From Cytospora piceicola (Eukaryota > Ascomycota > Sordariomycetes > Diaporthales > Cytosporaceae), in contig JALQBC010000005.1 in the NCBI GenBank assembly GCA_023375675.1, forward strand, positions 1,178,001 to 1,242,000: DNA of 64,000 nt, given 5' to 3'. Positions 1 to 64,000 of this stretch are shown here, piece by piece; the stretch's first letter is position 1, and every line of letters begins with the position of its first letter. The notes below the pieces were generated by a model that worked only from the letters and a program-made list of their open reading frames with translations, did no database searches and was not told the DNA's origin. A program made the translations under genes and the position numbers.

Positions 1-348
1 TTGCGCATAGCGTGCAGCTGAACGTCTCGCCGACATAGGCGGACCCGAAGCTCGGCGGGAGGTTGAGGATCGGGCTGAGGAGGAAGGGCGACGGGTTGGT
101 GTCGTGCGGCGAGGTGTAGGCCAGGGAGGCCGGGATGGGTGGCGGCCGGGGAGTCGTTGATGGGGTTGCTGTGTGTGGGAGGGGGTGTTGGGCGACTAGG
201 GACGGCCGGGAGAGTCTGGAGGTTGTGGTGTTAGTATTGGATTGTGGAAATAGGAAATGGGCGGTCGTGTCACGTACCGGAGGACCTTGAGGGAGAGGGA
301 GTGCGGTTCCTTGACGGGATCGTGGGAGGCATAGCGTTGGTGGCTCAT
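1..348 (-). CDS. TRAPPC13: TRAPPC13-like TRAPP complex subunit, 5' end (partial, runs off left edge)
   Basis: Two exons are visible: 348-278 and 215-1, separated by a 62-bp intron (277-216) with donor GTACGTGA, branch ACTAAC and acceptor CTCCAG. The exon 1 peptide starts MSHQRYASHD and contains SLSLKVLR. The splice restores R-LSRPSL, and exon 2 goes on to ILNLPPSFGSAYVGETFSC at the window edge. SLKVLRLSRPSL followed by LPPxFGxxYxGETF is the N-terminal signature of the DUF974/TRAPPC13 family, a subunit associated with the TRAPPII/III vesicle tethering complexes at the Golgi. A Pro/Thr-rich linker of about 40 residues separates the two blocks, as in other fungal homologues. Only about 95 codons are present. 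The start is the first ATG in frame, just upstream of the conserved block. The identification rests on remembered family motifs; the exon structure is read directly. Confidence 0.85.
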
Positions 349-1004
349 GTTTGTGATTTCATGCTCTTGGGGTATATGAAAGGCTAATTGGGCGTGATTT
401 TAGAAGCAGTGGGAAGGCCGTTTAATCGAGTGTGTATAAGATTGCTAGGTTTCTCTTCACAGCCTTATGGTTGTGTTACTGCTAAGGGAAGTGAGGCTAT
501 CCCCAGGAACTCACTCTTATCGATAAAGCTTCCAGGGGCTTGTACCTAGGTACCGAGCCCCTATTTCTAGCCCTAACCCTGATATAAGTCATACCCCCAA
601 TCGGAAGACTACTTAAGTAGGTACCTACTTCTTAGGTGAATCTCTCTCCAGCTTACACCTTATCAGATATCCAATATGCCACTGCTACTATCATCCCACT
701 TTGAGAGTCTGCCTGTGATCATTTCATTACCCAGCCTAGTGATTATGTAGTTGGCGTGGCTATGGGTGTGGGCATCTGATGTATGCGCTGTGGACGGTGT
801 TTCTTCACCGAATTATGCCTAACATTCTGCGAGGTGGTGTTAAGCACGACGTCCCTAGCCAATGGTACGTCTCAAGCATATGCATGTCATCAGACTCCAG
901 GACGATAGCTACGTGATTTGTGAGATGCAGATGTCCATCTGCAGCCACATAGCAGCCAGCCCTCCGCTTATTCGTCTTCTCTAAGTTATAGGGCCGGCTG
1001 ATCG
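349..1004. other. Intergenic, upstream of the TRAPPC13-like gene
   Basis: No coding frame is supported here. It should hold the promoter and 5' UTR of the minus-strand gene. Two short palindromes built on TACCTAGGTA occur at about 543-556 and 616-627, a motif that recurs at 11515 and 12050-12080. The last five bases (1000-1004, GATCG) are the left target-site duplication of the Copia element. Confidence 0.6.
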
Positions 1005-1170
1005 TGTCAGACGGCAGCAGGGGTGCCTGCGGAAATACCTCGGTCTGTATAAATAAGTAAGTTATATAATTAATTTCGGGATATATTTAATATAGAAATT
1101 AGCGTACCCGAGTAAGCGGGGTACGAGATAATACATTAACAGATTAATCGAGTATATATTACATATAATA
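1005..1170 (+). repeat. 5' LTR of the Copia element
   Basis: The 166-bp copy starts TGTCAGACGGCAG. It aligns without gaps to 7204-7369. Fifteen positions differ and all are C/T or G/A. The terminal CA is mutated to TA in this copy (ATAATA versus GTGACA). Confidence 0.93.
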
Positions 1171-4100
1171 ATTAAAAGTCTTATACGTTACGAGAGTTAA
1201 TCGCGCTATACCGTACGTACACCTGCTCGAAAAAGAAATAATAGCTTATAACACCTTAGCTAATACTACGATTATCTATAAAACCCTTAAAGACTAAGAT
1301 ACCTTCGAGAATTAGCTTAAAATTAAGGTAGAATAGGCAGATATCTAGCTAGCTATAATATAAGAGAAAGCCTAGCTATTTTCCCTACAGGTACTACTAC
1401 TAGAAAAGTTCGAACGGGCTACTTTAACATGTTAAACGGCGGTATAGCGTAAAGCTTTAAGCTCGGCTATTAAGGTTTCGGAACTGTCTATAGCTAGCCG
1501 TATAGACTATCTATAGGTATAAAGGGACTACGAGTTTAGTACGAAAAGGTAGGATATATATAAAACTCGAAAAGTAGCGATATAAAGCTAAGTACTAGAT
1601 TCGGTTATAAAAACCTATACCTTAATATACTACTATACCGAGGATTTAAATAACTAGTACGCTAATCTACTAATAATAGCGTAGTTAAAGATACGAAATA
1701 GAAAAGCCGATACCTCGGATAATTATAATATAATATTAGCGGCTTTAAACTATAAAATAACGTAAAAACGATTTATAACCTAAATTAAAAAGTAGGAAAA
1801 GGTAATAGCTATAAGTAATAGATACTAAATCTCTTAAGTCTTTAAAGCCTATAGCTAAACAAACTATCTGTTTATAGCACTTAGCCGTATAGATTATCTT
1901 AAAGGCTAGGTAACTAGTTATAGAATTACTAACTAATTAAGAATAAACAACGGTAGTTTTAGTTATATCTATACGGTAGCAGACCTCCGTTAAAAACTAT
2001 ATATAATAGTAAAAACAGTTGTTCTATATAACCGGATAAAACGTAGCGTATACGTAGTATACAGTGTTTAGTATAATTAAAAAGAAACCTTAATAGAAAG
2101 ATCGGCGGAATAAAGTAAAGGTAAGTTAAGAAAAAAACAAGCTTAAAACGGCTTAAAACGGAAGAAAGGTAAAAAAGAATCCTTACCTAAACGTAGTAAA
2201 ACGCTATACAAGGTATATAAGAAACCGTACCGCCTATAGGACTATTAAGTAGTATTCTTTAAAAAAGCCGTTTTATAATTTAAACTATATTATCCCGACG
2301 TCTTAATAGCGAAATAAAAGATTTAACGGGATAAAAACCTAGCCTATTAGATCGAAGGGCTTAAGATTTAAAAGGCGGGTAAATAATAACTAGTATAAGG
2401 GTATACGTTAGCCGCTTTTTTAGTTAAAGTACAGACAGCGTTTTAAAATATAAAGATCGAATTTATCTACCTACTTATATAGTTAACCTTATTAGACTTA
2501 AGTATAACTATACCTATCTTTAATAATATTTATTAGTTTATAAACGTTAAGGTAGTAAACCCCTTTAAGTACGTAATCGCTAAAAATAAAGAAGTACCTA
2601 TCTTCGCGTAAGGAGACGTTAATATTAAGGTATAAAAAGATAACAGCTTAAAGGTATTTAGAGTTAAAAACGTAGTCTTTTATAAAGGATTCGTATATAA
2701 CTTAATACTACTTAACTAGTTCTAAAAGAAAGGATACTATTAAGATAATAAAAAAGACTAAAATACTATTAAACAGAACTACGATAACTCCCTCTTATAT
2801 ACTCTTTCTATAAAATATAGATAAAATATACTAAAGAAGCTTTTAAATACCGTAACTAAAGTTACGTTTAGGGAAAGAGTAGCCTTATTTAATATAACGC
2901 TACAGAAGATAAAATAGCAGGTTTCGGATAAATTCTAGTATTTACAGCTAAAACATCCGGGGTTAAAAAGACTTAATAAGGTTACTAGCTTATACCGAGA
3001 TACTTAAATAAAGTAAAAGCCCTGTATATACGAATATAACGGATATACTATAGGAAAGATAAAAAGATAAATATCTTAAGTCTTTCGAAAAGAACTATAA
3101 GAAATCTAACGCTTCGCTTTAAATTTTACCGATATTATAAAGGACTTTAAAGGATATAAAGCGGTAGCTTTCTTTACCTACTGTAAAATAAGGGTAATAT
3201 ACGACTATTACCTTCGAAACTAAGATTAAACTACGTTAAAACGCTTATTAAAATTATTTATAAAAACTATAAAGAATAAAAAAGTAATACTTAAAACCTT
3301 CGAGTATAATAAAGAAATTATTAAACTATAGCAGCTAAAAGACTAACTAGAAAACGATAATAATATTAAAATCGAGCTTTTAGTATTTTAAATATAAGTA
3401 TAAAACGGTACTACCGAACGCTCGAAAGGTATAGTTACTATAAAGGCGAGGTATATAATAGTTTATATAAAACTTCCGAATTTCTTTTAAAGAAAAGTAA
3501 TTAAAGCAGCTATATATCTATATAACCGGCTTCCGAAATATATCTAAAGGTAATAGAAGACCTTATTAAAGAGATAAAATAAACTTATAGCTAAGTTCTC
3601 TACTGATTTCCGTCCTTAAGTATATTATCTGCAGGTATTTAACTATAAAATATACGTAATAACACCTACGATATAAAGTAAAATAAAATAACTAAAAAAG
3701 ATAAACCTTTAAGCCTAAATAAGCTACCTTATAGAATATAAATCGATTAATATCTATAAGATATAAAACCCTTAGACTAATAAAGTATACGTTTTAAAAG
3801 ATATTATTTTCGATAAGAAGATAACGTTTAATAGCTAAATAAACTACCTACGAGATAATATCCGAAAGGTAGATACCAATATATTATAAAAATACCTATA
3901 TTAACAGATAATCCTGTAAAAGAACCTAATAAGTGTTTTACTTAAAAAGGAAAAAGTAAAAAATCTCGAAAATAGTACCGTCTACGTTAAAGTTAATATA
4001 AAAGCGGAAATATATAAGAGCAGGAATAAAATAATAAAAGAATACGCTAAAAAGACTAATCACCTTTTAAGTAAAACGTATATATACCTATTAACTTTAA

Positions 4101-6030
4101 AGGTATCTCTCCCTCCGCTATATAGCTTTATCCTTACAGCCTTTATAATAAAGATAAATAAAGAGTACCTAAGAAATAAGATAGCACCTTAAACTAATAA
4201 AGTACGCTTATAAATTTTAGCGTTTAATATAGGAAGGCTATAAAACTAGCTAAAATAACGAAACAGGAAGACTATTATAAAGGGTATAGTATAGAAAGAG
4301 ATAAAAAGGTTATCTTAAGGGATAAAGAACGCAGATCCGGGTACGATATTATACCGCTTATAAAAAGGATAGAAAATATATAAACGAAAGCTACCTTTAG
4401 CTTTAAAAACGTTTTATAAACGCTATAGATATATTTATAGAAACCTATTTAAGTAAGTAAAAAGGGACTATTTTTAAAGCTATAAGGAAATACGGTTATA
4501 AGAAGAAAAGGTAGTAGGCGTAGTAGCTAAAAAGACTTTATTAAACTATATATAGGTATATATCTATAAATATAATAAGTATAGGTTTTTTACTAAATAT
4601 AAAGCCCGGCTAGTTATCTAAAGGGATTAATAATAAAAAAGCGATATAAAAGAAACTTACGTAGCTACCTTTACTAAAAAGTTATTTAGAATAGTAATAA
4701 CGATCGTAACTAAGTTTAATCTCGAACTTATTTAGTATAATACGGTTAATACTTTCGTTAACGTATTACTTAATAAAGAGATCTATATACGTATACTATA
4801 AGAATATCGAAAGCTAAGGTAAGTCCTTCTACTAAGAAAGGCCCTTTATAGACTTAAAGAATCTCTATTACTATAGTAAAAAGAACTTACTCGTATACTT
4901 AAAGAGATCGGTTTTACCTTAGTTTTTTATAAGCCTTATTATTTTACGCGAAGTAATATACTAATCTTCTTTTACGTAGATAATATCGTTATTACGTATT
5001 AAAATAAAGATAAGAAAGCAGCTAAAGAAGCTGCTAAGCAGCTAAAGTTACGATATAGAATTATAGGCAGAAATAACCTTTAGTAGTTTTTAAGTATTAC
5101 GATACTTCGGGATAGAGCTATACGGAAGATTTAGCTCTCTTAGGTAAACTATATAGATAAAATATCGTCCTTCGCGTAGATATAGTAGTAAGCTTTATAT
5201 AAAACACTAATAGCCTTAGTAAAACTATTACTATATCCGGATAAAGCGTTTATTATATTAGCCTGTTTATATTAACGTAAAGTCGGATTAATTCTATACG
5301 CGGTAGTAATTACGAGGCTAAATATAGCCTTTATAGTATCTAGGCTTACGTAGTTTAATGTTAATTTAAAGCTATAGTATTATAAAGTAGCCGACCGGGT
5401 TTTAATATATCTTACTTAAATATTAACCTTCGTTTTCGAATTAAAAGGAGCAGACTTTTTTAAAGTATAAAACGACTTATCTTTTACCGATAACAGCTTA
5501 AACTATCGAAGTTCGTAGGTATACGTAATAAGGCTATTTAATAGATATATCGGATAAAAGGCGAATAAGTAAAATACTATAACTACCTTTACTATAAAAG
5601 CTAAGTTATTCTCTTTTACCTAAGTATTAAAAGAAGCCCTTTTCTAGCTTCGGCTTATATAAGAACTAAGGATTTAGTTTAACTAATAAACTATTTAACT
5701 ATAGTACGATAATATACAAACGATCAGGCTAATAAATAAAGAGATTACTTAGCTTAATATAAAACTTCGCTATATAGATATATATAATTACTAGCTACGG
5801 TAAGAAGTTTAGTAAGGATACCTATATGTTAATTACGTTAGCACTTTAGATATAGTTACTAATAGATTAACTAAGGCACTTTCTGTTATTAGCTACTAAA
5901 AGTTTATCGTTTAATTTAAGCTAGTTAATATCGAAGATAAGATTCGAAAACAACAGGTAAAAGACCTAGAAGATAATATAATTAATAAGCTAAAAGACTT
6001 ACTAATCTAATACAGATATATAGAAATATA
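1171..6030 (+). pseudogene. Copia gag-pol, destroyed by RIP
   Basis: A single former polyprotein frame riddled with TAG and TAA. A GAG-pre-integrase remnant lies at about 2930-2990 (LKHPGLKRL after a lost Trp). The integrase core lies at about 3120-3540; its NGxxERS block is at about 3403-3423 (NGTTERS), followed by the KLPxF and AAxYLYNRxP-like segment. Reverse transcriptase lies at about 4840-5000 with a recognisable LYxLKxS block, KEIGFTLV and the catalytic YVDD at 4974-4985, where the second Asp is now Asn (GAT to AAT, a RIP-type change). RNase H and the C-terminal DxVTxxLTKAL segment lie at about 5690-5900. Former Trp (TGG) and Gln codons explain the stops. Families are assigned from motif order; no domain is intact. 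Confidence 0.85.
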
Positions 6031-7203
6031 TATTATAAAATTAAAGAGAAAAAGAGAGTCGTAAGGTACGCCGGCCTGTATATAAAGGCGTTTAAATTAT
6101 ATTATATTATTTTTAAGCAGACTACTATACTTAAAGTCGGCAGTCTTTCTTTTACAGCTAGATTACCGATTAAAGGTAAAGGTTTAAAAGGGCCTTCTGT
6201 TTTTACGTAGCTTTAACGGCTATAACATTAGTAAAAGAGGTATATATATAACGACGTACCCTTTTTACCTCGCCTTTATCGGTCTAAACGCCCTTTTAAA
6301 TTCCTTTATAAAGAGAATCGAAAGTACAGACCTTAAGCTCTATATTAACCGGTATAAAAAGATACGTATAGCTAACCTATACGTACCACGTATACGCCTT
6401 TATACGACCTTTAGCTTAGTTGTAATAAAAGTCTATAAACCTCTAATACGCCTATTAATAAGTATAACGCCGGCAAGGTATAATACAGATCCCGGCGGAT
6501 TATATTATACGTAGAGTACGAAAAGTAGTCGGGGGCTATAGCTAGCCTTCGACCTCTTTATCTCTTTAGAATAAAGGTATTAGCAGATAACTTAATAGGA
6601 GGAACTATAAAAAAAGTACTTACGGCAAGCTTTACGCCGGCCTTACCCTTACCTTTACCCTTATCCTTACCCTCTTCCTTGTTCTCGTCCTTATCTTTAA
6701 CCTTATCCTCGTCCTTATTTATATCCTCGTCTTTATCTTTATCTTTATCGTCGTCGTTATCGTTTAAGCGGACGATAGTACCGCTAGGCTATATACTAAT
6801 TAGAAAAGACGTAAGGGATAAGGATATAAAAAGATATATAAGGGTAGCCTGCCTTAAAGCGGGGCTTAGCCTAATAAAGAATATATCGTTAGCTATCTCG
6901 GCTACTTCCTTTTTAAAATAGAAAGGTATTATATAAACGATTAGGAAAGAACGTATAAAAAGGACTGTTAAGGCCTTACTAGTTATTATTACTACTACTA
7001 CTACAGTAGTAGTAGTAGTAGTAATAACTACGTAACAGTAAATAAAAGGAAAAGAAGCGCGTTTCGCAGGCGATACTACTAAATATAGTTAGCTATATAG
7101 CTATAATAAGCCTTACCTACCTTACCTTTCTATAAAGGTTAATACCTTAAGAAAAGGGCCTACGCAGAGAAACCTATCTGTAGATAGCTTCCTTTAAGGG
7201 GTA
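6031..7203 (+). other. Copia 3' internal non-coding region
   Basis: About 1.2 kb lies between the RNase H remnant and the 3' LTR, unusually long for a Copia element. It holds a CT-rich run of imperfect CTTATC/CTTACC units at about 6645-6765 and a TAC/GTA palindrome at 6981-7028, and ends with a purine-rich tract next to the LTR. No protein can be supported. The 80-codon open frame starting at 6679 is a translation of the low-complexity run. Confidence 0.55.
6981..7028. repeat. Near-perfect TAC/GTA inverted repeat
   Basis: AGTTATTATT followed by (ACT)n meets its reverse complement (AGT)n TAATAACT with essentially no loop. This would form a 24-bp cruciform or hairpin inside the Copia 3' region. 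Confidence 0.8.
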
Positions 7204-7369
7204 TGTTAAACGGCAGTAAAGGTGCCTGCGGAAATACCTCGGTCCGTATAAATAAGTAAGTTATATAATTAACTTCGGGATATATTTAATATAGAAATTA
7301 GCATACCCGAGTAAGCGAGGTACGAGATAATACATCAACAGATCAATCGAGTATATATTACGTGTGACA
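7204..7369 (+). repeat. 3' LTR of the Copia element
   Basis: The 166-bp copy starts TGTTAAACGGCAG and ends GTGTGACA, then GATCG. It keeps the canonical CA end that the 5' copy lost. Confidence 0.93.
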
Positions 7370-7374
7370 GATCG

Positions 7375-8778
7375 TGCCAGCATCTCAAACCCAAGGGCTT
7401 TCAGGGAGGCCGGTAAGAGGAGATAAGGGGGTTTAAGGCTCAACGGGGCTCGCTCCTCACAGGAGAGGGGTTCTCTGTGGTACAAAGCACGAAACAGCCT
7501 TTCTCCGGGCATAAATATGTCCCCAAGGCATTCTCGGGTTAACAAGAAAGCCCTGCATACTTTCCAAAGCTCCTACAAAACCCCACTCTCCGAGAGGCCA
7601 AAGAGGAAATAACCTTATCTCGCATCAGGTCACCATACCGCCTAACAACCTTAGAAGATGCCTAAAATACAGAGTGTTGACCGCTACAGGCTGAAGTTAA
7701 AGGTCCTGCAAACGTACCTTAGCACTAAGTTCCCTGGAGTAAGCATACAAGTGCAGGTAAGAGCATGAGGCAAATCCAGAATCTGCCTAACCACGGCTTT
7801 AACTAACAATGGCGAAAGGAAGGTGACGATGACAACTATGTAGTGGAACTGCCAGATAACCTGTCACTGTCCGAGGTATGTCTTCGGTCCCATACTTTCG
7901 GCCATCTTAAAGCCCGCCATCAGGCTAATCCACTAATAGCAAGATATAAGTAACATTCAGAAGCTTCGTGGGAAGAAGGCTTCGAATTACAGTTGAATTA
8001 ATCTCCCGACGGGGGAAGGCGGCAGGCGGGGGAGCACAGTTTGATTTTAGCCGATGCCTCATCATGGCTTTGTCGTGCAATTATATTTGAGGTGTGGAGC
8101 AATGGATTGGTAGTAACAAGGCGCAATGGCCTCATATTTTTGACCATGGCTCAGTTTGTCTACTTGTCTTCTTCTCGGCATACTTCCAACGAGATCAGGC
8201 AGGAGGGGGAGGCTGTGCTTGTCTGTGTTATGGTTACACGCGTGTACAATTGATACCCGGGTGGCTTACAGTAATCCCGATGTACTTACGATGCTATCTG
8301 TGTTGGCATGCTATATGCGTCTGCAAATGCTGCTTCAGCTGCGCCTCGACAGGATGTGAGCCATACTGCCGTAAGTCAAAGACCGTAAAGTCAGCCTGAT
8401 GCAAGGTACCAGTGCACCACTTACACGCAGGCGCAGCATGCGCAGTGTCCATCCAATAACCAGTCTCTTCACGAAGTCTTCCCTTCACTGCGGTCTGCAA
8501 CGTTGAGAGCTCTTGCAAAAGTTACTTCAAAGTCACTTGCCAAATTAGGGCCAGTCTGCTCCCCAAAATATCGGACTAATTAAATTTTACTGCCCCCACT
8601 GGCCCTACTACATCGAGGCCACAGCCCTGTGCCGCCTTCGCCCCTGAGCAGTGCAAGGACGGGTTTGGATACATGACTCCTATCACGTGGCTCATTCTTG
8701 TGATGAATATATGGTATATATTGTAAGCGTCTTCTGTCCTTTGACCGAGCTCCAAAAAATCAAGCACTCGTTCACCAA
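7375..8778. other. Non-RIP intergenic region, no supported gene
   Basis: Base composition is normal again directly after the Copia target duplication. Several overlapping short open frames at about 8040-8520 have no protein-like character and compete on both strands. I see no RNA gene. The final part is the promoter and 5' UTR of the CorA-like gene. Confidence 0.5.
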
Positions 8779-8818
8779 GAACTTCAGACATCTGGACCGA
8801 ACTTCAGACATCTGGACC
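8779..8818. repeat. 20-bp perfect tandem duplication in the 5' leader
   Basis: GAACTTCAGACATCTGGACC occurs twice head to tail, ending 28 bases before the ATG of the CorA-like gene. It is either a recent replication-slippage duplication or a duplicated regulatory site. Confidence 0.85.
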
Positions 8819-8846
8819 ACGGGTCAGACTATCCAACCAGGGTGCC

Positions 8847-10981
8847 ATGGGTGTCAATACGTTCGATCAGCTCATCGCAGCTTGCCATGAATCTGAGGTA
8901 TGGCCCTCGAACCTAATACGCAAGAAGCATCTTGAACGCGTGCAGAGACATTATCAGAAGCAACTGGAAGGATATGAGGAGCGACTCTTCGTGACAAGTG
9001 GGGCGTCCGTTGAGTTTTGGGAGGCCCGTGTTGGGATGGACCGTAAGACATCAAAAACTCGCAATGGGATAGTATTATCCTCTGCTAATACTATGCCCCA
9101 AGGATTTACGGAAAAGGTGGTTGAAGATCCCAAAGGGCTCGTTCAGCATTATGCCCATCACCTTCAGCTGCGGGAGAAGGATCCACGAAGTCGCCATATG
9201 TCAGTCTCATGATCTACCAGACAGGACGAGAGCCTTGAAGTCCAGCTGACTTTGTTCATAGATTTATCTCAGCGGAACATTCGAGGGCTGAGTTGAACTG
9301 TACGCCACAGATGTTCCGGTACATATGCAGTTACCAGCAGATGTCGCCAATCCTCGTCGATATGTTGGCATCGTTTGGGAGCCAATATCGCCGTTCTGGT
9401 TTTGATTTTGCCTCTTTCTCCCAGGACGACCTCACCAAGCCGGTCAGGCCATCCCAATTGCAAATCGATGAAATCGGCAGGTCTGACTGGGAGTTGAGAC
9501 ATTGCTACAAGTTAAATGGGATCGAATTGTCAGACCATGACGACAAATGGACCATGCGACAAGCTGTCGTATACCACTCTTTCGACATGAACAACGGACG
9601 CGCATTCTGGCTCACCATCAAGGCCAACGATGAGCTCCGGGACAGGGTCGTAGACGGATGTCAGTCTCTGGAGTCGATGAGAGCACAAAACTTGAACACC
9701 TTGGGGTCATCATTCGAGTCATGCCTTGCAAACCATATGATTTGTCTAGACTGGTGCGCTGAAGGCTGGAGATGGTATATCAGCAAAGTCGAGAGCCAAA
9801 TCAGCGAGATCTTCCACAAGGTGAAGAGCTATCCCCTCGATCCCGCCGCTGGAGAACTCGATCCTACGCAACAACTGGCCAGGTCTTTATCAATGCCACC
9901 GGCCAATGGCGGAGGGTTCTCGATGCCATCAACACAAGGCATGGGACATATCCAGAATGGGCCCATCCAGGCATACAGCACATTAAAGACGAAGCTGAGC
10001 AACAAGATAAGAGGAAAAGACATTATTATTTCCGAGCCCGAGCAGGTTGTGCTGGACAAGCGTCCTCGGCAGCTCGAGACCAACCGCGAAAGGTACCAGA
10101 CCATCTCAAAACGCCTGGATATGATGAAGATATTCTCATTCTCGGAGTTCCAAAAACTAAACGACGTTGCCTCGAAGTTGAAGGAGGCTAAACTCGCAAT
10201 GGCTCTCAATGTTGGAGTACTCAGAGATCTCCGGGGTTATTACCAGGCACATTACGACTCATCAACACTCCCGTCTGAGATCACAGACGTTTGCAGCTCA
10301 ACCGGCTCGTTTGAGCAATTCATGCAGCGAACAAAGAGCCTCGAGAAGGGTCTTGAATCTGAGTGCATGAGAGCTGAGGCTTTGGTTGCGTTGGTGCAAG
10401 ACGGAATAACTTTGGTGAGAAAAGTCGCCCACCAACCCACCAGTATCTCTACAGGTGTCACTAACAATCATCTCCAGTATAATTCTATCCTACAGTCGTA
10501 CAACACGGAAGTCAGTAGGGTATTCGCCCTCAGCGGCCATGAGACCTCGCAAAGGATGGAGGACTCGGCCATGAGGATGGAAGCCGTCACGGACAGCATG
10601 TATGACATCGCCAGGCAGACTGCGCGAGACTCTGCTTCCATGCATGTCATCACTTTCTTCACCCTGGTGTTTCTGCCAGGGACGTTCCTCGGTGTAAGAC
10701 TGATGATGGCTTCTTACTTGAAGTCTCCGACCGGTTCTCTGACATCTGACCAGACATTTTTCAGCACCCCCATCCTTAGCACTCCAGAAGCCGCGAACCC
10801 TCAGTCGTGGAATGTCAACAACGGCCTTCTCTCTCTCTTCTTCGAGATTTGTATTCCTATGATGTTTGTCACGGTTATTGCATGGTACTTGTATTTGAAC
10901 AAAAGGTGGTTCAGGCGCAATCCAGTAGGGTCCGGCCAAGAAGATATTGAAGCTTCAGCCGGAAGACATGCCGGTTCATGA
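8847..10981 (+). CDS. CorA-like transporter-domain membrane protein (fungal type)
   Basis: Three exons: 8847-9199, 9262-10693 and 10754-10981, giving 670 aa. Intron 1 (62 bp, GTCAGT...CTGAC...CATAG) joins SRH-I-FISAEHSRAEL. Intron 2 (60 bp, GTAAGA...CTGAC...ACCAG) is in frame and would otherwise be read through; removing it restores LPGTFLGTFFSTPIL. The start ATG sits in GCCATGG. The N-terminal ~520 residues form a large soluble region, with short blocks typical of fungal CorA-like proteins (KDPRSRHIF, WRWYI). Two helices follow, at about residues 577-600 and 620-643, then a basic RWFRR and a cytosolic tail. Bacterial CorA has GMN after helix 1; here the site reads LPGTFLG, so magnesium transport cannot be assumed. 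In this fungal family such proteins are often considered signalling or stress-related rather than proven channels; that is inference. A further in-frame intron at 9043-9102 is possible. Confidence 0.85.
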
Positions 10982-12501
10982 TAGCACATGACAACAGTTC
11001 AAGGACGGACGCTTTTTTCTTCTTCTCTTCATACTTCTGATTTTCCCTCTATCTCATTTCTTGTGCTTATTTTGGGTTTACTGTCGAATATTCTTACAAA
11101 TGCACACTGGTGTTGCGAACGTGTACATAAATCTAGAGCATATTTCGAATATGGATTTTGATCTTCTTATACCAAAGGAGTCAATATATTAATATATTAT
11201 GCCCGAGGCCCCCATGCCTTTTACTTGCCACTGCTGTTGGTGATTTTCCCACTTACTAGGCGCACTATGTTCAGAGGCAACACTAACACAGTAACTGGCA
11301 GGCGAACAGGAAGGTCAGTTGATGTTTGAACTCTTCCTACTTCTAGAGAGCCTCTCTAGGGTACCAAGTGAGAGGGTGCTATAGTGGGTGGGTGCACAGA
11401 TGGTCAGACATATTTGTGATGCCCCGGGAAGTGGGAACATATGTATTCAAAGCATTGGCTGCTTTCTCGGAAGCAGCCAAGCAGGAGAGTTCCCAAAGTG
11501 AGTGAGTGTAATCAAGTACCTACCTAGGTACACAGTAGTGACGAGACCATAAGCGATGACCGGGGTGCCCTGCGTGTAAGTGTACTAATCCCCATGCCCT
11601 CAGTCTATCTTCAAGCCTTGTTGGGGTCTTCGGATTTAAGAAATCAAACAATCTTCTATAGTTCAAAACCACTACTCGAGCATTACGAGCACCATCAGAC
11701 CACCATGACATTATGGGATGGTTCGAAATGCAGCAATTGTCGAGCTCCGACTGTAACTCAGCCCACTGTTTTCGTGACTTGTCTCCATGATGGTGGGCTT
11801 TGATGCTGCGGCCACGGTCCGCCAGCGGTTCGCCCGACATCTGGATCCAATGGCATATGTAACGACCCCTCCATCAGCAATCTTTCATCGTGTCAACTAG
11901 GCAACCAGGCCCCCCAGTTAGAATATAGTGACTCACTCGCGAATCATTAATCAATTGAGGCTCAAGACTATCAAGCTGGCGCAGACATCCAACCAGTGGC
12001 CATGCCCCTAGGCTGCTCATGAATTCAGCTAAGTAAGGGAATACGTACCCATCTAGGTACTTCAGTACCTAGGTAGGTAATAGTAGCCCTGGAGGAGTCT
12101 ACCATGCCAAAGTACTTATGTTTCCGGTCCTGCATAGCCATAGTCACTAGACATGGATTGTCCACTTGCATGTTCGCGGGGAGCGTTGTATGACAGGTAC
12201 TCACTCGAGGTCGCAATTTGGCGTCATGATTTGATCTCCGCAACAATTGATAAGTTCCCCAGTCGTTCCTACCGTCTGTTCTATCTACTTAAAAACACCC
12301 GAGGTTCTTCATGAAACACAACACGACACGACACGACGAACTACTTTCACAGACCTTATCTTATATCGCCATACACGTCCATACACGTCCATACACGTCT
12401 GAGGCTTACCTGGGTACTCATATCTGATACAGCTGGCTGCGCTCGAGGGCCTTTTAACTGGCCACGCCGGCGCAGCACTTGAGGGTCACCAATACGCAGC
12501 C
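10982..12501. other. Intergenic, 1.5 kb, with small repeats
   Basis: It contains the terminator of the CorA-like gene and the promoter of the kinase gene. GTACCTACCTAGGTAC-type palindromes lie at about 11516-11531 and 12056-12079. An (ACACG)n-like run lies at 12320-12341, and three copies of the 10-mer CATACACGTC lie at 12371-12400, about 100 bp before the kinase ATG. No coding frame is convincing. Confidence 0.5.
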
Positions 12502-15500
12502 ATGGAAGGTGCATTCGACAAATTCCGAGATGTCGTCAATGGGAGTCTAAAATCAGGACAGACAGCCCGAGGAAAGGAGGCTCGCTACATACCCGCACAT
12601 ATATTACGCGAACACTGGAACGAGGCTCATGTCAAGGAGATACTGTACACAACAGCCGAACAACCATACGTACTCCCGATAGACGTCATCTGCGAAAAAT
12701 TCCCTCGAACATTCTCCATCATTGTCTACATATCCAGAACAGATCGGTCATATATTCGCTATATGACCCGGTTCATTAGGCATGAGACGGACGACTTCAG
12801 CCTGCCTCTTACCAGGAAACCGCCCTTCCTTTCTGACGACGATGACGCCGAAGACTTCTTCGGGGCCTTCGATCGTCATCAATGGAAGTTCTGCCCAGCC
12901 TCCTTGGGGCCTACCAGACCTTATGATCGGCAACTAGATCCGCGACAGGTCCTGCCCTTCTGTGGTGTGGGCGGGGCTGTGAGCTCAAAACATAATTGGG
13001 GGCACGCATCCGTCCGCTGTGTCAAGGTAGACCCGTCGGCACAGCTGCGAGTCTCAAACTTGGTGCGTGAGATACGTTTTTCCTAGTTTCGTTGCCTCAA
13101 GCAACATTGAACTCATCTAGGCTGTTGTAATGACACTGACTGACATCTACAATCTCAAAGTCACACGATCTTGTCATGCTCAAGGTATTCCCTTCGGACG
13201 AACTCGCCTCGTACCAAAACGAAATCAAGGCATATACATCGTTGAACAACGCGACAGACTGCGAGAACATACTCAGATGTTTCGGAAGCTACCACACACG
13301 GTCCACAGACGGTAGTGTTCAAGACTGTACGATCATACTTGAGAACGCGGACAAAAACACACTACTTGACCTATACAGGAGGAACAATCCACCAACAACC
13401 TTCGCTGAGACCAAAGCCTTCTGGGGAGAGCTATGTAAGGTGGTCTTTGGTCTTGAGGTCATCCATCATACACCTTCAGAGGGACACGCGGGGACTAGTA
13501 CAGTGCATCAAGATTTGAAGCCATCGAATATTTTTACCTTCAGCCGGCTTCCCGATAATAATGGAGAGTTCGACATACTACTCAAGATCGGTGACTTTGG
13601 GATGAGCCATGTCAGAAAGTCAGGCTCTCGCGGTCATGGCAGTCTGGGTTACGACAACAGAAGTACACGCATATACTGTCCACCTGAGCTTCATTGGGGC
13701 GACGACGTTGATTACCGAGTGGGCCCTCTGGTTGATGTATGGTCCATGGGATGTGTCCTCCTCGAAGCGGCTGTGTGGATCGCCTTTGGAGAACGAGGGA
13801 GGATCGAGTTCCAACAACGCCGGCGAGATGAAAATGGCGCGACGAATCCAAGACAGAGAGCTCTCGGCCGTATGGACAGTTTCCACAATGGCACAAATCG
13901 ACTCAACACCGTCGTCGATGTATTGGCCCTCATTGAACAGAACGGTCGAAAGTTTGATGACCTTACGCCCGCTATTGTCAGATTAATACTGGACCATGTC
14001 CTAGTTCCAAAGGTGTCGAGATACAATGCCCGGTTGTTTCTAAGTGAGCTGGACCCAATGATACAGAGAGCTAGAGAGGCCTTTCATCCAAGGCGTACAA
14101 TATCTACGGCGTCCTCAGCCGATCTCAGTCGTACAAGCAGTTATACTCAACCATCTCACACCTCCGAAATCGTCGAATCGCCACCGAGTTCTCCGAACAT
14201 TCCTATCCTACCGCCTGCTAGAAACCAAACGCAAACATTGTCAGGCGACAGAACGATACCTATCTTGCTGACGAGCACAAATCACGGTTTCGACTCCAGC
14301 TACAACGTGGGACCCAATACAGAGGCCAAAAATAGCCCGAAGACAGAATTAGACAACACAGCGAGAGGACGACCATGGCGCCAAGATTCGTTGCGCGGAA
14401 TATCGGATAGAGCAGGAAGTCTCCAAATTCCAGGTGGAGGTAGCAGACAGTCCCTGAATACTGATATCTCGATCGAAGAAGACCTGCTATGGAATCATAC
14501 AGGTCCCTCGGCAGCGGGGACGGGCTATCAGTTGGGTGTGCACCATAATCACGGGGGGCCATGGTCGGCGCCAGCGAGGGCACAGACAAACAATACTGCA
14601 AATTCCGACTCGACTATAACTGCCCTTCGACTACAAGATCAAATTCAAGAAGAGACAAGGTCTACTTTTCCCCGCCTCAGTATTGAAGAAGTCAATCAGC
14701 GAAGGCTTTTGGCGAAGGACAAGAAACACCGTCCTCTTCTGCGGGGCGAAGACCAGGCAATGCCACTCTTGCAGAAACGAGATCACGTTAGTCTGGCTTT
14801 CCTCTCATGACAACGACAGTTGGTGAAAGCATGAACAGAGTGCTGACAACGTTATGCAGGTGTTTCTCATTGACAATTCCAAAACTATGCAGCCATTCCG
14901 AGAGCAAGTGATTACCACCTTCACCAACTTGGCCCATATCCTTGAAAAAGCCGATGAGGATGGAGTTGACGTTTTCTGTACGTCACAGATGGATAAGAAA
15001 GAGAACAACCGTCGTACCGAGAACCTCACCAACTTTGTTCGAAACAGTTTCTGCAAGGGCGCTGGTGGCCGGTGCTTTATTGAGCGGAGCCTTACCACTC
15101 TGATAGGGAAGGTGATCCAGGAGCTTCCACCAGAGGCTGGATCAGGATTGAGAAGGGCCCGGAGCTTCAGAGGCATCTTGGGCAAGAGGTACACTGGTCG
15201 ACCAATAAGTATCTACATCCTGACGAATGGCGTGTGGGACTCCTCCCCAGCAGCCGAGAAGGGCCTCTGTAATGCAGACATTCCAATCCGGCAACTCATT
15301 GAGGAGCTCAAGAGGCGTAACCTCCCCAGGAACCAAGTGGCCCTTCAGTTCTTACGCTTCGGGAACGACGAGACCGGGATCAGACGCCTGAGGACCCTGG
15401 ACGATGATATCAAAAGGGACTTGTAAGTAAAGCCTCTGCCCTCTCCATCTTTTTACGTCCGATTCTGTAGCAGGACCGTACACTAACACGGTATGATCTC

Positions 15501-15617
15501 TGTAGCGATATTGTTGATCACAAGGATAGTACTGGTGATGTTTGGCCCATGCTGGTGGGGAGCCTCGACGAAGGAACGGATCTTGAAGAGAACAGGCCTG
15601 AGCACGACAACAATTGA
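12502..15617 (+). CDS. Protein kinase domain fused to a C-terminal von Willebrand A domain
   Basis: Four exons: 12502-13062, 13161-14786, 14860-15422 and 15506-15617 (2,862 nt, 953 aa). Introns of 98, 73 and 83 bp have donors GTGCGT, GTTAGT and GTAAGT and CTGAC/CTAAC branch sites. Residues 1-160 are a family-specific N-terminus with a DDDDAED acidic patch. The kinase domain spans about 165-480. The glycine loop is degenerate (WGHASVR), Lys195 lies in VMLKVF, HQD at 303-305 replaces HRD, DFG is at 332-334 and the PPE motif at 361-363. The catalytic Lys and both Asp are kept, so activity is plausible. A Ser/Thr/Pro-rich linker covers about 490-720. The vWA domain begins at 730 with the metal-site motif DNSKT (734-738). 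The last splice adds DIVDHKDSTG and the short acidic end. Substrate and partners are unknown. The first intron's AAAG acceptor is its weakest point. Confidence 0.82.
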
Positions 15618-16850
15618 TCTTCAATGTCGCTCTTCGATTGGAGTTAAAATAAGCCTAACAAGACTTCCAGGCTTCAGGCACGGATATTTCAAAGATGCCA
15701 TCGTCCTATATCGACGCCAGGAGACCAACAATCCACGAAAAAGCCGCTGCTCTCTGCTTTTATCTTGCCCAACAACGATTGTTCCGGGACGAGAGGAATT
15801 CTAACATGGCCCTGAAGCAAGGGCTGGGATGTTCAGAAGCCCAGGCCCCAAGAGTATAGAGCCATTGGTTCGGTCTCAGGTGCGGTTGTTGTCGACAAGT
15901 AAGAAAACCCGAACCTTGTCAGAGGTCACACAACCCCTGGAGCAACATGACTGATTGTATCTTCGCAGATACCTACCCTGTTTGACATCAGGAGTACACG
16001 AGTGGGTGGTTGCATGGCAGTCTGCGTGATCAGATCTGTATCGCGTTCACTAATATCTGGTCAAGGACGGGTTGAGGTGTTGAAGGCGTACTGCGAGGAC
16101 ATAGGGTTCCTATTATTCAATGGTTGCTTTAATCTGAATTATACAACGGAATATTGATCTGAAGTAATGAGATCCTATTACTTTCGATAGCATGCATCTT
16201 TTGGGAGTATGTCGCGGTCTTGTTTCTAGGCGTCGTGGTAGGGAGACTGTCGTTTGATAAACCGCGCCAGTCACGACGCATTGGGGTTGCCTACTCAATG
16301 ATCATTTCATATCATAAGTATAGGAACTATCATATTAAGTCTGGCCTTCAGCGGTAACAGCTAGTACCGTTGATCTGTGTTATTTGTCCGCATACATGAA
16401 AGGTTGCTCCTGCGGGCCTGTGTAAATAAGCATATAGGGGGCCTGTGCAAGTAACGGTAACACACCATCACCACCCATTCAAGCTTTTCAAGTCCAGTAG
16501 AATTTGAACATTAGCGACAACTGAGACTGTAATATTCTGTTTATTCTTGGAAATGTTTGAGCGTTGTTCGTCTCGTGGTTGATCGTAGCACACTTCTCAC
16601 AATGCACATGCACGCACTGGGGCCGACTGGAGTGCATATTCAAGGGCTGATGGCATGTCCTCGCGGGAATATTGCATGAAAGGCTGGCAGTCCAGAGGAA
16701 GGAGAGTTTCTCTGGGCGAACAGCGCACGCGACTTGGGTCAAAAGGTCTTTCGAGTTAGGATCAGTGACACGGAAGGCGACCATGACGAGAAGTGCCAGT
16801 TGTGATGATGTCGGATAAGCGGATGCCGAGGAGGGCTTCATTCCGAGACT
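15618..16850. other. Convergent intergenic region between the kinase gene and the polymerase iota 3' end
   Basis: It holds the 3' ends of two convergent genes. A 54-codon open frame at 15695-15859 and a 117-codon minus frame at 16488-16841 are the best coding candidates, but neither has recognisable features. No RIP signature is visible here. Confidence 0.45.
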
Positions 16851-17171
16851 CTACCTGTCTTCCAGATCATGGTATCGTTTATGCGCGGTGACCGCGAAAG
16901 AAGGCCAACAGTGCCCGCATCTGCTGCAGGCCTGGCTCCCATCCTGGCCATCCCATGGCTCTGGCTCATACTCAGCGTCTGAAGAACCAAGGTCAATCTC
17001 CATGTGGTCATCTGAAGGTGGGGACCCAACGCCATCGACCTCACTGTTTTTATCTCCTTACTAGTCTACTTCCACTGTCGCTCGTGGCGGCGCCTCGTCG
17101 CCGGTGTCGTAGACCCTAAACTCTCGCAAGACGTCATCTTGTCTCCTGAACATCTGCGAGATATCTCTCCC
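16851..17171 (-). pseudogene. POLI: DNA polymerase iota, 3' fragment (C-terminus with ubiquitin-binding-type zinc finger)
   Basis: This is the downstream half of the gene whose upstream half is at 61966-63513. Reading minus from 17171 gives GRDISQMFRRQDDVLREFR, the conserved segment that follows the little-finger domain in fungal polymerase iota. An acidic linker follows, then a C-terminal C2H2 finger CSRCGHCWPSF...AHKRYH (C-X2-C-X11-H-X3-H), of the UBZ kind used by Y-family polymerases to bind ubiquitinated PCNA. The stop is TAG at 16853-16851. Two consecutive in-frame stops, TAG TAA (17063-17058), sit in the linker and are what RIP would make from CAG CAA. The fragment has no promoter or start of its own, since it lies directly against the left end of the inserted element. 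Confidence 0.85.
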
Positions 17172-17173
17172 AC

Positions 17174-17574
17174 CTCGACAACGAGAGGCGGTAATTTCCG
17201 ATTTTAATAGGTCTTAACTCTTAAGACAGTGTTTCTAAAGCAGATTTTCGAGTTTAAAACCTGTTTCTAAAGTGCATTTTCAAATCTAAGGCCTGTTTTT
17301 AGAGTGTATTTCGAGTATAATATATATTTTTAGAGTATATTTAAAGCTAATATATATATCGTAAGTTTTACTTCGACCTTTAAGTTTAGCCTTAAAGTCT
17401 GATCGTAGCTATCTCTCTGTCTTTATATAGCTTTCGACCTTCGACCTTCGACCTTCGACTTTTAACCTTCGAGTCTTAATCGTCTAACTTCTATTACGCT
17501 TAATAAACTACTAATTATCTAACCGTAGCCGTGTAGGCGGTGTTTCTAGTGCCTCTTACAGTCGGTCCGCTATA
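17174..17574 (+). repeat. Left terminal inverted repeat
   Basis: It pairs with 61483-61965 in reverse complement. Shared landmarks from the outside in are AGGTCTTAACTC, GTGTTTCTA, CGAGTATAATATATATTTTTAGAGTATAT (17312-17340), the ATATATATCGTAAGTT block, repeated TTCGACC, TAATCGTCTA, and the inner GTAGCCGTGTA...GTTTCTAGT. Nearly all mismatches are transitions. The outermost ~27 bp resemble the other end only loosely and carry little RIP. Confidence 0.85.
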
Positions 17575-17740
17575 GTCGGCTTAAGCTACACCGAGTAGGA
17601 AAGGCGATATAGGAAGCTACGATACCTTTTATAGTCGGTCCGCTACGGAATATATAACTGCTTAAGTAGTAACTACTTAAATAATAGCTATAATGCCTTT
17701 ACGGTCGGTCCGTTACAGAATATATAACGTATATTAAAAA
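17540..17740 (-). repeat. Left subterminal repeats (3 copies)
   Basis: Three copies of a CTTTTAYAGTCGGTCCGCTAC-like motif lie at about 17555, 17629 and 17700. One copy of the longer companion unit (GGCTTAAGCTACACCGAGTA...GGCGATATAGG) lies between the first two. They are the reverse complement of the array at the right end. Confidence 0.85.
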
Positions 17741-17987
17741 GATAGCTACTAGATTACGATATAAGCGACGTAGGAATTATCGCTTAAAGGTTAGTTATAA
17801 AAGGCCCTCGGCGTAAAAAGGATAAAAGGGAAGGCTATTCGATTAAATATTAAAGGCGATAAAAGCGATAAATTATTATAATCGTTTATATAATATCTTA
17901 ACGTTTAAAATTTATATATCTTAATTTAAATATCCTTACTTTTATTTATTATAAAGTTATTATCGTTATTACCTTATTACTATTAGA

Positions 17988-20900
17988 GCTATTATTTACC
18001 TTCGGAACTATCGTTACTATCGTTACTATCGTTATTCTCTATACTGTTAATATCTATACCGTTACCTTTAGCGCTATTATTTTTAGAACTATTTTTACTC
18101 TTATCTATAATATCGTTTAACACTACTGCCTATACTAGTAGCGATATACTACTCGGCTAAAGGGCGGCTAGCCGTAATAATCGTCGATATATTATAGGAT
18201 CTTTTACCTCCGGGGACTAGCGTTTTAAAAACCTTTTTAAAAAGTAACTATCGTTAGAATTTTAGCGTTTTAAAGTCGACCTTAGATTCGAAACCGGCTG
18301 TTGTTTAGTAGTAATACCTTTAGTAGTAATACTTACTTTACTCTTTCCGGACGTTTTACCTTTTCCGGAAGCCTTACTTTAAGGTAATAGCTATAAAGTC
18401 TAACTATCGCTTCCGGTAGGCTTTTAACCTTTAAGGTATATACGTACTTTTATATAGGCGATCGAAACGTAGTTGTTAATCGACTTAAGTATATCGCGGT
18501 TTATATAATAGCCGTTTAATAACTAGTATTATAAAAGACTGCTTTTCTTTAAGAATAAATAAAGGTATTCGGAATATATATATTCCTTTAAATCGGTAAA
18601 AATGCCGTTATTATTTAAAAGGATATTTCGAAGCTTCTTAAAAAGGTTCTTAACCTTCCTTATAAGGTTTAACAGCTCGATCTTAGGTATTAGATAACAC
18701 TTTACGGTATACTTCTTCGACCGGTAAAAAATATTTATCTCGAAGTCGTAAAGCTAACAATAATACTTCCGTAATAACAGAATAAAAGTAAGATCTCGGA
18801 ATTCGTATTCTATAATACTAAAATATTAATTATAATTACTTAGTTTTTAAAAGCTATATTTATAAGCTTAATATATAAAAGTTTTTTCTTTCTATTTATC
18901 GCTTTAGCTCTTTTTCTATAAACCGCGATCCTATATAGTCTTATAGTTATTTTAAGAATCTTAAAGTACTTACGATAAAAAAGGCTTTTAAACAGCCTTT
19001 TACGTTTAGACGGCAGCCTTATTAATAATATTTATCTTACCTTTAAAACAGAAGTTAAAGTAAAAAACGACCTTTTTATAGGTTTCCGAGTCTTTATATT
19101 TTTACTAATTATACTTTCTATTAGTTTTAAAATAACAGATCGAGTATTAGAACGTCTTTAATAGCCTTTAGTTAAACTTACCGCGGTCGTTTATATATTA
19201 TTAGTAGAATTTAAAAGATTAATACTTATTAAAATTACTTTTTATACTTGTTTAATAAAAGCCGTATTTATAAATTATTGTCGGAGGCGATCGCTTTTCT
19301 AAAGGTATATATTGCTAGTAGTATCTTTCTAAGTTTATTTTATCTTTAAATCTCTCTTACTTCTTAGTATAGTCGATATAGTCGTAATAAAGGTATCCTT
19401 AAAAGAACTTGTAAGCTTAATCGAAAACCCTTTCTATATCGAAATAAGAGTTAATATCCCGATAAGCTTTTAAAGCTTTTTAGTTTAAGAATAACCTTTA
19501 GTAATTATTATACCTATACCTTTACTCGCTATAAAAGCGGTTAAAGTAGTATTATAGCTAGCCGGCGTTAAGGTTATCGGTATTATAATCGGAGTACCGG
19601 AAAGAGAGTAGTTAGTCTTAACTATTTATAAGTTAAGTATATAAAAGGTTTAGCAGGTTAAGGTTTATAAATAACGAATTAAGAGCTTTTATTTTAAAGT
19701 ATTCTTTAAGTAAAGCTTATCGTTCTGTACTAAGTTTAAGGTAGAGCTTTTAAAATAGTTTACTTATCGAGATCTATAACAGGTAAGTAAACTTAACTAG
19801 CTAAAATAAGGGATTCGAGGTACCTATAACCTTATTAGTAATATTACTATCTTAGGTAACGTTACGAAACTTATCTTAAAAGCTCTTTACCGGATCGAAT
19901 AAGTCTAGGTACTTAACAGGTTTTTTTATTAGTAACGGTAGGTTACTTTAGTACCTCGAGAATATTATTAAGTTCGGAGGTTTTTACGTAGTAGGTACGT
20001 AACGAAAAGAGCTGTTTTTAAATAGGACGATCGGGAAGCCTTAACGGTTTATAATCGACTATTAAACTTCGAGTATAAAGTCTAGTAAGTAACAGTCTTT
20101 ACTTAGCCGCCGGTTATTAACTTTTTAAATAGCTTAAGCGACTTATTATAAAACGTTATAAACAATTTAAAAAAGGAATCGCTTTTAATAAATACCTAGT
20201 TTAAGTTTATAAAGGTCGAAGTATACCGTAGCTTTATTGTATTTCGTATAGAAATCTAACGAAACTAGTATAGTATACAGAGTGTCGATTGTATAGCTAA
20301 AAGAACGTAGCTAGCTATAGTAAAAGATGTAAAAGGGATAAATCGTATTATTAAGAAGTATATAGGTTTTAAATTCCGATTCGCTAAGGCTGTAGCTTTT
20401 AAAAATAGCTAGGTAGCCTTATTAGATCCGGGACGCTTCTTAAACTAATACGTTATTAAGAGATTTAGTTTTTTTGAATTAGAACTTAAAAGGCAGATAT
20501 TTAGCCTTTATAAGCTTTTCCTTTATAAGTTATATTTTTTTCTTTATCGATACGGTTTTAAGTACTATTTTTAGGTTTTCGTTCGTTTACTTAACCTATT
20601 ATTTATACCGAGCTTAATATATCTCGACGACCTTTAGTAGACGTCGAGCTACTACTAAGTTTTTTATAGCTACGGTAAACTATTAGAGAACGGGAAGGCG
20701 TTAAGCTTAAAGAGTTTCGAAATCTTATAAGACTCTTTATTAAGATACGTCGATTATAAGGTCGAAAAGAAACTAATTCTAGCCTTTTACCTAGTTTAAA
20801 AAGCTTATTATAACTGCTATATTAGCCTTTATATAATAGTATAAGGCCCTTTAGCGACGAGTAAACGGTATAAAAGCCTTTAAGAATAATGTAAATAGTG

Positions 20901-22260
20901 AGACCGAGAAGAGGGTGTTTTAGCTAGTTAAGAAGTCGAGAGCTTATAGATTCGGGAAATTTACTAATATAATTTTAGTAGACAGAATTAAATAAAAGTT
21001 ATACCGGAAGCTGTTTATAATATTTTTAAAGCGTTCTTTATACTATTCTTAAGAAAGGCCGGGGATAAATGTTTTATCGGCTTAAAAATACTTTAAAAAG
21101 TCTTTAGACTTTAGTCTCGATATAAAAATATCCTTAAAACTAATAGGGAACACTTAGTTGTTAGCCTTTTAGTCGAAGTATGTTTTAGTAATAATTATAT
21201 AGTTATTTTAAACGTAAGGCTTAAACGCTCCTTCGGGCCTGTCTTTATTTTTAATATCGCTAAGCTTTTAAATAATCGCGGCCTTTTATAGCTCGACGAC
21301 CTTTTCGATACTTTCGCCTTAACTCGTGACCGCCGTCGGGTTACCTTCGTAGATAATTTTACGTTATATCTCGGTAATAAAAAGTCTATACTCCTACCTG
21401 CTTAGTTGCTAAGGTACGTCGACGATTATAGTAGGTAAGAACTGAATATCGATGCCGGCGGCTGTTAAGATAGGTACGAAGAGTTCTCGGGTAAAAGTAA
21501 TATATAGCTTTCGTAAGGCCGATATTATATCGAAGTATAAAAGCTTTTCTTTAAACTCGATAATTAAGGCTTAGTATAAGCCGACAGATAACAGGTTTAT
21601 AACCGCGGTATAAATAAAGGCCGACTTAATGTTTTTTATTTCTTAGCTTAACTAGTCGATAATATCTTCTTATACGCTTACTAGTAATAGAAGTACTTTA
21701 AAGAAAAAGCACTTTATACCGTATCCCTGTTAAATAAGCTATAATAACGTATTTATTTCGTCGTCTTTAAGCTAGGCCTATTAGTCTATTAACTTAAAGG
21801 CTTTGTTAAGGAAACGTATTTAGTTTAACTATATAGATACCTTAAATCTATCCTTCGTCCTTTACTAAGACTGTAGAGGGCTGTCGGCTAGCTTATCGTC
21901 TTCCCGGATATAAAAAGACTGCTTAACGGCGATAGTAACAGCGGAGGTAATAGCGGAGGTAACGGCTTAGTTATAGGTTTATATCGATAACTCGTTAGGC
22001 ATTATATAAGGTTAGTTAGCTGTCTTATCCTCTTTTTAAGGGTTCGGCTTTAGTAAATATAGTTAATATTAAATAATCGAGATAAAGACTAAAAAGCTTA
22101 CTATCGATAATTTACTAAGTATTATATAAGATTAGTTAGCTATTTCGTCTTTTTCTTAAAAGATCGGCTTCAAAGCCGACTTCTTAAAGTTAAAAGATAG
22201 TTTAACCTAGATATTATTAGTAGCGATAAAGAAGAAAAGGTTTTATATTACTTATACGCT
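17988..22260 (-). pseudogene. Degraded ~1,420-codon reading frame, unknown protein
   Basis: One minus-strand frame (codon phase fixed over 4.2 kb; checked at 22000, 18808 and 18001) holds protein-like sequence interrupted only by TAG and TAA. Candidate start ATG is at 22002-22000 (MPNELS), but the frame also extends upstream through a duplicated ~110-bp segment (22000-22080 and 22110-22190). Visible segments include ISALRKLYITFTRELFVP, a positively charged middle, KASGKGKTSGKSK, and a Ser/Asn/Asp-rich tail ending NDSNDSNDSSEGK just before clustered stops at about 17988. The tail end lies ~0.4 kb from the left inverted repeat, so the gene reads outward. I do not recognise the family. RIP has changed many residues, so the visible peptide is not the original. 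Confidence 0.6.
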
Positions 22261-22508
22261 TACTTATAATAGCCGGAGGTTTAATATCGGATTAAGGTTG
22301 CTTATATAATAAAAATTAGTTTAATAAGAATTAGTCTAATAAAATCTAAATATTTTTAAGATTTTTTAAATAAGGTTTACGTAAAAATATTAGTTTATAG
22401 ATAAGATAAGAAGACTAGGATTCTGTTATTATTATATCTATTTAATAGTAAAGGACAAGGTAAAGTTAAGAAACTAAAAGAGCGTTTATAAAATAGTATT
22501 AGCTATTT

Positions 22509-22712
22509 TATATTATTAAGTAAACCGGAATATACTTTTTAGTTAGTGCTTTAGAAATATAGAAATAAAGATACTTAATAAAGGTGCTTAATAAAGGTGC
22601 CTAATAATTTTATATTACTAAGCAGACCGGAATATACTTCTTAGTCGGGGCTTTAGAAATATAGAAATAAAGATATTTAAGAGAAGTGCTTAATTAAAGT
22701 ACCTAATAATTT
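22509..22712. repeat. Tandem duplication, 102-bp period
   Basis: The unit beginning TATATTATTAAGTAAACCGG recurs as TATATTACTAAGCAGACCGG 102 bp later. The two share GGAATATACTT and CTTTAGAAATATAGAAATAAAGATA. It lies between the two divergent degraded frames, so it may sit in their shared promoter region. Confidence 0.8.
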
Positions 22713-22879
22713 ATTATTAAAGCTTCTATATAAAGAGATTTAAATTTAGCTGTTAAGGTTTCTTATATCGAGTTTTTACTATTTTTAAAGTTACTTTATT
22801 ATACCTTCGAGAGGTATAATATATACCTTCGAAAGATATAACTATATATATCGAGAAACACAACTATATACTTCGAAAG

Positions 22880-24640
22880 ACATGATTATATACCTCGAGA
22901 AACGTAACTATAGACTCGGAAAACCGAGAAAAGCTGTCGCTATTAAGAAATATCCTTATATAAGAAACGGCTAAAAAGATATCCTTATCGACTTAAAACA
23001 TCTTCAGCCGCTTTACCGATTAGTAAAGGATTTTAAATAAGTTAAACCGTAGCCGTCTTATAGTCTTCCTTATAATATAAGAGTTTAAACTATTATAAGA
23101 TAACCTATTAGTAAACTAGCTAATACGTTTTATAAATATAATAATCGAAGATCTTTACTTCTGTATAAAAGAGGTTAAATACTAGACGAAGAAAGGTATT
23201 ATCATAGCTTATATTATATTCGAGCTTTAAAAATAAGACCGGCCCGACATAATATAGCGTATATAGCCTTTATCTAGGTTAAAAAGCTTATTCGATATAA
23301 CGGTTCCGGAGCTTTATTAGTAAATCGTCGACTAGCGTATCTCTTTAAGCGAAGGCTAGAAAGTGTAATAATATAAACTTTTTATTACTTATCTACTAAT
23401 TACTAACGCTTTAGCTAACGATTTACAATATAACGCTAAAGCGTACTATATACTACTACCCGAAGTCTTTAATATAGTCGCGATAAACTATTAAGGCTTA
23501 TATATTTATATAGAACGTAAGAAGATACGGTCGGCTTTAAGTAAGTTATTTCGGGAGAATTTAGTTAGATTAATTATACAAGATATAAAGGTAAAGTGTT
23601 TAACTCTTTCGAGAACTATAAATAAATATATTTAAGCTTATATACCTATAATACCTTCGAGAAGCGGCCGACTACTAACAGATATCCCTATAGTTATCTT
23701 ATTAAAGCGTAAGCTTTTATAGCTTAAAAACTATTCGAAGAAGGTAGTTAGATATATAATCGACGAAGAAAAGAACTAGTTATAAGGACGAAGTAACGTA
23801 CTTATAGTTTTTCTATTAAACAGAAAACGCCTTTCTTCGAATAAGGTAAGAATATACGCTATTATCGACTTTTATATAAACTAGTTATAAAGCGATATCT
23901 TTACGGCTATCCTTTTAAAGCGGAAGTTATTTTATAGTATAGGCTCTTCGGATAAAGACGTATATACTATCTTCGATTCGGATAAAAACCGACTATAATA
24001 AGTCGCCTTAACGGCTATTCCGCTTAAATAGACGTTTCTTTAAGAGAGTATTACTATATAATTATAATAAAAGCTAGATAAGTAGCTAAGTAGTATAAGT
24101 ATACCCTTTATAATTATCGTCCCGATCGGCTTAAATAAAAAGCTAAAACTAAACGTTTCTATTAAGCAGCTAGAAATAGGTATACTTACTAAAAGCCTTA
24201 TCCTTATCGGCTTAAATAAAAAGTTTTTAAACAGTACTATAAAAGCCGTCTCTCGTATAAAGAAGCGTACGCTTCTCGTATATTAAAAGACTAATATCGA
24301 GCCGCCGTAGCCGAAAAAAAAGCCGAAAGAAAGTATTTTCTTTTAAACGCCGACTTAACTTTAAAAAAAGCTCGATAAAAGGGGCATTTTATATTTAATC
24401 GACAGGAAAAAAAGTAAAAAAAAGGTAAGGTTAGTATTACAGCTTTTCTTAAACGATAAGAGCGTCTTTCTCGGTATAGTAATATATAATAAGGTCTTAT
24501 CTATCTTAAAGAATAACCTCGGATAAAGGTATTAAGATATAGTAGCGTAGGCGTAACGTAAGTATTAAGTCTCGTACGCTAGTCTTCCCTATAATAATAG
24601 AAAGCCTCTTATTAAGCTTACTGTTTAAAGGATTATCTAA
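22880..24640 (+). pseudogene. Degraded ~580-codon reading frame, unknown, Lys-rich linker
   Basis: A plus-strand frame from about 22880 to 24640 is protein-like with only RIP-type stops. It reads for example IIIEDLYFCIKEVKY (about 23140), TNALANDLQYNAKAYYILLP (about 23400) and LVRLIIQDIKVKCLTLSRTI (about 23575). A Pro/Lys-rich stretch EPPQPKKKPKES (about 24300, taking TAG as Gln) precedes the C-terminal part. It is divergent from the large minus-strand frame to its left. The start is uncertain; an ATG occurs at about 22883. No family was recognised. Confidence 0.5.
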
Positions 24641-24965
24641 AAGATAAAGGGATTAATATAAAGATAGAGCCGATAGAATAGCAACTAGGATAAGTAAAGG
24701 GTTAAAAGCGATTTTTTAAGACTAGTATTTATTTTACTTTTATTTAGTAAACTAAGAAGGATAGAAAGGAATACGTTAATTATTAAAGAAAAGTAAGTAT
24801 TAAAATAAGAATAATTATCTACCTTTATTTTAACGTTTACTAGTATATAATATAAAGATTCCGGTTAATCGTTTTATCGCGATATATATATAGGGATTTC
24901 CGGTAGTATTCTAATAAACTAAAAATAAAAAGGTATAACGAAAAAGAAATATAGCTCTTCCCCCG

Positions 24966-25040
24966 AGGCTATATTAAGTTAAAAACGAGATTTCTTAAGT
25001 CTTTTCGACTTAATTAAATTAATTTAACCTAGTTTTAAGA
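24966..25040 (+). repeat. Internal inverted repeat, left arm
   Basis: About 75 bp (AGGCTATATTAAGTTAAAAA...) matches the reverse complement of 50445-50518 with mostly transition differences. The arms lie 25.5 kb apart inside the element. Confidence 0.7.
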
Positions 25041-25269
25041 AATTAAAGCTAAAGCTTAAAGAATAGGTATAGTTAGGTTAAAAGCGACTATTTAGCCGTA
25101 GCTAGTAAACTGTCTTATATATACCGCTGTCTTTAAGCGCTAAATTAGGTATAAAGCTATCGCTACCGCGTCGTAGAGTATTTTAATATCTTATTCGCTA
25201 TATTAAATATTATCGTAATCGGCTAAAAAGGCTTACGGTTAGAAAACATCGTAAAGAACGTCGCGGTTA

Positions 25270-25700
25270 AAGAATAGCGGTCGGTAAAAGAAAGAAAATA
25301 TCGCAGTCGAAGGTATTATAATTAAAAGGCTTATAGTTAGAGAGCATTACAGAAGGGCGTTACTAAAGGCGTCGTAGGAAGGCGACACAGCTAGAGGTAA
25401 TATAGCCGGAAGTAATACAGTTAAAGGTAACGCGGTTAAAGGTAATATAGTCGAAAGTATCGTAGTCGAGGAATAGCAGTCGGTAAAGAAAAGAAGATAT
25501 CGCAGTCGAAGGTACTATAGTTAAAGGTAATACGGTCGAAGGTATTATAGTTAAAAGCATCGTAGTTAAAGATATTGTAATCGAAAGATAGTAGTCGGTA
25601 AAAGAAGATATCGTAGTCGAAGGTACTATAGTTAAAGGTTAAAAATAATCAGAAAGGTATTATAGTAAAGGGTATAGCGGTCGGAGGTTAAAGGTATAGC
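25270..25700. repeat. Minisatellite of GTCGAAGGTATTATAGTTAAA-like units
   Basis: About 20 imperfect units of ~14-16 bp alternate AGTCGAAGGTA and AGTTAAAGGTA with variable joints, and a longer unit containing CGGTAAAG(A)AAAGAAGATATCGCAGTCG recurs three times. The 65-codon open frame at 25363-25560 is a read-through of this array. Confidence 0.75.
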
Positions 25701-25929
25701 GGTCGGTAAAGCAGAAGGTCGCGCAATAGTTATAGTTTATCTTAAGTTATAGCTAAAGTAGATTAGCTAAACTATTTCGTAGTAAAAAGTAAAAGGTATA
25801 GTAAATACTAGAAGGTAAGGTAATAAGAATATCCTTAGTTTAGTCTAATAACCTTATAATTATTTAAAGCTTTTTAGATATAGCTTTATCGCCCGATATA
25901 ATTATATAATTACCTTTTAAATATAATAA

Positions 25930-26690
25930 TATTAAGCTCCCGGTTACTTTTTTAATCGTTACCTAACCTCGAACTAGTATATTTTAATATACTAACTACG
26001 TTCCTTATAGTATTTCGGACCTTTTATAACCTAGTTTTTACTTTCGAAACCGCTTTATTAGTAACTTCTGTATCCCGCTCTGCTTAAGAGCTTTATAACT
26101 CGGCGTCTGCTAAGCCCTTTAAAATAGAATTAATAACCTTTATTAGATAACGTTCTTGTTCTGTTACTTCGATATTATATACTTCGATATATTCTTTATT
26201 CCGCTCGAGGATATAAGTCCTTTTATTTAGCTGTTTATCTTTAGCCTCGATACTATATTCCCTTTCGGAAAGCTAACCTTTATAATTAGTAATATTATAC
26301 TTTTTTTCGACGATATAAGATTCGAGATTTTAAAGGCGCTGCTTTCTGTTCGCGAGATAAGAAGTAAGGTTGTCGAGGCGCTACGCCTTAATATTAGACG
26401 ATGTAGTAGTATTTTTTATAAAGCTAGAAAACTTAAGGTAGCTATTTTAAATAATCTGAATAAATTAGATAAGAATATTAAAAGTATTATCTAGGTTTCG
26501 GTATAAATAATCGCGAAGAGCTTAAGCCTTACTCGCTATACTATTAACGTTTTATCGGCTCGAGGCTAATATTTAAGCTAGTCGGATTTGCTTAGCTTAA
26601 GGTTTTACGTAAAGGCTTTAACAGAGTAATAGTATTATTTTCTTTAATAAAGTATTAATACGAGATAAATGCTCGATAAATTAATATTAG
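25930..26690 (-). pseudogene. Degraded frame, probable coiled-coil protein
   Basis: A minus-strand frame of about 250 codons with only TAG/TAA breaks reads as a charged helical protein: NLESYIVEKKYNITN, REYSIEAKDKQLNKRTYIL, ERNKEYIEVYNIEVTEQERY. Heptad-like spacing of Leu/Ile with abundant Glu and Lys suggests a coiled coil. Start and end are not clear. Function unknown. Confidence 0.45.
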
Positions 26691-27122
26691 GTAACTTATA
26701 TAATTATAAAGGTAAGGCGGTTTTAGTAGAATTAGATGTAGTAGATGTTTATAAAGTTAGACTATAAACGTAATAGTAATAATAAGTAAATAATTAGATC
26801 GTTTTATTTTAACTTTAAATAGTAAACTACTTTTATTCGGACTCTGTACAGACCGATTATAAGAAGTTACGTTAAGCTAATTTAATTTTAAAAGGTTAAG
26901 AAGGGCTTATATTATTTAAATCTATTAGCCTTATATATATAGTCTTTTACCTGTAATATATAATAATTTTATCTTTTTTATTCGGTCTGTATATAAACTG
27001 ATTATAAGAGGTACTTAGGTATCTCTTAGTGTATATAGTAGGGTAAGTAGGGTATAAGGTACGAGGTAGGGTAATTAGATAACAGGCCGCCTACTTTATA
27101 ATGCTTTTAACTTACGAATAAA

Positions 27123-27917
27123 CGTTAGTTCTGTTTTAAAATAGTATTATTTAATAGCTTTAAACGAAGAGAATTAAATGATTTATTTTAAGATATACGA
27201 AATATCTGTTTTTATAAGGAGCGTAGTAATAACTTAATAATAAACCTAAGCTTTCCGGAAAGCAGTAAATCTAATAGCTTTACCTAATACCTTCGAATAT
27301 AGTAAGTACGCCGGTTCACTATTAGGTTATATATATAATAAAAGAGTTTAAAAATAAAGCTTATTATTATTAAGGTAATATAGCTACTGCTATAAGGCTT
27401 TTTACTATCGTAGTATAGATATTAATCTCCCGGTCTTTAGTAGCTATATCGTTATAATATTTTTAAGTAGTAAGTTAAACCGGTTTTATACCTATAACTA
27501 ACCTATATTACTATTACGCTTTTATAACGATATTCTCTTATATTAAGGGTATAGATAAACTGCCTCTTTATACTAAAGCGTTAAATACTCGGGGTATCGT
27601 ATAAAGCGCTAATAAGGTAGTTGTTATATTTATCGTTAAGGTATTTACGTTTACTCTTTTATAATAGGAAAAGGGCGACGTTTTTACTTTAAACTATAAC
27701 TAAAACGTCCTATACTATTATTACTAACGTTTATATTAGCTTTAGCTTTAGTAGGAGTATAAGCTTTATTTTCCTTAGCCTTTAAGAAAGTAAAAGCCTT
27801 ATCCGATATAGTATTTATTAGTTTAAAACCTTAGTTTTTACTAACGTCTATACTTTAAAAGCTAGAATTACCTTTTTAAAAAGCGATAATTAGCTAAAAG
27901 TTAAAAAGCTAATATTC
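27123..27917 (-). pseudogene. Degraded frame, unknown basic protein
   Basis: A minus-strand frame of about 265 codons has RIP-type stops only. Visible stretches are KAFTFLKAKENKAYTPTKAK, GRFSYSL and SEPAYLLYSKVLGKAIRFTA. Both ends are open. No family recognised; the frame choice is supported mainly by the absence of frameshift and of non-RIP stop types. Confidence 0.35.
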
Positions 27918-30900
27918 TTTTAGCTGTTAAACTTTTTTAACTTTTTAGATAACTTTATTATTATAAAGTATATCTTAGTCTTAAATACTTTAAATATCTT
28001 TATTTTTACCTTCCTTATCTGCTATAAGAACGGTAGAAAAAAAGGGCGTAGAAGGTTCGGGCTAGCTATTTTTATCTTTACCTTCCTTATTATTTACTAT
28101 AAAGGCGATAGAAGCTATTATAGAAACGGTAGAAAGAGTAAGCGTAAAAGGTACTTATTAAATAGTAACCTACTTCGGTTATAGCGTATTAAGAAAGATA
28201 GTAGGCTACCGATAATATTAAGCCTCCCTTTAATATATATAGTTAACGTAAGTATTACTAATATAAGACTTAATCTATAAACTATTTACCTACCTTAGGT
28301 TAGTATAGCAGCTAACGAAAAGACTATTACCTTTTATATACTGTCGGTAAAAACCGAAGGTATAAATACTTATAATCTACGTAAGTAAGGTAATAAGGTT
28401 TTCGACTTAATAACTGCCCTGCTTATTACCTATACTTTATAGATAAAAGCAGGCGTTTTATCGTAGGTTATAAACGACTGTATTTATAATAGGTAGGTTA
28501 AGCTTTAATATTATTAGTAAAGAAGGGTAAAGGAGAGGGATATAACTATAATAGTAATAATTATAATAATACTTACTAATTACCCGACTCTACGGTTTAT
28601 TAGGCAGTAGTTACCTGGAAATCGTATTACTAACTCTAAGTATATTCCTTTAGCTACGTTTTAAGTAAACCTTAAAAGAACTAAGGCCTTTAATTTTATA
28701 TTAGTATTATAACGTCGGAAGGTGAAATAGGTAAACTTACGGTTTAGAAATATACTAGGCGTTACCTTTTAAGCTTACGTAACGTTAATATTAAGGGTAG
28801 AAGAAGTTATAACAAGTAAATAATTAATCTGTAGACTTTTAGTTAATAGATATTAGAAATAATTAAATATACTTACTATAAAAAGAGTAAATAAATATAT
28901 TTAATATTATTATAAAGTATTAGGTTAGTTAGTGTTTTTATTAAAATTAATTAAAACTAAAGGTATAGGTACGGTAAGTATTAAGTAAACCGGTTGTGTA
29001 ATTAATATAGCGTATTAACGTAATAGTTACTTAAGTAATAACAGATATTTAAAGTTATTATATATATTATTTTATAGTAGATATCTAATATAGTACTAAT
29101 ATACTGTCTTTTTTTATCGAGTCGGTTACTTTTTACTATAAAAACTGTCTAATTTTAATTAATCTTTATTTAAAATATTTCGTATAGTTATACTTTTTAA
29201 ATTAAATATTATAAGTATTATAATCGAAGGTAAGTTAGTAATAATAAAATCTGTTTATTAGTCGTTACTAACTTAGCTTTTACTAGTAGTTAGTTAACTT
29301 TATACCTTACCCTTTACCCCCCTCCCTTTAAACCGCCCTTATATATATTATAATAGCCGCTTCTCTGTTACCTTTATTAAAACCGACCGATATAGATTAT
29401 AAAATATAAGAACAACTTTAAACTTTTCTTTACTTATCTACTATTATATCCCTTTTCCCTTATTCTTTATATAGCTTTTCTTTAATCGTTAATATTTTAT
29501 AAAGTATTAAGGGATAGTAACTAAAAGGGACTAAAATCGTTTAAAGGTAGTACTTAGTTTTAGCTATAGTTACTGCTTTCGTTAACGGGGGTATTTAGGT
29601 ATAAGGTAATATTACTTAGTAAAAAGTCGATTAGTATTTATAATATAAGAGAATTTACTAGTTTTTTAACTTAACTTTAAAGAAGATCGCGGTTTTTATA
29701 GAAGATAGTTTTTTAAGTATCGGCTATTATAAGTAGGCTTTTTATCGTTTTAGTTATTATAGCGATATTATCGGTTATCGTAGTAACCTTTTCGAATATT
29801 ATAATAAGCTTGTTCGATGTCTGTTTTAAGTCCTTTTTAAGAACGTTATTATAAGTCGGATAGGCTAAGCCTGTTTATAGCTATAAGTCGCTGTAAACGT
29901 TATTATCTTTACCGATATCTTTACCGTAGGTAAGACTACCGTTAGACTAGTTAATATAATCGGTTTCGAAAGTGTTAGTTTCTGTAAAGCCTTATCTAAA
30001 GGTCTTTAATCTAATACGTTTATAACTTAATATACTTATATCTATCGGAAGTGCTTATAGTATATCCGGGCTGTCGTTTGCTATAACGTATAGGCTATCG
30101 GCAGTCTCGGGTTAGCTACTACTATCGTATATAGCTAAGTTATTAACTACGGATTTTAAAATCTTTTTTATCTATTTATTTAAAAGGCGGAAGCTAAGTA
30201 GAATAGAAAAAGGGGGGCTATCCGGGGAAGAGGTCTTCGGCTTTAAGTTTAATAATAGCCGAAGGTCTATAGGTCTTAGTTAATAAATTCGACGCCTGTT
30301 TATCGTTCGAATAAATAATAACTTTTTATAGCTTAAGTTGCTTAAGATTATAATAGGCGGCTGAGATTAGCTGTATATAACGTTTAAAGAAATAAGTATC
30401 GCGTTTAGATAATAAGTAATAAGTAGAATAAGTTAAGACTAAGAAAAATAAAGTAAAGGATACTTCCCGAAATAGCTATACTTATATTCTTATTTTAGCC
30501 CTTTATTAATAATTCTGTATAGTTATCGCTATACTTATTAAAACTACTAAAAGCTTCGAGAGTAGTATTACTTATAGTAAATATATAGAATATATATATA
30601 TCTGTATACTTAGATAGCTTGCGCCGAGTTTAAAAGGGATTAACGTTACAGGTACTATACCTAATATCTGTAGTATAAGTATCGGGTATTTAAGTGCCCG
30701 GGTTAAATATATATATAGTATTTATACTTAATATTAGTTTAACTACCTGTTTTCTCTTTTATTTTAACTAATTAAACCTGTTACTACTATACTATACTTC
30801 GAAACATTTATAGTATATAATTTTAAGTAAACTTTATAAAAGTAGCGGCTTATAGCCTATATAAGGAGAAGAGGAGGTATAGTCGAGTGTTTTAAGCTTT

Positions 30901-31379
30901 AAACCCGATAGAAGGATAATATATCGCTAACTAATACGTATTAGACTAAGAAAGAAACTTTAATAAACAGCGGTTTTTACTTTAAAGCGATATTTAAAAG
31001 TATCGAGGATCGGAAAGAACACTTACTAGCCTGTTATATTACGAGGATAGCTTGTTCGATAAACGTTATTTATAGTCGATAAAGACGAGGTTAAAGAAAG
31101 TAAATACTTCTTACTATATAACGTTTAAATTTAAAGTAAGATAGTCGAAGGTTATTAAAAAACAGCTTATCTGTAAGGGGTATATAAAGGTAATTAACGA
31201 TAAAAGATTATAGTAAGAGTATATAAATATAACACATATAGGGTTTTAAGTACTACTTAATAGCCTTATATATATAAGGCTACTTATACTTACTAAAAGT
31301 ATTACTATAGCTTTAATAAGACTAGTAATAAGTTAAATATAGTATTTATATAGCTGCTTTTAACCGTGTTTATCGTTTA
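27918..31379. other. RIP-degraded interior, nothing assigned
   Basis: 3.5 kb of TA-rich sequence with no recognisable motif. GC-richer patches at about 29320-29345 and 30170-30260 probably mark former coding or repeat segments. I read no domain here. Confidence 0.4.
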
Positions 31380-31950
31380 GTAGTAGCTATTCTTAAGGTA
31401 TTACGTTTCTATTACGTCGTCGTAATAGTTTTAACCGTTACCTTTATACTTAACGCCTTTATACTTAGCGTTATCGAAAGCTTTACCGTTATCGCTATTA
31501 TTACCGGGTACCGTTATATTAAAGCGTCTTATCTTATTAACTACCTTATCTATTGTCTTTTTAACTTAGTTTGTATTTTTAATAATTTTAAAAAAGACGT
31601 CGAGCTAATTAAAAGCAGTTTACCGAGTATCCGTAGTATATATCTTTATTATAAGCGTTTGCTTATTAATATCGGTTATATCTTAAAGAAAGACTTATAT
31701 AGCCTTTTTAATATTTTAGTTTCTTCTGTCGTTTATTAGAATAGTAGTAACGTCGAGATACTTAATATCGATAACCTCGATAAAGTCTACTAGTAACTTT
31801 TAAGCCTATAACAGGTTCTTTTAGATAAAGAATACTAGGCTTTTAAGGTCCTTTTTACGCCTATAAGGCTTCGAAGGCTGTACGAAGCTATATATAGCTA
31901 TCTTCTCCGGTATATTAAGGACGGAACAGTTATAAGTAAGATCCGGCGTA
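31380..31950 (-). pseudogene. Degraded frame, unknown
   Basis: A minus-strand frame of about 190 codons contains VQPSKPYRRKKDLKSLVFFI, LLVDFIEVIDIKYLDVTTIL and a Gly/Asn/Lys-rich end (NNSDNGKAFDNAKYKG). Stops are TAG/TAA only. It may be part of a longer gene. Function unknown. Confidence 0.35.
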
Positions 31951-34769
31951 AAGTCGATAAAAGGTATGTTTATTATATCCGATATACGTTAAGAAATATA
32001 TATGCTTATTCGCTAGCTCGGGGGAAGAGTCGATATACTGTTAAAGTCGCTCGATAGCGAAAAGTTAAGGTTATTAAAAGGGTTTAAAGCGGATAACTTA
32101 AAGACGTTAAATATAGTTATTATTTAGTAAGTAAGCGGGATAGCGGTAGTATTAGTAATGTTAAACGTACTGCTCTGTTATAAAAAGTAAAAGAAAAAGT
32201 AAGAAAGGTTGTTCTTAAAGGCTTAAGCGGTCGCTGTAAAAAGGGCTACCGGCTATAGTTATTTAGTAATCTTACAGATAATACTTTTAAAAATCTGTGT
32301 CTTTATAGCCTTTTTGTTAATTTATAGGCTGTATTAGTCCCGAGTAAGTAAGCGTATAGGCTTAAGGTTTAAGTTTAAAGCCTTTCCTACCTTTTTATAT
32401 ATTATTTTAAAGAGTTCTTGCGGTATCCCTGTATCGTATATAGCGGCGTATAATAACAGCTCTTTTTTAGTTTATTTTTATAGGTCGGCGTTAAGTTCTA
32501 AAAGCAGACGGTTTCTATAGTACGATACTATATTAAGAGTGCTTTAGTAGTTAATATAAGTTTTAGTTAGGGATTCGATATAGCTTTACTAAAAGAATAT
32601 CTTAAAGGGTATATATCGAGACGAGTATAAGTACTAAAAAGGGCGGCGAAGTATAGTTAAATTTAATAAAGCTTATATTAGCAGACGGTTTTTAATAGCT
32701 ATAATAGCTAAGATTTTAACCTTATACGTTTATTTAGTTCTTAGATAGCGTATATTTAATTCTCGACTAAAAATAAGAAAGTAAGAATATATAAAGTTAG
32801 AAATAAAGTATAGCAGAATATAAACTAAAGAGCTTTAATAATAACGAGGTTTAACTATAAAATAATATTAGCGTATTAAAAACTAATAAGAAGATAAAAT
32901 AAAAGTAAAAGGCGAAGTATTAAACCTGTTAGTATAAATAGTTATAGTTTTAATATATATATTTTATATTTCCGATAAGTCGGATACAGAATATCTTAAG
33001 TATATTAGAATTTAACTATACCGTAAGTTTAGATAAGATAGGAGATAATTAGCCTATATTTAGAAATATAAGGTTATTAAAGGCTTAATTAATCTTACTA
33101 TTTAGCGACCTTTTATATTTAATATGTTATCGCTTTACTAGATAGTTTATATACCTCGGTTATATAATAGAAGCAGCTAGTTTATTGCTAATTTAACCTA
33201 TAAGTAATACCTCGACTATAATAATAATAGTTATTACTTATAGGCCTTAAACGAAAGTAATACCGTCGTTATCTTTAGCGTTTATAATAGCCTTAGTATA
33301 GAGAAGATAAGTGTTCCTATAATAAAGACTACGGCGTATATTATAATATTAATATCTTCCGTTTAAGCCGATCCGATACTATTAACACCTTTATCGTACT
33401 AACGGTAGAGATAATGCCGGGACTATAATAAGTAATACAGCCTATAGCTTTAACAGGATATACCTTCGAGCCGGTAGTTTTATTAATAGCAGTTTTCTTA
33501 AAATTATTACTCGTTTTATCTTTCTTTAAAAAAGTAATAACGTATATAAAGTCTTTTTAGGCCTTAAGTGTTATCCTTTTAGTTATAGCCCTTCTACTAC
33601 TTAAGGTATAGGTTTTAGGTGTTATCCTTTTAGCTATAGTCTTTTTACTACCTAAGGTATAGGTTTCTTAGTTTTAAATCGACGCTATCTAATATATCTT
33701 TTACCTTATACTTTTTACTAAGTTAGTTATCTTCGGCTTCGACTTCGTTAATATTATCTTTAAGTTTACGACTAAGTTTACTTTTTTATAAAGCGGTAGT
33801 TTTCTCGGTAATAGCCGGAACTAGTCTTCTCTTTATTACTTGCCTTATATTCTTTAAGAGAGTAACCGCGTATATAAATCCTATATCGTCGTAATAGAAA
33901 AATGTCTTTTATTTCGTACTTTTTATCGGATAGTCGCCCGACGCCTGTCTTTATCTTTCGCCTTACGACTAAGCTTACTATAAGCAGTTTTAGCTTATTT
34001 GCTATACGTTAGCGTTTAAGTTTTAAAATTATTAATATAGAAGAAAATACGTATAGGTTAAGGTTTAACATTATTATTATAAGTTTAAGGTTGTTTTTTA
34101 TTCGTTTAGCCGTAGTAGTAGTATAGCTAGAACGTTAAACAGAAGGCTTATTAGTATAGTCTACCGCCTTACGTTTATAACTACTACTAGCTGTAAAAGT
34201 AGCGTTACTTTTAATAGACTTAAGAGTTTTTATAAGGGTCGATATATATAAGGCAGAAAGCGAAAGGCGGCTACGTTTTTTAATAGTAATAAAAGTAGGC
34301 GCGCTGTTTTCTTTAATAAAACTTAGGTTAATAGTATTTACTCGGTTATCTTTTTATACGATCTTATTTACAGTACGACTTTATTAAAGTCGTCGGTAAT
34401 ACCGTTCTATTCCTTTTTGTCGGAGCTGTTATCTATACGGTTTACGGTATTAGTATCGTTAGCTTTAGCCTCGGCCTTAAAGGTCTTATATATAATAGTA
34501 GGGCTAAAGTTAAGAGGTTTTTTATTATTAACGTCGTTACCGCTAAATACGTTAGTTTTAATTTAAAGGATTAGAATATTATTAATAAAGTTATCCTTAT
34601 ATAGCTAGTATTTATTTAGACTAGTTATACGCGTTTCGAAAGTGCTATTAAATATATATTAGAGGAAAAGAGGAATTAAACGTAATAATCGGTTTTATAT
34701 TTCTTCGACGAAAAGTATTATATTTTAACTTCTTATTATACTACGTAAAAGAGTTCGAAGGAAGAGGTA
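31951..34769. other. RIP-degraded interior, nothing assigned
   Basis: 2.8 kb of TA-rich sequence. A repeated TTTTAGGTGTTATCCTTTTAGC(T)ATAG segment occurs as a short tandem pair at about 33565-33670. No motif was recognised on either strand. Confidence 0.4.
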
Positions 34770-35340
34770 TATAATCTTTCGAAGGTTAAAAAGACTAGGT
34801 TTACGAAATCTCCGGTAGACCGAGCTAGGTGTTAGGCTTAGGTAATAAGGGTAGCCGGCAGGCTAGGTTTATAGTATTTCCGGTAGACCGAGCCGGGTAT
34901 TAGGCTTAAGTAATAAGGGTAGCCAGGTAGGCTAGGTTTATAGTATTTTTAGCAGACGATACTTTCTTTAAGCCGGGTATTAGGCTTAAGTAATAAAGGT
35001 AGCCGGGTAGGCTAGGTTTATAGTATCTCCGGTAAACCGAGCCGGGTATTAAGCCCGGGTAATAGGCTTAGGTAATAGGGGTCGCCGGGTAGGCTAGGTT
35101 TATAGTATCTCTAACAGATAATGCTTTTTTTAAGTCGAGTATTAAGCTTAGGTAATAAGGGCAGCCGGGCAGGCTAGGTTTATAATATTTTTAACAAACG
35201 ATGCTTTCTTTAAGCCGGGTGTTAAGCCCGGGTAATAAGGGTAGCCGGGCAGGCTAAGTCTATAGTATTTCTAATAAACCGAGCCGGGTATTAAGCTTAA
35301 GTAATAGGCCCGGGTAATAAAATAGCCGGGTAAGGCGGCT
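34770..35340. repeat. Minisatellite, about 7 units of 67-82 bp
   Basis: Units share the core GAGCCGGGTATTAGGCTTAAGTAATAAGGGTAGCC (34893-34927), then GGGTAGGCTAGGTTTATAGTAT. Two alternate 5' halves occur, one with TCCGGTAGACCGAGC and one with AACAGACGATGCTTTCTTTAAG. The array is noticeably GC-richer than its surroundings. Confidence 0.85.
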
Positions 35341-37683
35341 ATAAGCGGCGGGCTTGGGTTTTCCGATATTAGCTATAGTAGCTAGCTTAATATAGATTTA
35401 TAGTAATTATAGGTTAAGGAAGCTATAGTCCCCGTCCTAGGTAATAGCCTAATATATATACGAGATATAAAAAGTAGCCGCGTTCGATTATAAAAATTAA
35501 TCCTATAATATTATTAATACTATTAGATTAAATAAGGTTTTAAAGGGTAAAGTATAACTACTTTAAGGCTTTTATCTAGTATCGTGATTAGCGCTTTTAA
35601 TATAAGTTAAACATCTCGAGAAATAAAATCTCCGTACTTATTTCTTATACCCCCGAAACGATAGTTATATTATAGATAATCGATCTAACGGTCTAAAGGA
35701 AGAATTAGAGAATAAATATAATTAAAAGAAGAAAAATAAATATAAAAAGCAGGCTAAGCCTTTTAAAGTTTATATTACTCTTTCTAAAGCTGTTCCTTCT
35801 CATATTAATATTATAATATATATAGATAATAAGGAAAAGACGTTATTAAGCAGGTAGGCTTACTTATAGTAGCCTTTAACCTATATACTGCTTTTAGTCC
35901 GACCCGGTCGGACTACTACCGGATATAGCGTTTATAGCATTTCGTATAAATAATAGTTAATTTATAGCAGACGAACTGTTTTATATAATTCTCTTGACTT
36001 AAAGCTTTCGAATAATACTATTATATAACGAAACTAAGATATATTCGTAAATTAAGGGCATAGTAAAGTAGGCTATCTAACACGCCTGTTACCTATAGTC
36101 GTAATACCTACCGGGTATATTATATAAGACTAGCTTTATATATGTACGGTGCTTATACTAATTAAGGCTGTCGAAGCCTCTTTTAATCGGTCCGGCCGGA
36201 ATCCGGCCGGACAGAAGGCAGAAAGTTCTAAAGCCTTCGGCTTTAGTCGTAGTATAGTACTATTTATAATCCTATACTACCTATAATAAATTTAGGTATA
36301 AAAAACCTCCGTAAGGTATTATTTAAACATATGCCCTTATACTATAAAACCCTTGCCCTTTTACTTATACTAGCCTATTTATTCGTTCTTACTTTATAGG
36401 CCGCCTCGAACGCTTACCTTAGCTATAATACGTACCTCCGCCTCGTCTATACTTAGTTTATATACCTATCTAGCGTATTATACTATTTAGCGATAGAATT
36501 TAATATATAAGGCGCTTGTTTTATAGGTATATCGAGATAAATCGCTATCTTCGTCGTTAACGAATACTTTTAAATTAAACCTAAACCGGACTAAACTAGA
36601 AAACTAACTATTAACTACTAACTCGATAAACTAATAGAACCGAAAAGCGAACTAAAAACCTTACCTCGAGCTTCGACCCCTTCCTTATTAAACCTTAAAT
36701 AAAAACCCCCGAACCGAGAAGAATAAATTAAGATTTATAATATTAAAAGTAAAGGTCTTTTATAATTTACCCTTCGATTAAGAGTAAAGGTCTTCTATAA
36801 TATACCCTTTAACGTTAATATACCGCTACTTAAATAATACTATAACTAAGCCTTCGGGCTTAAGGATTTAAAGCTTTTCTAAAACAGTATAGCACTTACG
36901 CCTATACTTAAGGTTACGCTTCTCTTCTTACTATTTTTATCTTTTTTACCGATATACCTTTCGTAAGGTATATATTATTTTATATATGTACCGTATTTAA
37001 TACGATATTAGTTTAGTTAGCCGTATATAACTGTTAACGTTTTATAATAATCGTAGTAGGTAATTAAAATCGGCTACGGTAGGCGATAGACGTCTCTCTT
37101 ATAAAAGTATAGTATAGCGTCTTTAATTATATAGCGCTTTATATTAGCTTTAACCGCGCTATTTAGCGACTTCGATTTAGATATCGCTTTAGTCGTTTTT
37201 TCGATTCTTATAAGTTTTATAAACGTAACGATAACCTTCGTCTTAAATAATAGATTTATAAACCTGTCTACTAGTATTTTATATAGTTTCTTATTTAGAA
37301 ATAAGCCTCTTACCTGTTGTAATTTAATCTTTACCAGATATATCCTGTATAACGGCGTTATACTACCTGTATATACGTAAGCGTATAAGCGGTTAGTTAA
37401 TCGGGTTAACAGCTAAATTTATAATACCTTTAACTTATAGAGATAAATCGTATAAGGTATACGATTTTAGCATTATATAGTGTAAGATAAGGTAACTTAA
37501 ATAAATAGGGTTAATTACTATAAAGTAGCCGTTATTCCTACCTAATCTAAGCGAGATATACGGTTTCCGGCAGTATTTCGAACCGATAACTTTAATATTA
37601 ACTTAAAGTTCGTTTATTAAGTCTTAGCTAGTCCGATATAAACCGATCGTAAAAGGCAATAAACAGCCGATAAGAAAGGTCCT
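35341..37683. other. RIP-degraded interior with two GC-rich hairpins
   Basis: No coding frame assigned. Two perfect inverted repeats stand out: 35897-35913 (GTCCGACC, 1-nt loop, mirror) and 36190-36212 (GTCCGGCCGGA, 1-nt loop, mirror). They are islands of C and G in an AT desert. A short duplicated segment AGAGTAAAGGTCTTYTATAATWTACCCTT lies at about 36748-36810. Confidence 0.5.
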
Positions 37684-37795
37684 TAACCTTAACCGTAACC
37701 TTAGCCTTAGCCTTAACCTTAACTTAACTTTAACTTAACCTTAACCTTAACCTTAACCTTAACCTTAACTTTAACCTTAACCTTAACTATCTAAG
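37684..37795. repeat. (AACCTT)n microsatellite
   Basis: About 17 imperfect copies of AACCTT. A shorter run of the same unit occurs at about 52770-52810. It differs from the fungal telomere unit CCCTAA. Confidence 0.85.
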
Positions 37796-39519
37796 TATAA
37801 AGGCCTACCTAAGCACCTACGGCGCGCTAACCTATAACGCGCTAACCTACGATACGATTCTTATAAACGATAATTACCTTTACCTACTTTAACATTTCCT
37901 GCTATAAACTATAGTAAAGACTATTACAATTATACGATATAATATCGAGTAGATAAGTCCTTGTTTAAAGCGCCGAAAGAGACGTTCTGTATATATAATA
38001 CCTTAAAGCGTATATCCGAGATATCTTAAACGACTTTTATAGTAAATACTGTTATAATCAGATTAGTAAGCCCCTGAAATAGCCCTTTTTATCGATAACC
38101 TTTTTAAAATAAAACAGCCGCAAAGAATAAAGCTAAAGTATACTTTAAATACTAAGAAAAGAAAAGGTTATATACGCTTATAGATATAGACGACCTATAC
38201 GTAAAAGAATAGCTCGACGTTTACCGCTATATACTAATAGTAAACCCGATAGTCTGTTAACAGAAGGCGTACCGTTTAAATTAACACTTATAAAAGGCTT
38301 TAGTCGCAGTCTTTAATACTTAATAAAGCTAGTATAATATAGCTATTAGGTTGTTAAAGTATATTATAGCAGCTATAAGCTTCTTTAAAGGATTCTATAT
38401 ACGTTAGGTAATACCTCCCTGTAGCTATAAAAGACTTATAATACTATTAAAAAGAGATAAGTAATCTCGTTACGTATAGTATATACCTTTCCTCGAACTA
38501 CCCGATATTTATATAATATAACGCCTTACTTATAGGTAAGATATAATAAGAGTTTAATAAGTATAAGACTTTCGACGATATACTAATAACTATAGCCGGT
38601 ATAGTAAATATAGCTATAGAAAAGGTCGAAGTAGTTAATAAGTTACTTAAGGTATACGCTAATCGGTATCTAAAGTAAAAACCTTACTAATAGATACTGT
38701 AGATACTAATATTATAGCAGACTATAAGTTAAGATTGTAAGAATAGTAGACATTACTCGGCCTTAGCGGATTCGGATAGTAATTAAGTAAATAAGTTATT
38801 ACCGAAGGCTTTAATAGAAATAGGGAAAGTAAGTAAGTAAGCAGATTAAAGCCGAGGGCCTTAACGGAAACTAAAAGATAACAGACACTTTACTTAATAA
38901 TAGCTAAAGGATTAAATTATTTACGTTTTACGTTATAAGACTAGTATCGTATACTTCTTATAACTATCTTTACAGATTAAGAGTATTATAAAGGTAAACG
39001 TAGAGTATAACCCGGTTTATAAATCCTTTTCGTTTCTTTTACTTTACCTGTTATTACTATTATCCTATACGATATTAGCTTTAGCCTTTAAAACTAAATA
39101 AAAGTAATATACTAGTATTATCGCCGCCTTCGTAAGGATGCGAAAGGACCTGTTAATAGACTTAACCGCCTTAACTATACGTTTTTAGTAAGAAGTATCG
39201 AGGTTAGTCTTAACTAAAACTACTTTTCTAATAGCTTTTCTAGCTTCGACGTAAGTAGTAGCCTAGCCTTTTAATATTTTACTTTTCCGAATAGTATTTA
39301 TACTTAGGCCCTTTACCTTATTATTAAGGTCGAGTAAAGGGTTTTCCGAGAGCTGTTTTATATTAGTAAAGTTATAACTCTTTTATAAAAAAACTTACTT
39401 AAGCTTAACAGGCGTTAGTAAGTAACTCGGCCGAGAGACTAGAAAAAAAGGCTAAACTGTTTCCGGTATTAATATTAAAGAAGCCCGGCTGTCCGAGCTA
39501 CCTGTTAAGGGTATTATTA
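37796..39519. other. RIP-degraded interior, possible plus-strand coding remnant
   Basis: A plus-strand frame at about 38290-38700 reads somewhat like protein (AAISFFKGFYIR, PFLELPDIYII), but the number of stops makes the call weak. The remainder is unassigned. Confidence 0.3.
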
Positions 39520-39790
39520 AAGGTATTAGTCTGCCTTCTGTCTATAGCTATTCCGAGAACGTTAGTCGGTTTTCTGTTTATAAGCTTTTTAAAAGTAGTC
39601 GACTCGCTGTTTATAATTCCGAAGGTATTAGTCGGCTTTTTATCTGTAGGAATTCTAAAGGTAGTCGACTTACTATTTATAGTTATAAAAGTATTAGTCG
39701 AGTTACTGTTTATAGATACTCCGAAGGCGTTAGTCGAGTTACTGTCTATAGTTCTCTTAAAGGGGTTAGTCGAATTATCGCCTATAGCCT
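39520..39790 (-). repeat. Tandem repeat encoding a ~17-residue peptide
   Basis: Five or more ~50-bp units, each with TTAGTCGRxTT...CTGTTTATA. On the minus strand they translate as imperfect copies of NSxSTNTFxxI/KPTNTFGII (Ser, Thr, Asn rich). The frame is kept across units, so this was probably a repetitive protein segment. Confidence 0.65.
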
Positions 39791-41784
39791 TGTTTCTTAT
39801 AGCTTTATCGCCTGTAGCTTTATTATCGACGTCGATTAAGCCGTTTTTAAGCTCGTTAAACCTGTCTGTATAGCGTAACCTAGTTACGTCCGTAGTAGTG
39901 TGTACGATAGTATAAAGTATGTTTTTCTTCTCCGCGTTAATATATCTGACTTTAAGACGCTCTTCGGCGTTTTCGACTATACTGTTCTTTTTAAAAGAAA
40001 TAGTAGGACAGATAAGGTAGAAAACTGTCTTATAAAAGGGCTGTAGAACGTTTAGGTTATATATAGCTTAGAAGGCTATATAGTTATAATAGTTATATAT
40101 AAGGTTGTTAATAATAGTTAAAAGGCTACGAGCTTTATTTCCTTCTTTAAGAACTCGAAAGATATTAGTCTAGTAGTTCCGATAGTACTTTAAAGGGATA
40201 AAGATAAAAAGACTTATATAGAAAGATAGTAAAAGATGTAAATAACTAATAATAAGGTTTTAGAAAGTACTGTTAATAAGCTAAGCGAAAGATACTAAAA
40301 CAGAAATCAGATATATCGTCCTTTTTACCTATACCGTTAAGGCTTTTTATAAAGGCCGGCTTTACCGTTCGTAGCTATTTTTATAATACTTATTATTTAT
40401 CGTATATTATAAGATATAGTAAAACGTATAGGCTATAGAGTTAAATATATTTCTTATAACGGCTATACTTTTAAATATTATTTTATTAAGTAAGGTTAGT
40501 CTATCGTATATAAAGATATAGGTTTCTGTAAAGAGGACTTAGACTAACCGATAAGAACTTATTTAATAGAAATAATACTTTAAGTAACGGTATATATAAG
40601 TAGTTTAAAGCGAAACGGAAACTACGGTAAGGTATATTATAACTATATCTATACTTTATCTTACTACTTTCGAAGTTATAGTCGAAGTCGGAGTCTTTTA
40701 TTAAGTATGCTTTTCGTTTTTACTTTTAAGGTTATAGCTTAGGAATTAAATAAAATACCTGGGATATTAATCTTAGTCTACCCGGTAACGTTATAACCGA
40801 ATACTAAAAAACTTTAAATAAAACACTTAGGGATTTAACTTTAATCTACCGGCGAGATATTATTTATCCGGTAATATTATTATTTATCCGGTAAGATTAT
40901 AGGCGGAAGCCTTTATTACTATAAACACGCCGTTCCTTTATACTTATACAGCTATACTTAAACGTTAAATAAATTACCTAGTAAAATTATAGTTATAAAT
41001 ATTAAATTCCCCTGGTAATATTATAGCCGGAAATACTAAATAAATAAACTATAAGATAAATTATTATATCTGTAAAGCTTAAGCTTAATACTAAAGAAAA
41101 AACACGAGATTTAGCTTCGCTTACCTGAAATATTAAACCTTAAGTCTGTACTAATCTCTATAAGATAAACGTTCGGTACGCCTATTATAGTTTAAACTAT
41201 AAGATACGTTAAAACGGTAAAATATTATAAGAGCTGTTAAAAATAAAAGATAAAAGGGAGGATTAACCGATACTTTCGGATAATATAATTATAAGACGTA
41301 TTAAGTTTTATTTTTAAGGTTAGCTACTTAGTTATAAGACTTAATATAAGCTAGTAGTTTTTAAAGTTATAACGTAAAAGTTTTAGGTCGGAGCTTATAG
41401 TAAAGATAGGTAGCCGCTTTAAGTATAAAAAGGTATAAGGATAGTTATTCTTTAAAAGTATCGTAATTACTTAATAGTAAAGTATTATAAGGTTAGCCGC
41501 TTATAGTACTCTGTTATTTTATAGTTATAACCTTATAAAGAATAGACGTAGGATCGTAGGATTAGTAGTAACTGCCGAAGAGGCTAATATTAAAGTGTTT
41601 TAAGGTTAGTTGCTTAAGCTGCTTTAGTATTAGTCTTTTTTAAATAAATAAACAGAAGTATAAAACCTATAGTATTATAAATAAAAAAAATAAATAAAGG
41701 TATACGTTAAGAACTTTTTTATAAGTAGTTACGTCTTTTATATTCTTATTGTTTAGCTCTTTGTCTTCGGTGTATTTTTACCCT
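39791..41784. other. RIP-degraded interior, nothing assigned
   Basis: 2 kb of TA-rich sequence. Short duplicated pieces occur (TTATTTATCCGGTAATATTA at about 40859-40890). No protein motif was seen. Confidence 0.4.
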
Positions 41785-41956
41785 TGTCGCTTTTAAGGTA
41801 TATATCTTATTCGTTGTTTTTTATCTTATTGTTTTTAAGTTATATATCTTACTTGTCGCTTTTTATTTCGTCGCTTTTAAGTTATATATTTTACTCGTTG
41901 CTTTTTATCTCGTCGCCTTTAAGTTACGTATCTTACTCGTCGCCTTTTATCTCGTA
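41785..41956. repeat. Minisatellite, about 4 units of ~42 bp
   Basis: Units are TCGTCGCTTTTAAGTTATAT followed by ATCTTACTCGTCGCTTTTTATC. The 90-codon open frame at 41784-42056 is the translation of this array (SYISYLSLFISS-like copies), not an independent gene. Confidence 0.75.
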
Positions 41957-42059
41957 TTGCTTTCGCCGGTCCGAAATCTTATATCCTTTATATAAGTCTT
42001 ATTTTTCGTACCTTTTTTATAAACCGATACTAAAACATTGTAAGTCTTGTTTATAGTAT

Positions 42060-42590
42060 TAGCCGTAACGATATTAAACGATAACCCTTTTTATAATAGT
42101 AACGTTGATAATACTGTGCGGTTTTAGATTAAACTTTTATACCCGGATACCGAGGTATTCTATACTATCTTATACTCGGAGTAAAATAGGTCTGAAAAAA
42201 ACACGTTTATTCCTTCGGCTACCGAAAGAAAACAGGTTATAAATATAGCTTTCGACTAGCTCGACGTCGATTACTTTATAAACCTTTTCCGACAGAAGCT
42301 AAAGAGAGGTAAAGATAATATTCGGAAGTTTTACTATACCTGCGTTATCGATACTTTAAAGAGTATAACTATAAAAGACTTAACCGGCTTAACTAGCTTT
42401 TAGATCGGTATAATTAATAACCTTATCTCTTTTTATATACTTAAAGAACAGGCCGAAGACTGCTATTATATAGTTTATAGCTTTTTATACGCCGTAGATA
42501 AAGAATAGTCGTTTAGCTTATCCGAGATTATAGCTATCTTAAAGACAGACCGAAAGGTCGAAGGTAGGGCCGGACGAAATAAGTAAGGCT
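42060..42590 (+). pseudogene. Degraded frame, unknown
   Basis: A plus-strand frame of about 175 codons: YPDTEVFYTILYSEQ, KRGKDNIRKFYYTCVIDTL, EQAEDCYYIVYSFLYAVDKE, then a glycine- and arginine-containing end at about 42585. The rare stops fit former Trp or Gln. A TATATA run follows at 42600-42615. No family recognised. Confidence 0.45.
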
Positions 42591-45500
42591 GTTTTTAAAG
42601 TATATATATATATAGCTTTCCTTGTATTTTATTAATTAGCTAATATCGCTTATAGGAATAACTTCTGTTTAGGTAAATAAGAGAGTTAAAAAAGATATTG
42701 TTCGGCGTTTTTACTAGTGTTTTTATATCTTTCTGCTCTTTATATATATTAATATACTATTTATAAACTATATTCCGATATAAAAGACGAGTACGCTCTT
42801 TATTACAGAGAAACCCGAATTTATAATACTTAATTCCTGATAACTATACTAGTACTATAGGTTTTACTTTACTGTAAATATATACTAATAGCCCGAAGTG
42901 TTTTTAATTAATATTATTATATTAGATTTAAAGGTAAGCTTACTAGTTATTTATTATATTTCGACTTTTATAAATGTTATTAAGCTGTGTTCCGAGAGCT
43001 TTCGAACGTTTTAATAAACGTTTGCGGTTAAAAGTATTAACTATAACGCCGAGTATCGTTAAAAAGCCGGCTTTTAGCTTAATTTATTCGGGAAATATAT
43101 AATAATATAAGGTCGCTATATATAATAATAGTTAAAGCGTAATATATTAGTGTCGCGAAAGGGAACTCGATAATATATTTTATAGAAGGACGTTCTTGTA
43201 GCTATAAAACCTATAGCGCTATATACGTATATAATATTAATAAAAGGCCTGCGGTAAGGCTGCCGGCTATACCTTTATTGCTGTCGACCTTTTAGTATTA
43301 TAGTATCGCGAAAAGCTTTTTTTACTAGTAGTATAGCTTTTATAACCTTATATCCGGTACCTTTAAGTATTACTAGCCGGATACTAATATTACGATAAGG
43401 AATTCTTATAGATCCTTATTAGTAGCTTGTTAAAGCACTTTTTAGCCTACTCTTTTATAAGCGATAGTATCGTCGGAGATGTAGACTTTAAGTCTTATAC
43501 TTTAAAAAAGCGCTAAAACTACTATATAAACTACTCCGAGGTTATACCTATTTATAATATTAAAAGGTTAAGTAAGGTTTATAAATAACAGAAAGGTATC
43601 GTTTAGCTAACGTATAAGGCGAAGTAAAAGTTAAACCGGCGCGTTGTGTAGCTAATAAACTCGTAAGGTATAGCGAGCGACTATTCTAGTACGTATATCC
43701 TTTTAATATCCGAGTAGGTAGCGATCTTTCCGGAAGATTTAGCTTAAAGTTTTAAGTCGGCGGTATACCCGAAAATAGTTATACTATATATAGTACGTTA
43801 TTTATCGCGTCGGAGACGGTATCGGTATTAATTATATAAAGTCTTATAAAGAGAAGGACTATATTACCTTACTCTTTAAGGTATAGGCTTAGTTCTCGAC
43901 TAAGTAGTAGCTATAAAGCAGGATCTAGCTCGATAACCTTATCGAGTACGGCCTGTTTATAAGATATAACGGCAGCTATACGTGTTATAACTCGCTTTAT
44001 ATTAACCTTAACTACTTTACCTAAGAACTATACTATAAGAACTAAAGCAGGATAAAATACTATAACTACGCCTTTCTCTTTCGATAAAATAAACTGCTTA
44101 TTCTTTTAATATGTTTTAAGTATAAACTACTTTATCTTTTTTAAGTAAAACGGCCCGGTATAAAGTATATCTGTAAGCGGGGACTAATATATAACAGTAC
44201 GTAGCTTTAATAACCTTCGAGTACGTTTTAATCTAAATCTAGATACTAAGAAAGGCGAGAGAGATACTGTAAAGTCTAAAGGCCTTACAGCTATAGTAGT
44301 ATATATTCTTATCTTTTAAGTATAGGCTGCCGGTCTTTTCTAATTCCGGCACGTCCGAGTTTAGCCTTGCCGTTGCCGTTACCGTCGAGCCGTACTATTT
44401 CTATTGCCCGACGGGAATCTAGGTAAGGCTTAACCGGCCGTAGCTTATCTGCCCTTTTTATATTAGTATTAAGTCGTTTACTAAAGTCTTTACTTACTAA
44501 AGCTATATATTCTTTTATTATCCGGAGGTGTTAAACGTTAGCCGGCTAGCTAAAGTTTAAGCTTCGGCGGTAAGGTAGAAGTAGTACTTAAAAGCATCGT
44601 TTAAGCTATTATTAAATAACTCGATAGTAAATAAGGTATAGCAGGTATTAAGGCTTAGGTTTAGCTAGAAGTATATTAAGTAATAAGATTTAAAGAGGTA
44701 AGTAGAGGTATAATACAGGTATAAATAAGGAAAAGCTAGGTAAAAGTCTTTATCGGGTATCTATATATTATTATACACTACTTATAAATTAGCTTAACTA
44801 TTATAAGGACTTTAAAAACGTTTATAACTGTCTACTTCCCTCCCTTTTACTTAAAACGATCGGTTTTATTTTAGCTTTTAACGGTATTATCGAAGGCCGA
44901 GCGAAGCTCTTTATATAAAATACTTGTAGTTATACCCTTTGAGATTAAAGGATTTAAGAAGTTTAACTAAATATTAAGAAAATTAACTTTCTCGTTATCG
45001 TTATCGTTACTGCTATTATTATTAATCTTGTTTCCTTTAACGATAACCTACTTTTAGATATAGTATTCTATAGTCGTATTAATAACTCGGACTATATCGG
45101 CAGATACTTTATATAGCTTCTATAGGTTTTTAATACGTTTAAACCGTACGTGTTATTCGATATTAAACCGGACGATTTAAGTAAAGTCGATTTAAAATAT
45201 CTTACTATAGTACTTTTAAATAATTAGAAAATATATAATAGTTAGTATTACCGGAAACCGTATATATTAAGGTAAACGTACGTCTTATTTTATTATTACT
45301 CGTTTTATAAGTAAAATCAATTTCTATAAAGAGAATAGGTATTTATTACGAAAAGGAGCTAACACGCTTATTAAAATAAAATACTAAATTATCCGGTTCG
45401 ATCTTAATATTAAGGGGTATCTTTAATAAACCTTTTTCTTATAAGGAAATAGGGAAAATTAATAGGTTAAGCTCGATCTCTTTAAGCTTTTTTCGAATAG

Positions 45501-46849
45501 TTTAAAGGAAGATTCGCCCGGCAGTTTTATTAAACTCCGTATAGATTAACGACTTATTTAATAACGCTATCTCTAGTACCCCGATAGTATTATTATACTA
45601 GAGGCTAAATAGCCTGTTAATAAATTTAAGGATATATATTTAAGTTCGAATATACTGAATAAGCTCGATTAGATTTAAGATAGTTTAGATTTTTAATTAC
45701 TTTTGTAGTTATAGTTGTTATAGTACGTTCCGTATCTACTTTTAATTACCGGTAAGGGCAGTTATATAGAAAGATAGTATGTATTTTAATAAGCTGTATT
45801 TATTTATAAAAAGTAATAATATAAAGATAAAATTATAAAGGTAGGGTATAACTATAAATAATTTACTAAGGTAGTTAGCGCTTTTTATTTATTTACTACT
45901 TAATATATCGCTTAATATATTGTCGGTTTTAGTATCCGCTATAAATAGTAGTTTAAAGAGGTCTTAGTACTCTTTAGGTTTTAATAGGAAGGTGACTTTA
46001 TCGGCCTTACCTTTAGTTTCTTTTAAGGTAGCCTCGGGCCTACTTTACTAAAGCTAGCTAAAGAAGGTGAAAAAGCTAATTATACCTATATAAGCCGCTT
46101 TATAAGGGCGTTTAAGGCTGTTTTAGCTGTAATCTCCAGCTAATAAAGGCCTTTTTTATTAATATAAGCTAATGCTATTAAATAATATAGTAACTACTAT
46201 AGTTTTTAATTGATAATTAAGCTGTAAACGACTTAAGAAGATATTAGATTATTATTGTTATTACTATTGCGATTATCGCTGTTATTATAAATACGCGACG
46301 TTATAGTAAGTTATAACTTAATTCGAAAGGTTATAACTCGATATCGAAAAGTCGTAACTCGACGCTAATATATCTGCCCGAGTACCGGTATTATATTTAC
46401 CTGATATAGCACTAGTAGGCGTATAAGCCTTTTAAGACTTAAAGCCTTAAGTCTAAGCTGTTAAGATCTCGAGGAAACTATAAATCTTAGTAGATCTTAC
46501 AGATCTTGTAGATCTTAGCAGGGAATATAAAAGCACCTATAAAGCCGCTTATAACCTAACCGCTATTATAAAGCTTTATTCGAGCTTTCGTATAATAAGC
46601 TATATATTAAACGCTATCCGGAAAATTCATTATTACTACTTTAGATCTTAAAAGCTATTGTAAATATTCTTCTTCCGAAAGAAGTCTTCCGGTACGGCTA
46701 ACCGAAGTTAGATATAATAGCTAGATAAATATAAGGTTCGTATATTTAATATTAAACCTGTCGCGAATATAAAGATGCCGGTAAATAAATAAAGGTTTTT
46801 TATAGACTTGTATTTTATAAGTAACTTATAGGTTTTTAAGCCCATCTGT
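42591..46849. other. RIP-degraded interior, partial frames only
   Basis: 4.3 kb. One plus-strand stretch at about 43800-44180 looks protein-like (VGDGIGINYIKSYKEKDYI), but neighbouring frames compete. A cluster of AGATCT-containing repeats lies at about 46460-46520. Otherwise unassigned. Confidence 0.35.
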
Positions 46850-47440
46850 TTAACTTTAAAGGTTCTCTACTATTAATAATATCTCGTTTAAATCTATATC
46901 TTTATTCTTATCCTTATCTTTTAAGTCTATAACCTCTCTTCTCTTTTTATAACTATTACTCGAAATCTCGGTAAAAGAGCGGAGACTAAAAGGCTCGGTA
47001 ACGGTAGTAGCGACGGCAGTACGCCTTTTTTCGGCCTCCTTTAACGCTTTCTTCTCTGCGCTAAACTCGCCGTCCGTTATAGCTATATACCGTTTAATAT
47101 AGTTTTCTATCGAAAGCTAAGAGAGAGTTACGACTATAAGAGTGCGTTTATAAAACGTCGTTTTATTATTATAAAAGTAAAACAGGTAACTTTTACGAAA
47201 TATATCCTCCTAGGCATCTTTTTTAATAGGCGCTTACTTATAGGTCGCTTAAATACTGTTTCCGGCGGCGTAATTATCGTAAAAGATCTTATATTCTTAT
47301 TAGCTATTAGTTATTTAAGTCTTTAGTTACTTAGGCATAAAGAAAGACTAACTAAGCAGGGATACCTATAGTTTAAGCTAGTACGGCTTTAACGTTTTAG
47401 TTCTGTCGGTTTAAAACGCTTTTTAGTTTAAACTTTCGCT
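46850..47440 (-). pseudogene. Degraded frame, unknown, basic C-terminus
   Basis: A minus-strand frame with a candidate ATG at 47338-47336 (MPKQLKTQ). It reads EYKIFYDNYAAGNSI, EDIFRKSYLFYFYNNKTTFY, AITDGEFSAEKKALKEAEKR and ends in a Lys/Asp-rich tail (KDKDKNKDIDLNEILL) near 46860. All stops are TAG/TAA. Similar frame sequence continues upstream of the ATG. Function unknown. Confidence 0.45.
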
Positions 47441-49260
47441 CGACTTTCTTCTTTTTCTTACCTTTACCTTTATTTACTACGTTTAGTATTAAGACACCTT
47501 TTTTTATAAAAAGCCTGGTTAGGTATTCGATCTTTAAGTTTACGGGGTAAAAGGAAAAGGCGGCGACGACTTCGGGATATACCTATAAGACGGTTTCTTA
47601 AGTAGTTATTAGATCGGCGTAAGCTTTATATTATAATATCTAGGTATAGCTAGTAATTTATAAAGTAGTAGTAGCGGAGGAGTAAGAGAAGATAAGGCGG
47701 AAGAAGAGGGGAAATCGTAGATATTACGTTTACTTATATACGATATCTTAAAGTTAGATATTTTAGAAGTCGGTATTAAACACTTTCGTAGGCTTAATTT
47801 CTATTAGGTTAAAATAATCTTATAAGTAGTAGTTGTTAGTAACGTTGTCGTAGCTATTATTCTTATTTATATAATAGCCCTATACGTATAAGCTGTTTTA
47901 GTGCGAATTATACGAGATGTAGATATAAGAGTAACTAATTAGTTTATATAAGGTATTAAGGCTTAACCCCTTTTATAGTCTTTAGGTACTTTTTTTAAAA
48001 CAGGTTAAATAGGTTAAGCTTAGTATATTTTATAGTTATCGTATTTAGCCTTATGCTGTCCGCTATACCTTACTTAGTTTATAGTTATCGTATTTAGCCT
48101 CTTACTACCTGCTATATCTTACTTCGTTTATAGTTATCGTATTTAGCCTTTTACTACCTGCTATACCTTACTTCGAGTAACCCGGCTTAGCTTATTAAAC
48201 CTATACGGTAAAGTTAGTCTTTAATATATATAAAAGAATTCGTACTTTATATAAGAAATATACCTTAATTATACTTACCGTTACTTTAGCAAGAAAAGAC
48301 CTTTTTATAACGCAACTTAATTAGGCTCAGATATATATATAGCTAAATGTTATAGGTACGAATAATAAGCTTCTTAGTCTCTTTAAGCTAGTTGTCGGGG
48401 TTGTAAAGCTACTTATAAAGCGCTGTTATAACCTCTTCGGGTTTATTTTAACTATTACTTAAGTAAATAGGCTTACCGTTATATATAACAGTACCGAGAT
48501 AACTATAGGCTCGGTAGCTATATAAAAGCCCCTTCTACTTTATATTAAACTTTATATATAAAAGAGCCGGTATTTTATAATCTTTTACTATACCGTAGTT
48601 ATCCGGTTATAAAAGAAATATTTTAAATACTACGATTACCTCTTTTAGGTTTAGTAAATCTTTTAAGTAGCCGGCTTACTCCGTTACCGGTAAGGTATAC
48701 TATAAAACGATCCGCTTAATTACCTTCGTATTCTTAACTACTAGCCGATCGTAGTTTGTAAACGGGTTAACTAAGATAATATCTTTTTTAATTAACTAAA
48801 ATAAGTTAACTTTTAATACTAAATAGAGTTAGTTTATATAGAAATATCTCGCTTAATATTAATATACCTCGTTCTATTTAGCCTGTAAACATAGACTTAT
48901 CGTTTCTTTTATTTTAGCCTAATACTTAGTCTGTAGACGTAAACGTATTGTTTTTTCTATCTTAGCTTATAGATATCTATATATTATTTTATTCTGTTTA
49001 GTCTATAAATATAAACGCCTCGTCTTCTTTAGCTTAGCTTATAAATATTTATACCTTATCTTATCTTACCGAGTTTATAGACGTAAACGCTTTATCTTCT
49101 TTAACGACATCTATAGATATCGATACCGCCGACGGTATATAAGGTTTTACTATATTTATATAAAGTGTTTATAAGTATCCGTTTATCTACGTAATAACTA
49201 ATAAAGTAAACTTACGCTTTAGTTGTAAGTCGAGGAACCTGTTAAAGATAAATATATTAA
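47441..49260. other. RIP-degraded interior with minisatellites
   Basis: Contains the 3 x 49-bp array at 48031-48177 and a degenerate ~45-bp repeat with TAGTCTRTARAYRTAAACG motifs at about 48865-49100. No coding frame assigned. Confidence 0.45.
48031..48177. repeat. Tandem repeat, 3 x 49 bp
   Basis: Units start TATAGTTATCGTATTTAGCC at 48031, 48080 and 48129. Differences between units are few and mostly transitions. Confidence 0.9.
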
Positions 49261-49568
49261 TGATTTCTTTATAGACCTCTTTTAAAATAAAAGAAAATAT
49301 AAAGGGCTAAGTAAAAGCTATAATCTTTTTATAGAGCTTTTTTAAAATAGAAGAAAGTGTAAGGGGTTAAGTAAGAGCTATAATCTCTTTATAGAGCTCC
49401 TTTAAAATAGAAGAAAGTATAAAGGGCTAAGCAGGAGCTATAATATCTTTATAGAGCTCCTTTAAAATAGAAGAAAGTGTAAAAGGCTAAGCAGGAGCTA
49501 TAATCTCTTTATAAAGCTCTTTTAGAATAGAAGAAAGTGTAGGGGGCTAAGCAGAAGCTATAATCTCT
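49261..49568. repeat. Tandem repeat, 5 x 60 bp
   Basis: Units have exactly 60-bp period: CTCTTTATAGAGCTCCTTTT-type start, then AAAATAGAAGAAAGTGTAAA and GGCTAAGCAGGAGCTATAAT. A multiple of three, so it could have been in-frame coding repeats. Confidence 0.92.
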
Positions 49569-50444
49569 TCGCTTTAAAGGAAGAAATAGGTACGTTTAAA
49601 CAGATAGAGTTCTGTTCGATAGAAACTAAGAACTTTACGCTTTTTAATAGATATTTAAAGGCTAAGGGAGTTTAACGTTATAAACGAATTTACCTGTAGT
49701 AGCCTGTATTATAATATCTTAAATACTGAATAAAAGCGGCGATGCTTTTAAAAAGCCGAGCTCTTATTCCTTAAGTAGTAGCTTTACTGTAAGATATTTA
49801 GCGATAAGTTAGTATTATATAGGGCTTACCTACTTCGGGTACTTATAAACGGCTTTTAAAGGCTTAGGTTTAAATGCTGTTTCGGAGCGACCGGAAAGCT
49901 GTCTTTAAGTAAGTAAATCGTTTAGTAATATCCTAGTAAAGCTTCTTTTAATATAGCTACCCCGGACTATAAAAAAAGACTTAGCCGCTATAATACTTTA
50001 AGCCTTAAGCACTTTTTATAACTGCTTTATTGTCGCTTTGTTTATTAGTAACTTAATAAGACTAGTATATTAGAAAACTAACTTCGAGCTTAATAGCCGT
50101 AAAAACAGTCGAAAGGTATAAATATTACGGATTATTAAGCTGAAGTCTAGTATAAAGTACCGGTAAAGCGTAGCCGTATTAGCTTACTTTTCGTTTTAAT
50201 CTATATACTTCTTTATAAGGCCTATAAGAGTTTTAGTTAAGGTCGACGCCGTGAGTATTTAATATAAGGTAGCGAGTAAATTTATCTTTTACGATTAACT
50301 AAAGGTAGCTTAGCTTAAAAAGGTATAGTAAAGAGTTTTTATAGGTATACTTCGAACCCGAAGCTTTTTAAAGGTAAATAGCTGGCTTAAAACAGGCTTA
50401 CCGCTTATTACTTCGAGCGGACCGGACCGAATAGAAGGTCTACT

Positions 50445-50518
50445 TTACTACTAAAATTAGGCTAAATCGATTTAATCGAAGTAACCTAAGAAACCTCGTT
50501 TTTAACCTAATATAGCTT
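50445..50518 (-). repeat. Internal inverted repeat, right arm
   Basis: It is the reverse complement of 24966-25040, sharing CTATATTARGTTAAAAACGA and RTTTCTTARG. Looser similarity continues for a few dozen bases on both sides. Confidence 0.7.
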
Positions 50519-52149
50519 AAAAAAGGCTGTATTTCTTCTGTCGATTAGTTAAAATGCTTTCGGAAATAGTAGCTTTACTTAAATTCGGTAGTATAACTAA
50601 AACTTTATAATAACTAGACTTATTTACCCGATTCCCTTTATTTTAAGCTATATAATAATACCGCCGTATATCTTATACGATTTTCCTTATTAGGTTAAGC
50701 GTATCGTAAAGTTAGCTGTTTAATACGTGTGTTAGTAGTGTTATTTATATAAGGCTTAGGTTTATTATTATATTCCTTATCTTAAAAGGCGTTTATTATA
50801 GGCTGTAAGCCGGCTTATCTAATTTAAATCGTTTCGTACTATAAAATACTGAAATATATACTTTATATAATATTTTCTGGTAGATTAAAGGTATTGCGAA
50901 GTTAGCTATTTAAAAGGACTTAATCTCGCTAATTAGTATGTATTTACAGAATTTTTTTATACTAAAAGTAAGTAAGTATAGTAATAACGGTATATATTCG
51001 GCAGCTAATAGTATAACTAGATAATATATATATTTTATAAGAGAGACCTGGCTTCGAGTTATTTAAGTATATTTCGGTGTTATTTACTTTAATTATCTTT
51101 TTTTTTAATAAATAGAGAGGTTTTTAAGTAGCTGTTTTATTTTTAATATTACGGTAACGGACGTTATTACTACCGATAATTTTCTTAGTTTAGCGATTTA
51201 GTTTTTTCGGAGATATTTTTTTTATCGTAATCCCTTTAAGTTAGCTTACTTTATATTATAAGAACTAAAGCTTATATAGAGCCTGGAGGTATTAAGACCT
51301 CTCCTTGTATTATCGAATCGACTAAGTTATATATACTTTATAGCTTTTTTAACGTCTACGTTATCTTAACCTTTTTAAGGTAAAGGTTTTTTTGTATCTA
51401 TTTCTCGATACCTTAATACGTTGTTAAAGATACGAAAGAAATTAACTATCGAAGTATTTTATGCGTTTTTTTAAACGTATCTTTTAATATACTATCTTTA
51501 TTAGCTTAAAACTCTTTTACTGCTGTTATTATATTATCGGAAAGGGGTTTATACCCGATTTTGCTCTGTTTATACTACTAACAGGCTTATTTTACTAAAT
51601 ACTATTAGTATACTTTAATGTAGCCGGGGTAGAATAACGTACCGGCGTTTAAGTATGTTATAACTGTAATATACTTGTACCTGTAATCGTTTTAGCTATA
51701 TAGAAAGTATTTAAAGTAAGGTATAGTATTAGGTAAGTATCGGGTAGGCAGGCTAAACCGTTTAAGTAGGGAATTATCGGTATTTAGACTTACTATTATA
51801 GTATTCTTTTTAATACTGCTGGTATACTTTAGTAGGTAGTCGGGAGTTAAAGGCTATATTTATAGCCGTATAAGAGTTACTTCGGAGGCTTTATTGTTAA
51901 TAGTAAGGCTAGCCGATAGGCCTGTAATTTGTAAAAGAACCTATTTTATATTAATATAGGGCGATTATAGTAAGGAGGAGAGTAGTAGAAATATATATTA
52001 AAGTAAGCTACTATACCTTTACAGATATTACCTTAAAAGCTTAGTATAATACTAATAGCGGTTAATATAGTAGTAGCCTTTATAATATAATTAATATAGA
52101 AAATCTACCGGTTAACGTTTAAATAAACGTAAGGCTAAAGAGAGGGGGC

Positions 52150-52440
52150 GGCGGTATATCGTGTAATACCTGTTATTTCGAAATAAAAGGATAGAGAGAC
52201 GGCTTATCGATAGGTAGTACTTAATGTCTCGTAGTAGACGTTATACTTAGGGGGTATAAGGGCGATATACTATATAGCGTTTATTATTTTAAAATAAAAA
52301 GACGGAAAGGCGGTCTGCCGACGGGCGGTATTTGCTATCTCGGTATAAAAGAATAGAAAGAAGGCTTATCGGTAGGTAGTATCTGTTATTTCGAAGTAAA
52401 GGAATAAAAGGACGGCCTGTTAACAGGCGTATTAAACTTT
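52150..52440. repeat. Degenerate tandem repeat, about 4 units
   Basis: Units of about 65-70 bp carry CTGTTATTTCGAARTAAARG, then GAYRGARAGRCGGCYTRTCG and a GGTAGTA segment. GC-richer than surroundings. Confidence 0.7.
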
Positions 52441-52989
52441 AAAAGACGCGGCGAAAGGTTAGTATTAAGAGGGTAGTATAGTATAGCTAGCGACGACGAC
52501 GATATAAACGTTCGAACCGGAGTAGCTAGTAGTTTTATATAACTATTACTACCGGTCGGTTAATTAAGTAGATTTATTATAAGTCGGTATTAGAAAACTT
52601 TCGAGATATATTAGCTAGTATATTCGAGGTTTTTTATATATTTATCGATAGTTGCTAGTTAATAGAAAGGCCGGTAAGGTAAAACCGTGTTATATTTATT
52701 TTAAAGGTATATAAACTTAATTATTTACCTACTTAAGTAAATACTTAAGCCTTTTATACGTAAATTTACTTTAACCTTAACCTTTACCTTAACCTTGACC
52801 TTAACCTTTTCCTTTATTTTTACTTTTATTTTTATTTCTACTTTTACTTTTAAGCTTCGACTAACCTTATATTTTCTTAATTAGTTAGCCGTATATATAC
52901 GATAACCTATAAATAAGCCTTAATCTCTTTATTATAGTTATTTAACCGTTTTCGAACCTATCCGGTTTTTATACTTTTCGATAACCTTT

Positions 52990-55900
52990 AAATCTAAGCT
53001 AGCGCGTTTTTATATCTTAAGTATAATACGCTTTTAACCTGCTTTACCTTAACAGCTTCTGTATTATTATTAACTACCTTCCGGCTAAGTATAAGCCTTT
53101 ACCTCTTTTTTTATCTGCTAAGTATATATCGCGGTTGTAAGATTTTCTATAAACCGTAAATACTTGTTTAAGCTATTAATACTTCGTAGTAGGAATATAT
53201 TATAGTTTATTATTTAGATAAATACCTTTAACGAATTACCGACCTTTATATCTACTTAGTTTATAATAAAGTTATACGACGGTTTTATCGTATTAATAAG
53301 CGAGGTATTTTTATCGTTTATCGCTTCTTTTTCTAATATCGTAAAACGCTTATATATAGTAAGTTTAGACTTAAGTTAGCCGCCTATAAAGAAATAGCGA
53401 AAGTAAAATATATAGTTTAATTTCGACTAAATTACCTTTATATACGTTATCGGTTAAAAGATATCGATTACGGTTTTAAATATCCTTATTAAGCCCGGCT
53501 TAACCGGCGGCGAACTACGTTACGTTTATTACTACTAATATAATAAACTCCGTAGGTAGCTTTAAAAGACCGCCGATATCTTTTAAGATACGGCTGTAAA
53601 TATCGTCTTACTTAAACCGAAAGATAGTAACGACTACTATATCTATTATATTCGCGACAGGTAGTTTTTCGCTAGCTTATTAAAGATAATTAGGAATAGC
53701 TTCGTTATAGTACCCTTTAATAACGGCGTCGGCTACTTTCTCGAGATATAGCCTTACCTTAATAAGCTATTAGGCTTGCCGCTATATATTATAATCTCTA
53801 TCGAGAACGTTACTATAGAGAAGGCTAAAGATAAAGTCGAACCTAACTTTAGCTATATACCGCGTCGGCTTAAAAACGGCTTTTTCTTTACTACCCTTTT
53901 GCCGTTTTATAATATAAGCGTTATTTAGGATAATATTTTTAGCACTTTTATAATATCCTTATTCTCCGACTATAGCTACGATTTTAAACTCTAATACTGT
54001 CGTAATTAGCTAACGGCTGTAATATTATATATTACGCTTCCGATTGTAAACGTTACTATAAAAAAGACCGAGGCTAATAAATCCGAAGTTAGCTATTTAT
54101 AGCGCTTACTCGAATACAGTTCTTTCTTTAGTACTTTATAGCCGCCTATAGATATAGGCGCTGTTTAAGGCGAATCTATTGTAGTAAGATAAGAAAACGG
54201 TATCTTTATTATTACTTTTAATACTAGTTACTAGCTAAATATTACCGACAGCCTTATTAATAGTAACCTAAATCCGGATATTACTATTATTAAAAGCGAT
54301 GAAATTGTTATTATTAGAGAAGAAAAGTATACCTTCGATATTATTAACTAGCCCGATACTACCGCCGGCCTTCCTTATAGCACCTTATATCCGCCTATTT
54401 CTATAAGCGCTATTAAAAACGATACTACTATAATAGGAGAAAATAAAGGTACTTTTAATATTCCTTATTAGCCGGACGGCTCCGCCGGCTCTATAATTAG
54501 TACCTTATATACTTTTATTAACCTAACCGCTAATAAGAACGATACTAATAAGTAGCTAAACGCCGATACCGGCCTTAATAAATTTACTTTAAGGTTAATC
54601 GCTTAAGCGTACCGATTCTTTTAAGTAGCCGAACGCTTTAATAATAAGTATACTATCGAAGGTATCGCGTAACCTATCTATATATACTAGCTATATATAA
54701 CGTACGGTCTTTTATTATCGCTTATTAAAACCGAGATTAATAGCGCTTTAATAAGCTAAAGCGTCGGGTTCGGAAAGACTATACTAGTACTTTTATACCT
54801 TTACGTCCGGGCTAAACTTACCGACCTTTAAAACTATATTTAAAAAGAGTAAAGGGACTATAAGGCGACTGGCCGGTAGTACCTCCCTTTATAAAGTTAA
54901 GTATATAGTACTTAATGTTTATTTTAATATAAGTATATAGTTAAATACTTATATATTATATTCTCCGACTTTTACGTTATCTGTTTAACCTACCTTATAA
55001 ACTCGCCTATATTAATCGTTATCCCTCCCGGCTTATTATATAACTAGCTAGGTGAAAAGTATAGTATATACGCGGACGAATAAGGTATAGAAAAAACTAT
55101 TAAGTTTATAGATTTTTATTTATACGTTTTAAGGTTAAAGGACGATATAAGTATAACTATAAGGCCGGAACGTTTAAAAACAGTTATCGATAATATATTC
55201 GGTAAGGTTATTAAAGTTAATATAAGTAAAGAAGATAAGGATAAAGAAATAAGGTTATTTATTAAAAGCGGTAAGAGTAAGGCTATAGACGTTTTTTTAG
55301 TAAGCTCGAAGTCGGTTATCCGGCTATAGAGTAGATACTTTAAAGCAGAAAGTACTAAGACTATATACTTTACTATAAGTATAGTTATTATAGATAAGCA
55401 CTATTAGTATAAAGGCGTTATAAAAAGTTCTGAAACGATTTTATTTATAGCTTTACGTTAGATTAGCGACGCGGTATACTATCTTATTATACTTTTTACG
55501 TTTTATAGAACTACTTTCGAGGAGGGCTTATCCGCGTAATAAGCCCCGATCGAACACTTCGATAAATAGTAGGCTAAGTTCGAGTTAATACGAAAGCTAT
55601 AATACTAACTCGATAATAATAGGTTCTTTATAACGATAGCTAAGTTTTTAAAAGCTCGACGGCTATACCTCTTTTTTATACGTTTTATCGCCGACCGGTA
55701 AAAGACGTTTATAAAAATTAAGCCGTATACCTGCTTAATTATTAACTTCTTTAAGCTTTTAATATAAAGCCTTTAGCTTAACTAGCTTTACCGCGGTAAG
55801 ATAATTAACGCTTTCCCGCCGTATTAAGAAGACTATAAGTAACTCGACTTTATTATAGAAAATAATATAACTACCGCGTTTAAGTTTATATTAATAGATA

Positions 55901-56760
55901 TTTATACCCTTATTTAGACTAAGCTTAAGCTAAAGCAGGCTAAGTAAGCTACTAATAATAAGGTAAAGCTTAAGCTTACGATAGTATTTTTAATCGCAGA
56001 ACTAGTAAGTAGTAAGTAGAAGACTTAAAACGTATCTTTTTATAGCTTATAATACGCTTCGATATACCTGTATATAACGGTTTTATTAGGTTTTATAGGT
56101 AGTAAGCTGTTCGAGGTAGGAACTTATTAGGACGTCGTTTATAAGTATTAAAAATCGATATTCGAAGGAAAGCCTTTTAGCCTTACTTAAAAGAAGTTAA
56201 CTAAATAGAACTTCTTTCCCTACTTAAATACGTTCGAAAGAAACTTAGCTAAGTTTTAATATATAAAGAAGCTAATCTGTTAAATAATCGTAGATTAAGA
56301 TAAAGCGACTGTGTTACTAAATAGGTTAGGTAAACGTTATATTATTATTTTTTATAGCTAGCTTGTAAACGCTATTTTAACCTACGTCCTTTTATTATAC
56401 GACTACGAGTTCCGGAATATTAAGCTGCTACTTTTATACTTTAAAAGTAATAATAAAAACCGGGCTAAGATCGTGAAAAAGATAAATACAGTATATACTA
56501 TAAACAGTTTTAATAAAGTCTTTATTACCGTTATATCTATCGTTATAAAAGGGTTTAATATTTAGTATACGAATAATATTTAGTTTATAAAACTCTTATT
56601 TACCTTATCGAAGAAAGTATAAGCGGTAAGAAGGGTATATAGGTAAAGGCAGAAGATAAAGGTAAACCTTGTTAAGCTTACAGAAAAGGGTAATCTAATA
56701 AAAGAGTTTAGCTACGAGACTATAAAAGCGAAAGAAATAATCGCCTAAATCGTTTATAGC
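52990..56760 (+). pseudogene. SNF2-family helicase, RIP-degraded, carried by the giant element
   Basis: A plus-strand frame (position 1 modulo 3) runs about 1,250 codons with no frameshift; all stops are TAG/TAA. ATPase motif I reads GFGKT at 54766-54780. Motif Ia appears as LIVIPPGLLYN near 55010-55045. Motif II reads DKHY at 55393-55404, where DEHH or DEAH would be expected before RIP (GAG to AAG). The second helicase lobe contains KGFNIQYTNN and motif VI VRRVYR followed by Gln-type positions at 56626-56652, matching the VGRVxRxGQ form of SNF2 helicases after Gly to Arg changes. The N-terminal ~550 residues are a separate region containing imperfect internal repeats. SNF2 ATPases remodel nucleosomes or other protein-DNA complexes. 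Whether this one served mobility of the element or was cargo is unknown. Confidence 0.75.
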
Positions 56761-59170
56761 TTTTAGCCTATAACGTAATCTCTATTTAAAGGATATATCT
56801 CGGCAGTGTCGCTATTAGGGTAAAAAATATCGTTTTTTCTGTTTCCGGTAGGTCTTTTATATATATTAGTTTAGCTAAATAAAAGGCGGGAGGATACTTA
56901 GCTTAGTTATAGCTTTAGAAATATATATATAGATAAAAAACGGGATAGCTTATTAATATACTTAGTCTTTTTATAACTATAAAAGGTTAAACTTTAATTA
57001 TTAATCTAACCGTATACCGGGTTATTATTTGCTTAGTAATAAGCTTAAAGGAGAATATCTAATTATAGACCCCTTCCGTTATTATATCTAATATAAAATA
57101 ACGAATTAACTTAAACCTATAGTAATATTACTTATATGTTTATAATTAAGTTCGTTATAGACCGACTACGGTAGGTAGTTAATAAGTCCGAGATGTTCGA
57201 AAGCAGATATAGATATAAATACGGTATAACTACTTAAGTTAAACTAAGAGCTTCGATTATAATAGCTTTTATATTTATTATACGGTTTATCTTATATTTA
57301 GGTTTAGTATAACCGAGTCGTCTTATTAGTATAGGCGATATTAAGTACCTCGAGCTTATAATACTTTTACGTTTAGATATAGAGATAATACTAAAAGGCA
57401 GAAGCGGAAGCCGAGAAAGCTTTAACAGCAGATAGTTAATAAGTATAGTAAGAAACCTCGTCGGCTACCTCGGCTTAAAAAAAACAGACAGAAAGTAGAT
57501 AAAAACAGATAGAACTATAGGAGTAGTAGATTAATACGTAGTTTTATTAAAGTAGAAATATTACCTAGTATTTAGAATAATTAATAAATATTACCGGTTA
57601 GTAAACCGGTTACTAGAAGTTAGTAACTATTTTACTATTTAATTATATTAGGCGATATAGCTTTAAGGGGTAGCTAACTTTACCTTACGTTATAGCTATA
57701 TAGTATATTAAAATATATAACCTTTTTATCTATATTTAGGTAAAGAGGCTGTTTTTAACTACCTCCGGGTACCTTTATAAAATATTGTTTATTTATTAAT
57801 TATAGTAGCTAATAGTCGTGTTTATTAAGTTTAATTCGTAGTCTTCTATTTAAGGTAGTAATGTTTCTACCTTTACTTATACCTTTAGTTATAGGTTATA
57901 GTTTATAGTAAGTATAGGGAAGAAGTATATCGATAGCCTAATTCGAAGCAGTTAGTATATTACTATATATTACTTTTAATTATAATGCTTAAATACCTAA
58001 AGATATATAATTAAACACTATATTATTCTACTTAGGCTAAGTAGTTTATTAAAACGTTTTAAAACTAATATCTAGCCGTATGTAGTAGGGCCTCCCGAGG
58101 TAGAATAAGCGGTATACTAAGTTCTATACTTTTTTACCGGCTTATAGTTTTTAAGCCTTTATTTTCCGAGCCTTTATCTTTTAAGCTTTTACCTTTTATA
58201 TATCCGGTATAGCCTTCCGAGTAGGCGGCGGTATTCGATATAGGCGTGTTGTTATAAGAAATAGTAGTAGTATCCTTTAGTTTTTAAAAGGGTATATTAA
58301 ACTCGTTTATAATATTAGTTACGATTAGTATCTTTTTTTTACTAGCCGCGAAGGGCTGTTTCCGAGGATATTTACTATCCGTTATACTAGAATTACTAAA
58401 ATCGATATTATCTCGGGAACGTATCGTATACTGCTATATAACCGCGGTACTATAAAGCTTATTATATACTATATCGTAGTACTAGCTAGTTAGTATATAA
58501 TATTATACTTATTATAGTAGTAAAAGATATACTAGTACTATAGTTAGTAACTCTTTTACCTACTCGGCGTTATAATATAAAAGTAGGTTTATTTAGTAGT
58601 ATATATAGTTATAAAGTCGATTAAACTAAGTATCCGATATAGGGTAAGGCTAGTTAAGATACCTCGAGCTATACTACTACGTTATAATATAAGTAATATC
58701 GAGAACCCGGTCGGAATTTATTGTAATAAAGAGTAAGATTAGATTTAATAAAGGAAAGGTTTAACTTAAGCACCTTTAAACGCCTGCGACTTTAGTATAT
58801 TAAAAGGAGTAATAATATAACAGAGCGAATTCTAGAACTAGTAGTATAAAGAACGTTCGGATATATACAGCGACCTAATAGTTATACCGGCTTATTATAT
58901 ACGTCTTAAGTATCGTTCTGTTTAAGATTATTTAAATAATAACTAAATATAATATATAGGTAAACGGAAACAGACCTTAAAGTTTATTAAAGAGAAATTA
59001 ACAGGTAGGTTTTAAAAAACTTTTAGGCTATATTAGGCTAATAAGTTTGCTTAGTTTTATTTTTATAATAACTTCGTATTATTATATTAATACTATACTG
59101 ATTCTATTTCGTTTACTGCGGAATATACTATATTATATACTTAATACTATACGGTTCGTTATAACGACCT
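56761..59170. other. RIP-degraded interior, nothing assigned
   Basis: 2.4 kb after the helicase frame. The first bases may be its 3' end. No motif recognised on either strand. Confidence 0.4.
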
Positions 59171-60290
59171 TAATTTTAACCTAACTCCCTTTCGAGTTAA
59201 TTTATAAGGTTATAGGGATAATAGATTTAGTTAACTATATTTACCTCCTCTTTACTAATAAGACCTTCTAGTCGGCTTACGAAAAGGATTCCGACTAGAA
59301 AAACTATTTTAGTACCGAGCGTTCTTTTAGTTAAGGCTAAAAGTTCGATAAGGTCTTATATACTTAATAGCGCTAACCGGGATAGGCCGGGGTTAAACAG
59401 CTTATCGTTAAACTTAAGCGTAATATACCTGATATATACTACGTTTGCTTAAACTACTACCGTCTTTACTTTAAACGACGTGTTAAGTTATTACTTTATA
59501 ACGCCCGCTATAATACGATATAAAGCTTTATCTTTTATTTCTTCGTAGGCTTTTATAGTTACGTTAGCTCTTTTAACTAAAAGATTTAATCGCTATCGTT
59601 ATACGGTTTTAAACGTACGATTTATATAGCTTAGAAGATAGACTTTTATATCGCTTTCGGAAGATTTAATATAATCGTTTATTACTACGTTAGCCGGGTT
59701 TTTTTCCTTTTCTCGGTCGTCCGGTTTTTTAATACCTCGGTAGACCTTATCGTCTTCGCTTTAAGCTCTTTCTTATTTATTATCTGTAGCTACTTTACTT
59801 TTAAGTATATAAATACTACCGACGTACTTTAAACAGACTTTTTTATAATAGTTTATACCGATAATAATAACTACCTTAGCTACTTAGATATATCTAAAAG
59901 ATAGATACTACTGTTTAATTCTTAAAATTCCTACTCGGTTTTAACCGGTTATATAGTATATAGCCGGTACTACGACTATAGCGCTTATAGTATAACTTAT
60001 AAGTTTACTGCCTACTTTTACGGTAAGGTCGGCGTAGAGATTATTTTAAATACTTTTAATAGCTTTATATTAATTTTATATTAAGAGAAGTATTAGAAAC
60101 TAAATAGCTTTAAGCCGGATAGCTTAAATTTATAGCCTTATAATCCCTGCTATAACTATCGTTTAAAAAAGTAGATCTTTACCGCGGACTTTATTACCTT
60201 TAGCTAAAGTGCCCGATCCGATATAACCTTTAAGAATACAGTACGGAAGCTATATAAGGCTACGTAAGCTATAATACTAAAGTAGCTTAT
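59171..60290 (+). pseudogene. Degraded ~370-codon frame next to the right subterminal array, unknown
   Basis: A plus-strand frame interrupted only by TAG/TAA. It is rich in Tyr, Phe and Ser: NIPDIYYVCLNYYRLYFKRR, RFNIIVYYYVSRVFFLFS, AYSITYKFTAYFYGKVGVEI, PYNPCYNYR. The Tyr and Phe excess partly reflects RIP (His, Ser and Leu codons changed). It ends about 0.25 kb before the subterminal repeats and reads outward, mirroring the large frame at the left end. No family recognised. Confidence 0.45.
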
Positions 60291-60320
60291 ATATATACTT
60301 ATAGGTATTACGTTAGTAAG

Positions 60321-60422
60321 GTGTCTTTTTAAATAATAATTTTTCAGTAGGTATTTATCGTATATAACGGGGTATCTTTTTAAATAATGATTTTTTAGTA
60401 GGTGTTTATTGTATATAGCGGC
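60321..60422. repeat. Tandem duplication, 2 x 51 bp
   Basis: GTGTCTTTTTAAATAATAAT at 60321 recurs as GTATCTTTTTAAATAATGAT at 60372, both followed by TTTTYAGTAGGTRTTTATYG. Confidence 0.88.
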
Positions 60423-60526
60423 GTATAATATCTTTTCGTATAAATCGAGACGAACTAAATAGATTTAGCTTTATACTATAAAGTACTTGTTAAAGTAACT
60501 AACTAACCTTATAATATTTATATATC

Positions 60527-61515
60527 TACAGCAGACCGACTATAAAAGGCCTTATAGTTATTATAAATCTTTTAAGGCAGACCGACTATAAAAGGTATCG
60601 TAGTTATACGTTATATATTCTGTAGCGGACCGACTATAAGAGGTATTATAGCTATACGTTATATTTTCCGTATTCTGTAGCAGACCGACTGTAAAAGGTA
60701 TTGTAGCTATTATAAATCTTTCGAAGCGGACCGGCTGTAAAAGGTATTATAGCCTAGTATCGCCTTTTTTACCCGGCGTAGCTTAAGCCGACTGTAAAAG
60801 GTATTATAGCTATACGTTACGTGTTTTATAGCGGACCGATTATAAAAGGTATTATAGCTATATATTATATATTCCGGGGCGGACCGACTATAAAAGGTAT
60901 TATAGCTATACGTTATATATTCCGGGGCGGACCGACTGTAAAAGGTATTATAGCCTGGTATCGCCTTTTTTACTCGGCGTAGCTTAAGCCGACTGTAAAA
61001 GGTAATATAGCTATACATTATATATTTTATTATAAACCGACTGTAAACGGTATCGTAGCTATTATAGATCTTCCGGGGCGGACCGACTATTAAGAACATT
61101 ATAGCTATACGTTATATATTCTGTAGCAGACCGACTATAAAAGGTATCGTAGCTTAGTATCGCCTTTCTTACTCGGCGTAACTTAAGCCGACTATAAGAG
61201 GTATTATAGCTATACGTTATATATTTTATAGCAGACCGACTATAAAAGGTATCGTAGCTATTATAAATCTTCCGGGGCAGACCGACTGTAAGAGGTATCG
61301 TAGCTATACGTTATATATTCTGTAACAGAGCGGACTAACTATAAAGATATCGTAACTATCGTAGATTTTCTGTAGCAGACCGACCGTAAAAGGTATTATA
61401 GTTTTTTATATCGCCTTTTTTACTTAGTGTAGCTTAAGCCGACCGTAGCGGACCGGCTATAAAAGGTATTATATATAGATCTTCTAGGGCAGACCGACCG
61501 TAAGATATACTAGAA
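60527..61515 (+). repeat. Right subterminal repeat array (about 20 copies)
   Basis: About 20 copies of GCRGACCGACTRTAAAAGG, usually continued by TATYRTAGCTATACGTTATAT, are spaced 45-60 bp apart. Roughly every fourth unit is joined to a companion segment TAGTATCGCCTTTTTTACTC then GGCGTAGCTTAAGCCGACT. The same motifs lie inverted at the left end. The 129-codon open frame at 60710-61099 is only a read-through of this array. Such arrays in DNA transposons usually bind the transposase; here that is inference. Confidence 0.9.
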
Positions 61516-61965
61516 ACATTATTTATACGGCTACAGTTAGTTAAATAAAGGACTATTAGCTAAGGACTTAAAGGTATAATAAAAGCTGTAGCGGAAGCCG
61601 TAGCGGAAGCTAGACGATTAAACTCGAAAGCTAGGGGTCGAATTCGAAGGCGATATAAAGATAGAAAGATAGCTACGATTAGACTTAAAGGTCGAAGGTC
61701 GAAGGCGATATAGAAACAGAGATAGCTATAATTAGATTCGAAGGCTAACCTTAAGTTATAGTTTCGAAGGCTCGAATATAAACTTTAGAGATAAAGTCTT
61801 AACTTACGATATATATATTATACCCGGGATATACTCTAAAAATATATATTATACTCGAAAATACACTTTAAAAACATATATTAGACTCGAGATACACTCT
61901 AGAAACAGTGTCTTAGGAGTTAAGACCTGCCGAAAATAGAGAAAATTTACTTTCGCTTGACAGAG
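61483..61965 (-). repeat. Right terminal inverted repeat
   Basis: The reverse complement of the left terminal repeat. It is about 80 bp longer because of an internal duplication (CGAAGGCGATATAGAAA...AGATAGCTA units at 61648-61730) and a GTAGCGGAAGC doublet at about 61588-61611. The outer end keeps GGCAGGTCTTAACTCCTAAG (reverse strand, 61931-61912) with CpA and TpG positions less mutated than on the left. Confidence 0.85.
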
Positions 61966-63513
61966 ACTTCCCGTAGCGTCCTCGGTTACCGTGAGTGTTA
62001 TGTTTGCCACGCATATATTGATCATGCCTATGTTCTATCCTTTACTTCGGCCTGGGTTCAGCTTGTAGAACATAGGTAGGAGAGCCTCGGTCACCAGTCT
62101 CCTAACTATCGAGGCGTCGTCGATATTGTGGAAAACGAAGGTCGGGAGCGGTTAGCTGCGGCTCCCTCTTGCCCAGTTGTAAGGCTTGCCTTCACTCAGC
62201 GATATCTTAGGACGGGTGGAAAGTCGAAGGGTTTTGGGTCGAGCGAGCCATCTTCTCCCTTTTGATCCATCGACTGAGGGCTCAGCGCTATCCACGGTAT
62301 CTTCGCTCTCAGTGAGGTCAACGTGTATTCGACGCAGTAGAGACGCCGCGAGCTTCAGTAGTTCCCTTTCGATTTCAGCCAGCGTGTTGAGACCACCATG
62401 TGGCCCGGGGTAGGTGTCCTCGATGGATATTTGCGTCGGCAGGCTGCTCGCCACCTTCACTTCAGTGTCGTCCACACCGTGTAGCAGACCCCAGATTTTG
62501 TCGCCAATGCCTCTCTCGGAGCCGGGGCGGTTGCCGAGAAGCTTCTCCAGCATTTGAGGAGAGACTTCTGGGCGAGTCCTGAATTCACCTACCGTCACCT
62601 TGGACTCCGTGGTGGCATCAGCGTCTGCGTCCCCTCCTAGGAAATAGCTCTCTAACGCGTGCGTGATCTTGCCTCCTATGCCAGGCACTTTACGGAGGCT
62701 ATGTGAATCCATGAAGGCAATGGCCTCTTCTTCATGTAAGGACAGTAAAGTTGTCTGGTTTCTGGGCTTATTGACGGTGCCTACGAGCTTGCTGAGAACC
62801 TTGCAGGTTGATATGCCACAAGCCGACGTATAGCCCTGTTCTTCGATTTTGAGGCGGAGGTATCGGGCAAAATGAGAGGCGAGGAGCAGCCGTACGTATA
62901 GCAAGTTGTCATGACTGTCCTCGCCATGCCCATCCCCGGTGACACAGCCGGCAACGGAAGTCGCATCGAAACTGAAGCCCTTTTCAGGGTCATCCCGGGA
63001 GAGGCAGAAGAACGATTCCGGCAGTCCATTGCGGTTGAGAAGTGCGACATTGTAGTCCACAACGTCAGTCACGTCCAGGAACACCTCATCCAGGCCCAGC
63101 CGCTCAACCTTAGAGTTCCAGGAGTACGCCGCCAGCAGGCCGTACAGCTTCTTGGAGACGTCCCGAAAGGCCGACAGGTCCTCGCCGTCGGCGAGCACGA
63201 GGTCCGGGCACGCCTTCCTGGCCTCGGAGATGAGCTGCAGCTTCCTGACGCCGCGCCTGCGGGCCTCGTAATTGCACGTGGCCAGGATGCTCTTCTGCTT
63301 GATGCCTAGCGGGAGCGACTTGAGGGCCGGCTGGGCGTTCTCGACGACCTGGGCGTAGAAGCAGTCGTAATCCTTCCCCCGGGGTTGATTTTATTATTAG
63401 CCTGCCGTTGGTACCCCACGTCGGCTGCGTCGGGAAGTGGAGCTCACGAAATGCAAGATGATCCTGTGCTGCTTCCTGCGAGGCGCACCTTTCTTCTTCA
63501 CCGGGAACGCCAT
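61966..63513 (-). pseudogene. POLI: DNA polymerase iota, 5' fragment (catalytic core), split by the giant element
   Basis: Exon 1 is 63513-63448 (MAFPVKKKGAPRRKQHRIIL-HF), intron 63447-63373 (75 bp, GTGAGC...GCTAAT...GGAAG), exon 2 from 63372. The join gives HF-DYDCFYAQVVENAQPALK, the Y-family N-terminus with catalytic Asp23. The second catalytic pair is D117-E118 in RLGLDEVFLDVTD. A helix-hairpin-helix block RKVPGIGGKI follows, then the little-finger region (PTQISIEDTYPG). The first in-frame stop is TAA (62154-62152) after 428 aa. The frame continues beyond it as PLPTFVF...RRLVTEALLPMFYKLNPG, breaks at TAG (62037-62035, an expected Trp), and ends at GS (61966), exactly where GRDISQMF resumes at 17171. 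The two parts together would be about 597 aa, the usual fungal size. A truncated polymerase without its C-terminal interaction region might still be made; function is doubtful. Confidence 0.9.
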
Positions 63514-64000
63514 CCTCTCGTCGCGTGCGTCGGTTGGTCTGTGTGCGTCATGACGGAAATCCTGGCTGGCAAGCGGAATTGTGACTTGATCTTGTCAGAT
63601 CGTGAGCCGAGGTTGAAGCTCGTGCATGATATGTGAGGGTCAAGATGTGGGCTCGTTGAGGGCGGAGAAGGACTGTCAGCACTCTGAATACTGCGTATGA
63701 TGATGATGGGCGCACGAGCTTCTGCTGACTCAGCATTCAATCTGAACTCCACCAAGGTCGGCAGCACAGCAACAATGAGTCTTTCCGTGATAGATCACAA
63801 CAGTGATCAGCCCAATCTTCCCAAACTCTCAACAAAACTCCTTCGAGCTGACGTCTGTTGGGCGGCGTGACTCACTCACTTTTATCGGTCTCGCAAGGAC
63901 GCTGTAATCTCGCTTCCAGGCTTCTTCGACTTATCGTCGCTCCGATAAGGTACGTCCAAGGGCCCCCTTGACTTGTAAAGGGTATGTAGACTAATACTGA
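63514..64000. other. Upstream region of the polymerase iota gene
   Basis: Normal GC, no RIP signature and no supported coding frame. It should hold the promoter and 5' UTR of the minus-strand gene. Short open frames on both strands here look like chance. Confidence 0.5.

What the first reader, a model, noticed from the sequence alone, without database searches (positions are those of the whole stretch)
16851..63513. A 44.8-kb element splits a DNA polymerase iota gene into two halves 45 kb apart
The minus-strand frame ending at 61966 (…EDATGS) and the minus-strand frame beginning at 17171 (GRDISQMF…) are adjacent parts of the conserved C-terminal region of fungal polymerase iota. Removing 17172-61965 joins AGT to GGG in the same frame. 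The right half has the catalytic core and the left half has the C-terminal C2H2 ubiquitin-binding-type finger. Ordinary annotation would report two unrelated fragments.
Basis: partly seen in the sequence, partly recalled or inferred. Interest (0 to 1): 0.9.

Follow-up and report, generated by a model that had tools for sequence, protein, structure and literature searches.

The report
Giant mobile element splits polymerase gene
In this canker-fungus-like genome a 45-kb piece of mobile DNA, one of dozens of related copies riddled with mutations, sits inside a DNA-repair polymerase gene and has cut it into two broken halves; the mobile DNA could not be placed in any known giant-transposon family.

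Summary
Confirmed, with more behind it. Searched apart against five orthologues (Cytospora, Diaporthe, Cryphonectria), the two pieces end and begin at adjacent residues in 5 of 5. No second pol iota was found in the assembly. The 44.8-kb insert is one element: inverted ends, subterminal repeats, end motifs shared with other loci, collinear copies at 81-87%, and a gene with relatives at 48 places, all with internal stops. In the best-preserved stretch three sister copies differ from it by 13-15% transitions but 0.4% transversions, as repeat-induced point mutation (RIP) would leave them. All four premature stops in the gene stand where three Cytospora orthologues have Gln or Trp. The element has several conserved coding blocks, among them a large gene near the left end and a probable SNF2-type helicase. 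No Starship captain or other transposase was found in it, but RIP weakens that. Best reading: a RIP-killed giant element with inverted ends, of unassigned, possibly new, family.

The parts
63448..63513 (-). pol iota exon 1 (MAFPVKKK..RIILHF)
   Evidence: translation; matches the N-terminus of P0002; exon borders are my reading
61966..63372 (-). pol iota exon 2, right half: catalytic core up to ..EDATGS; premature stops at 62154-62152 (TAA) and 62037-62035 (TAG)
   Evidence: Pfam IMS 3e-32, PDB pol iota 1e-39, ends at orthologue residue 496 or 493, stops; the 5' border is my reading
16851..17171 (-). pol iota left half: GRDISQMF.. to the C-terminal C2H2-type finger and native stop (106 codons and stop); premature stops at 17063-17061 (TAG) and 17060-17058 (TAA)
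   Evidence: starts at orthologue residue 497 or 494, stops
17172..61965 (.). inserted giant element, about 44.79 kb, GC about 30%, RIP-mutated
17173..17560 (+). left terminal inverted repeat (inner limit approximate), begins CCTCGACAACGAGAGG
   Evidence: inverted match 17209-17448 to 61928-61688; same end at other loci
61560..61965 (-). right terminal inverted repeat (inner limit approximate), outer end CTCTGTCAAGCGAAAG
17552..17733 (+). left subterminal repeats
   Evidence: inverted matches to the stretch 60605-61466
60518..61505 (-). right subterminal repeat array, 48-bp unit, 16.6 copies at 60577-61401
18520..22200 (-). conserved gene 1, probably over 1,000 codons, reading towards the left end; no known family found
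   Evidence: codon-position pattern against the most divergent copy; best-scoring frame and internal indels of 3 or 6 at 18520-19820; alignment of ten copies; stop counts do not favour this strand
31221..33278 (-). conserved coding block 2, no known family found
   Evidence: indels in multiples of 3 in its core, not at its edges, and frame test
36319..37030 (.). segment shared with other loci at 76-82%; coding not tested
41200..44710 (.). segments shared with other loci at 65-79%; interrupted pattern, frame not settled
46810..47900 (.). segment shared with other loci at 68-70%; frame not settled
51250..52010 (.). segment shared with other loci at 64-67%; coding not tested
54481..56820 (+). conserved coding block 4: probable SNF2-type helicase
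   Evidence: coding tests; profile search of PDB; Pfam Helicase_C 1.3e-5 in sister copy L049

Best explanation
A giant DNA element of about 45 kb with long imperfect inverted ends inserted into the last part of the pol iota gene of a Cytospora-like fungus and left one extra base. The insertion separated the last 106 codons, including the finger, from the catalytic part (shown). The element had multiplied in this genome, and RIP then mutated the copies (inferred from CpA/TpG depletion, transition-rich divergence and stops in every copy seen). RIP also leaked up to about 190 bp into the pol iota halves and made four stops, so the gene is a pseudogene (stops shown, leakage inferred). The element carried its own set of genes, including a probable SNF2-type helicase and a large conserved protein near the left end. 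Which protein cut and joined the DNA is not known; the large left gene is my first candidate.
For: Exact adjacency in 5 of 5 orthologues; no second pol iota. Inverted ends and subterminal repeats. The same ends at 14 left-end and 16 right-end places including the window, of the window and 34 loci scanned. Collinear copies at 81-87%. RIP: CpA 0.12 and TpG 0.19 of expectation inside, against 1.20 and 1.08 in the flanks; 0.36-0.42% transversions against 13-15% transitions in three sister copies (L034 over 24.0-31.4 kb, L032 and L036 over 25.3-31.4 kb). The four premature stops stand where three Cytospora orthologues have Gln, Trp, Gln, Gln (aligned by eye). Coding blocks. Helicase: 14 PDB chains at E up to 1, best 0.0014, ten named as SNF2-type remodellers and four as helicase-like protein (that these are Mot1 is recalled); Helicase_C 25.8 bits against a cut-off of 23.5 in L049.
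Against: No transposase or recombinase could be named. The helicase is recognised in one sister copy and, over its C-terminal part only, in a five-copy profile; not in the window copy alone, in 1 of 38 read-through pieces, and the SNF2 N-terminal model found 40 places in the genome, none of them in block 4. L049 against the protein database gave nothing among the 7,997 candidates scored. Only 36-51% of the transitions lie in present-day CpA/TpG context. The one-base rule has an exception, C24. No empty site was seen at DNA level. The host name rests on protein identity only.
Confidence: 0.87

Rival explanations
1. It is a Starship (captain-driven giant transposon) whose captain gene is too mutated to see.
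For: Size, fungal host and inverted ends fit; 18 of 20 Starships in one survey have TIRs (PMC12153272, passages). RIP turns His, Cys, Met, Gln and Trp codons into others, which hides domains. One mutated DUF3435 trace exists elsewhere in the genome.
Against: The DUF3435 model found that trace in spite of 11 stops in its two pieces (best E 1.5e-7), but none of the 48 places of this family. Read-through scans of the window element gave no DUF3435. The conserved gene next to the left end probably reads outwards. One shared base, against direct repeats of 2-12 bp in 19 of 20 Starships.
Confidence: 0.2
2. The 45 kb is a nest of ordinary transposons that built up inside pol iota.
For: AT-rich RIP islands in fungi are often nested transposons (recalled); an RIP-hit Copia element lies at 1005-7361.
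Against: The two outer ends are inverted repeats of each other and recur as ends elsewhere; long collinear matches elsewhere and a C16 stretch of 45.7 kb between the same ends; no long direct-repeat pair like LTRs inside; no retrotransposon domain reported inside.
Confidence: 0.04
3. It is an endogenised large DNA virus or Polinton-like element with inverted ends.
For: Several conserved genes, long inverted ends with repeat arrays, probable SNF2-type helicase (also present in large DNA viruses; recalled).
Against: No PolB, capsid, integrase or packaging ATPase model in the Pfam scans; PF03175 search of the genome empty but without positive control. No relative in IMG/VR for profile A1, a weak test because A1 was read on the wrong strand. 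No dsDNA virus of fungi is known according to the abstract of PMC10640383 (start seen in the listing).
Confidence: 0.12
4. The join is an assembly error.
For: Repetitive AT-rich DNA assembles badly; no reads were available.
Against: Both junctions sit exactly at family-wide element ends and exactly between adjacent codons of one gene in the right orientation; the RIP-type stops lie next to both junctions.
Confidence: 0.03

Closest known systems
Starship giant transposons (Pezizomycotina)
   Same: tens of kb, multi-gene, inverted ends, ascomycete host
   Different: no DUF3435 captain detected; the conserved gene next to the left end probably reads outwards; one shared base at junctions; many related copies, all RIP-mutated; subterminal repeat arrays
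Polintons/Mavericks
   Same: up to 40 kb (PMC10175614, passages), long inverted ends and several genes (recalled)
   Different: no PolB, integrase, capsid or ATPase found; target duplication of 5-6 bp (recalled) not seen
KDZ/Zisupton and other large TIR transposons
   Same: inverted ends with subterminal repeats, large protein (recalled)
   Different: no KDZ match (without positive control); 8-bp duplications (recalled) not seen
RIP-inactivated transposon islands of filamentous ascomycetes
   Same: AT-rich, CpA/TpG-depleted, stops throughout
   Different: one 45-kb element rather than a cluster of small ones

Membership tests
Fungal DNA polymerase iota (POLI) | IMS catalytic domain closest to pol iota | tested here: met
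Fungal DNA polymerase iota (POLI) | C-terminal extension contiguous with the core in relatives | tested here: met
   both pieces align adjacently to 5 of 5 orthologues
Fungal DNA polymerase iota (POLI) | open reading frame throughout (working gene) | tested here: not met
   44.8-kb insert and four premature stops
Class II TIR element | terminal inverted repeats that recur at many loci | tested here: met
Class II TIR element | recognisable transposase | tested here: inconclusive
   none reported in read-through Pfam scans; RIP lowers sensitivity, and the RIP-hit Copia used as control was recognised only below Pfam's cut-off
Class II TIR element | target-site duplication | tested here: inconclusive
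   one base shared in 8 of 9 elements, but the base may belong to the element's own end
Starship | DUF3435 tyrosine recombinase captain at the 5' end | tested here: not met
   within the limits set by RIP; 17172-17700 was not scanned
Starship | flanking direct repeats (2-12 bp in 19 of 20, PMC12153272) | tested here: not met
Polinton/Maverick | protein-primed PolB, integrase, capsid genes (recalled) | tested here: inconclusive
   none in Pfam scans; PF03175 genome search empty and without positive control
KDZ/Zisupton | KDZ transposase domain | tested here: inconclusive
   PF18758 genome search empty and without positive control
SNF2-type helicase (block 4) | helicase C-terminal domain | tested here: met
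   Helicase_C in sister copy L049; profile hits to SNF2-type chains
SNF2-type helicase (block 4) | SNF2 N-terminal ATPase domain | tested here: not met
   PF00176 found 40 places in the genome, none in block 4; may be RIP damage

The most novel reading that the evidence does not exclude
The insert represents an undescribed superfamily of giant, multi-gene mobile elements in ascomycetes: inverted ends of several hundred bases with subterminal repeat arrays, a single shared base at the insertion site, a large outward-reading gene of over 1,000 codons in place of a captain, and an SNF2-type helicase as a core gene, with dozens of copies in one genome hidden from annotation by RIP.
Probability: 0.35. 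Interest if true: 0.8.

Novelty: new variant of a known kind. Interest (0 to 1): 0.58.

Why it matters
It shows one way in which a fungus loses pol iota: a study found POLI present or absent in a hit-or-miss pattern in fungi and other groups (PMC8595933, passages). It also suggests that giant elements other than recognisable Starships can fill part of an ascomycete genome: 48 related places, nine measured at 35-102 kb end to end, so perhaps 2 Mb of 43.6 Mb (rough estimate). Because RIP erases their genes, domain-based pipelines, including those that start from a captain gene, would miss them.

Tried and rejected
A first alignment of conserved gene 1 (A1) was read on the plus strand; the codon-position test against the most divergent copy then pointed to the minus strand. 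The searches made with A1 are therefore weak; the own-genome search with the plus-strand reading P0121 still finds the places. The five-copy scan was also on the plus strand. Minus-strand profiles of gene 1 and a profile of block 2 matched no solved structure at E up to 10. Alignment A3 took L047 in a wrong frame and was replaced by A4. Protein searches with A1 and L049 scored only the 7,994 and 7,997 candidates sharing most words and found none. Weak Pfam hits that I take as chance: MIT 0.07, IL17R 0.025, and six of the seven families. Blocks at 41.2-44.7 and 46.8-47.9 kb were examined but no frame was settled. Duplications longer than one base were looked for by eye in the flanks and not found as a rule. 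Ten paper searches were seen as listings, several cut (for example 15 of 92, 10 of 1,539); no listed title or abstract start describes this family; the library holds open-licence PMC papers only. PMC5718144 was seen in passages and not used. Structure prediction was not run.
Full report
What was claimed.

The gene. The right piece has the IMS catalytic domain (Pfam E 3e-32) and matches solved pol iota structures best (E 1e-39). Its nearest named relatives are Cytospora proteins (C. schulzeri 85%, C. chrysosperma 82%, C. mali 82%), so the host is a Cytospora-like fungus; 43.6 Mb in 99 contigs are held. Searched apart against five full-length orthologues, the right piece ends at residue 496 (three proteins) or 493 (two) and the left piece starts at 497 or 494, in 5 of 5. 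In the own genome P0002 finds these two places and two weak partial matches of 32% and 28%. The split is exact.

The gene is also mutated. Four in-frame premature stops stand at 62154 and 62037 in the right piece and at 17063 and 17060 in the left piece. At the first two, all five orthologues have Gln and Trp; at the last two, the three Cytospora orthologues have Gln-Gln, while the Diaporthe and Cryphonectria proteins cannot be aligned there by eye (sequences). Each stop can be reached from such a codon by one C-to-T or G-to-A change in CpA/TpG context, the RIP type. They lie within about 190 bp of the junctions; further away the 412-codon frame is intact. The first stop falls before the end of what I take to be the little-finger domain (inference), so I expect no working enzyme.

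The element. Inside 17172-61965 the GC content is about 30%, and CpA and TpG are at 0.12 and 0.19 of expectation against 1.20 and 1.08 in the flanks. The two ends are inverted repeats (17209-17448 against 61928-61688, 72%; 17571-17658 against 61196-61111, 90%), and the right end has a 48-bp subterminal array. The left end and two kinds of right end recur at 14 left-end and 16 right-end places, the window included (which scanned the window and 34 loci for the typed motifs). Nine pairs of ends, each taken as one element, measure 44.8, 45.7 and 61.6 kb with the window's kind of right end, and 35.3, 40.0, 41.6, 53.9, 60.2 and 102.2 kb with the second kind; the longer ones probably hold nested DNA.

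The junctions. In 8 of 9 pairs the base outside the left end equals the base outside the right end; C24 is the exception. This may be a one-base duplication or part of the element's own end: the base is A at all 3 left and 5 right ends of the window's kind, the other 11 left ends are all preceded by TG, and 9 of 11 right ends of the second kind are followed by G. In pol iota the orthologous proteins show that one of the two A bases is extra. In the C16 element the left flank is an open frame of 418 codons, and only the one-base reading continues it (17 codons, against an immediate stop); C47b points the same way more weakly (293 codons, then 22 against 0); the other pairs of that call do not decide.

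The family. Long pieces of the element match other loci collinearly: 20.0-29.9 kb to C16 and C8 over full length (84%), most of 30-39.9 kb to C14 (84-87%), 50-59.9 kb to C22 (84-85%), most of 39.9-49.9 kb to C90 (84-86%). A 500-residue piece of gene 1 finds 48 places including the window; the other 47 are 36-72% identical, and every one has internal stops. These counts are lower bounds. Over 24.0-31.4 kb (L034) and 25.3-31.4 kb (L032, L036) the window differs from sister copies by 0.36-0.42% transversions but 13-15% transitions; shorter stretches of L033 and L035 there give 0.48% and 0.80%. Nearly identical copies thus seem to have been mutated independently. Over about 18.5-25.6 kb the same copies differ by 1-2% transversions, so the elements look mosaic. 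Against a pure RIP reading, only 36-51% of the transitions lie in present-day CpA/TpG context; neighbouring mutations may have changed the context.

Genes of the element. Block 4 (54481-56820, plus strand) has indels in multiples of three in the four copies compared, apart from one 29-base gap near the end of L048, and the best frame score. Its five-copy profile matches 14 PDB chains at E up to 1, over its C-terminal part: FUN30, Fft3, SWI/SNF-related, CHD1L, INO80 and four chains called helicase-like protein (best E 0.0014). The less mutated copy L049 reaches Pfam Helicase_C above its cut-off, the only one of 38 pieces to do so. The SNF2 N-terminal model finds 40 places in the genome, none in block 4, and the window copy alone matches nothing. 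Block 2 (31221-33278, minus) is coding by the same tests over its core, not at its edges. Gene 1 (about 18.5-22.2 kb) is probably on the minus strand: against the most divergent copy the third position of the minus frame is the most variable and its residue similarity is higher (2.2 against 1.7), and this frame scores best in all four windows of 18520-19820. Against it, in 9 of 10 copies the plus frame has the same number of stops or fewer, and the minus frame has the fewest stops in only one of those four windows. Ten copies align over more than 1,000 columns. Further segments shared with other loci lie at 36.3-37.0, 41.2-44.7, 46.8-47.9 and 51.3-52.0 kb; no frame was settled for those tested.

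What it is not, as far as can be seen. Read-through Pfam scans covered 17.7-62 kb in six frames, except 53.4-57.0 kb (four frames), about 100 bases at 53.3 kb and 17172-17700 (not scanned). No transposase, captain, PolB, integrase or capsid model was reported. As a positive control, the RIP-hit Copia at 1001-7000 gave two retrotransposon domains (E 4e-5 and 0.001, both under Pfam's cut-off) and no reverse transcriptase or integrase, so sensitivity is modest. The DUF3435 captain model found one RIP-hit trace elsewhere (C51) and none in this family. Searches with PF18758 and PF03175 were empty but had no positive control. Absence is weak evidence.

Mechanism. Shown: insertion between adjacent codons, defined ends, many copies, RIP-type damage, stops in the host gene. 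Inferred: transposition by an enzyme of the element, RIP acting because of copy number, leakage of RIP into pol iota. Unknown: the enzyme, and whether the element is a transposon or an endogenised virus.

Literature. Starship features are from passages of PMC12153272; POLI distribution from passages of PMC8595933; the CpA context of RIP from passages of PMC12543289; other large transposons from passages of PMC10175614. PMC9910759 was seen as abstract and outline and describes other AT-rich elements. No listed title or abstract start of the ten paper searches describes this family.

Noticed in passing
window 1005-7361: RIP-mutated Copia-type element: 158-bp direct repeats at 1005-1162 and 7204-7361 (93%), with sub-cut-off retroviral SH3 and Pol_BBD matches.
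   Followed up: partly
G000:C51:181911-182709: RIP-mutated DUF3435 (Starship captain) trace, lying inside the 102-kb stretch between two ends of the present family (118815-221013); perhaps a nested Starship.
   Followed up: no
window 37681-37787 and 52765-52814: Short hexamer arrays (CCTTAA and TTAACC types), telomere-like in look, inside the element; related loci match there.
   Followed up: no
window 18.5-25.6 kb against 25.3-31.4 kb: Transversion divergence to sister copies is about two to five times higher in the first stretch, as if elements exchange segments.
   Followed up: partly
L049 (G000:C1:1380560-1382870): This helicase copy is far less RIP-mutated (42 CpA+TpG per kb) than nine other family pieces measured (5-21 per kb).
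   Followed up: partly
L040 (G000:C8:93001-95600): The C8 copy lacks a recognisable left end; homology starts at window position 17780.
   Followed up: no
L003/L042 (C16), L014/L029 (C1), L016/L025 (C47b): Three further elements abut open frames of 418, 409 and 293 codons on their left side, so they may also interrupt genes.
   Followed up: no
window 12403-15426: Row of plus-strand frames beyond the 3' end of pol iota, one with a protein kinase domain (13140-14810, E 8e-19).
   Followed up: no
   Followed up: no
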